Shown one piece after another: positions 1-64,000 of a DNA stretch of 64,000 nucleotides (within the stretch, counting starts at the first letter, position 1; each line of letters begins with the position of its first letter). Position numbers and translations under genes: made by a program. The notes beneath the pieces are model-generated. The model was not told where the DNA came from. It searched no databases and saw only the letters and a program-made list of their open reading frames with translations. The DNA is from Amphirosellinia nigrospora (Eukaryota; Ascomycota; Sordariomycetes; Xylariales; Xylariaceae), in NCBI GenBank assembly GCA_004123355.1, contig SCHM01000002.1, forward strand, positions 7,785,569 through 7,849,568, written 5' to 3'.

Positions 1-3000
1 ATATATTTTAATTAATTTGTTTTATTATATAATAAAATAAAAAAATATAATTATTTTGCTTTTTTATATAATATTATTTTTTAAATATTATTAATTATTA
101 TTTTCGTTAATATATAAGTAAAGTTTATACGTTAAAAAAAATATTTTTATATAATTTTTATTTAAAATTATAGCTAAATTATTATTTTATGCTAAAATAA
201 TTTATATAATAGTTATATTATTATTAAAATGTTTTATTTAATTAATATTATAATATTAAATTTTTAAAGCGGCGCTTATAGCGTTTATATATAACGATTA
301 TAAATATTTGTTATTTTTATATATATAGTTTAAGTTTAAAAAAAGGAAAAAAAATAAAAATTAGTTATATATATTATTTTTCGGAGTATAAATTTTAATT
401 ATTTTTATTATAATTTTTTAACTTTTTTATTATTTATATATAATATTTATTTTTTTAAATTTTATACGTAATATATTGCTTTTATATATTTAGCTATTAT
501 TTATTATATAAATATATTTTTTAGTTTTTTAATAAATATTTTAATTTATATAATAGTTTATTTATAAAAACTAAAGTTTTAATATTTAGTTTAACGTACG
601 TTTAATAAATATATTAGCTAAGTTATTTTTATTATTAATTTATTATATTTTAAAGATTTTTTTTTTTCGTATAATTTTAAAAAATATAATATTTATTATT
701 AATTTTTTTTTTTAGGTTATTTTTAATTTAATTAAATAATTATATAACGATTTAAAATCTAAATATAAATAATAAATATTAAATAAGTTAAATATTTTAT
801 AACTTTTTAAAATATTATATAAAATAATAATATTATTAAAACTATTAATTATATTATATAATTTACTAGCTAAAATATTTATATAATTTTTTATATTTGT
901 TTAAATTTTAATATATAATATTGTTTTCGATTTTAAAGTTTAAGTTTATTATTTTTTTATATAAACTTTAATTATAAATATAATAATAAATTAAACTATA
1001 AAATTATATTTATATATTTATAAATAATTTATTATAAAAATAAAAACTTTATATAATAAAAATCGAAAAAAATATAAGCTTTTTAATAAGTTATTTTTTT
1101 ATATTTAATTATATATTTAATATTTTAATATTATATAATTATAGTTTAATAATTTAAGCTATAATAATAAATTATATAGTTTTAAATTAATATATATTAT
1201 TAATATATATTTTTTAGTTTATTAAAAAATATAAGCTTAAATAATTTTTTTATAAAAATTAATTTTAATTAAATTTTAGTTTAGTTTTTTTAAATTATTA
1301 TAATATTTTGCTTATATAAAAAATCTTTTTGCTATTAAATTTAAAAAATATTTAAAAATAAAATTTTTTTAAATTTACGCGAAGTTTTATTTATTTAAGT
1401 TTTTTTTTTTGCGCGATAAAAAATCTAACGTAATAAAACTTAATATATTATTTATTATATTTTAATTATTTTAAAAATATTTAAATATTATATATAATAA
1501 TAAATATAAATTATATATAAATATTTATATTTAAGTTTTTTTAATAATATTAATATATATTTTAAATTAATATAGTTTAAATTTAGCTAAACTATATAAA
1601 ATTATATAATATATAAAATAATTTTTAAAAAGTATTTTTTTTTTAATTTTAAAAATAAACAAATATAAATATTATATAATAGTTTATTTTTTAATTAAAT
1701 ATAAGCTTAAATAATATTTTTAAATTCGTATAAAGTTTAAAGTTTTATATAAAAATAAAACTAAATATTAAAATTAGCTATTAATTTATTTATTAAATTA
1801 TTAGCAATTAAATTAAAATAATATTTTTTTCGATATTATTATATTTTTATATAATAAATTTAAATTTTTTATATAGTTTATAATTTTTTTTTTAACTTTT
1901 ATATAAAATAAAACTTAAAAATTATTTTTTTTTATAAATATTTAAATATATATAATAAATTTAAAAACGTTTTATATAATAAGTTTATTAATTTTTATTA
2001 TATTTAATTTTTAAACAATTTATTAAAAATTATAATAATTTTATTTATATATAGCTTAATTATTAATTTAAAAGTTTATTTTTTTTTTTATTAAAAAAGT
2101 TTATAATATTTAAATATTATATAATAAATATATTTAAATATATATAATAATAAAGCTAAATTTTTTTTTTTAGCTAATTATATTTTTTTTAATAATTATT
2201 AATTATATTATATATTATTTTAGTTTAAGTTATTTATTTAAATATTTTTTATATAATATATAATTTAATTTATATATATTAAAATATATTAATTTATTAA
2301 TCGAAATTAATAATTATATTTAATTTTTCGATTGTTTTAATTTTATATAGTTTTTTTATCCGATTTTTTTTTTTTATAAAATTTTATTTCGAAAAAAAAT
2401 ATAAATATATTATATAAAAATAATTTATTTTTTTATTAATTATATAATTAATTTTAATTTTTATATAGTTTTATATAATATTTTTATTATTTTTTAAATA
2501 ATTATTATTTTTATATAATAAAAAAAATAAAAAATTTTTATTAATATAAAAATAAGCTTTAAAAATAAAAAAATTAATATAAAACTATTAAATCTAGCAA
2601 TATTATTTAATATTTTTATTATTATTTATAAAATTAATTTATTATTTATATATATTGATTTTTTTTAAAAAATATTATATATATATTTAAATAGTTATAT
2701 ATTTATTTTATTTTATTTATTATTAATATATTTTAATAAATATTTTATAGTATTATATATTAATTATTTTTATATATTTTTTAAATTTATCCGATAAAAA
2801 TTTATTTTAAAATTATATATAATATTATTAAAAAGTTTTTAATAAATATTAATTTAATATTTATATAATATTTTTTATACGTTTTATATAAATATTAATT
2901 TTAAAAAATTATTGCTTAAAATAATATAATAACGTTAATAATATATAATATATTTTAATTGTTTATTTATATATTTATAATTATTTATAGTTAAATTTAT

Positions 3001-6000
3001 AGTTATTTTTAATTATAAATTTAAATTATTATAAAGCTTTATTATATTTAATAATAATAATAAAATTTTTAAATTTTTTTTAAAATAAATTATTTAATTT
3101 TATATTTTACGCGAAATAATATTTTATATAATTTTTATATAAAAATATTTAAATTATTTATATAAATAATATAATTTAGTTTTTATAAAATAGCTAGCTA
3201 TTTTATACGGGCTAATATTAAAAATAAATAGCTTTATTTATATAATAAGAATATTATTTTATTTTTTTATATAATAATATTTTTTATATTATTAAAATAT
3301 ATTTTTAAATAGTTTATATTTTTTAAAAAAAATAAAAATAAAATAAAAATATTTAAAATATAAAATATTATATAGTTAATTTAGTTATTAATTTTTATTA
3401 TATTAATTAAAATTATTATATAGTTTTATTAAAATTTATTTTAATTATTTAAAAGTTTAAATAATTTTAATTTTTAGGTTTTTTTATATATAAATTTTAT
3501 TTATAATTTTTTATAGTAAAAAATTTTAAAGCTTTTATATTTTAAATAATATTTTAATATTTTATATAATATTAATTATTAAATATAATAAATTAAATAA
3601 TTAATTTATAATTATCGATTAAATATTTTTTTTTATTATATAATATATAAATATATTATTTATAATATAATATATAATATTTTTATTTTATATATTTAAA
3701 TTTTTTTTTTTTTATTATATATATTTAAATAGTTTTTATATTTAGTTAAATAAGTTAAAAATTTTTCGGAATTAGTTTATTTTTAAATATTATTTTATAT
3801 ATATTAAAATATTAATTTTTTATATAAAACTTTTTTAAAAAATAAATTAATTAATTAGTATTTTTTTTTTAATAAATAAATATTTTTTATTTATATATAA
3901 ATTTTTAAAAAATAATTATTCGTACGATTTTAATTAATATATTATTTTTAAAAATTTTTAAAATATTATATAATATTTTATATCGTATAAAATAATAATT
4001 AATTTAATTATATTATTTTATATAATAAAAATTTTTATTTTTATATAAAATATTAAATTATTAAGTTTTTTTTAACCTAAAAATATAAACAAAAGTTTAA
4101 AAAAAATTTTTATATATAAATTTTTAAAAATAAATATTATTTTAAATTTAAAATATTTTTATATATATATATAATAATTATATTTAAATAAATTTTTTTA
4201 AATATTTTATTTTAAATATTTTTTAAGCTTTAAATAGTTTATTAATTATAATTTTAATATTTTATATAAAAATAAGTTTTTTTTTTATTTATATATTTAT
4301 ATAAAAATAATTAATTTAATTAGTTTAATATTAATTATAATTTATAATTATATTAAAATATAAATTTATAATATTATATGTTTTTTTTATATATAATTAA
4401 AATATATAATATATATAATAATTTTTTATATAATTAATTAATATTATAAAAATAAGTATAAAATTAATTTTTTATAATTTCAAGCTTATAATAATAATTA
4501 ATAAATTATATTTTATTATAAAATAAATCGTATAATTTTTTAAAATAGTTTTTTTTTTTTTGCTAGGTTTTTAAAAAAATTAATATTTTATAAATAAAAT
4601 AACTTTGTTTTAAATATTATATATAAAAAATCTAGATTTTAAATAAAAATATTTTTATATTTAATATTATATAATAAATAAGTTATTTTAAAGTTTAAAA
4701 AAAATTTTAAAAAACTAAATATTTATTATATATTAAAAATATAATATATTTTTATTTATATAAAAAATAAATTATTAATTAAAATAAATAATAAATAATA
4801 TTAATAGTTATAAAAATTTTTAGAATTTTATTTTTAATATTTTATTTTTATTAATATTTTATTATTTAAAGTTAAAAGGTTAGCTTTTAGTTATATATAT
4901 AAATTATTTTACGGTTGTTTTTTTATTTGTTTTTTGTTTAAAAAAAAAAAATCGTAAAATTATTTTATTATATAAAAGAACTTTATTAATTTTAAAATTA
5001 TTAATTTAGTATAAAAAACGTAAATATTATTTAAAATAGTTATATAAAATTTAAAATTTATACGTTAAAATATTATTTTTTTAAATTATATAATATAGTT
5101 TTTTTTAATTGTTTTATAAGTTTTTAATTTAAAACGTTTTTTATATAAAAAACGTTATAAATTTTTTAATAATTTAAATATTAATTTTATTAAATATTTT
5201 AAGTTTTATTATTTTAAAGTTTTTATTAATATTTTTTAAAAGTTTTTTAAATTATATAAAATATAATTATATTTTATATAAAATATATTATTTATATATT
5301 AATTTATTTTATAATAATTATTTTAACGTTTTATAAAATTTTTATATATATAAAAGTTAATAGTTTTTTGTATAAAATTTAAAAGTATATTAGTTTTTTA
5401 AACGATTTTTTAGCTATATTATTATAAAATATTAGTTAAAAAAATAAAAATTATTTTAATTATTTTTTAAAAATATAATATTTTATATATTTAATTATAT
5501 TAGTTATTATATAATTAATTATTATTTTTTATTATATTTAAAACTATTATAAATAAAAAAGTTATTAAATTATATAAATTTTATATAGTTTATATAATAA
5601 TAATTAAAAAATAATATAATTACGCGCTATTAATTAAACTTTTATATAAAATATAATATTAAAATATTAAAATATTAATTTTTTTTTATTAGTATAATAT
5701 TAAAAAACTAAAATAATATAAAAAATATAGCTTATATAATTAAGTTTAAATTTATTTTTATTTTTACTAATTTATATTTTTAATTAAAAATATTAATTAA
5801 TATTAAATAGCTAAAAATATAATATTATACGTAATAAAAAATAAAATAAATATTATATATATTAATTTATTTTTTTAACTATTTATATAAAAGCTAGGCT
5901 TTTATATAAAAAATTTTTTTATATAAAAAGAATTTATTATAATATACTATACAACTAAATTAAACGGATATATTAGTTTAATTTTATTATATATAAAGCT

Positions 6001-6083
6001 AATACTATAATTAATAATTAGCTATTATATATAGTTAATATTAATATATTAATTTATATGTAAATAATACTATAATTATAATA
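1..6083 (-). mobile_element. LTR retrotransposon copy C1, inverted, RIP-degraded, runs off left edge
   Basis: This stretch is the reverse complement of the first ~6.1 kb of copies C2 (from 29285) and C3 (from 35809). Matching landmarks include the LTR at 5801-6083 and the tract near 5370-5430, which pairs with 29940-30010. The strand sign is a convention relative to C2 and C3, since coding direction cannot be read. An uninterrupted C copy is about 7.2 kb, so the missing ~1.1 kb with the other LTR should lie left of the window. The sequence is saturated with RIP-type change and no domain is readable, so Gypsy versus Copia is undecided. It is a fossil broken throughout, inserted into the older repeat that continues at 6084. 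Confidence 0.8.
5801..6083 (-). repeat. Family C LTR of copy C1
   Basis: This ~283 bp segment matches, in inverse orientation, the LTRs at 29285-29562, 35809-36085, 47029-47305 and 57493-57779. Read on the minus strand it begins with the family's TATTATAATTAT-like end (TGTTA before RIP by inference) and ends in an AGCTATTTAATA-like stretch, where other copies keep CACCTAACA. It contains an inverted repeat near 5886-5913 with arms TTATATAAAAGC and GCTTTTATATAA around a 3-base centre, also visible in the other family C LTRs. Confidence 0.8.
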
Positions 6084-6844
6084 TATAAAATTATATTTAA
6101 ATAAAGTTATAATAATAATATTAATTTATAACTTAAAATAATAAATATTTAAATTAATATAAATTAAAAAAATAAAAATAAAATTTATAAATATAATTAA
6201 ATAAATAATATTAAATAATTATAATTAATATATATATAATTATTAAATAATTAAATTTAATAAAATTTATAATTATTAAATAATTAAATTAATAAAATTA
6301 AATTTAATATAATTTATAATAAAAAAAAATTAAAAATAAAATTTTATAATTTATTTATATATATTATTATTTTTAATATAAATATTTAATTTTAAATTAT
6401 TTTATTAAATTTATAATTATTTATATAATAAAAAATAAATATTAAAAACTAAATATATATAATAATAAATAAAAATAAAAAAGTTTTTAATTCGGGTAAA
6501 AAAATTTTTTATTTAAAATATAAAAAATAAAAAAATTTTTTATCGATAAAAAACTTTTTTTTATTTAATTATACTTTTTTTATAAAATTTAAATATTATT
6601 TTTTATTTTAATTTAAAACGTTTATTAATTTATTATAAAATTTTATATTTTTAATATATTAAAAGCGTTTTTAATTATAATTTTAATAATAATTATATAA
6701 AAATAATTAATAATAAAATATATTATTAATATTATTTTTAAATATATTTATAAAAAGCTATAAATAATTTTTTATTTTAATAATTAATAGTTTATTTAAT
6801 AATAATTAGTTTTAAAAATATTAAATAAGCTTTTATACTTTATA
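6084..6844 (-). repeat. Older RIP-degraded repeat F1, inverted relative of 15240-15966
   Basis: From the C1 boundary onward this segment reads as the reverse complement of 15966 down to about 15240. A clear anchor is the ATTCGGGTAAAAAAATTT-like block at 6490-6510, whose complement is at 15520-15545. The match continues, more loosely, to the start of copy A at 6845. C1 cuts it on the left and A on the right, so this is an older layer into which both inserted. No coding signal or termini are visible and the element class is unknown. Similarity was judged by eye in AT-rich DNA, so the outer part is less certain. Confidence 0.6.
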
Positions 6845-7113
6845 TAGTTACGCTTCACATACTTAAAAAGATAAAGCTCTAGTATATATAGTATATTATA
6901 TATAAAATCTATAAATAAAGTAGGAAAAAAAGAAAGTCTAAGTTTACGTTATAAGTAGCTACTTAAATATTTACGTTGGGCAGCTATATTTACTAATACT
7001 TGCTTTTATTTATGCACTATATTTACTACAAATAGTAGTTATTATAAGTAAAGATTATAGGTGCTATAGCTAGTAGTAGGGTATAGCTACTAAAGCTTAT
7101 AAATTTGTAACTA
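6845..7113. repeat. Left LTR of copy A
   Basis: Direct repeat of 13132-13403. Shared anchors include the start TAGTTACGCTTCACATAC, the central GGGCAGCTA block, and the AGGTGCTATAGCTAGTAGT region near the end. It is clearly more RIP-mutated than its partner: many positions that read CA, TG or GG on the right read TA or AA-type here. Confidence 0.85.
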
Positions 7114-7200
7114 CCCCTTTTGAAAAAAAAAAAAGTAATTTAACTAGGGTCGAAGTTATAACTATTTTCTAGCGAAAAAAAGGATCGCCTCGGGTTTTTA
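7105..7200 (-). other. Possible polypurine tract and less-mutated flank of copy A
   Basis: The segment next to the left LTR keeps unusual GC (CCCCTTTTG, AGGGTCGAAG, GGATCGCCTCGGG). On the minus strand the run nearest the LTR is AAAAGGGG, as expected of a polypurine tract preceding a 3' LTR. Copy B keeps a degraded equivalent at 20535-20615. This is the only directional clue for the A/B family and it is weak. Confidence 0.4.
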
Positions 7201-10200
7201 TTAATATAACTTTTCGTAAAGCTTTTATACTATTAAATTATTATACTAGTTTTTTTATACGTTATTTAAAGTTCTTTTTATTTAATAATATTTAAGCGTT
7301 TTTTTTTTGCGTTATTTTTTTTTCTTGCGCTAAAGCTTTATTATTATCTAAATATAACTTATTAAGTTATTGTTTTATATTATATTTAGCTATATTTATA
7401 TTTTACTAAAAGTCCGGCTAAATTAAAGTTTATATTATAAAAGTTTTTTAGTATTTTTATGCTATTTTTAAAGTTTTTTATAAAATTATATATTATTAAA
7501 ATTTTAATTTTTTAGTTTATTTAATATTATAACTTTTAATAATAAAGCTAAAAAGTTTATACTTTTTTAACTATAAATTTTTTTTGTTTTAAGCTTTATT
7601 ATTTTTTTTTTAAGTTTTTTGCTTTTTAACTTAATAATAAATTATTTAAATATTTTTATAATCGGTTTATATAATATTAATTAAATATTTTTAAATTATA
7701 AAAACATTTAATATAAAATATTTTTATTTTTTTCGTATATTTTAAACTTTTATTATATTATAAAAAAATCTAGTTTATTTAATAAATAATCCGTTTTTAG
7801 AACTGTTTTTTTTTTAAAATTAATATATAGTTTTTTATATTAAAGTTAAGTTTATATTAATTTTTATTAGCTTAATTAGTTATACGTTTAAATATAATAG
7901 GTTTTTTTTAGCTAATTTAATAAATTACGCTATTTTTTTATTTTTTTTTATATTTTATTCGAATTATTTTTTTTTTTCGAAAAGTTTTATAGCTTTTTAT
8001 TTATAGTCCGATTTTTTTAATCAAAATTAAATAATATTAAAAAACTTATTTTAACTTTATAAAATAATAACTTTATTAAAATAAAAAAATTAACGCTTAA
8101 ACGTAATTTATAAATAATATATATTTAAACTAATTATTTTAATAATAATTTACGTATAGTTATAATTTTTAGTTAATATATTTATTTATAATTTTTATTT
8201 ATTTTATAGTTTATAGTATTTTATAATAGCTAATATATATTTTATACTTATTAGCTTATATAGTTTATTTATAAAAATAAAAATAAACTAAAGTTTATAG
8301 TTTAATATTACGGTTATAAATATTTTAAAAACTTAAAAAGTTTTTTATAATATATTTTAGCAGCGTTTTCTATAGTTATTTTTATAATATAAAGTATAAT
8401 TTATATTTATTTATTTAAATAGTTTATTATAATAATAATACGTTATTATATCCGTATTTATTTTTAAGTATTTATTTAAAGTTAATAATAAATAACGCTA
8501 TATATACTTAAATATTAAAAAATAATTTTTAAAAGTTTTATTTTTAAATACTTTAATAAGTTTATATTTTATATAGTTTGCTATATAACGATTATAATTT
8601 TTATTTAGTTTAAACTATTAATAACGTTCGGTAATAAATTTATACGTTTTATTTTTATTAAAATATATAATAAATATTTTATAGTATATTTTTTAATAAA
8701 ATATTTTTAAATATAAAAATTAAAAACTATTAAACGTTTATAAAATATAGTTAATTTATTTTTTAATTTTTAAATTTTTAGTTTATTATTTTTTATTTAT
8801 TAATAATAAATCTTTATTTATATTTTCGTAGTTTTTTTTAAAAATTCGTTTAATTAATTATAATTTTATAAAAATATTTAATTTATTATATATTTTAATA
8901 AAATTTATTTAATATAATTTTATTTATATAAAAATTTATTTATACTATTTATTAGCTAAAATATTATAAAATAACGTTATATTTTTTTTAGCTTTTTATT
9001 ATTAAATTTTTTTATTTTTATAATAAAATATTAGCTAATATATTATTTTTACGGAGTATAAATATTAAAAATTATATTCTAAAAAAAAGTTAATTTATCC
9101 GGTTTATTTTAGTTAAAATTATTTTTCGCTAAAAAATTCTAATATTTAATTATTAATAAATATTAAAAAAGCTTATTGTAATTTTAATTAATTTAAGTTT
9201 TTATTTTTAAAATAACGTAATTATTAATAATTTTTTATTATAAATATTATAGTTTAATTTAATATTATAGAATATTTTTAAAAATATATATAAAATATTA
9301 AGTTTTATTATATAATTATAATAATACGCTAGAACTAACGTATTAAATAAATCGGTTTTAATTTTTATTAGTAAATTAGTTAAAATATTTTAAAAAAAAT
9401 CTTACTAAAGCTTTTTTAAATTAATAAAATAATTTTTTATATTTTTTAGTTTATTAAAAAGTACGCTTTTTTACGTTAATTAGTTTAAAAGCGCTATAAT
9501 ACGATTTAAGCATTAATAAAGTTTTAATAAAAGTTATAAAATTTTAAAAAAATTATATATTTTTAACTAATATAAAAGTTTTTTATTTAATATAATATTA
9601 ATTTTAGCAAAATTTATTCGAATTTTTTAATATTAATAATATAGCTTAAAAATTTAGTTTTAATAATAAAACTTGGATTTTTTAGGTTAATTTATAATTT
9701 AGCTTAAATTAATTATTTTAATACATAATATATATAAATAATATATTTTTTTATTATTTTTAAATAAATAATAATATTATTAGTATAATATTATAAAAAT
9801 TATTTAAAAAATTAAATAATATATTATTAATATATTATTAAAATATTAAAATTTATTAATAAAACTAAATAATATAATAATTAATAATATATTATATATA
9901 AAACGTTATATAATTTTTATTTTTAAATAGTATATAAATATAATTAAATATTTATTATATATTAAATCGGGTAAAAATTTTCGTTTTAATAATATAGGCT
10001 AAAGTTTTTTTAATAAAAAAAAATAATATTAGTTTTTTTTATAATTTTATTTAGTTTATAATAATTTATATAAAAATAAAACTTATTATTTGCTTTTTTT
10101 ATAAATAAAATAAATATATTATATAAAATATTATTAAATTTAATAAAACTTTTATATAAATTTTTAACTAAAATTTTTATATAGTTTTTAATTTATTTAA

Positions 10201-13131
10201 TAATATTTTATATAAAAATTATAGTTTAAATTAGCTTTAAATTTATTTTTAATAAATTTTATTTTATAGTTTATTTATAATAATATAATAATAATATATT
10301 AAAGTTTATTCGCTAAAATATATATTAAGTTTTAGTATTTTTAAGTATTTTTTTTCGCGCTTTTTATTTTAATTTTTATTTTTTTTTCCGGAAATCGTTT
10401 TTATTTTTTTTAATTTTCCGATTATTTTATCGATTTTATTAATATTAATAATATAAACGTTTTTTATTCGATTTTTTTTTATATTATTTAAAAATAATAT
10501 ATTTAAACTAAATATTTTAATTATTAGTTTTTTTTATATTAACTAATATTATTTTATTTATATAATATAAGCTTTTTTTATTAAATTTTAAATAAAAATT
10601 AAAGTTATATTTTTTAAATAAATTTTATATTTTTTAAAAAAACTTTAATAAAAATTAATTAAATATTATTTGTTTTATTTTATTAAAGTTTTTTTTATAA
10701 ATTGCTATTTTTAAATAAATATTTTAGTTTTACGTTTTTTAAATATTATTTCGTTTTTTTATTATTATTAACGTTATATTTTTTGATTTTAAAGTTATAG
10801 TTTTATTAATTAACGTTAAATTAATAAACTAAATATTATAGCTATATATTTATTTATTTATTATTAAATAATATTTTATATTATAATTAAAAATAATTAA
10901 AATAAAAATATTAAATAGTTTTATTAATAATTTAATAAAATATTATAATATTTAAACTATAGCTTATTTAAAATAATATTATAAATTAATTAATAAAATT
11001 ATAAATTTATTTTTAAAAGTTTTTTATATATTTTTAATAATAATAAAAAAGTTAATTAATATTTTTTTTATTTTTATTATTATATTTTATAATTTTTTAA
11101 TAAAAAAGTTTATAATAATAATAAATTAAATAGTTTAATAATTTTTTTATAAATTATTAGTTTATATTTATATATATATTTATTTTATATTTTAAAAAAT
11201 TATTTATAGTTAAAAAAAATTTTTATTATATAAAATATAAATATATAATAAAAGTTTTTTTTAAATATTTTTTATTAAATTTATTTTATAATTAGTAATA
11301 TTTTTTAAAATATTTTTTTTAAAAAAAAAGCTATTTTTTTTAAAATTATTTTTTTTTTTATATTTATTATAAGTTTATTTTTTATATATTAGCCGGCTTA
11401 ATATTTAATATATATATACTAAAATAATAATAATTTAAGCTTTTTATTTATTAAAGTTTAATTTTTTAAAAAGTATTTTTTTAAATATATTTTTATTAAT
11501 AATAGTTAAAATATTTATTATTAAAATTAATTATTATATTTTATTAATATTAAGCTTAAATAATTAAGTAAAATTATTATTATTATATTAATTTTAAAAT
11601 AAAACGAAAATTGTTCGAATAAAAATAAAAAAAAAAAAAAATAAAAATTGTAGCATAAATTTTTACGTTTTTTTTTTATAAGTTTTATTTCGCTTAAATT
11701 AATTATTATTAAATAAAATTATTTAAAAATAATATTTATATAAACGTTAAAATTAATATTTTTTTTTAAATATTTTAATATAGTTTAGTTATTAATTAAA
11801 AAAATTTATTTTTAAACTTTTTTTTTATTTAGTTTTATTAAGTTTAATTTTATTAGCTAAATAAATAAAAATAGTTTAAAATTAAAAAATTTAGCTAATA
11901 TATATTAATTAAAACTAAATTAAAAATTAGTTTTAGCTTTTTATTATAGTTAATATTAATATAAATTTTTTTAAAATATTTTAAAATAGTTTCCGAATTA
12001 ATAAATATATTAAAATAATTAAATAAAAAATAAAAAAAAAATTATTATATAGCTTTTAACGTAAGTTTTAATATTAACTATTTTAATATATTATTATAAA
12101 ACTAATTAATATTAAATTTAAAGCGATTTTATATATTTAAATTTATATTTTAAATTAAGTTTATTTTTAATTATATTATTATAAAAATAAATATTAATAT
12201 TTTAATTATATATTAGCTATTTTTTTATTATTTAATAAAATAAAAATTATTTTATAATAATTTAAATTAATTATTTATTAGTTCAAATATTTAAATTATT
12301 TTAAGCGTAATTACGCTATTTAATTATTTTTATAGTTTATTTAATAATTAATTAATAGTTTATTAATTAGTTTATTATTAACTAAAATTATTTTTAATTA
12401 TAAGTTAAAAATTAATAATATATATTATTAATATATATTTTATTATAAAAAATATAATTTTATTTTATTTTTTTATTTAATTAAATAGAATTTTATTTAT
12501 TTAATTTTTAGCGAATATATATAAATTAATAATAAAATAATAATAAGCTATTATTAAAAAAACGTATATTTTATTTTTTAAAAAATAATAATAAAGTTTT
12601 TATATATATTATTTATATTAGTTTAATTTATATTTTTATTAAAATTAAGCTAAATTATTTTATATAATATATTATTAGTTTAAAATAAAAATTAAGCTTA
12701 GTTTTTTATTTATAATTTTATATAATTATTAATTAAAATTATTATATAGTTAAAACTAGCAATATTTATATTAAATTTTTATTTTTTAAATATATAGTTA
12801 TTAATAATACTATAAAACTACTATATTAAATTAATTAAAAATAGTTAGCTTTTATAGTTATTATTATAGTTTTTATATAGTTAAAAAGCTAAAATAAATA
12901 TTTTTATTTATTATTACTAAAGTTTTATTATAAAAGTTTATTGTTTCGAATATTTAAAACAAATAATTTAAAATATTAATAAAAGCTTTAATATATATAA
13001 CTATATACGTTTATTATTTTAGTTATTTTTAAAAAATATTTTAATATTTTTAAATTAAATTAATCGTTTAGTTTAATTAAAAATATTATAAAAATAGTCT
13101 AATACTTTATAATATTTAAATAATTTATAAA

Positions 13132-13403
13132 TAGTTATACTTTATATATTCGAAAAAATAAAGCTTTAGTATATATATAATATTATATATATAAATCTAT
13201 AAATAAAATAGGAAAAAAGGAAGGTTTAAGTTACGTTATAAGCAGCTGCTTAAATACTCACGTAGGGCAGCTACATTCACTACTAATACCTGCCTTTATT
13301 CACTGCACGCATTTACTGCAAGTGGCAGTTATTGCAAGTGGAGATTACGGGTGCTATGGCTAGTGGTGGGGCATAGCCACCAAAGCCTATAGATCCATAA
13401 CTT
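13132..13403. repeat. Right LTR of copy A, partly spared from RIP
   Basis: Partner of 6845-7113. From about 13240 to 13400 it keeps near-normal composition (for example CACTGCACGCATTTACTGC and GGTGCTATGGCTAGTGGTGG), whereas the left LTR shows the mutated equivalents. The first ~100 bp are as AT-rich as the rest. This patch gives the best view of the family's original LTR sequence. Confidence 0.85.
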
Positions 13404-13527
13404 ATATAATATTTTAATTAAACATATTATTATTTTATTATTACTTTTATTGTTTATTTTTTTTGCCGAGCTTATATGCTAGTTTATTATTTTATATATT
13501 ATAGTACGTATTTTATTAAAGCTTTTT

Positions 13528-13573
<46 letters not shown>

Positions 13574-15240
13574 AACTAGTTAAAATTAAGCTTTAACCAC
13601 TTAAATAGTAAAATCACAAGCTTTTTAAACAATTTTTTTTTTTAAATTATATATAATAGCTTTTAAAGCTTTAAATAAAAATTAATTAATTTTTTTATTT
13701 ATATTATAAACGTTTATAATTTAAATTTTAATATTTAATAAATAAAAAAAAAATATAATTAATTAATAGTTTATTCGGCTAATTTATTATTTATGAATTA
13801 ATTTTTAATTTTTTTAATATAAATAATTAGTTTATTAATATTATTAGCTTAATAAATAGCTTAATTAGTTTTAATTATTAAAAAATATATTTATTATTAA
13901 ATAAATAAAGCTTTAATAAAGCTATTAATAATTATTTCGTTAATAAACGTATATATTATTATTAAAATTTTATTTTTAATTTTTTAATATAATTAATAAT
14001 TATAAATATTAATATATTATAATTTAATATAAAAAAGCTAATTTTTTAATAATTAGTTTTATAGTTTATTAATTATTATATTAAATTTATATTATAAATA
14101 AAATTATATTAAACTTAATAATAAACTTATTAATATATATAATTTTTTTAATAGTTTAAACTAATATAATAATTTAGCTTTTATAATAAATTATAACTAT
14201 ATTTTATTTATTAGCTTTTTAATTTATAATTTTATTAAAAAGTTTTAATATAAGCTTAAAAGTTTTTTATTAATAATATTATAATATAATATATTATTAA
14301 TTATTATAAAATTATTTTTATTATTAAATTATAATATATAATTATAAATAATAAATATAAAAATATTTTATTTATAGCTTTATAATATTTAAAAAAAAAA
14401 TTATAATTAAACTATAATAGCTTAAAAATAATAAACGTTATATTTAAACGTATAATAATAGCTATATATAAATTAAACTTATTTTTTATTAATATTATTA
14501 TATATTTAAAAATAAAACTATTTTTTTATATAAAAATAATTTATTTGTTTTTATTAAAATAATAATATATATTATAATATTTATATTTTAAAGCTTAACG
14601 ATTTTTCGATATAAAAGTTTAAAATAATTATAATAGTTATTTTTATTTATTTTAAATTATTTTTATTTTTAAAAACTATTATAAGTTTTTATTTTTAGTT
14701 AATTTATATTAAAATTTTAATATAATAATTATTATATTAATTATTTACAGTTTTTAAAAATATATATAATTATTATATTATTAATATAAATAAAAATAAA
14801 AATTTTATTTTTTAAAAATAATAAAATTTATAAAATATTAATTTAAAATTAATTTTATTTAATAATTTCGAAAGTTTTTTTTATTATAATAAAAAAAACT
14901 TTTATAAACTATAAAAAATTTATAATAATTTAACTATAACATTTATTTTTTTATAACTAAAGAATATATATATATAAACTTTTTTAATAAATTTTATATT
15001 AATAAATATTTATAATATATATTATTTAAATTTAAAATTAAATTTAATAATAATTATTATTAAAATTATAAACGATTTTTTATTAAAATATTTATATAAA
15101 TATTTTTTTATTATAGTTTAATTTTTAATTTCTATATATTAACTAAGCTTTATATTTATTATAATATTTATATTTATTAAATTTATATATATATATTATA
15201 TAATTAAAAACTAATTTATTTAAAATTAAACTTTTAAATA
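13404..15240. other. AT-rich RIP-degraded sequence of unknown origin
   Basis: No open frame, terminal repeat or convincing match to another part of the window was found here. The first ~230 bp are somewhat less mutated (GCCGAGCTTATATGCTAG near 13465, AACCACTTAAATAG near 13598) and include a long A tract. Because copy A interrupts F1 at 6845, part of F1 might continue here, but the expected inverse match to sequence below 15240 could not be seen. Confidence 0.5.
13533..13571 (+). repeat. Homopolymer of 39 A
   Basis: An uninterrupted run of 39 A residues, the longest homopolymer noticed in the window, lies about 130 bp right of copy A. It could be the fossil poly(A) tail of a LINE or retroposed transcript, or simple slippage. 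No LINE-like sequence is recognisable beside it. Confidence 0.9.
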
Positions 15241-16189
15241 TTTTTTTTAAGTTTTTATTTTTTAATAGTTTTATAAATAAATATTTATTTGTTTAAAATA
15301 ATTTTTAATAAATATAAATCGAGCTTTTTATAATATTTTAAAAATAAAAATAAATTTTAATAATATATATATTTTTTTAAAATAATAGTTTTATAAATAA
15401 GTTTTAAAATAATATATTTAGCTTAAAAACTTTTTTTTATTTAGTTTATTTAAGTTTTATAAAAAAATATAATTAAATAAAAAAAAGTTTTTATTAATAA
15501 AAAATTTTTTATTTTTTATATTTTAAACAAAAAATTTTTTTACCCGAATTAAAAACTTTTTATTTTTATTTATTATTATATATATTTAATTTTTAATATT
15601 TATTTTTTATTATATAAATAATTATAAATTTAATAAAATAATTTAAAATTAAATATTTATATTAAAAATAATAATATAATATAAATAAATTATAAAATTT
15701 TATTTTTAATTTTTTTTTTATTATAAATTATATTAAATTTAATTTTATATTAAATTTAATTATTTAATAATTATATATTTTATTAAATTTAATTATTTAA
15801 TAATTATATATTATATTAATTATAATTATTTAATATTATTTATTTAATTATATTATAATTATTTTATTTTTTTATTTTTTAATTTAATATTAATTTAAAT
15901 AATTATTATTTTTAAATTATAAATTAATATTATTATTATAAACTTTATTTAAATATAATTTTTATTAAATTATTTTTTAAAAAAACTATAATTATTATAA
16001 AATTAGCTATTATATTAATATAATAAATATAATAATATTTTTATAAAATATTTATTTATAATTTTTTTTTTTATTTTTTTTTTTATTATAATATTTTAAA
16101 TATAATTTTAAGTTTTTAAAAATTTTAAAGCTTTAAATTAATCGTAATAAATATATTTTTTAAATTTTTAAGTTTTTTTTTTTTAATTA

Positions 16190-16405
16190 TTTTAGCTAGC
16201 TTATAAAGTTTTTTTTAAATTTATTATAAGTTTAAGCTTTTTTCGAAAAGTTTTTTTTTAAATATTTTAGCTAGTTTATAAAGTTTTTTTTAAATTTATT
16301 AATAAATTTAAGTTTTTTTAAAAAGTTTTTTTTTTTTAAACGTTTTAACTAATTTATAAAGTTTTTTTAAATTTATCGATAAATTTAAGCTTTTTTTAAA
16401 AAAAA
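16190..16405 (+). repeat. Tandem array, about 3 units of ~76 bp
   Basis: Three consecutive units begin with TTTTAGCTAG or its variant at 16190, 16265 and 16343. Each continues with a TTATAAAGTTTTTTT block, an AAATTTAT-AAATTTAAG inverted motif and a run of T. Unit lengths are about 75 and 78 bp, with the last incomplete. The unit is diverged by RIP-type changes. Confidence 0.75.
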
Positions 16406-17015
16406 TAAAAATTTAATATATTATAAAAATTAATATATTTTATAATAGCGTTATTATTTAAAATATAAAGTTTATAATTATATTTAAAATTAAAAATTTT
16501 ATAATTATATTTAAAATTTAAAATAATAATTTATATTTATTAAAAAACTTTTTTAATTTTATTTAAATTAAAAATCGTTTTAAAAATTTTAATATTATAA
16601 TAAGTTTTTTTATTTAAAATAAAAATTAATTATTTATTATAATATTTAATTTTTAATTTTATTTTATAGCTTAAAATTATAATTTAATTATAAAATAATA
16701 ATTAATTTTAATATATATATTATTTAATAAAATAAATATATAAAAAATATTATATATTAACGTTTATATTTATAAATAAATTTATTGTTATTATTAATTA
16801 AACAGCCGAATATTTTATAATATAATTATAATTATATAAAAAAATAAAATATTATAATTAATAAATTAAAATAAAATAATAAGTTTTATTATATATAATT
16901 TATTAAAAAAAAGCAAACTAGTATAACCGGTAACTATAACTTATTTATTAATTTAAATACGTAGTTTTTAAAAACTTAAGCATTTTTGCCCTTAAATTAA
17001 AAAGCCTTTAATATA

Positions 17016-17280
17016 AGCTTTTATAAAAAAATTTTTTTTATTTTGTTTAAAGTTTTATTAATATTTAATATTTATAATCGAATAAATAATAAATAATAAA
17101 CTTTTATAAAAATATTTTTTTTTTATTTGTTTAAAACTTTTATTAATTTTAATATTTATAATTAAATAAATAATAAATAATAAACTTTTATAAAAGTGTT
17201 TTTTTTTTTTTCGTTTAAAATTTTATTAATATTTAATATTTATAATTAAATAAATAATAAATTATAAGCTTTTATAAAAA
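17016..17280 (+). repeat. Tandem array, about 3 units of ~83 bp
   Basis: The phrase AA(G/A)CTTTTATAAAA recurs at 17016, 17098, 17182 and 17266. Between occurrences lie a T-rich run, GTTTAAA, an AATATTTATAAT block and AATAAATAATAAATAATAA-like sequence. Period is about 82-84 bp, giving three units and the start of a fourth. Confidence 0.8.
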
Positions 17281-19859
17281 TATTTTTTTATAAATTAATA
17301 TTATTATTTTTATATTTAATATTTAAATTTAAATATTATAATATTTAAAAAAACTTTTTAATAGTTTAACTTTTTATATTTTAATAATCGTTTTTTTATT
17401 TATAATAAATAATTATATAATCGAGCTATATTAAAATATATAGTTTATAATTTAATAAATTAATTTAAAAATATAAGTTTATTTTAATTTTAATATAAAT
17501 AGCTAAATTAATTATAGTTTATATTTAAATTAAAAGTTTTAATTATATTATAGTTAAATTAAATAATATAGCTTTTAATAATTTTAATAATATAAATATA
17601 TTAAAAAAAATTTTAAATTAATATATAATAATTTTTTAATATATAATTTTTAAATCGTTTTTTATAAGTTTATTATTATTTAAATTAGCTTTTTATGGTT
17701 TAATTTAATAGTTTAATAAAGTTTTTAATAATAAATTTTTTAGTTTATTATTTTTTTATTTATAAAAATATTAATTATTATTTTAATTATATTTTAATTA
17801 ATTTAATTAATAAGTTTTTTATAATTTTTTAGTTTATTTTTAAAAATCGTTTTTAAACTTATTTTTATTATTATTAAAAATTCGTTTTTATTAAAAATAA
17901 TATTTTTATAACGATTATTTATTTTTATATAATAATTAAATTTAATAAATATTAAAAAATTAATATTTTATTAAATATTTTTTAAACTTTAAAATTAAGC
18001 TTTTTATATTTTTTTTTTATATTTTATAATAATAATTATAATAAAAATTATATATTATATACTATAAATATAAAATATTCGGGTTTATTTAAAATTTATA
18101 TAGTTTTATAAATTATTAAAATATAAATAAAACTTTTTATAAAAAACTTTTTAACTATTAATATAATAAAAAGTTTAATTATATAAATATATATAATATA
18201 AACTATTTAAGCTATAAAAAATAAAAAGTTTATATTTATTTTTATTAAGTTTATTTATTATTTAATAATAATTTAACTTATTTTGTTTTTTATTAAAATT
18301 TTAAATATATAATGAAAAAATTATAAATTTAATATTATAAATATTTTATATAAGTTATTAATTAAATAGTTTTATTTATAATATTTATTAATTTATTATT
18401 ATATTTTATTATAATTATATTATTTTTATAATAAAATTAAATATAATATATATAATTTTTAAAAGCTATTTATATAATATTAATACGTTTATTATTAATA
18501 TAATAATTTACGTATATTTTAAATATTTATTAATAATTAATATTATTTTATAAATAATTATTTTTTATATTAAAATTATTAAATTTATAAAAATCGATTA
18601 TTAGCTAAATATTAGCTTTAAAAACTTTAAATCGAGCTTTTTATATTATTTTTTAATAAACTTTTATAAAACTATAATTAATATATTTTATAGTTTTAAT
18701 TTTATTATTTTTTAAAAAATAATCGTTATTTTTAATATATATTAATAATTATTTTAATAATTTAAAACTTATATATTTTAAATCTTAATATTATTTATAT
18801 ATATTAGTTTATAATTAAAAATATTTTATATAAAAGTTTAAAAAGTTTTTTTAAATATAAAAATATATTTTATTAAATATATTAAAAATACTTTATAATA
18901 AATTATTTATATATTTAAGTTAATAAATATAAAAGCTTTTTTTATTAATATTTTAAAAAATCTAAATTAAATTTATTTTTTTAATAAATATTTTTATAAT
19001 TAAAAACTTATAATAAAATAAAGTTAATAATTATATTAAAATAAAAAACTATATTATAAAACTTATAAACTATAAGTTTTTTTAATTTTATATTTTAATA
19101 TCGATTTTTTATAGCTATATATTTTAATCGCGTTATTATTAGCTAATATTATATTTTTTAAATTAATATTTTTAAATTTAAAAAATAATTTATTTAATTA
19201 AAATATATATATTAAACTTAAAATTTATTATAATATAATTATATAATATATATAACTTAATAAACTTTTTATTAATTATAAATAAACTTATAATATATAT
19301 TATTAATAGCTATATAAATTAATTTTTATATTAATTTATAAATTAATCGTTAAATTTAACGCGTTTTTTTTTTTTTAATTTTTAGTACGTTTTTTTATTT
19401 TTTTAACGCTATTTTTAATAATTATTTATATATAAATAATACGTTTAAAATAAATACTAATTTTAAAATTTTTAAAATAAAGCTTTAAAAAAACAAACTA
19501 ATAGTTTATAATTAAATATTTTTTATAATAAACTATATAATTATTATATTAAAGTTTTTTTTTTGCTTTAGTTATATATTTATTTAAAGCGCTTTATAAA
19601 AATATTTAAAAAATTCTTTTTAAAATTATTACGTTAGCTATTTAATTAGTTTTAAACTATTTAAAAATATACTTTTTAATTTTAATAAGTCCGCTTAAAT
19701 TAATTTTTATTAAAATAAACTAAATAATTTTATATTTTTTTTATTTTAGTTTTATAAATAATAAAAAGGTTTTTTTTAATAATTTTATAAATATTTATAT
19801 TATATTTAATATAAAAACTTTATATTATAGCTTAATAATTATTATTTAATAATTTAAAA

Positions 19860-20075
19860 AGTCACGAGTGGTTAACTAAATACAAATATAGTAAATACAA
19901 TGGTCCCTGCAGGACCCACCTAAAGTCACATGATCAGCCCCACCGTGCACACATATAAAATCCCTATATATAGAATTAGCCGCTAGATCCTAGATCTAGC
20001 TTAATATCTCTTAATCAAATATAAAATAAAACCTTAACTAAGAGCTTTGCCTTTATAAAGGACATTAATTAAACA
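19860..20075. repeat. Solo LTR, little mutated, with TAAAA target duplication
   Basis: A 216 bp segment of near-normal composition stands out from AT-rich flanks. TAAAA lies immediately outside both ends (19855-19859 and 20076-20080), as expected of a 5 bp target duplication. It begins AGTCACGAGTGG and ends ATTAAACA. Inside are a TATATAAAA-type TATA box near 19952 and an AATAAAA near 20025, in the order expected of an LTR promoter and its processing signal. No second copy was seen in the window, so it reads as a solo LTR left by recombination. A short non-autonomous element with the same kind of duplication cannot be excluded. Confidence 0.6.
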
Positions 20076-20080
20076 TAAAA

Positions 20081-20237
20081 TATTATTTAAATTTTATTAT
20101 TATAAGTTTTTTTTAATAATATAACTTAAAATAAATTAATATTATATAAAGCTTTTTTTAAATTAACTATAAATTTAAACAATTTAATAATATTTAATTT
20201 TTTAATATTTATTTTAATAACTTTATTAAACTATTTA
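20081..20237. other. AT-rich spacer between solo LTR and copy B
   Basis: This 157 bp tract is AT-rich and RIP-like. It is presumably the continuation of the sequence left of the solo LTR and the target of copy B. No feature is visible in it. Confidence 0.6.
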
Positions 20238-20536
20238 TAGTTACGCTTTATATACTTAAAAAGGTAAAGCTTTAACATATATAATATATTATATATAAAA
20301 ATTTACAAATAAAATAAAAAAGAAAAAAAATCTAAGTTTATAATATAAACAACTACTTAAATACTCGCGTAAAATAACTATATTTATTATTAATATTTAT
20401 TTTTATTTACTATAATTATATTTATTACGAATAATAATTATATATTTATTATAAATAGTAGTTATTATAAGTAAAAATTATAAGTATTATAGCTAATAAT
20501 AAAGCATAGCTACTATAGTTTATAAATCTATAATTA
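20238..20536. repeat. Left LTR of copy B
   Basis: About 299 bp, matching copy A's LTRs and the partner at 63737-64000. It differs from copy A by a ~24 bp tandem duplication (20418-20441 and 20442-20465), which its partner shares. That shared duplication confirms that the two belong to one element although 43 kb apart. Confidence 0.85.
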
Positions 20537-21060
20537 TTCTTTTTTCGAAAAAAAAAATAATTTAACCGGGGTTAAAATTATAACTATTTTTTAGCGAAAA
20601 AAAAATCGCTTTAAGTTTTTATTAATATAAATTTTTATAAAGCTTTTATACTATTAAATTTTATATTAGTTTTTTTATATATTATTTAAAGTTTTTTTTA
20701 TTTAAAACATTTATTTATACGTTTTTTTTTATATTATTTTTTTTATGCTATAATTTATTATTATTTAAATATAACGTATTAAAATTATTATTTTATACTA
20801 TATTTAGCTATATTTATAATTTTATTAAAAATTTAACTAAATTAAAATTTTTATCGTAAAAATCTTTTAATATTTTTATATTATTTTTAAAGTTTTTTAT
20901 AAAATATTATATATTATTAAAATTTTAACTTTTTTAGCTTATTTAATATTATAACTTTTAATAATAAAGTCGAAAAGTTTATATTTTTTAATTATAAATT
21001 TTTTTTCGTTTTTAAGCTTTAATTTTTTTTTAAAAATTTTTATTTTTTAACTTAATTAAT

Positions 21061-21257
21061 AAAGCCCTTAAAAGGTCTATATTACTAGTAGCTTCCTTGC
21101 GCGGAGCGCAAGGAAAAGCCACCTAGTAATATTTATATTTAAATAAATAGCTAACATATTATTAGTTAAAGAATTTATTATTAAATCTACTATATAGATC
21201 TAATAATAAATTTTTTTTTTAATTAAGCTTTATTTTATAATCTATAATATTCTTTTT
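21061..21257 (+). repeat. Left LTR of D1, with strong hairpins
   Basis: Matches 28763-28956 directly, and 32856-33042 and 53911-54098 inversely. It is the least mutated of the four. It contains a perfect 10 bp hairpin (TTCCTTGCGC at 21093-21102, GGA loop, complement at 21106-21115) nested in a larger inverted repeat spanning 21081-21130. A second inverted repeat of about 19 bp arms lies at 21172-21215. Both are still visible in the other LTRs. Confidence 0.8.
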
Positions 21258-22349
21258 AAAATAATACTTTATTACGTAGTTTTATTAAATATTAAACTAT
21301 ATTAAAAACTATTTATTTTAAATTTTTAAAGTTAAAAATATTAATTTTTTAGTAGTAATTAGCGCGTAATTTATATATATCTATTAATTAAAGCAAATAT
21401 TGCGCCTTAGCGTTAATTTATTTTATATTTTTATTTTTATATTTTTTATAAAACTTTTAAATAAACTAATTATTTAGCCCTAAAAAAAGCTTAGTAAAAT
21501 ATTTTTATATTTTAAATATATTAATTTTATAGCGTAGCTAAAATTATTATAAAATTATAAACGTTATAAATTTTTATTAATTAATTGTTTTAAATATCCT
21601 AGTTTTATTATAAAATTTTAAACGTTTTAGTTTATTATTAAAGTTTATAAATATATTAGTTTTATTATTAAAATATAGTTATAAATTATATATTTTATTT
21701 TATTTTTATTTATATATAGTTTATTTTATTTTTAAGTTATTATTTATAACGTTATAAAAATAACAAATTATAAAACTAATATAATAATAGTTTTTTTATA
21801 TATTTAATTATTTATTAAACTAAACGTTAAATTTATTATTAAAAAACTTTTATTTAAAGTTTTTTTTTTTTAATTTTTAACGTAACAATTATTAAAACAA
21901 TATTATTATTATTAATATAAATTTCGTTAAAAATGCCTATAAATTATTTAATAATATAAATTAAAAAATTAAAATAAAACAAAAAAAAAAATTAGCGTAA
22001 AAATAACTAAAACTAATATTAATATTAATAAAGCTTAATTAGCGATAATAAATTAAAAATTTGCAAAGTTTCGTTTAAAAGATTAAACTAATAGCTAAAA
22101 TTTAACGCTAAAACTATAAATATATTTTTAAAATAATAAAAAATAATAATTTTAAATAAAATTAAATTAAACTAAATATAAAAAAGCTATAAAAAATATT
22201 AAGCAAATTAATAATAAACTTAATTTAATTATATAAATAAATTAAAATTTTAGCGCTTTTATAAAGTTTTAAAAAATCGATATTATATTTTTATTAATAT
22301 TTTACTTTTAATTATATCGAACTAGCAAGCTTTTATAATATAATAATTA

Positions 22350-22723
22350 ATTTTAATAATATAGCTATAAATAAAAAAAAAACAATAATAATACTTTTGC
22401 CTTTATTTCCGAATATAATAAGCGTATTAATAATGTTTTTGCCCCCGCTTTTTTTTTGTTGCCTTAAAGGTAATATAAAAAATATAAAAATATATTTTTT
22501 AATTAAAATAGGCAATAATAATAGCAATAGTAATAAAAACAGCAATAGCAAAATAAATAACTTTAATAATAATCTAGATTTATCGGGCAATAAAGCTAAT
22601 ATTAGCAGCTATAATTATAATAATAAACGTTATTATTATAAAACCCCGTTTTTAACTATATTTATAATAAAAAGTACTTATAAAATTAAATATAAAAATA
22701 TTAAAGTTTTAAACCCCGATTAA
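22350..22723 (+). other. Low-complexity, less-mutated tract inside D1, not accepted as a gene
   Basis: This tract keeps short C and G runs (TTGCCCCCGC near 22440, GGCAATAATAATAGC near 22511) and is rich in AAT and AGC triplets. Chance open frames exist on both strands but encode only Ile/Asn/Lys/Leu-biased, featureless peptides. The inverse counterpart in D2 (about 52540-52800) is also AAT/ATT-rich. It is best read as part of the fossil D interior. Confidence 0.55.
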
Positions 22724-25700
22724 AACAACTTAAAAAATAAAAAAATTATTATAAATAAAAAAATATTATTTATATAAATATATATATATTTTCCTGATAT
22801 ATTTAAGCTATATATAAGCTTAATAATATAGAATTATTAAATAATAATTAAACTTTAAAGCTATTTAACTATTTTTTTATAAGTTCTATTTTTTATAGTA
22901 AAATAATAAAATTAAGCTTATTAATTATTATATTTAATAAAAAGCAAGCTTAAGTTTAATATTTAAAAAGCTAGAAAAATAGTTTAAAATATATTTTAAA
23001 TACGCTATAAAAAAGTTTTTCGAAAATAACTTTTTTTTATTTAATATATATAAATAAAAATATATTTATTTAATTTATTTAATATAAGTTATAATATACT
23101 TATAAAAATAAAACTTTAGCTTAAAATAATTTTAATTAATAAATATTATAAAAATATTTATAATTAATAGGCTAAAATAATTATTAATTATATTTATTTA
23201 TTAAAAAAAAAAAATATATTAAATAAATATATAAAAAAATTAATAAAGCGCGCTATAAATTAAAATAAAAAACGGAATATAAGTTTTTAAACGTTAAACT
23301 TTTTTATAATTATTTAAAAATAATAATAAAACTTTCGGAATTTATATTTTAAATATAATAATTAAATATTTTAATTATTATCGATTAAAAAATAAATATT
23401 AATTTTATTATAAACGTTATTATTATTTTAATAATAAATATATAAACGATATAATAATAATTGCAATAAAAATTATAGCTATTATAAAAAAGCAATAAAA
23501 AAAGTGCTTATAAAAAAAAAATAATAATAAAAATAAAAAATATAATATAATTATAATAATAATTAAAACTATAGCTATAATTACGACCGTAGCTATAACT
23601 ATAGTTATAATTATAATAATAATCGTAAATATTATTATAATAAAAAACGTAATAATTATTATAGCGTATATTAAGCTAATAATATACGTTTAAATAAAAA
23701 AAATCTAAATATAATACTAATAAAAAATACTATAATAGTAATACTTTTTATTATATATTTAGTTTAGCTTTTATTTATTATAAATATTATAAAAAATATA
23801 AATTATTTAATATTTTTATTTTATATATATAAAATATAAACTATATATTTATTAAATATATAACGTATATTAATATTTTTTATTTATTACTTTTAAATAA
23901 TATATATATAGATATTATATTTAAATATTACTTTTATAAAATAAACTTTTTTAATATTTAAGCTAGTATAAATTAGCTAAAAAAATATAATTAAAAAATA
24001 AAATTTTTAAGTTAAAAATATTTATATTTAAAGCGCTAAATATAGATATATATAATAAAGCTTTATATTTAAACTATATGTATTTTTGTTTTTACGCGCG
24101 CGTTTTATTAACTAGTTAAAATATAAAAATATATATTAATTTAAATATAATAAAACTATAATTAACAATAAGTATTTTAATATATTAAAATATATAGTAA
24201 AAAAACATAAAAGCTAAATAATTATTATTAAAAATAAACGTATAAAAATAACACGTTAAACTAAATTTAAGTTTTTTATTTAAAAAATTAATAGTAATAA
24301 ATAGTTTAAAATTATAAAATATAAAAAAAAAATTAAGTTATAAATAAAAAATTATAACTAAATATACTAATTAATAATAATTTTTTTTATTTTTATAAAG
24401 CTATTATTAATTATTTTAAAAATATTATTATTTTTTATAACTTTAATAATTTTATTATTAATTTTAAGGTTTTAATTTATAGCTATAAATATATATAAAA
24501 AATTACTAATATATATATTATAACTATTATAGCTAATAAAAACGCATATTTATAAATTAAATATAAGCTATTATTTATTAACTATAATTTTTATTTTATA
24601 ATAATATATAAAAATAAATAAATATTATATAAATATAAAAACTTTTAAAATTATCTTAGTTATTAATATTACGAATATTTTAATTAAAATAAATAAAAAT
24701 ATTAAATTAAAATAAATTTATAAAAATTATAATAATAATATATATATTAGTTTATAAAAATTAGCTATAAAAACTTTAACTATTATAATAATTATTTTAA
24801 TAATATTATTAGCTAAAATAGTTAGTTTAAGATTTTTAGCTATTTTAAATTTATTTATTATTATAAATATTAAATTTAATATAACGTTAATTATTATAGT
24901 TATTATAACTAATATAATACTAATAAACTAGTATTTATAAACGAACTAATAAATTTTATAGTTATTTTTATAATAGCGCTTAATAAAACTAATAATTATA
25001 TTATTAGCTTTATATAAAAAATAATATATTTTTTTTAACTATTAATATTTTTAACGTTTAGCTTTTAAATATTTTTTTATTAATATAATATATAATTTTA
25101 TTATAAATATTAAGTTATACTATTATTAAAAGAACTATATATTAATATTAAAAAAGCTTTTTAAACTAAAGCTTTTAAAAATATATTTTATTTTAAATAT
25201 TAAAAAGCTATAAATTTCTTTAAAATATAACTAATAATAATATTTATATTTATATTAAAAAAGCTTTTAAAATAGCTAAATTTGCTAAAATTATTAAAGC
25301 TTATAATATTTAATAAATAAAATAAAGTTAATATTCTTAAAATAAAATAGCTTAAGTTTTTTTATCGATAATTAATAAAAAATAAACTAAATATAAAAAT
25401 TTATTTTTTTAGTTAAAAAAATATAAAATTTTTAATAAAACTTATAATAAACTTTATAAAATAGGTTATATAATTTAAATAAATAAAGCTATATTTTTAT
25501 ATATTTTATATTTATTATTTAAAAGAAATTTATAACGTAAATAAAAACTAAATAATTATTAATTTATAATAGTTTAATAAAATCGCTATTTTTAATAGTT
25601 ATTTTTTTTTTTATAAAATAAAATAATTAAAACTTTCGTAAAAAGCTTATATTATTTATATTAATATAACCGGTTTTTTTTATTAATTTTTATAGTATAA

Positions 25701-28403
25701 AATAATTTAAAATTATATTAATAAAATGTATAAATTTTTTCGGTTATATTTAAAAATATATAAATAAATTTTTTTATTTTTATTTTATTTTATTATTATT
25801 TTATTAATAATATTATTATTTTTTTAATATATTTAAAAAATATATATAATATTTAAATATTATTTTTAGTTTATTTTAATTAAAAAATATTGCTATATTA
25901 TTAAAGAAATTTTTTATTAGTTATTTTTTATTAAATTTTTTAGATTTTATATTAATATTTTAAAAATATTATTATTACTAAATATATATAAACGTTTAAA
26001 TAGTTTATATTTTTTAAAACTTTTAAGCTTTTAAATAATATTTCGGTATAAATAGATTTTTTTATAATTTTTTTTTTTATTATATATAATTAGCTAAATT
26101 TTATAAAAATATAAAATAGCTTTATTAGTTAAAAGTTATTAAAAAAAAAAATAATAAATAATAACCTAAGTTATTATAAATATATATATAAATTATATAT
26201 TATAACTTTATACTAGCTAAAATAGTTTTTTTAACATTATTTAAAACGTTATTTATTTTAAAACTATATTTATTATTATAACTTAAATTATATATATTTA
26301 TAAATTAATAAATATTTCGAAAAGTTTTAATATTATAATTTTTATATTAAACTAAGTTTTAAATAAAAACTAGGCGAACTTATATTTTTTATATAAATAT
26401 AGCTAGTTATATATTTAAATTAATATTTATTATAAACTAAAACTAAATATAGTTTTTTAAACAAAAAATAATATATTTATATAAGTTATAAAAAAGCTTT
26501 ATAATAATTTATTTAAATAAATATTATATAATAGTTTTAATAATTATTTAGCTATAAAAAATATTATTAATTAAACTTTATTAAATATTTTTACTATTAA
26601 TAAAATAAATAATTAGTTTATTAATTTTTGTTTATTTATTATAATATAGTTTTTAAGTTTTTTATTTATTAAAACGCTTTAATTATATTTTAAATATATT
26701 AAGTCGATTTATTATAATATAAATATTATCGACTTAAAAAATAAATTAAAACGATTATAAAAATTTATAATATTAAACTTTATATAAAACATAATAAAAT
26801 ATATTATAAAAGTAATAATAAATAATACGTTTAAACACGATTTTAAGCTAAAATAAAGTAGATTTTTATTATAAAAAATCCTAAATAAACTTTACTAAAA
26901 TTAATTTTGCGAACTATATAATAATAAAAACGTTATTGTTTTTTTAAAGCTAAGTATATTTTTTTTATTATAAACAGTTTAATTTATAATAAATATAAAA
27001 AAATTAAATAATTCTAATTTTATATATAATACGCGAATAAATATTATATATTATATATAATAAAAAATATTATTTTAAACTTAACTAAATAATAAAAGCT
27101 TTAAAACTATATTCGATTTATAAAAAGTTATAATATATTAAAAAATATTATAAATATTATTTAAAATATAATATTAATCGTAATAATAAATAAAAACTAA
27201 TAAATAATTTATATTTAATTAAACTTAAAAATACGCTACTAATATAAATAATTATAATTAATTTTATTTATTATTATTTTTAATTAAATTATAAATATTT
27301 TATAATAGTTAGAAAATTTAATATATATAATTATATAATAATAGTTTTTTACTATATATTTAAATAAACGTTTATAATTTTTAATAATATAAATATATAG
27401 CTAAAAACTAAGCAATAGTTTTAATTAAATAATTATTTTTAATAATTAAAATATTTTTAAAAAAATTATTTTTAATTATAATTATAAGTTTATTTTTAAT
27501 TTTTAAAAAAATATATAAAAATATTAAATATTAAATTATTAATAATTACTATATATTATTTATAAAAAAATAATCTATTTAAAAAAAAAACTAAACAATT
27601 AAAATTATAATATATTTTTATAATTATATATATTTTAAATTAAACTAGTTTAATATAATCTTTATTTTATAATAAAATTTTAATTTTATATTTTTATAAA
27701 TTATATAATTTATTTTTATAAATAGTTATTTAAATTTAAGCTTTTTAGCTTTTTTAATATATTATAAACTAAATAAATATATATAATTTCGAAAACGTAA
27801 AATCTTTATATAACTATTTATAATAAAATACTAAATTAGCTATAAATTTTATTATTATTATAGTAAAAAAATATTTTAATAATAAATATTAAACATTAAA
27901 ATTTAAACTAAATAATAAAGTTTTTTTCTGTTTATATAATAGTTATTATTTATTTAGCAAGCTTTTTAAAAAATATTTATAATAATATATTAAACTTTAA
28001 ATTATTAAACGTAAAATTAATAATTTAGCTTACGAACTAGATTTTTTTAAATATTATATATATATATTTATTTTTATTATATAATTATAATTATATAAAA
28101 TAACAAAAACCTTTTTAAACAAATAATATTATTATTAAAGCTTATTAAAACTAATTAATATTTTAACGATAATAATAAAAATAATATTTATAAAATTAAA
28201 ATTATATTTAAATATTATTTTAACCGGAAAAAAAATAATTTTAACTATTTAATTAAATAAAAAAATAAAGTTATAAATATAACCGCTAATATTTAACGTA
28301 TTATTTTTAATATTTATAAGAACTTATTAATAAATACTAAGCTAAACATAACTTTTGCTTTATATTACTAAAAAAAAAAAGTTTTTATAAAATTTTTATA
28401 TTA

Positions 28404-28580
28404 ACTTTACGTTTAAAATAACAGAAATAATAGCTAAACGTTTTATAGTAAACTATATAAAGTAATTTTTAATGTTTTAATTTTAGAATTTAATTTACGT
28501 TTAAAGTAATAAAAACAAAAACCAAGCGTTTTTATAGTAAGCTATATAAAGTAATTATTAATACTTTAATTCTAGAACTA
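28404..28580 (+). repeat. Tandem duplication of ~89 bp in D1
   Basis: Two consecutive units share a TTTACGTTTAAA start and a TATAGTAA(A/G)CTATATAAAGTAAT core at 28443 and 28532, giving an 89 bp period. The inverse region of D2 (about 33270-33400) shows the core once, so the duplication seems specific to D1. Confidence 0.65.
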
Positions 28581-28762
28581 ACTTTAGTATCAACTTTTAT
28601 TATTGTTCTTATTATTGCTAATATGCTTATAAATAAAGTAGTAAAAAAATAAAATAAAAAAATATTACTTAATACTATATAAAAAAACTATAATTATAAT
28701 ATAGTTTAGTTAAATCGATCTACTAAAATTAATAGAAACTTTTTATATTCCGGCATTTTAAT

Positions 28763-28956
28763 AAAGCTTTTAAAAGGTTGTATTATTAATAGCTTTTTGC
28801 ACAAAACGTAAAAAAAAGCTACTTAATAATACTTATATTTAAATAAACAGCTAGCATACTACTAGTTAAAAAATCTATTAATAGATTTATTATATAAATT
28901 TAATAATAAATTCTTTTTTTAATTAAACTTTACTTATAACTTATAATATTCTTTTT
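28763..28956 (+). repeat. Right LTR of D1
   Basis: Direct repeat of 21061-21257, beginning AAAGCTTTTAAAAGG and ending ATAATATTCTTTTT. It is more RIP-mutated: the GC-rich hairpin stem has decayed to A- and T-rich arms around 28783-28832, but the outer pairing is still recognisable. Confidence 0.8.
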
Positions 28957-29284
28957 ATTAATAATAAATTATTAAATATTTTTATAATTAGTTTATATAA
29001 TAACGATTTAATATTTTTAAGTTATAAAATATTTAGTAAAAATATTTTATTTTTATTTTATATTTTAAATTTTATTATATATAAAAAAATCTAGTTTATT
29101 TAATAAACGATTATTTTTTAAAACTATTTTTTTTTAAAATTAAATATAATTTTTTATATTAAAATTAAGTTATATTAATTTTTATTAGTTTAATTAGTTA
29201 TATGTTTTAAATATATTATAAGTTTTTTTTAGTTAATTTAATAAACTATGCTTTTTTTTATTTTTTTTATATATTTATTCGAAT

Positions 29285-29562
29285 TATTATAATTATAATA
29301 TTATTATATATAAAATTAACATATTAATATTAATTATATATTAATAATTATTAATTATAATATTAGCTATTTATATAATAAAGTTAAGCTAATATATTCG
29401 TTTAATTTAGTTATATAATATATTATAATAAAATTCTTTTCGTATAAAAAGTTTTTATATAAAAGCTTAGTTTTATATAAATAATTAAAAAAATAATCGA
29501 TATATATTAATATTTATTTTATTTATTATTATATATAATATATATTTTTTAGCTATTTAATA
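29285..29562 (+). repeat. Left LTR of C2
   Basis: About 278 bp, from TATTATAATTAT to AGCTATTTAATA. Matches the other four family C LTRs. It has lost the GC still kept in its partner at 57493-57779. Confidence 0.85.
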
Positions 29563-32500
29563 TTAATTAATATTTTTAGCTAAAAAATATAAATTAATAA
29601 AAATAAAAATAAAATTTAAACTTAGTTATATAAGCCGCGTTTTATATTATATTTTAGTTTTTTTAATATTATTAATAAAAAAAAATTAATTATTTTAATA
29701 TTTTAATATTATATTTTTATATAAAATTTAATTAATAACGTATATATTATTATTTTTTAATTATTATTATATAAATTACGTAAAAATTTATAATATAATT
29801 TAATAATTTTTTTATTTATAATATTTCGAATATAATAAAAAATAATAATTAATCGTATAATAATTAATATAAATAAACGTATAAAAACGCTATATTTTAA
29901 AAAAGTAGCTAAAATAATTTTTTATTTTTTTAGCTAATATTTTATATAATAATATAGCTAAAAAAATCGCTTAAAAAACTAATATACTTTTAAGTTTTAT
30001 ATAAAAACTATTAGTTTTATATATATAAAAATATTTTATAAAACTTTAAAATAACTATTATAAAATAAATTAACATATAATAATATATTTATATATAAAT
30101 ATAATTATATTTTATATAATTTAAAAAACTTTTAAAAAATATTAATAAAAATTTAATATTTAAATTTAAAAAAATTTATAACGCTTTTATATAAAAAACG
30201 TTTTAAATTAAAAACTTATAAATAGTTAAAAGAAAACTATATTATATAAATTATAAAAAATAAATATACTTTAATATATAAATTTTAAATTTTTATATAA
30301 TTATTTTAAATAATATTTATATTTTTATATTAAATTAATAATTTTAAAATTAATAAAGTTTTTTATATAATAAAATAATTTATAATTTTTTTTTTAAATA
30401 AAAAAACAAATAAAAAAAAAACAAAAAAATAAATAAAAAAATAGCTATAAAATAACCTATATAATAATTAAAAATTAGCTTTTTAATTTTAAATAATAAA
30501 ATATTATATAAAATAAAATATTAAAATAAAATTCTAAAAATTTTTTATAATTATTAAATATTATTTATTATTTTTTTAGTAATAATTTATTTTTTATATA
30601 AATAAAAAATATATTATATTTTTAATATATAAAATATTTAGTTTTTAAAAAAATTTTAAACTTTAAAACAATTTATTTATTATATAATATTAAATATAAA
30701 ATTTTTATTTAGAATTTAAATTTTTTATATATAATATTTAAAATAAAACTATTTATTTATATAATATTAGATTTTTTTAAAAACGTAATAAAAAAAAAGT
30801 TTATTTTAAAAAGCTATATAATTTTTTATAATAATATAATAATTTATTAATTATTATTATAAATTTAAAATTATAAAAATTAATTTTATATTATATTTTT
30901 ATAATATTAATTAATTATATAAAAATTATTATATTATTTATTAATTTTAATTATATATATAAAAAAAATATATAATATTAAATTATATTTTAATATAATT
31001 ATAAACTATAATTAATATTAAATTAATTAAACTAATATTATTTTTATATAAATATATAAATAAAAAAAAACTTATTTTTATATAAAATATTAAAAGTTAT
31101 AATTAATAAATTATTTAAAGCTTAAAAAATATTTAAAATAAAATATTTAAAAAAAAATTTATTTAAATATAATTATTATATATATATATAAATATTTTTA
31201 AAATTTAAATAATAATTTTATTTTTAAAAATTTATATACGAAAATTTTTTTTAAACTTTTATTTATATTTTTAAATTAAAAAAAACCTAATAATTTAATA
31301 TTTTATATAAAAATAAAAATTTTTATCATATAAATTAATAATATAATTAAATTAATTATTATTATATAATATAAAAATATTATATAATATTTTAAAAATT
31401 TTTAAAAATAATATATAACTAAAATTATATAAATATTTATTTTTAAAAACTTATATATAAATAAAAAATATTTTATTTATTAAAAAAAAAATATTAATTA
31501 ATTAATTATATTTTTTAAAAAAGTTTTACGCAAAAAATTAATATTTTAATATATATAAATAATATTCGAAATAAACTAACTTCCGAAAAATTTTTAATTT
31601 ATTTAACTAAATATAAAACTATTAAATATATATAATAAAAAAAAAAAATTTAAATTATAAATAAAAACATTATAATATATTATAAATAATATATTATATT
31701 TATATAAAAAAAAATATTTAATTAATAATTATAAATTAATTTTTAATTTATTTATATTTAATAATTAATATTATATAAAATATTAAAATATTATTTAAAA
31801 TATAAAAACTTTAAAATTTTTTACTATAAAAAACTATAAATAAAACTTATATATAAAAAAACTTAAAAACTAAAATTATTTAAACTTTAAATAACTAAAA
31901 TAAGCTTTAAAAAAAACTATAATAATTTCGGTTAATATATAAAAATTAATAATTAAATTAATTATATAATATTTTATATTTTAAATATTTTTATTTTATT
32001 TTATTTTTTTTTAAAAAATATAAATTATTTAAAAATATATTTTAATAATATAAAAAATATTATCGTATAAAAAAATAAAAATAATATTTTTATTATATAT
32101 AAATAAAATTATTTATTTTTTAATATTAGCTTATATAAAATAATTAATTATTTTATAAAAATTAAATTACGCTATTTATATAAACGATTTAATATTTTTA
32201 TATAAAAAAACTATATAAAATATTATTTCGCGCAAATATAAAATTAAATAATTTATTTTAAAAAAAATCTAAAAATTTTATTATTATTATTAAATATATA
32301 ATAAAATTCTATAATAATTTAAATTTATAATTAAAAATAATTATAAATTTAATTATAAATAATTATAAATATTATATAAATAATAATTAAAATATTATAT
32401 ATATTAATATTATTATATTATTTTAAGCTATAATTTTTTAAAATTAATATTTATATAAATATATAAAAAATTTATATAAATATTAAATTAATATTTATTA

Positions 32501-32855
32501 AAAACTTTTTAATAATATTATATATAACTTTAAAATAAATTTTTTATCGGATAATTTAAAAAAATATAAAAATAACTAGCGTATAATATTATAAAATATT
32601 TATCGAAATATATTAATAATAAATAAAATAAAACAAATATATAGCTATTTAAACGTACGTATAATATTTTTTGAAAAAAAATTAATATATATAAATAATA
32701 AATTAATTTTATAAAATAATAAAAATATTAAATAATATATTAAACTTAATAATTTTATACTAATTTTTTTTATTTTTAAAGCTTATTTTATATTAATAAA
32801 AAATTTTTTTATTTTTTTTATTATATAAAAAATAATAACTATTTAAAAAATATAA

Positions 32856-33042
32856 GAAAAATATTATAAGTTATAAATAAAGCTTAATTTAAAAAAAAAT
32901 CTATTAAATTTACGTAATAAATTAATAATAGATTTTTAACTAATAATATATTAGCTATTTATTTAAATATAAATATTATTAAGTAGTTTTTTTATATTCC
33001 GCGCAAAAAAGCTACTAGTAATATAAACTTTTTAAAAATTTA
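32856..33042 (-). repeat. D2 LTR, left
   Basis: Inverse match to the D1 LTRs. It keeps the hairpin outline around 32990-33025 (TATTCCGCGCAAAAAAGC) and the AATAATAGATTTTT arm of the second inverted repeat. Confidence 0.75.
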
Positions 33043-35808
33043 TTAAAATACTAAAACATAAAAAAATCTTTATTAATTTTAGCAAATCGATCTAGCTAAA
33101 CTATATTATAATTATAATTTTTTATATAATATTAAATAATATTATTGCTTGTTTTTTATTTTTTTACTATTTTATTTATAAGTTATTATAACTTAAAATT
33201 CGTTAGACTAAAAGTTTAGCAAAAAACTCCGGTACGTTTAAAGTTACTATAAGCGTAAGCATAAACATAAATATAATTACGGGCGTATTAACGGCCAAAG
33301 TATTAATAAAAGTTAATATTAAAATATTAATAATTATTTTATATAGCTTACTATAAAAACGTTTATTTTTTTTTTTTTAGCTTTAAGTATAAACTTAAAT
33401 ATAAATAATAATTTTATAGAAAACTTTTTTTTTTCGGTAATATAAAATAAAAGCTATTTTTAAACTAATATTTATTAATAAATTTTATAAATATTAAAAA
33501 TAATACGTTAAATATTAATAGTTATATTTATAATTTTATTTTTTTATTTAATTAAATAGTTAAAATTATTTTTTTTTTATTAAAATAATATTTAAATATA
33601 ATTTTTATTTTATAAATATTATTTTCGTTATTATTATTAAAATATTAATTAGCTTTAATAAACTTTAGTAATAATATTATTTGCTTAAAAAGTTTTTATA
33701 TTTTTTATATAGTTATAATTATACAATAAAAATAATAAAATATATAATAATATTTAAAAAAATCTAGTTCGTAAGCTAAATCGCTAATTTTATATTTAAT
33801 TATTTAAAGTTTAATATTATTATAAATATTTTTTAAAAAGTTTGCTAAATAAATAATATTTATTATATAAATAAAAAAAAACTTTATTATTTAGTTTAAA
33901 TTTTAATATTTAATATTTATTATTAAAATGTTTTTTTATATAATAATAATAAAATTTATAGCTAATTTAATATTTTATTATAAATAGTATATAAAAATTT
34001 ATATTTTCGAATTATATATATTTATTTAGCCCGTAAATATATTAAAAAAGCTAAAAAACTTAAACTTAAATAATTATTTATATAAAATAAATTATATAGC
34101 TTATAAAAATATAAAATTAACGTTTTATTATAAAATAAAAATTATATTAACTAGTTCGACAAAATATATATATAATTATAAAATATATTATAATTTAATT
34201 GTTTAGTTTTTTTTTTAAATAAACTATTTTTTTATAAATAATATATAATAATTATTAATAATTTAATATTTAATATTTTTTATATACTTTTTTAAAAATT
34301 AAAAATAAATTTATAATTACGATCGGAAATAATTCTTTTAAAATATTTAATTATTTAAAAATAATTATTTAATTAAAATTATTATTTAGTTTTTAGCCGT
34401 ATATTATATTATTAAAAATTATAAACGTTTATTTAAATATATAATAAAAAATTATTATTATATAATTATATATATTAAAATTTTTTAGTTATTACGAAAT
34501 ATTTTATAATTTAATTAAAAATAATAATAAAATAAAATTAATTATAATTATTTATTATTAATAATATTTTTTAAATTTAATTAAACGTAAATTATTTACC
34601 GGTTTTTATTTATTATATAATTAATATTATATTTTAAATAATATTTATAGTATTTTTTAATATATTATAATTTTTTATAATCGAATATAATTTTAAAGCT
34701 TTTATTATTTAATTAAATTTAAAATAATATTTTTATTATATATAATATATAATATTTGTTTATATATTATATATAAATATAAAATTATTTAATTTTTTAT
34801 ATTTATTATAAATTAAACTATTTATAATAAAAAATAAATATTTAGCTTTAAAAAAAATAATAGCGTTTTTTATTATATAATTTATAAAATTAGTTTTAAT
34901 AAAATTTATTTAAAATTTTTTATAATAAAAGTTATATTTATATTTAGCTTAAAATTATATTTAATTATATTATTATTATATTTTATAATATATTTATTAT
35001 ATTTTATATAAAGTTTAATATAATAAATTTTTATAATTATTTTAATTTATTTTTTAAGTTTATATTTTATATTATTATAAATTAATTTAATATTTAAAAT
35101 ATATATTAAAATATTTAATAAATAAAATATTTAAAATTATATTAAATAAATAAACAAATAAATTAATAAACTAATTATTTATTTTATTAATAATAAAAAT
35201 ATTTAATAAAGTTTAATTAATAATATTTTTTATAGCTAAATAATTTATTAAAATTATTATATAATATTTATTTAAATAAATTATAATATAAGTTTTTTTA
35301 TAATTTTATATAAAATATATTTTTTGTTTAAAAAAGCTATATTTAGTTTTAGTTTATAATAAATATTAATTTAAATATATAATTAGCTATATTATATAAA
35401 AAATATAAATTCGTTTAATTTTTATTTAAAATTTAGTTTAATATAAAAAACTATAATATTAAAATTTTATTTAAAATATTTATTAATTTATAATATTATA
35501 ATTTAAATTATAATAATAAATATAATTTTAAAATAAATAATATTTAAATAATGTTAAAAAAAACTATTTTAACTAATATAAAATTATAATATATAATTTA
35601 TATATAATATTTATAATAATTTAAATTATTTATTATTTTTTTTTTTAATAATTTTTAGCTAATAAAACTATTTATATTTTTATTAAAGCTTAGCTAATTA
35701 TTATATAGTAAAAAAAAAATTATAAAAAAATTTATTTACGCCGAAATATTGCTTAAAAACTTAAAAGTTTTAAAAAATATAAATTATTTAAACGTTTATA
35801 TATATTTA

Positions 35809-36085
35809 ATTATAATTATAGTATTATCTATATATAAAGTTAATATACGGTATTAATTGCGTATAATAGCTAATTATTAATTATAATATTAGCTGTTCGT
35901 ATAATAAAATTAAGCTAATATATCCGCCCGATCTAGTTATATAATATATTATAGTAAAATTTTTTGTATAAAAAATTTTATACGAAAGCCTAGCTTTTAT
36001 ACAAATAATTAAAAAAATAAATTAATATATATAATATTTATTTTATTTTTTATTATATAATATTATATTTTTTAGTTATTTAATA
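35809..36085 (+). repeat. Left LTR of C3
   Basis: About 277 bp, similar to the other family C LTRs. It keeps the AGCTAATATATCCGCCCGATC block at 35915-35935 and the GAAAGC/GCTTTT inverted repeat near 35990. Confidence 0.85.
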
Positions 36086-38492
36086 TTAATTAATATTTTT
36101 AGCTAAAAAATATAATTAGCAAAAATAAAAACGGAATTTAAACTTAATTATATAAGCTATATTTTTTATATATATTTTAGTTTTTTTAATATTATATTAA
36201 TAAAAAAAAAAAATTAATTATTTTAATATATTTAATATTATATTTTTATATAAAAGTTTAATTAATAGCGTATAATTATTATTTTTTAATTATTATTATA
36301 TAAATTATATAAAAGTTCGTAATATAATTTAATAATTTTTTATCTATAATATTTTTAAATATAATAAAAAATAATAATTAATTATATAATAGCTAATATA
36401 ATTAAACGTATAAAAATATTATATTTTTAAAAAAAATAGCTAGAATAATTTTTTATTTTTTAGCTAATATTTTATATAATAATAGCTAAAAAAATCGTTT
36501 AAAAATTAATATATTTTTAAATTTATATAAAAAACTATTAATTTTTATACGTACGAAAATATTTTATAAAACTTTAAAATAATTATTATAAATAAATTAA
36601 CGTATAAATAGTATATTTATATATAAAATATAATTATATTTTATATAATTTAAAAAATTTTTAAAAAATATTAGCAAAAAACTTTAAAATAATAAAATTT
36701 AAAATATTTAATAAAATTAATATTTAAATTATTAAAAAATTTATAACGTTTTTTATAAAAAAATGTTTTAAATTAAAAACTTATAAAACGGTTAAAAAAA
36801 AATATATTATAATTTATAAAATAAATATATTTTATATATAATTTTAAATTTTATATAATTATTTTAAATAATATTTATATTTTTTACGCTAAGTTAATAA
36901 TTTTAAAATTAATAAAGTTTTTTATAATAAAATAATTTACGATTTTTTTTTTTTAAATAAAAAATAAATAAAAAAATAGCCGTAAAATAACTTATATATA
37001 TAATTAAAAGCTAGCTTTTTAATTTTAAATAACAAAATATTATAAAAATAAAATATTAAAAATAAAATTCTAAAAACTTTTTATAACTATTAAATATTAT
37101 TTATTATTTGTTTTAATTAATAATTTATTTTTATATAAATAAAAAATATATTATATTTTTAATATATAATAAAATATTTAGTTTTTAAAATTTTTTTTAA
37201 ACTTTAAAATAATTTATTTATTATATAATATTAAATATAAAAATATTTTTATTTAAAATTTAGATTTTTTTTATATATAATATTTAAAATAAAGCTTTTA
37301 TTTACGAAATATTAAATTTTTTAAAAACTTAGTAAAAAAAAAAAATTATTTTAAAAAGCTATATAATTTATTTTATAATAAAATATAATAGTTTATTAAT
37401 TATTATTATAAGCTTAAAATTATAAAAAATTAGTTTATATTATATTTTTTATAATATTAATTAATTATATAAAAAATTATTATATATATTATATTAGTTT
37501 TAATTATATATAAAAAAAACGTATAATATTATAAATTTATATTTTAATAAATTATAACTATAATTAATATTAAACTAATTAAACTAATATTATTTTATAT
37601 AAATATATAAATAAAAAAAAAATTTATTTTTATATAAAATATTAAAAGTTATAATTAATAAGCTATTTAAAGCTTAAAAAATATTTAAAGTAAAATATTT
37701 AAAAAAAATTTATTTAAATATAATTATTATATACGTATATAAAAATATTTTAGAATTTAAAATAATATTTATTTTTTAAAAACTTATATATAAAAAATTT
37801 TTTTAGATTTTTGTTTATATTTTTAAATTAAAAAAAATTTAATAATTTAATATTTTATATAAAAAATAAAAAATTTTATTATATAAACTAATAGTATAAT
37901 TAAATTAACTATTATTTTATATAATATAAAAATATTATATAATATTTTAAAAATTTTAAAAATAATATATTAGTTAAAATTATATAAATAATTATTTTTA
38001 AAAAATTTATATAAATAAAAATATTTTATTTATTAAAAAAAAGTATTAATTAATTAATTATATTTTTTAAAAAAGTTTTATATAAAAACTAATATTTTAA
38101 TATATATAAAATAATATTTAAAATAAACTAATTTTAAAAAATTTTTAATTTATTTAATTAAATATAAAAGCTATTTAAATATATAATAAAAAAAAAAAAA
38201 AAATTCGGATATATAAAATAAAACGTTATATATATATTATAAATAATATATTTATATATTATATAATAAAAAAAATATTTAGTTAATAATTACGGATTAA
38301 TTATTTAATTTATTTATATTTAATAATTAATATTATATAAAATATTAAAATATTATTTAAAATATAAAAGCTTTGAAATTTTTTATTATAAAAAAATTAT
38401 AAATAATTTACGTATAAAAAACTTAAAAGCTAAAATTATTTAAACTTTTAAAATAATTAAAATAAGCTTTAATAAAAATTATATAATAATTT

Positions 38493-38890
38493 TGAGAAAG
38501 ACTCTCAATGGGGTGCAACTGTAATATTCAAAGATGAAGAACTTTAAGTGCAGATCTTGTGGCGCGGCCACAAGATCTGCCCTTAAGGTCTTGTGTGGCA
38601 GCTGCTAGTCAGCTGGCAGGCCTGACGGCCTGCCAGGCCCCTGCGCACAGACCACACACGAGGGTGGCAGTTCAAGCCTGCCACTCCCTTGGAGATCTGT
38701 GTCAAGTGCCGGCGCACAGAAAAGAAACTACTGCCCTCAGTAGTCTCCTCCGTGCGTGCCAGTCTATCTAGTTATCTGCCTAAGTACACAGACTGGAGTT
38801 CTTCCAGTTGCAGTCCTTTTGCCTCATCTACTTACTTTTCGAGGTCTACCCCTGCCTCGCTTGACAGGTTGCGAAGTGTCGGTGCCCTCA
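38493..38890 (-). repeat. Left end of E, probable 3' LTR or 3' untranslated region
   Basis: Non-coding segment downstream of the chromodomain in element orientation. On the plus strand it starts TGAGAAAGACTCTCAA, a TG terminus. It holds a perfect 14 bp-arm hairpin at 38550-38580 (GCAGATCTTGTGGC around GCG), a 10 bp-arm hairpin at 38613-38636 (CTGGCAGGCC around TGAC), and a 7 bp-arm hairpin near 38729-38746. The motif TGTGTCAAGTGCCG at 38698 recurs at 41767, next to a comparable small hairpin. No matching partner LTR is present at the right end. Confidence 0.6.
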
Positions 38891-38900
38891 ACCTTATTCT

Positions 38901-39194
38901 TCACATGAAGTCAGGGCGACCACCGCTGCGTTCCCAGTATTCCTTCACCAGATCCTTGCTGTGTTGCAATTGATTCTCCGTCATCCAGCGATTGTACTCA
39001 TGGCCCCATCCCTTCCATTTGATCAGATAGTCAGAGCCATTCTTGCGTCGGTTGAGTCTGTGGTTAAGGATTGTCTCCACCTCATAGTGATCACCATCGT
39101 TGTCAGAACCATCTTCAAGTTCCACAGGTCCCGGCGGTGGCACAGAACGTTCGAAAGGATCGGCCCCGTCAGGAGTTGGTCGCAAGTGCTCCAC
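38901..39194 (-). pseudogene. Chromodomain part of E pol
   Basis: The translation contains YEVETILNHRL, YLIKWKGWGHEYNRW and a following NQLQHSKDLVKEYW helix, the hallmarks of a chromodomain with its aromatic cage region. Chromodomains at the C-terminus of integrase define the chromovirus branch of Ty3/Gypsy and, in that family, direct integration to histone-H3K9-methylated chromatin. Finding it inside a RIP-silenced block fits such targeting, though this is inference. It lies directly after the integrase region in element order. It is part of a broken element. Confidence 0.85.
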
Positions 39195-39217
39195 AGAGAT
39201 AACCGGGAATGTGATAT

Positions 39218-40537
39218 TCAGGAGAAGTCTAATTCATACGCAAGTAGTCCCACGCGTCGCTTCACAGTCCAAGGTCCCGATCTCTGTTGCGAATACTTCT
39301 TGGATGGTTTGCCAGGCAAGTTGTAGCCGGAATGCAGTCGAAGGTAGACCTTATCACCGGGTTCAAATTCAAGGTGCCGGTGTCGCTGATCGTAGTAATA
39401 CTTATTGCGTGCAGCGGCAAAGTCCATTGCCAGTCGAGCATCCTTCCGGAGGTGATCACGAAAGTACCTCATGTCTTTGAAACGTTCAGTATCGGTGTCC
39501 GTCAGGACTTCCAGTGCGCCATAGCTTGAAGCCAAACAGTTGCTCATGAGGGTTGATTGTATTGCCTCTGAATAAGCCGCGTTCAAGTTCCATTGCAAAG
39601 AAGGTATGACATCAAGCCAACAAGCGTTTGGGTTCATGAAGTAGTGGTATCTAATCGCGATCTCAACCGTTTGATTCTTTCGCTCAGATAGTCCATCAGC
39701 CTGAGGGTGATACGCTGTAGTCATCAATAGTCGAGTGCCCAGTGCCTTCCAGATTCCTTTCCAGAAGTCTGATGTGAATTTCCTGTCTCGATCAGAAATG
39801 ATGGCTCTAGGTATTCCCCAGTCCGAAAGTAGCAATTGCATTATCAGCGCGGCGCCCCATTCCTCGGCTGTATACTTTTCATTTCCAGGAATCAGCAGGG
39901 TGCGTTTGGATATAGGGCACGTCGCAGTCATCATTTGGTTGTATTCGGCGAAGTACGTCTTATTGCCGCTCAATTGCCAGGGTGTTCCCGCAGCTTTCAC
40001 CTTCGGCATGGCCAGGATAAAGTCGATAGCGATGGTTTGCATAGGCAATGGATCCAATTGTCTAGAGTGCAGACTTCCCACTGGCAATTGCCTGTCTGTT
40101 CTATTCACGTCGCAGCCATGACAATGCTTGATATACTTCTTGACGAGATATGTCTTGCGATAGATCTGGTAGGGCTCCAGTTCTTGCAGCATACGCTGTA
40201 TACCAAAATGATGTTTGTCGTCATGTGCGAGAAACATAAATTCCTTGATCATACCATGTGGGATACAAAGACGACGTACTCCGTCATAGTTATTGTAGAC
40301 AAAACCATTGCGCACCTCAAAAGGATAGCCGGGCTTGGAAAAAAATTCAACGTCCTCGTTGGGTTTCTCGATACCTTGAAGGATTTTGGCGAACTTAGGA
40401 TCGTCTTTGTAAGCCTGTTTGAATCTCACGGTCATTTCGTCGTCCATGACGGCTTCAGTTGTGTGCCAGACAGTGTCCAAAGTGGCAGGATCATCAGTTC
40501 GGGTTAGCTTTCCGTTTTGGTCATATGCATCCGTCAT
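39218..40537 (-). pseudogene. Integrase part of E pol
   Basis: About 439 residues can be read. An HHCC zinc-binding region lies near residues 105-142 (AHDDKHH and CHGC). The DDE catalytic core has its first D in IAIDF (residue ~172), the second in IISDRDRKFTS (~249) and E in GLSERKNQ (~285). A GPY/F-like module, SGPWTVKRRVGLLAYELDF, is at the end. These are the features of Ty3/Gypsy integrase, which joins element DNA to the host chromosome. The catalytic triad is visible, but the element as a whole is broken and lacks gag and protease, so autonomous activity is not expected. Confidence 0.9.
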
Positions 40538-40544
40538 GTTTTCA

Positions 40545-40930
40545 AGCGACTAAGTGCATCTGGCACAAAATTGAGACGTCCCGGGAGATGATAAACTTGT
40601 AGTCCGTACTGCGATAGATAGCATGATGAGTTGACCAGTCGAATATTCGCGCGATCAGTGGCTGAAGTATCCAGTTTAGTTGATCCACGATGCTTTTGTT
40701 GAGGAGTGATCTGTCAGAACTATCACTTCTCGGCTTGATCCAATCATTGTTCGCAATTTCTTTGCTGACCAGACTAAACAGGCCACTTCCAACTCCGAAG
40801 GACCATACCTTGTTTCCGCATTCGAGAGGCAGCGGCTAAGGTACATGACTGGTTGCACTGCAGTACCTGGGATTTTGTCGCCCGGTGTCCACTTGTCTGA
40901 ATCTAAGTGAAACACCATCACGCCAAATCC
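40545..40930 (-). pseudogene. RNase H and linker part of E pol
   Basis: The translation shows PVMYLSRCLSNAETRYGPSE, LEVACLVWSAKKLR and VLTDHSS, the pattern of Ty3/Gypsy RNase H (family pattern S-R-x-L, E-L-E, A-W-x-x-K-K and T-D-H). The segment between this and integrase reads the tether normally found there, with the PDALSR-type motif. RNase H degrades the RNA strand of the RNA-DNA hybrid during reverse transcription. It is part of a broken element. Confidence 0.8.
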
Positions 40931-41540
40931 GCGTTCTACGGACGCGTCGATCTGAAGGTACAGAGTACGTGTGGGGTCGTGATGGAACAGTGTTGTTTTC
41001 TTTGCAAATCGCGTCTTGCACTGCCTCGAACGATGCGATTTCGGCCGGTGTCGGGTCGTAGTACTTTGTTTGACAGTACGCCTTGCGTTTTCCAGGATTA
41101 CCCGTTATCACTTTGCCCTCTTTTCTGCCTTCTGCCAGTAGTGCTGTCTTTCGTTTCTGCAAAGGTTCTGCTATTTGGGCAAAATACGGAATCAGTTTTC
41201 TCAAGAAACCAGTAGCACCGACATATTGTTCAAGAGCTTTCAATTGTCGTGGAAATGCCAGATTTTTGAATGCTGCCAATCGTTCCTCAGTCGTAGTCAT
41301 ACCAAGCGCGTCTACACGAAAGCCTAGTAGTTCGACTGATGGGTATCCGATGAATGACTCTTGGGCGACATTGAAATTCTCTTCTCTTGGAACAATGAAA
41401 AATTGTATGCAGATGTTCTTATGTTCTTCAGCCGTGTCCGAGAATATCACGATATCGTCGATGAAGGCCTTGCAGTAGTGCTCGTGGTCGACCAGCAGTC
41501 TGTCCATAAACCGTTGTACGTACGCTGGTGAATTACGGAC
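40930..41540 (-). pseudogene. Reverse transcriptase part of E pol (palm and thumb)
   Basis: The translation contains NSPAYVQRFMDRLL followed by AFIDDIVIFSDTAEEH, which carries the catalytic IDD form of the YxDD box, and then a thumb with GFRVDALGMTTTEERLAAF and a VGATGFLRKLIPYFAQIAEPL stretch. The family is Ty3/Gypsy of fungal type. Upstream of this point in element order the sequence turns into the 225 bp non-coding repeat, so the fingers region, protease and gag are not represented. Confidence 0.85.
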
Positions 41541-41764
41541 TTGACACAGGATTCTAGAAGTGCTGGAATCTATGTCATATCGTGTGGTGATGTGTAAGTA
41601 AAAGTGGTGGTTGTGGCCGTAGGCCACTGCCACGGATCTATCTACACAGGTGGGTCCACGCAGTGGGCCACGTGGGTCACGTGGGGTCACGTGGGCCCCT
41701 GCCCACGAGCCACAGCCCTGGGGTCCCCACTAGCCACTGCGTGGCTAGTGCCCCCCGTACGTGA
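41540..41764 (-). repeat. 225 bp direct repeat in E, inner copy
   Basis: Nearly identical to 42553-42777, from ACTTGACACAGGATTCTAG to CCCCCCGTACGT. It contains three CACGTG motifs (41669, 41678, 41688) and a 10 bp-arm hairpin CACTAGCCAC/GTGGCTAGTG. It abuts the reverse transcriptase region on one side and the minisatellite-bearing segment on the other. It looks like an LTR or promoter-bearing end of a related element rather than coding sequence. Confidence 0.85.
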
Positions 41765-42552
41765 CTGTGTCAAGTGCCGCACACACAGCAAAATCTATTG
41801 ACCTCAATAGCCTAGCCCTAGCCCACAAGCCACAGCCCTAGCCACAGCCGGGCCACGCAGGTCCCTAGATCCACCATATTCGCCATTGCCTCTGCAGGGG
41901 TTGTAGGTCCGTAGGGGTCTGCAGGGGTCTGCAGATCTGTAGGTCGCGTAGGTCTGCGTAGATCTGTGGGTCTGTAGGTCTGCGTAGGGGTACGTAGGTC
42001 TGTAGGGTCTGTAGGTCGTAGGGGTCTGCAGGTCTGTGTAAGGCACGTAGGTCTGCAGAGGTCGAGGTATAAGGGTGACGAACTGCCAGCGAAGGCGTCG
42101 TCGAGGTATTGTACTGTTCGAGATCCCGAACGGCTCACTCGAACAGTCTTCCTACACCAGCTGCCGTATAGCGTACTCCAGGCGTTTCGGCTATACAAAC
42201 AGCGCGGGGTCTGTTGGGTAGAGGATTCGAAAGGTGTTTAGTTGGTCGGTCGACGAAGGGTTGAAGGGGCGTCGACGGCGGCGGTAGCGTAGTAGTAGTG
42301 ATACGTAGTCGGGTACCTGAATTCGCCGACTGCGTACGAGTGCAAATTGGGTCCCGCGTTTGGGTACCTGAATTCGCCGCGCGTGGATTTGCAAACAGCC
42401 GTTTGTAGGAGTGCTGCCGGAGACCAACAAAGTCATTCTCGACCGCGAGAATCAATCGCGGGAACGACTTAAAAAAGGACAAGCCGCAGGGCTCGAAGGG
42501 GGTAGAGGACTCGGAGTGGCCTGGTCCCAGCCATCTACCAGAGTGGAGGCAC
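41765..42552 (-). other. Non-coding GC-rich segment of E between the two 225 bp repeats
   Basis: This 788 bp segment has normal to high GC and no convincing protein; its open frames are Pro/Thr/Arg-biased shadows of repeats. It begins with the TGTGTCAAGTGCCG motif and a small CTATTG-ACCT-CAATAG hairpin, continues through a GTAGGTCTG minisatellite (41898-42060), and includes two 18 bp direct repeats, GGGTACCTGAATTCGCCG, at 42311 and 42362. Read on the minus strand, TGGTGCC just inside the outer 225 bp repeat resembles a tRNA primer-binding site. If so, the outer repeat is a 5' LTR and this is leader sequence. Confidence 0.5.
41898..42060 (+). repeat. GTAGGTCTG-type minisatellite in E
   Basis: About 160 bp built of imperfect 9-13 bp units around GTAGGTCTG and GTAGGGGTCTGCAG, roughly fourteen units. 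It is purine/T-rich on the plus strand and encodes meaningless Pro-Thr-Tyr-Arg repeats on the minus strand. No other such array occurs in the window. Confidence 0.85.
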
Positions 42553-42781
42553 CACTTGACACAGGATTCTAGAAGTGCTGGAATCTATGTCATATCGTGT
42601 GGTGATGTGTAAGTAAAAGTGGTGGTTGTGGCCGTAGGCCACTGCCACGGATCTATCTACACAGGTGGGTCCCACGCAGTGGGCCACGTGGGGTCACGTG
42701 GGGTCACGTGGGCCCCTGCCCACCCACAGCCCTGGGTCCCCACTAGCCACTGCGTGGCTAGTGCCCCCCGTACGTTCTTTT
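42553..42781 (-). repeat. 225 bp direct repeat in E, outer copy, possible 5' LTR
   Basis: Second copy of the repeat at 41540-41764, abutting the AATTT target duplication through a short TTCTTTT tail. It carries CACGTG at 42685, 42695 and 42705, exactly 10 bp apart. On the minus strand its inner end reads CTGTGTCA, an LTR-like CA terminus, followed closely by a TGGTGCC that could begin a primer-binding site. It does not resemble the left end of E as an LTR partner should. Confidence 0.6.
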
Positions 42782-45700
42782 AATTTTATAATATATAATT
42801 AATAATTAAATTAGCTATATAATATATATAATATTTTTATTTTATTTTTATTTTTAAAAAATAAAATGTTAAAATATATTTATAATATAAAAATATTATT
42901 ATATAAAAAAATAAAAATAATATTTTATTATATATAAATAAGTTATTTATTTTTAATATTAATTATATAAATATAGCTATTTTATAAAAATAAACTATAT
43001 TATTTATATAAATAATTTAAATATTTTTATATAAAAAATTATATAAAATATTATTTTACGTAAATATAAAATCGAATAATTTATTTTAAAAAAAATTTAA
43101 AAATTTTATTATTATTATTAAATATATAATAAAGCTTTATAGCGATTTAAATTTATAATTAAAAATAATTATAAATTTAATTATAAAATAATTATAAACG
43201 TTATATAAATAAATAATTAAAATTATATATATTATTAATATTATTATATTAAATAGTAATTTTTTTAAAATTAATATTTATAAAATATATAAAAAATATA
43301 TATAAATATTAAATTAATATTTATTAAAAACTTTTTAATAATATTATATATAATTTTAAATAAATTTTTTATTAAATAAATTTAAAAATATATAAAAAAT
43401 AATTAATATATAATACTATAAAATATTTATTAAAATATATTAAATAATAATAAATAAAAAAATAAATATATAAGCTATTTAAACGTATATATAATTTTTT
43501 AAAAAAAAATTAACGTATATATAAATAATAAATTAATTTTATAAATAATAAAAAATATTAAATAATACTATTAATTTAATAATTTTATATTAATTTTTTT
43601 TATTTTTAAAGCTTATTTTTATATTAATAAAAAATTTTTTATTTTTTTTTATTATATAAAAAATAATAACTATTTAAAAAATAATAAAAATATTATATAA
43701 AAACTATATAAAAGTTAAAATTAATATACGATTAATAAATAAATAAACTATTTTTATATAATATATTTATATTTTTTTTTTAAAGTAAATTTTAATATAA
43801 AAAAAAAAAATTAAATAAAAAAAACTATATAAAATTAAAATAATTAAAAAATTAAATATAATTATAGTTTAATTAATAAATTAATATTTTAATATATATA
43901 AATTAAACTATATTATTATATAAAAATATTAAATAAATAATTTAAATTAAAATAATATAAATTTATATAATTAATAATTATTAAAAAAAAAATAATTAGG
44001 AAAAAAAAAAATTTAGTTTATTATTATATAACGTTTAAATATATTTATTATATAATATTTAAAATTATAGATTTTTTTATAAAAAAAAAAATTAAGCTTT
44101 TAAGTTAATAATTAAGCTATATATAAATAAAGTATTATAATTTTAATAAATTGTTTAAAAAATTAAAATAATAAAAATTAATAAATTTATTATATAAATA
44201 TTTTTAAATTTATATATATAATTTAAATATTTATAAAAAATATATTTTTAAGTTTTATTTTATATAAAAATTAAAAAAAAAAACTATAAAGCTATATAAA
44301 AATTTAAATTTATTATATAAAAATATAATAATATTAAAAAATATTATTTTAATTAATTGCTAATAATTTAATAAATAAACTAATAGTTAATTTTAATATT
44401 TAGTTTTATTTTATATAAAATTTTAAAGTTTTATATAAGCTTAAAATATTATTTAAGTTTATATTTAGTTAAAAAATAAACTATTATATAATATTTATAT
44501 TTTTTATTTTTAAAGCTAAAAAAAAAAATATTTTTTAAAAACTATTTTATATATTATAATTTTATATAGCTTAGCTAAATTTAAATTATATTAGTTTAAA
44601 ATATATTATTAATATTATTAAAAAAAACTTAAAATATAAATATTTATATAATTTATATTTATTAATTATATATAATAGTTTAAATATTTTTAAAATAATT
44701 AAAATATAAACGGATAATATATTAAGTTTATTATGTTAAACTTTTTATGTACGAAAAAAAAAAATTTAAACGAATAAAATTCGCGCAAAGTTTAAAAAAA
44801 TTTTATTTTTTAAATATTTTTAATTTAATAAAAAAAATTTTTTATACGATAAAATATTATAATAATTTAAAAAAGCTAAACTAAAAATTTAACTAAATTA
44901 ATTTTATATAAAAAAATTCGTTTAAACTTATATTTTTTAATAAGCTAAAAAATATATATTAATAGTATATATTAATTTAAAGCTATATATAATTTTATTA
45001 TTTAGTTTAAATTATTAAGTTATAATTATATAATATTAAAATATTAATAAATAAATAAATAATAAAAAAATAACTTATTAAAAAACTTACGTTTATTTTT
45101 TTCGATTTTTATTATATAAAGCTTTTTATTTTTATAAATAAATTATTTATAAATAATATAAATATAATTTATAGCTTAGATTTATTATTATATTTATAAT
45201 TAAAGTTTATATAAAAAATATAATAAATTTAAATTTTAAAATCGAAAATAATATTATATATTAAAATTTAAACAAATATAAAAAATTATATAAAATATTT
45301 TAATTAATAAATTATATAATATAATTAATAGTTTCGATAATATTATTTTTATATAATATTTTAAAAAATTATAAAAATATTTAATTTATTTTTAATATTT
45401 ATTATTTATATTTAGATTTTAAATTATTATAATTATTTAATTAAGCTAAAAATAATTTAAAAAAAAAAATTAATAATAAATATTATATTTTTTTAAAATC
45501 GTATAAAAAAAAAAAATTTTAAAATATAATAAATTAATAATAAAAATAACCTAGCTAATATATTTATTAAATATATATTAAACTAAATATTAAAAACTTT
45601 AGTTTTTATAAATAAATTGTTTATATAATTAAAACATTTATTAAAAAACTATAAAAAATACGTTTATATAAAAATAGCAGCTAAAATATATAAAAACGAT

Positions 45701-46459
45701 ATATTATATATAAATATTAAAAAAAAAAAATATTATATATAAATAATAAAAAAGTTAAAAAATTATAGTAAAAATAATAATTAAAATTTATATTTTAAAA
45801 AATAACGCGTATATTAATTTTTATTTTTTTTATTTTTTTTTAAACTTAAATTATATATAGTAAAAATAATAAATATTATACGATTGCTATATATAAATAT
45901 AAACATTATTTTAAAAACTTAATATTATATAATATTAATTAAATAAAAATTTTAATAATTAATAAATATTATATAAATTATTTTAGTATAAAATAATAAT
46001 TTAGCTATAATTTTAAATAAAAATTATATAAAATATTTTTTTAACGATAAACTTCGTTATATATTAATAAAAATAATAGTTAATAAATTTAAAAAATATT
46101 ATATAAAAAAGCAAAAATAATTATATTTTTTTATTTTATTATAATAAAATAAATTAGCTAAAATATATATTAAAAATTATTCGTATAAAATAAATAAATA
46201 AAAATATACGTACGTTTATATATAACGTTAATATAAAAGCTTTATAAGCCCGATTTTTAATAAAAAATTATAATTTTATAGCGCTATTATTTTTAAACGT
46301 ATAAAGTTTTAAAACTATATAATATTATTAAAAATAAAAAACGTAAAACGTAAATAAAACTTAATAGGTTAATAGGTCTAGCAGTAGCTATTACTAATAA
46401 TAATAGCAATTTTATTTTAATTATTTATTAATATAATATTTAAAAAAACTTAAAAAGTT

Positions 46460-46463
<4 letters not shown>

Positions 46464-46496
<33 letters not shown>
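46464..46496 (+). repeat. AAT microsatellite, about 11 units
   Basis: An uninterrupted run of ATA/TAA triplets lies in the right part of C3, followed by imperfect TATTAA repeats to 46555. The equivalent place in C2 (about 56940-57010) has only short interrupted triplets, so the run expanded after the copies separated. Confidence 0.85.
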
Positions 46497-46497
<1 letters not shown>

Positions 46498-47028
46498 TAT
46501 TATTAATATTATTAATATATTAATATTATTATTAATATTATTATTAATATTACGCTTATTATATAATAATTATTAAATTAATATTATATAAGTTTATAAA
46601 ATTAATTAAAATATATATATAAAATATATATATATACGTATATATATAAATATAAATATACGTACGTAAAAAAAAAAAAAAAAAAAAAAAAACAAAAAGC
46701 AGTAAAAGCAATTTAACTTATATATAATAGTAGCAAATATAAAAGAATATATTATTTAATTTTTTAAAATATTTAAACAAATTAAACAAAAAAATTATAT
46801 ATAATAGTTATATATAAATTAACTTTTTATTTATATTTACTAACTTTTTTTTTATATATAGTTATATAATACTAAGTATTTTAAAAAAATAATAATTTAA
46901 TATATTATGGGCGTTTTTTTATTTATATATTACTATATAATATATTTAATATTTTTTTTACGTTTAGATTTTTTATATTAAAAAAACAATCGTATAAAAA
47001 TATACTATAACTAAAAAAAAAAAACTAA

Positions 47029-47305
47029 TATTATAATTATAATATTATATTATATAAAATTAATATATTAGTATTAATTATATATAATATTAATTATTAA
47101 CTATAATATTAACTATTTATATAATAAAGTTAAGCTAATATATCCGCTTAATTTAATTATATAATATATTGCATAAAATTCTTTTTATATAAAAAATTCT
47201 TTATAAAAGCCTAGCTTTTATACGAATAGTTAAAAAAATAGATCGAATATATAAATATTTATTTTACCTTTTATTATATAATATCGTACCTTTTAGCTAC
47301 TTAAC
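47029..47305 (+). repeat. Right LTR of C3
   Basis: About 277 bp, from TATTATAATTAT to AGCTACTTAAC(A), followed by the ATTTA target duplication. It shares the ATATATCCGCTTAATTT block with the C2 right LTR. Confidence 0.85.
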
Positions 47306-50300
47306 ATTTAATAATAATAAATATTTTTAAATATTAATATAAAATTTAAAAAATTTAATAAAAAAATAATTAATAAAAAATTTTTTAATAATATAATAAT
47401 ATTTTTTAACTAAAATAAGCTAAAAATAATATTTAAATATTATATATATTTTTTAAATATATTAAAAAAATAATAAATTATTAATAAAATAATAATAAAA
47501 ATAAATAAAAATAAAAAAACTTATTTATATATTTTAAATATAATTAAAAAAATTTATATATTTTATTAATATTATATTAAATTATTTATACTATAAAAAC
47601 TAATAATAATAAACTTATTTTATAATTAAAATAAACTAAAAATTAATAAAAAAAACTAATTATATTAAATAAATAACGTAAGTTTTTTATAAAAATTTTT
47701 AATTATTTTATTTTATAAAAAAAAAAATAACTATTAAAAATAATAATTTTATTAAGCTATTATAAATTAATAATTATTTAGTTTTATTTATATTATAAAC
47801 TTTTTTTAAATAATAAATATAAATATATAAAAAGTATAGTTTTATTTATTTAAATTATATAGTTTATTTATAAAGTTTAACGTATTATATAAGCATTTTA
47901 TATATATAAGCATTTTGTATATTTTTTTATACTTTTATATAATAATTAATATAATTTAATAATAATATAAAAAATTAATTAAAACTAATTAAAATTATTT
48001 TCGCTAAATGTTTTTATTTTATTTTAATATATATACGTATTATATTTAAGCTTGCTGCAAATTTTATAGTACTATTTATTTATAATATTTTTTTTCGTAC
48101 GATAATTATTTAACCGTATTTTATTATTTATTTAGCTTTTAATAGCTTTTTTAGTTTTTTAATTTGTTTTTTTATATAATAAATATTTTTTTAATTTAAA
48201 TCCGTTTATTTTTTATATAATAATATTAGCTTAGTTTATAATTTATTTTTTAAAGTTTAATTATTTAAATTAAAATAATATAATTTAATATTTTAATATA
48301 TTTATTTTTTTATAATTAAATTAATTATATTTAAAATAGCTATAAAAAAACTATTTTAATATTATATAATTTTATATTTAATATATTAAACTTATAATTT
48401 AATATTTTTTACGTTATAAAATATTTATAACTTTTAAATCTAAAGTTTATCGGATAATTTTAAGAATATTTTAGTTAAATTTTTAAGCAAAAATTATAAA
48501 ATAATATATTTTAAATCGTACAAAATAAAGCTAGCCTTTTAAAAGCTTTTTTAATATTTTTAATATTATTATAACGTTATATATAATATAAAATAATATA
48601 AAAAAATTTTTTTTTAATATAAATAATATAAACTTAAGCTAATTTATCGATTTATTTATTATATAACTATTTTAAAAAACTAAAATAATTAATATTTAAA
48701 AGCTAAAATTTATATAATAAATAAATAAATATATAAAAATAATAATTTTATATTTTTAACGTACGATTTAAATTTAATAAAATAATAATTTTTATAGCCG
48801 TTTAAAATTAAAAAATAATAAATACTCGTTATATAACGTATTATATAATAATTAAAATATTTAATTTAATTTAAACTTTTTTTGTTTATAGTTTAGCTAT
48901 TTTTTATTATTTTAATTTTTAATCAGTTAATAAATAGTTATTTTTATACTAAAATAATAAATAAATTAATTTAGCTAAAATAATATATAGCAAAATAAAT
49001 AGCTATATAATAAAATAGCGTAAATAATAATTATTTATTTTTAATTATTTTATTAAATAGTTTTTAATTATTTATAATATTTATATAACGTTATAACTAT
49101 TTAAACAATATTTAGCTTATTATAACTTTATTTTATTAAAATTATAAATATTTATTTTATAAAATTTTTAGCTATAATTACGTTTTATATAAGCTTAAAT
49201 TATTTTTAATATTTATTAAAATTTTTATATAAAATTCGCTAATAATTAATTTAATAATTAAAATACGTTCGAAAATAAATAATTATAATAAAATTTAAAG
49301 CTTAATTAATTTTAATAAATAATATATTATATTCGCGTAATAATTAATTAGCTATATTTTTAATATTATTTAATTTAAATAAAATTTTACGAATTTAAAT
49401 TAAATATATATCGTACGATTAATTTTTTTTCGAATTTTAATAATTTATATATTATTAGCTATTTAGTTTATTTTAATAAAATTTTATTATAGCGCGTACA
49501 AAAAATCGACTAAAAAACGTTATAAATTTTTATAGCATATTATAATAATAATTTTTCGTTATATTTTATAGCTCGTAATATAAGCTATAAATTATTTTTT
49601 ATATAATAACGCTATTATTAGTTATTAAAATATTTAAAAATAAAAATAAAAAATATAAAAATAAAAAAAATATATAGGATGCTTATATATATAAGATGCT
49701 TATATAGTACGTTATTATAAATTTTATTAAAAACTTTTATATTTTTTCGATTAAAAAAATAATTTATTTTTAGTTTTATTTTTATTAATTATTAATAAAA
49801 AAAATTTTAAATTATTTTATTTAAAAATATTAATTTTATTTTTATTTATTTAAATATTATAAACTTTAATAATTTTAATAAATTTAATTATTTTAAAAAC
49901 TTTTTTAATATAAATATAAATATTATTATTAGTTATATTTTTAAAAAAATTTATAAACTTTTAATATTTAAAATAAAATATATTTTTAAAAGTTTAAACT
50001 TAAAAAGCTTTTTAATATTAATATATATATTTTTAATAATAATATAGTTTTAATATTTATAATAAAATTATATACTATATTAATAAAAAAATATTTAGAA
50101 ATTAAACGTTAAAAATATTAATAGCTAAAAATAAAAATACTATTTTTATATAAAATTAATAATATAATTATTAGTTTTATTAAACGTTATTATAAAAATA
50201 ACTATAAAATTAGCTAATTTATTTATAAATATTAGTTTTATTAATATTATATTAATTATAATAGCTATAATAATTAATATTATATTAAATTTAACATTTA

Positions 50301-53300
50301 TAATAATAAATAAATTTAAAATAACTAAAAATCTTAAACTAATTATTTTAGCTAATAATATATTAAAATAACTATTATAATAGCTAAAATTTTTATAGCT
50401 AATTTTTATAAACTAATATATACGTTATTATTATAATTTTTATAAATTTATTTTAGTTTAATTTTTATTTATTTTAATTAAAATATTTATAATATTAATA
50501 ATTAAAATAACTTTAAAAATCTTTACGTTTATTATAATATTTATTATATTTTTATATATTATATAAATAAAAATTATAATTAATAAATAATAGTTTATAT
50601 TTAATTTATAAATATATATTTTTATTAGCTATAATCGTTATAATATATATTAATAATTTTTATATATATTTATAACTATAAATTAAAATTTAAAATTAAT
50701 AATAAAATTATTAAAATTATAAAAAATAATAATATTTTTAAAATAATTAATAATAGCTTTAAAAAATAAAAAAGTTATTATTAATTAATATATTTAGTTA
50801 TAGTTTTTTATTTATAATTTAATTTTTTTTTTTATATTTTATAATTTTAAGCTATTTATTATTATTAACTTTTTAAAAAAAAATTTAAATTTAACTTAAT
50901 ATTATTTTTATACGCTTATTTTTAATAATAATTATTTAGTTTTTATATTTTTTATTATATATTTAACGTATTAAAATATTTATTATTAATTATAGTTTTA
51001 TTTATATTTAAATTAATATATATTTTATATTTTAACCGGTTAATAAAACGCGCGTATAAAAACAAAAATATATATAGTTTAAATATAAAGCTTTATTATA
51101 TATATTTACGTTTAATACTTTAAATATAAATATTTTTAATTTAAAAATTTTATTTAATTTATTTATATAAATAATAAATTATTATTAAAAATATTTTATT
51201 TTTTAATTATATTTTTTTTAATTAATTTATTAGTTTAAATATTAAAAAAGTTTATTTTATAAAAATAATATTTAAATATAATATTTATATATATATTATT
51301 TAAAATAATAAATAAAAAATATTAATATATATATATTTTAATAAAATATATAGCTTATATTTTTATATATATAAAATAAAAATATTAAATAATTTATATT
51401 TTTTATAATATTATAATAAATAAAAACTAAACTAAATATAATAAAAAATATATTATTATAATATTCTTTATTAATATTATATTTAGATTTTTTTTATTTA
51501 AATATATATTATTAATTTAATATATACTATAATAATTATTATATTTTTATTATAATAACACTTATAATCGCTATTATAATTATAGCTATAATTATAGCTA
51601 TAATTATAGTTATAGCTATAGTTTTAATTATTTTATAATTATTATTACGTTTTTTATTTTTATTATTATATTTTTTATTTTATAAGCATTTTTTTTATTA
51701 TTTTTTTATAATAGCTATAATTTTTATTATAATTATTATTACGTTATTTATTATATTTATTATTAAAATAATAATAACGTTTATAATAAAATTAATATTT
51801 ATTTTTAAATAATAATAATTAAAATATTTATAATTATTATATTTAAAATATAAATTTTAATAGTTTTTATTATTATTTTTTAAATAATTATAAAAAATTT
51901 AACGTTTAAAAACTTATATTTTATTAATTTTTTTATATATTTATTTAATATATTTTTTTTTTAGTAAATAAATATAATTAATAATTATTTTAGTTTATTA
52001 ATCGCAGATATTTTTTATAATATTTATTAATTAAAATTTTTTTGCGCTAAAGTTTTATTTTTAAATATATTATAGCTTATATTAAATAAATTAAATAAAT
52101 ATATTTATTTTATATTATATCGAATAAAAAAAAATTATTTCGAAAAACTTTTTTATAATATATTTAAAGTATATTTTAAAACGTTTTTTTAGCTTTTTAA
52201 ATATTAAGTTTTAATTTACTTTTTACTAAATATAATAATTAATAAGCTTAATTTTATTATTTTATTATAAAAAAACAAAATTTAAAAAAATAATTAAATA
52301 ATTTTAAAATTTAATTATTATTTAATAATTTTATATTATTAAACTTATATATAGTTTAAATACGTTAAAAAATATATATATTTATATAAATAATATTTTT
52401 TTTATTTATAATAACTTTTTTATTTTTAAGTTATTTTAATTAAAATTTAAAACTTTAATATTTTTATATTTAATTTTATAAATATTTTTTACTATAAATA
52501 TAATTAAAAATAAAGTTTTATAATAATAACGTTTATTATTATAGCTATAGCTACTAAGGCTAGCTTTATTATTTAATAAATTTAAATCGTTATTAAAGTT
52601 GCCCGTTTTACTGTTGTTATTTTATTACTATTACTATTATTATTATTATTATTTGTTTTAATTAAAAAATATATTCCTATGTTTTTTATATTACTTTTAA
52701 GGCAATAAAAAAAAATAAAAGCAAAGGTATTATTGCTACGTTTATTATATTTAAAAATAAAAGCAAAAATATTATTATTTTTTTTATTTATAGCTATATT
52801 ATTAAAGTTAATTACTATATTATAAAAAGCTTATTAGTTTAATATAATTAAAAATAAAATATTAATAAAAATATAATATTAATTTTTTTAAAATTTTATA
52901 AAAACGCTAAAATTTTAATTTATTTATATAATTAAATTAAATTTATCGTTAATTTATTCGATATTTTTTATAGCTTTTTATATTTAATTTAATTCGATTT
53001 TATTTAAAATTATTATTTTGCTATTATTTTAAAAATATATTATAGTTTTTACGTTAAATTTTAATTATTAGTTTAATTTTTTAAATAAAAATTTTATACG
53101 TTTTTAATTTATTATTATTAATTAAACTTTATTAATATTAGTTTTAGCTTTAGTTACTTTTACGTTAATTTTATTTTTTTTATTTTATTTCGATTTTTTA
53201 AATTATATTATTAAATAATTTATAAACGTTTTTAATAAAGTTTATATTAATAATAATGCTTATTTTAATAATTATTACGCTAAAAATTAAAAAAAAAATA

Positions 53301-53910
53301 ATTTTAAATAAAAGTTTTTTAATAGTAAATTTAACGTTTAATTTAATAAATAATTAAATATATAAAAAAACTATCGTTATATTAATTTTACGATTTATTA
53401 TTTTTATATAATATTATAAATAATAATTTAAAAATAAAATAAATTATATATAAAAAAAATAAAATAAAATATATATAATTTATAACTATATTTTAATAAT
53501 AAAACTAATATATTTATAAACTTTAATAATAAACTAAAACGTTTAAAAATTTTATAATAAAACTAAAATATTTAAAACAATTAATTAATAAAAATTTATA
53601 ACGTTTATAATTTTATAATAATTTTAATTACGTTATAAAAACTAATATATTTAAAATATAAAAATATTTTACTAAGCTTTTTTTAAAACTAAATAACTAG
53701 CTTATTTAAAAGCTTTATAAAAAATATAAAATAAAAATATAAAATAAATTAACGCTAAAGCGTAATATTGTTTTAATTAATAAATATATATAAATTATGC
53801 GCTAATTATTACTATAAAAATTTATATTTTTAACTTTAAAAAATTTAAAAATAAATAGTTTTTAGTATAGTTTAATATTTATAATAAAACTACGTAATAA
53901 AACATTATTT

Positions 53911-54098
53911 TAAAAAAATATTATAAGTTATAAAATAAAGCTTAATTTAAAAAAAAAATCTATTATTAAATTTACGCAATAGATTTAATAATAGATTTTT
54001 TAACTAATAATATACCAGCTATTTATCTAGATATAAATATTACTAGGTGGCTTTTTTTACGTTCCGCGTAAAGAAACCATTAATAATATAAACCCTTT
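53911..54098 (-). repeat. D2 LTR, right
   Basis: Inverse match to the D1 LTRs. The inverted repeat at about 53957-54000 (AATCTATTATTAAATTTA and its complement) is well preserved, as is the hairpin remnant around 54035-54085 containing TTCCGCGTAAAG. Confidence 0.75.
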
Positions 54099-57086
54099 AA
54101 AAACTTTATTAAAATAATAAAAATATTATATAAAAACTATATAAAAATTAAAATTAGTTATATAATTAACAAATAAAATAAACTATTTTTATATAACGTA
54201 TTTATATATTTTTTTTAAAATAAAATTTTAATATAAAAAAAAAAAAAAAAAAAACTATATAAAATTAAATAATTAAAAAATTAAATATAATTATAGTTTC
54301 GATTAATAAACTAATATATTTTTAATATATATAAATTAAACTATATTATTATAAAAAATATTTAAATAAATAATTTAAACTAAAATAATATATAATTTAT
54401 ATAGTTAATAATTATTAAAAAAAACATAATTAGCTAAAAAAAAAATTTTAGCTTTATTATTATATAACGCTTAAATATATTTATTATATAATATTTAAAA
54501 TTATAAACTTTTTAATAAAAAAAAAATAAGTTTTTAAATTAATAATTAAATTATATATAAATAAAATTATTATAACTTTTAATAAACTATTTAAAAATTA
54601 AATATAATAAAAATTAATAAACTTATTATATAAAACGTTTTTAAATTTATTATATATAATTTAAATATTTATAAAAAAAAATATATTTTTAAGTTTTATT
54701 TTAAATAAAAAATTAAAAAAAAACTATAAAACTATATAAAAATCTAAATTTATTATATAAAATATAATAATATTAAAAAAATATTATTTTAATTTAATCG
54801 CTAATAATTTAATAAATAAATTAATAGTTAATTTTAATATTTAGTTTTATTTTTATATAAAACTTTAAAATTTTATAAATTTAAAAATATTATTTAAGCT
54901 TATATTTAATTAAAAAATAAACTATTATATAATATTTATATTTGTTTATTTTTAAAATTAAAAAAAAATATTTTTAAAAACTATTTTATATATTATATAA
55001 CTTTTATATAGCTTAGCTAAATTTAAACTATATTAGTTTAAAATATATTATTAATATTATTAAAAAAGATTTAAAATATAAATATTTATATATAATTTAT
55101 ATTTATTAGTTATATATAATAGTTTAAATATTTTTAAAATAATTAAAATATAAATAAATAATATATTAAGCTTTATTATATTAAATTTTTTATTGCGCGA
55201 AAAAAAAAAACTTAAATAAATAAAACTTCGTATAAAACTAAAAAAAACTTTATTTTTTAAATATTTATTTAAATTTAATAATAAAAAAATCTTTTTATAT
55301 AAATAAAATATTATAATAACTTAAAAAAACTAAACTAAAAATTTAATTAAAATTAACTTTTATATAAAAAATTCGCTTAAATTTATATTTTTTAACAAAC
55401 TAAAAAATATATATTAATAATATATATTAATTTAAAACTATATATAATTACTATTATAACTTAAATTATTAAGCTATAATTATATAATATTAAAATATTA
55501 AATAAACGGATTAAATAATAAAAAAATAACTTATTAAAAAGCTTATATTTATTTTTTTAATTTTTATTATATAAAGCTTTTTATTTTTATAAATAAATTA
55601 TTTATAAATAATATAAATATAACTTTATAATTTAAATTTATTATTATATTTATAATTAAAGTTTATAAAAAAATATAATAAATTTAAATTTTAAAATTAA
55701 AAATAATATTATATATTAAAATTTAAACAAATATAAAAAAGTTAATAAAATATTTTAGCTAGCAAATTATATAATATAATTAATAGTTTTAATAATATTA
55801 TTATTTTTTATATAATATTTTAAAAAATTATTAAAATATTTAATTTATTTTAATATTTATTATTTTATATTTAAATTTTAAATTATTATACGATTATTTA
55901 ATTAAACTAAAAATAATTTAAAAAAAAATTAATAATAAATATTATATTTTTTTAAAAATTATATAAAAAAAAATCTTTAAAATATAATAAATTAATAATA
56001 AAAATAACTTAGTTAATATATTATTAAATATATTTTAAACTAAATATTAAAACTTTAGTTTTTATAAATAAACTATTTATATAAATCGAAATATTTATTA
56101 AAAAACTATAAAAAATATATTATATAATAAATAATAACTAAGCATATATAAAAATAATATATTATATATAAATATTTAAAAAAAATATTATATATAAATA
56201 GTAAAAAGTTAGAAAATTATAACAAAAATAATAATTAAAATTTATACCCCGAAAATAATATATATAATTAATTTTTTTATTTTTTTTTTTAAAAAACTAA
56301 ACTATATATAATAAAAATAACAAATATTATATAATTGCTATATATAAACGCCGCAAGCGCTGCTTTAAAAACTTAACACTATATAATATTAATTAAATAA
56401 AATATTTTAATAATTAATATAACTATTGCGCAAACTATTTAAATATAAATAATAACTTAATTATAATTTTAAACGAAAATTATATAAAAATATTCTTTTT
56501 AATATATAAACTTTGTTTATATATCGGTAAAAATAATAATTAATAATATTTAAAAAATAATATCGTATAAAAAAGCAGAAATAATTATATTTTTTTATTA
56601 TTATATAATAAAATAAATTAATAAAAATATATATTAAAAATTATTCGTATAAAATAAACAAATAAAAATATATATACGTTTATATATAACGTTAATATAA
56701 AAGCTTTATAAGTTTAACTTTTAATTAAAAAACTATAAATTTTAATAAATTATTATTTTTTAAACGTATAAAGTTTTAAAACTATATAATACTATTAAAA
56801 ATAAAAAATATAAAATATAAATAAAAAACTTTAATAAAGTTAATAAATTTAGCAATAATTATTATTAATATTAATAGCGATTTTATTTTAATTATTTATT
56901 AATATAATATTTAAAAAACTTAAAAGCTTTATATATAATCGCAATAATATTACTATTAATATTATTAATTTACTAATACTATTATTAATATTATTATTAA
57001 TATTATATTTATTATATAATAATATTAAACTTAATATTATATAAATTTATAAAATTAATTAAATATATATATAATATATATATATA

Positions 57087-57089
<3 letters not shown>

Positions 57090-57122
<33 letters not shown>

Positions 57123-57163
57123 TAAATATATACGCGTAAAAAAAAAAAAAAAAAAAAAAAAAA
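57090..57163 (+). repeat. TA dinucleotide run and 26 A tract in C2
   Basis: About 14 TA units (57090-57118) are followed by TATAAATATATACGCGT and an uninterrupted A run at 57138-57163. C3 has the same order with a shorter TA run and 25 A (46620-46692). The A run therefore belongs to the ancestral element and lies about 330 bp before the right LTR. Confidence 0.8.
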
Positions 57164-57492
57164 TAATATAAAAGCAACCTAACTTATATATAAAAGCAAT
57201 AAATATAAAAGCAATATATTATTTAATTTTTTAAAATATTTAAATAAATTAAAAAAAAAATTATATAATAATTATATATAAGTTAGCTTTTTATTTATAT
57301 TTATTAACTTTTTTTTTATATATAGTTATATAAATATTAAATATTTTAAAAAATAATAATTTAATATATTATCGAGCGCTTTTTTATTTATATATTTGCT
57401 ATATAATATATTTAATATTTTTTTACGTTTAGATTTTATATTAAAAAAATAATCGTATAAAAATACGTTATAATTAAAAAAAAAAAAGCTAA

Positions 57493-57779
57493 TATTATAA
57501 TTATAATATTATTTACGTATAAAATTAATATATCGGTATTAATTATATATAATAATTAATTATTAACTATAATATTAATTGTTTATATAATAAAATCGGG
57601 CTAATATATCCGCTTAATTTAGTTATATAATATATTATAGCAAAATTTTTTCGTATAAAAAAATTCTCCGTATAAAAACTTAGCTTTCGTATAAATAGTT
57701 AAAAAAAATAAATCGATATATACTAATATTTATTTTATTTATTATTATATATAATATTATACTTTTTAGCCACCTAACA
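57493..57779 (+). repeat. Right LTR of C2
   Basis: About 287 bp, starting TATTATAATTAT and ending AGCCACCTAACA. This end is the best preserved of the family and shows that the LTR closes in TAACA, complementing a TGTTA start inferred before RIP. Confidence 0.85.
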
Positions 57780-60700
57780 TAAATCGTTTTTTTTTTTTTA
57801 AAGAACTTTTATAGCTTTTTATTTACGGTTTAATTTTTTAATTAAAATTAAATATATTAAAAAACCTATTTTAATTTTATAAAATAATAATTTTATTAAA
57901 GCGGAAAAAATTAATATTAAACGTAATTTATAATAAATATACGTTTAAACTAATTATTTTAATAATAATTTATATATAATTATAACTTTTAATTAATATA
58001 TTTATTTATAATTTTTATTTATTTTATATTATAATATTTTATAATAATTAATATATATTTATATTTATTAGTTTATATAGCTTATTTATAAAAGTAAAAA
58101 TAAACTAAAGTTTATAGTTTAATATTATAGTTATAAATATTTTAAAAACTTAAAAAAGTTTTTATAATATATTTTAATAATATTTTTATAGTTATTTTTA
58201 TAGTATAAAATATAATTTATATTTATTTGCTTAAATAGTTTATTATAATTAATATATTATTATATTATATTTATTTTTAAATATTTATTTAAAATCGATA
58301 ATAAAATAATATTATATACGTTTAAATATTAAAAAAAATATAAATTTATTAAAAATTTTATTTTTAAATACTTTAATAAATCTATATTTATATAGTTTAT
58401 TATATAATAATTATAATTTTTATTTACTTTAAGCTATTAATAATATTTAATAATAAATTATATGTTTTATTTTTATTAAAATATATAGTAAATATTTTAT
58501 AATATATTTTTTAATGAAACGTATTTTTAAATATAAAAAATTAAAAATAATTAAATATCTATAAAATATAATTAATTTATTTTTAGTTTTTATAAATTTT
58601 TTAGTTTATTATTTTTTATTATTAATAATAAATTTTTATATTTACGTTTTTATAGTTTTTTTTAAAAATCCGCTCGATTAATTATAATTTTATAAAAACG
58701 TTAATTTATTATATATTTTAATAAAACTTATTTAATATAATTTTATTTATATAAAAATTAGTTATATTATATTATTAATTAGTTAAAATATCATAAAATA
58801 ACGTTATATTTTTTTTTTAGCTTTTTATATTGTTAGGTTTTTTTATTTTTATAATAAAACATTAGCAATATATTATTTTTTTTAAAATAATATAATATTA
58901 AAAATTATATTTAAAAAAAATTAACCTATTTAGCTTATTTTAAGTTAAAATATTATTTTTCGCTAAAAAACTTTAATATTTAATTATTAATAAATACTAA
59001 AAAAAGCTTTATAATTATTAATTAATTTAAATTTTTTTTTAAAATATAATATAACTATTAATAATTTTTATTATAAATATTATAATTTAATTTAATATTT
59101 TAAAATATTAGGTTTTATTATATATTATAATAATATATTAAACTAACGCTATTAAAAAAATCGTTTTAATTTTTATTAATAAATTATAATCGAAATATTT
59201 TAGCAAAAAAAACATATTAAAGCTTTTTTAAATTAATAAAATAATTTTTTATATTTTTTAATTTATATAAAAAATATATTTTTCGTATTAATCGGTTTAA
59301 AAACGTAATAATATAATTTTAAATATTAATAAAGTTTAATAAAAATTATAAAATCTTAAAAAAATTATATATTTTTAATTAAATAAAAGTTTTTATTTTA
59401 ATAGTATTAATTTAATAAAGTTTATTTAAATTTTTTTAATATTATAATATAATTTAAAAATTTAGTTTTTTAATATAAAATTCGGATTTTTTTAAATTAA
59501 TTTATAGTTTAGTTTAAATTAATCGTTTTAATATATAATATATATAAATAATATATTTTTTTATTATTTTTAAATAAATAATAATATTATTAGCGTAAAT
59601 ATTATAAAAATTATTTAAAAATTAAATAATATATTATTAATATTATTAAAACGTTAAAAATCCGTAATAAAACTAAATAATAATATTAATAATTAATATA
59701 TATTATATTTTATATAAAACGTTATATAATTTTTATTTTTAAATAATATATAAATATAATTAAATATTTATTATATTAAATTAAATAAAAACTTTTATTT
59801 ATTAATATAAACAAAGTTTTTTTAATAAAAAAAATAAATATTAATTTTTTTTATAATTTATTTAGTTATATATAATATATAAAAAAAAACTTATTTATTT
59901 TTTTTATAAATAAAATAAATATATTATATAAAATATTATTAAGTTAATAAAATTTTATATAAGTTTTTAATTAAAAATTTTTATATAGTTTTTAATTTAT
60001 TATATATATTTTATATAAAAACTATAGTTTAAATTAATTTTAAATTTATTTTAAAAATTTATTTATATTTATTTATAAATTTAATAATATATTAAAATTA
60101 ATTTAGTTAAAAACGTATATTAAGTTTTAATATTTTTTAAAATTATTTTTTACGTTTTTTATTTTAACTTTTATTTTTTTTTCTTAAAAAGTCGTTTTTA
60201 TTTTTTTTTTAATTTTTAATTATTTTATTAATTTATTAATATTAATAATATAAACGTTTTTATTTAGTTTTTTTATTATTATATTAAAATAATTATATTT
60301 AAATTAATATTTTTAGTTATTAGTTTTTTTTTATATTAATTAATATTGTTTTGTTTTATATAATAAAAAAGTTTTTTATTAAATTTTAAATAAAATTAAA
60401 ATTATATTTTTAATAAAAAATATAGCTTATATTTTTTAAAAATAAATTTTAGCAAAAGCTAATTAAATATTATTTATTTTATTTTATCGAAGTTTTTTTA
60501 TATTAAATTATATACTTTAAAATAAATATTTTTAGTTTTTTATTTTTTAAATATTATTTCGTTTTTTTTTATTATTAATATTATATTTTTTTAATTTTAA
60601 AATTATAGTTTTATTAATTAACGTTAAATTAATAAATTAAATATTATAACTATATATTTATTTATTTATTATTAAATAATATTTATATTATAATTAAAAA

Positions 60701-61590
60701 ATAATTAAAATAAATATTAAATAGTTTTATTAATAATTTAATAAAATATTATAATATTTAAACTATATTATTTAAATATTATAAATTAAATTAATAATAA
60801 TTATAAATTTATTTTTAAAAGTTTTTTTATATATTTTTAATAATAATAAAAAAGTTTAATTAATATTTTTTTTATTTTATTATTATATTTTATAACTTTT
60901 TTTAATAAAAAAGTTTATATAATAATAAAATTAAATAGTTTAATAATTTTTTTTAAATTATTAGTTTATATTTATATATATATTTATTTTATATTTCTAA
61001 AAAATTATTTATAGTTAAAAAAAGTTTATTATTATATAAAATATAAATATATAATAAAAGTTTTTTATTTAAATATTTTTATTAAATTTATTTTATAACT
61101 AATAATATTTTTAAAATATTTTTTTTAAAAAAAGTTATTTTTTTAAAGTTTTTTTTTTTTTTTATATAATAAGTTTATTTTTTTATATATTAATTAGCTT
61201 AATATTTAATATATTATATATAGCTAAATAATAATAATAAACTTTTTTATTTATTAAAGTTTAATTTTTTAAAAATATTTTTTAAAATATATTTTTATTA
61301 ATAATAATTAAAATATTACTATTAAAAATTAATTATTATATTTTATTAACGTTAAGCTTAAATAATTAAGCAAAATTATATTATTATATATTTATTTTAA
61401 AATAAAATAAAAAATTATTTAAAAAAAATAAAAAAAAAAAAAATTAAAAATTATAATAAATTTATATTTTTTTTAAAGTTTTATTTTATTATAATTAATT
61501 ATTATTAAATAATAAACTATTTAAAAATAATATTTCGTATAAATATTAAAATTAATATTTTTTTTAAAATATTTAATATAACATACTATA

Positions 61591-61940
61591 CAAGCATCCT
61601 GGCCACATAAATATCCTGGCTACTTAAGCTTGGCATTTTACTAAAATTATTAATAACTTTACAGAACTAAGCTTAATCGGGAAATAATTTATAGGGTTAA
61701 TATTTAACTATATTTAATATATAAATATAATTTTTTTAATTTTTTACGCTAGCTTAATAAGGTTATATACCCCGGTTTTTAAAATAAGCTAAAATAAAGC
61801 TAAAATAAAATCCTAGTTAATACTAGCGTATAATTTTTAAAATTTAAAAAAAATAAAATTAGATTTAATATGTTTTTTTATACTATATATTTTTTTCGAA
61901 TTTTTTAAGCTAGGTTTAGTATTTCTTTTTATTTTTAAAA
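61591..61940 (+). repeat. Left arm of the palindromic element
   Basis: Reads CAAGCATCCTGG at the outer end, then TTAAGCTTGGCATTTTACT, CTAAGCTTAATCGGGAAATA and TATACCCCGGTTTTTAAA, each matched in inverse by the right arm with only scattered differences and small indels. Confidence 0.85.
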
Positions 61941-62025
61941 TATAAAATATATATTTTTTTTTTATTTTTATTATTTTTTATTTTTTTTATTTTGTTTATT
62001 TTTTTTATTGATTTTTTTATACTTT

Positions 62026-62367
62026 AAAAAATAAAAAGAAATGGTAATCTAGCTTAAAAAATTCGAAAAAAACATATATATATAAAAAACGTACTAAATC
62101 CAATTTTATTTTTTTTAAATTTTAAAAAAATTATACGCTATACAACTAGGATTTTAGTTTAGCTTTATTTTTAGCTTACTTTAAAAACCGGGTATATAAC
62201 CTTATTAAGCTAGCGTAAAAATTAAAAAAACTATATTTATATTTAAATATAGTTATATATTAACCTATAAATTATTTCCCGATTAAGCTTAGTTCCGTAA
62301 AGTTATTATAATTCTAGTAAAATGCCAAGCTTAAGTAGCCAGGATATTTGTGTGGCCAGGATGCTTG
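62026..62367 (-). repeat. Right arm of the palindromic element
   Basis: Inverse of the left arm, ending CCAGGATGCTTG. Differences from the left arm are mostly C/T or G/A, as RIP would give, plus a few indels. The arms are far closer to each other than the RIP-aged LTR pairs around them. Confidence 0.85.
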
Positions 62368-63736
62368 ATAGTACGTATATTAAAATATTTAAAAAAAAAT
62401 ATAATTTAAATTTTTTTTTATTTAGTTTTATAAATTTAGTTTTATTAGCTAAATAAATAAAAATAGTTTAAAACTTTAAAAATTTAGCTAATATATATTA
62501 ATTAAAACTAAAAAATTAAAAATCGGTTTTAGTTTTTTTATTATAATTAATTAATATAAATTTTTTTCGAATATTTTAAAACAATTTTAAATTAATAAAT
62601 ATATTAAATAATTAAAAAAAAAAAAAAAAAAATTATTAGCTATATAGTTTTCGATATAAGTTTTAATATTAGCTATTTTAGTTAATTATTATAAAACTAA
62701 TTAATATTAAATTTAAAATAATTTATATAATTTAAATTTATATTTTAAATTTTAAGTTTATTTTAATTATTTATTATAAAAAATAAATATTAATATTTTA
62801 ACTATATATTAGTTATTTTTTTATTATTTAATAAAATAAAAATTATTTATAATAATTTAATAAATTAATTATTTATTAGTTTAAATATTTAAATTATTAT
62901 AAATATAATTATATTATTTAATTATTTTTTATAGTTTATTTAATAAATCGATAATAATTTATTAATTAGTTTATTATTAGCTAAAATTATTTTTAATTAT
63001 AAATTAAAAATATTAATAATATATATAATATAATAATATTTCGTTATAAAAAATAATAATTTTATTTTATTTTTTATTTAATTAAATAAAACTTATTTAT
63101 TTATTTAATTTTTAACGAATATATATAAATTAATAATAAATAATAATAAACTATTATTAAAAAAATATATATTTTTATTTTTAAAAAATAATAATAAAGT
63201 TTATATATATTATTTATACCGGTTTAATTTATATTTTTATTAAAATTAAACTAGATTATTTTATTATAATATACATTAATTTAAAATAAAAACTAAACTT
63301 AACGCTTTTATATATAGTTTTATATAATTATTAACTAAATATTAAACTATCCGATTAAAATTAATAATATTTATATCGAATTTTATTTTTAAATATATAG
63401 TTATAATAATATTATAAAACTATTATATTAAATTAATTAAAATAATTAGCTTTTATAGCTTATTATTATAGTTTTTATATAGTTTAAAAAGCTAAAATAA
63501 ATATATTTTTTTATTATTTATTAAAGTTTTATTATAAAAAGTTTATTGTTTTAAATATTCGAAATAAATAAATCCGAAATATTAATAAAAGCTTTAATAT
63601 ATATAGCTATACGTGTTATTATTTTAATTTTTCTTTAAAAAATATTTTAATATTTTTAAATTAAATTAGTTGTTTAGTTTAATTAAAAAATATATAAAAT
63701 AACTTTATATTTATAATATTATAAATAATTTATAAA

Positions 63737-64000
63737 TAGTTATATTTTATATATTTAAAAAGCAAAGCTTTAGTATATATAATATTTATTATAAAATTTA
63801 TAAATAAAATAAAAAAAAAAAAGTTTAAGTTTATAATATAAACAACTACTTAAATATTCGCGTAAAGTAGCTATATTTATTACTAATGCTTGCCTTTATT
63901 TATTATAACTATATTACTATAAATAACAATTATATATTTACTATAAATAATAGTATTATAAATAAAAATTACAAGTGCTATAGCTATAATAAAGCATAGC
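63737..64000. repeat. Right LTR of copy B, cut by window edge
   Basis: Matches 20238 onward for 264 bp and stops inside the AAAGCATAGC block. It carries the same ~24 bp tandem duplication (63911-63933 and 63934-63957), which copy A's LTRs lack. About 30 bp are missing beyond the edge. Confidence 0.85.

Follow-up and report, generated by a model that had tools for sequence, protein, structure and literature searches.

Can the history of a block of nested elements be read from the block itself? This question is raised by the window analyzed here, a 64,000-base stretch (G000:C4:7785569-7849568) of a 48.1-Mb genome in 11 contigs. A preliminary description proposed that five levels of insertion lie within one another in the window, that each interrupted copy has an uninterrupted relative nearby (B against A, C2 against C3, and D2 against D1), and that the junctions give the order of arrival. 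In our analysis, boundaries were taken only from a stringent self-comparison of the window (+1/-2 scoring). Looser BLAST scoring was dropped, since unrelated AT-rich DNA then reaches ~65% identity and alignment ends over-run by up to 700 bases (e.g., one end of C3 at 35123 versus 35809). Final element ends were set by eye and lie ≤7 bases from those used in the length and junction tests.

Element B is split by C2, C2 by D2, D2 by C3, and C3 by E (Table 1). As proposed, B also contains D1 and a palindrome as separate insertions, and its three breaks leave it in four pieces. The order B, C2, D2, C3, E is read from the junctions and agrees with that first proposed. C elements entered the B nest both before and after D2; thus, the active periods of families C and D overlapped, as their alternation had led the preliminary description to say. 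Its five levels stand, while its inventory lacked a 1.8-kb DNA transposon (F) within D2 and a 1.2-kb LTR unit (E2) within E1, and C1 proved to have a control of its own (G2). With E2 as a sixth nesting level, nine insertions were identified in all (D1, C2, the palindrome, D2, C3, F, E, C1, and E2).

Table 1. Elements of the nest and their uninterrupted relatives, in window positions
Feature	Position	Strand	Pieces, ends, and basis
B, outermost element	20237..64000 (ends 64023)		Pieces 20237-21056, 28958-29284, 57780-61580, 62389-64000
B LTRs	5' ~20237-20533; 3' ~63736 to 64023 (23 bases beyond the window)		LTR pair
A, uninterrupted relative of B	6843..13402		Empty-site control; stringent self-comparison
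D1, LTR element within B	21057..28957		TTAAT at 21052-21056 and 28958-28962
C2, LTR element within B	29285..57779	+	Pieces 29285-32852, 54112-57779; CGAAT/TAAAT (29280-29284, 57780-57784); strand inferred from the A-rich tract preceding the 3' LTR
D2, within C2	32853..54111		Pieces 32853-35808, 47307-47879, 49713-54111; interrupted by C3 (35808/47307) and by F (47879/49713); AAATA at 32848-32852 and 54112-54116
C3, within D2	35809..47306	+	Pieces 35809-38492, 42776-47306; duplication TTTA
E1, Gypsy-like fragment within C3	38493..41540	-	LTR 38493-38704; H2C2 integrase; C-terminal RT part; 5' half missing
E2, short LTR unit interrupting the E1 RT	41541..42775	-	LTRs 41541-41773, 42554-42775
F, Fot/pogo-like DNA transposon in D2 at TA	47880..49712		~62-base inverted ends
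Palindrome within B	61581..62388		~400-base arms, 90.8% alike
C1, uninterrupted relative of C2/C3	1..6084 (starts 1142 bases left of the window)	-	Self-comparison
G1, repeat interrupted by C1 (right flank)	6087..6595		Left flank outside the window, -2177 to -1145
G2, uninterrupted relative of G1	15447..17016		Empty-site control for C1 at 15962/15963

The pieces of each interrupted element are collinear with their relatives. Four consecutive stretches of A (7018-7641, 7631-7968, 7967-11782, and 11796-13300) match B at 20441-21063, 28958-29288, 57789-61580, and 62389-63900, respectively. C1 matches C3 at 38493-35809 and 46168-42778 and C2 at 32868-29285 and 56632-54111, while D1 (21056-28958) matches D2 at 54112-49712, 47879-47306, and 35820-32852. 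With inserts removed, the lengths agree within each family (7227, 7222, and 7215 bases for C1, C2, and C3; 7896 and 7930 for D1 and D2; 6560 and 6596 for A and B). Unrelated stretches of this 92% A+T DNA align at ~65% identity, in contrast to ~82-95% for the claimed pairs, which places the latter beyond chance.

Each break is bridged by a relative. A reads without interruption across the three breaks in B, at 7631/7641 (D1), 7967/7968 (C2), and 11782/11796 (palindrome). The break in C2 that holds D2 (32852/54112) is bridged by both C1 and C3, both breaks in D2 (C3 and F) by D1, and the break in C3 that holds E (38492/42776) by C1 and C2. The C1 insertion site in repeat G is likewise bridged by the intact G2. 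An empty site was therefore present at all eight insertions tested (8/8), with the relatives lying within the same window, the left flank of G1 being just outside it; the ninth insertion, E2 in E1, is without an uninterrupted relative. For these eight insertions, ten junction/reference pairs were scored by joining 150 bases from each flank, omitting the insert, and aligning the product to the relative. Excised flanks scored 424-512 with 96.8-100% purine/pyrimidine (RY) agreement, while the unexcised stretches scored 263-346. Random placements (90-97 per test, from 100 drawn with those near E dropped) averaged 149-174, with maxima of 186-608. The random maximum fell below the excised score in 9/10 tests; the exception, E against C1 (maximum 608), probably reflects a placement on a C-family copy.

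At the innermost level, E is not one clean insertion: its right end is the second LTR of E2, lacking the last ~10 bases, and half of E1 (the 5' side) is gone, leaving E clean at one end and damaged at the other. On the minus strand, E1 encodes an RT followed by an H2C2 integrase, with a single LTR. The integrase scored 26.7 bits (cutoff, 25.5) and the C-terminal RT part 29.0 bits (cutoff, 29.6), or 29.7 with its neighbors included. RT followed by integrase is the Gypsy order, and we assign E1 to Ty3/Gypsy. Relatives of its LTR at four other places have a lower G+C content (24-35%, including short flanks). E2, an LTR-internal-LTR unit, sits inside the RT domain of E1; over 218 aligned sites its LTRs differ by six indels and are free of substitutions, and nine further matches were found in the genome (461-1211 bases, two of them overlapping). 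A reading of E as a fragment devoid of LTR ends was discarded, as its left end is the terminus of a 212-base LTR (TG at 38493).

The damage to E leaves room for a tentative alternative, one that we hold to be possible but less probable than transposition: that break repair captured E as a piece of some other locus. The shortened right end and the loss of half of E1 fit such an origin, but the left end falls exactly on the LTR terminus, and C3 lost a few bases at most at the site. The missing half of E1 may instead have been removed by a later deletion between the end of the E2 LTR and E1's own, now lost, right LTR, which would have shared CTGTGTCA.

The preliminary description expected every junction to show a short target duplication together with a gap in the relative. 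The gap was found wherever it was sought; the duplications, read by eye, were found in part. Those of D1 (TTAAT/TTAAT), D2 (AAATA/AAATA), F (TA), and C2 (CGAAT/TAAAT, equal once C-to-T and G-to-A changes are allowed) are clear, and that of C3 is short (TTTA/TTTA). No clear target duplication was seen at the junctions of C1, the palindrome, or E. Because DNA of 92% A+T is almost a two-letter sequence, five-base matches are supportive but weak. These junctions also bear on the idea that the interrupted copies are assembly chimeras, formed by collapse or misjoining of near-identical repeats. Families C and D, with at least about 40 genome copies each, offer material for such errors, but the junctions fall at element termini, the relatives continue across them, and several carry target duplications. 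Moreover, the copies differ by 4.5-11% transitions (one short G stretch, at 1.2%, excepted), which makes collapse unlikely; we consider chimerism very improbable as an account of the nest and retain insertion.

LTR pairs are present in A, B, C1 to C3, D1, D2, and E2. For elements stripped of most G and C, relatives were sought among 42 domain-bearing loci in RY code, where C/T and G/A differences disappear. A and B proved to match an unmutated element located at 4.99 Mb of contig C4 (L061/L023) that carries RVT_1 and rve domains; RY identity is 95.7% over 3.5 kb for A and ~95-97.5% over the largest pieces of B. Through this relative, A and B are assigned to Ty3/Gypsy (LTRs, and RT followed by integrase). 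No Pfam domain was detected in C or D (three frames on one strand each, with stops read as X); with an LTR pair and a target duplication (not clear for C1), they are LTR elements by structure only. D-type sequences occupy at least 39 genome places (40 of 2037 candidates scored) and C-type sequences at least 40 (40 of 2210 candidates scored), the query's own place included in each case. Another element, present in five copies outside the window, has multiplied almost without substitutions. F has inverted ends and a TA target, and in RY code it matches two loci on contig C9 (L091 and L092), both of which carry the DDE_1 transposase; it is thus classed as a DNA transposon, with DDE_1 seen in the relatives, of the family that we take to be Fot/pogo. 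The ends of the palindrome share 38 bases with the terminal repeats of F (94.7% in RY code), a likeness that marks it as a MITE-like relative.

Base composition is depleted throughout most of the window. In 2-kb windows, G+C is 4-12% except at 38-44 kb, and with E left out it is 7.8% over 59,717 bases. B (7.0%), C2 (6.2%), D2 (7.4%), C3 (6.6%), and C1 (6.7%) are lowest; A and D1 (10.2% each), F (10.1%), and the palindrome (19.4%) lie above them, so depletion is unequal among elements. E1 (48.6%) and E2 (57.9%) are not RIP mutated. We note that the four outer levels are mutated to a near-equal floor (6.2-7.4% G+C), in all CpN contexts measured, and that the fifth and sixth levels are untouched. 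In 500-base samples of the surrounding contig, AT-rich DNA was found at 7.61-7.64 and 7.67 Mb, with 0.20-0.26 G+C at 7.66 and 7.68 Mb and 45-50% at 7.69-7.73 Mb. AT-rich sequence resumes at 7.74 Mb and continues until ~2 kb past the right edge of the window, beyond which G+C is 39-61%.

Comparison with the unmutated relatives gives the spectrum of this depletion. Relative to L061, A has lost 97.6% of cytosines to thymine at CpA (412/422, both strands counted), 86% at CpT (333/386), 82% at CpG (385/472), and 76% at CpC (345/453), while A/T-to-G/C changes occur at 9/1610 sites and transversions at 17 of 3345. B has the same pattern (CpA loss, 97.5-97.7%), and that of F is somewhat weaker (CpA loss, 93.4%; 17 transversions in 1060 sites). 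A spectrum of C-to-T and G-to-A changes that favors CpA and includes few transversions relative to an unmutated copy is, as judged from these alignments, the signature of RIP in A, B, and F. For C and D, composition points to RIP as the probable mutator. Candidate C5 DNA methylases give five matches at three loci in the genome. A low G+C content native to these elements is almost certainly not the explanation: C and D copies are seen AT rich and no unmutated C or D was present among the 42 domain-bearing loci, but the relatives of A/B and F, at ~45-53% G+C, differ almost only by C-to-T and G-to-A changes, strongest at CpA, which already strongly contradicts this view for A/B and F.

The degree of mutation does not date the insertions. 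At 6786 aligned sites, C1, C2, and C3 retain 424, 404, and 433 G+C, nearly equal values although C2 must predate C3; RIP has thus reached saturation there and is no guide to age. Transversions between LTR pairs number 3 in A, 0 in B, 1 each in C1, C2, D1, and D2, 2 in C3, and 0 in E2 (196-285 sites each), for a total of 9 among 1970 sites in the eight elements. Such counts (0-3 per pair) are too low to test the order, and LTR-pair dating was abandoned for that purpose, but they do suggest insertions that are young on the scale of the substitution clock. A RIP-aware projection on C1, which treats C2 and C3 alike and C1 differently, gave 5, 48, and 31 private transversions for C1, C2, and C3. 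The excess in C2 over C3 (one-sided P = 0.036, the projection having been chosen after a first result was seen) agrees weakly with the nest order, in which C2 is older. That first result, a three-way MAFFT alignment, gave 88, 148, and 168, against the nest order; these counts were judged to be inflated by misplaced gaps and were replaced by the projection.

Taken together, we are highly confident in a single joint reading: the window holds a nested cluster of LTR retrotransposons and DNA transposons, built by successive transposition and then RIP, with E last, in a gene-poor, AT-rich block of a filamentous-ascomycete-like genome. By ordinary transposition, B would have arrived first, followed by C2 into B, D2 into C2, C3 into D2, E1 into C3, and E2 into E1, with D1 and the palindromic MITE entering B, and F entering D2, as separate insertions. 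RIP would then have converted most G:C pairs in the repeated elements to A:T, and E may have escaped through recent arrival, a scarcity of close copies, or both. A layered record of genome defense switching off, read from the equally depleted outer levels, the untouched inner ones, and the five-copy element, is a reading that we consider unlikely; in it, a compartment largely free of RIP (contig C9) may supply new elements.

The preliminary description called such a nest unusual, which is not supported, as nests of this kind are common in RIP-affected fungi such as Zymoseptoria and Epichloe. In Zymoseptoria tritici (Mycosphaerella graminicola), 78 nested clusters of 7.5-63 kb are described, with target duplications verified in 35/49 clusters with an LTR base (PMC4522978). 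The present nest resembles these in its LTR base elements with further insertions, 4- to 6-base target duplications (here at some of the junctions), and lowered G+C; in contrast, the published table of 35 clusters (PMC4522978) reaches up to four levels, where we find five (six with E2) and eight insertions with an uninterrupted relative inside the window. In Epichloe festucae, nesting is pervasive, most copies of most families are interrupted, and RIP-mutated nested repeats form AT-rich blocks between gene-rich blocks, much as here; insertion order is tested here, and the portion of that report consulted notes no such test (PMC6218096). In Fusarium poae, elements move out of a RIP-free, transposable element-rich supernumerary genome into core chromosomes mutated by RIP, and the likeness to our RIP-mutated repeats beside unmutated copies is one of pattern only (PMC4994206). 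Long G+C-depleted stretches also characterize the large RIP-affected regions of Ascomycota, which average 14.9-33.0% G+C in the eight species of Table 2 of that report that have them; our 7.8% over 59.7 kb is lower, although this sets one region against genome means and single regions may be lower (PMC7882544). The nest is thus a clean and very clear new instance of a known structure produced by an ordinary process, and it is deeper than the published examples compared here.

Finally, because its junctions give the order of insertion independently of sequence divergence, the nest is a calibration set. Once RIP is saturated, the degree of mutation tells nothing about age, as the equality of C2 and C3 illustrates, and transversions or RY coding are needed instead. 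RY coding found relatives of elements stripped of nearly all G and C.

Outside the unmutated insert E, the window (1-64000) has a G+C content of 7.8%, and its longest A/T-only run is 386 bases. Cytosine loss is high across all CpN contexts and is not confined to CpA.

Elsewhere in the genome, an element with RVT_1 and rve domains has spread without mutation by repeat-induced point mutation (RIP). Of its five copies (L063-L067), two are found to the left of the window, at a distance of 130-138 kb. One copy, L066, shows 0 mismatches against the four others over ∼3455-3459 aligned bases, with small indels only; in an overlapping 2.7-kb part, each pair differs by 0-4 mismatches.

The palindrome counts as a MITE-like relative of the Fot/pogo-like transposon F: the two share terminal inverted repeats with each other and with L092, a DDE_1-bearing relative of F on contig C9. 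Short tandem arrays (∼79 and ∼84 bases) lie inside or adjoin repeat G, which is also matched by the flanks of L023, the unmutated relative of LTR elements A and B, and of L091, another relative of F. A further fragment matching the A/B-family LTR was found left of the window (L009).

Coordinates of the features (window numbering unless a contig is named)
Feature	Position	Remark
F	47880-49712	DNA transposon
Palindrome	61581-62388	
Tandem arrays at G	16170-16402; 17013-17289	
L009	-8151 to -7940	reverse orientation
L063-L067	C1:5.50, C1:12.64, C4:2.33, C4:7.648, C4:7.656 Mb	window lies on C4

Contig C9 spans 1.33 Mb, ∼2.8% of the genome. Domain searches of the genome, which favor unmutated copies, placed on it 15/32 RVT_1, 4/16 RVT_2, 3/4 DDE_1, and 2/8 rve matches (loci L016, L024, L030, L068, L070-L076, L079-L081, L083, L084, L087, L091-L093, and L097). 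G+C is 41-57% at 20 C9 loci; as a caveat, one stretch (L097) is at 32%. C9 looks like a compartment mostly without RIP and is possibly supernumerary.
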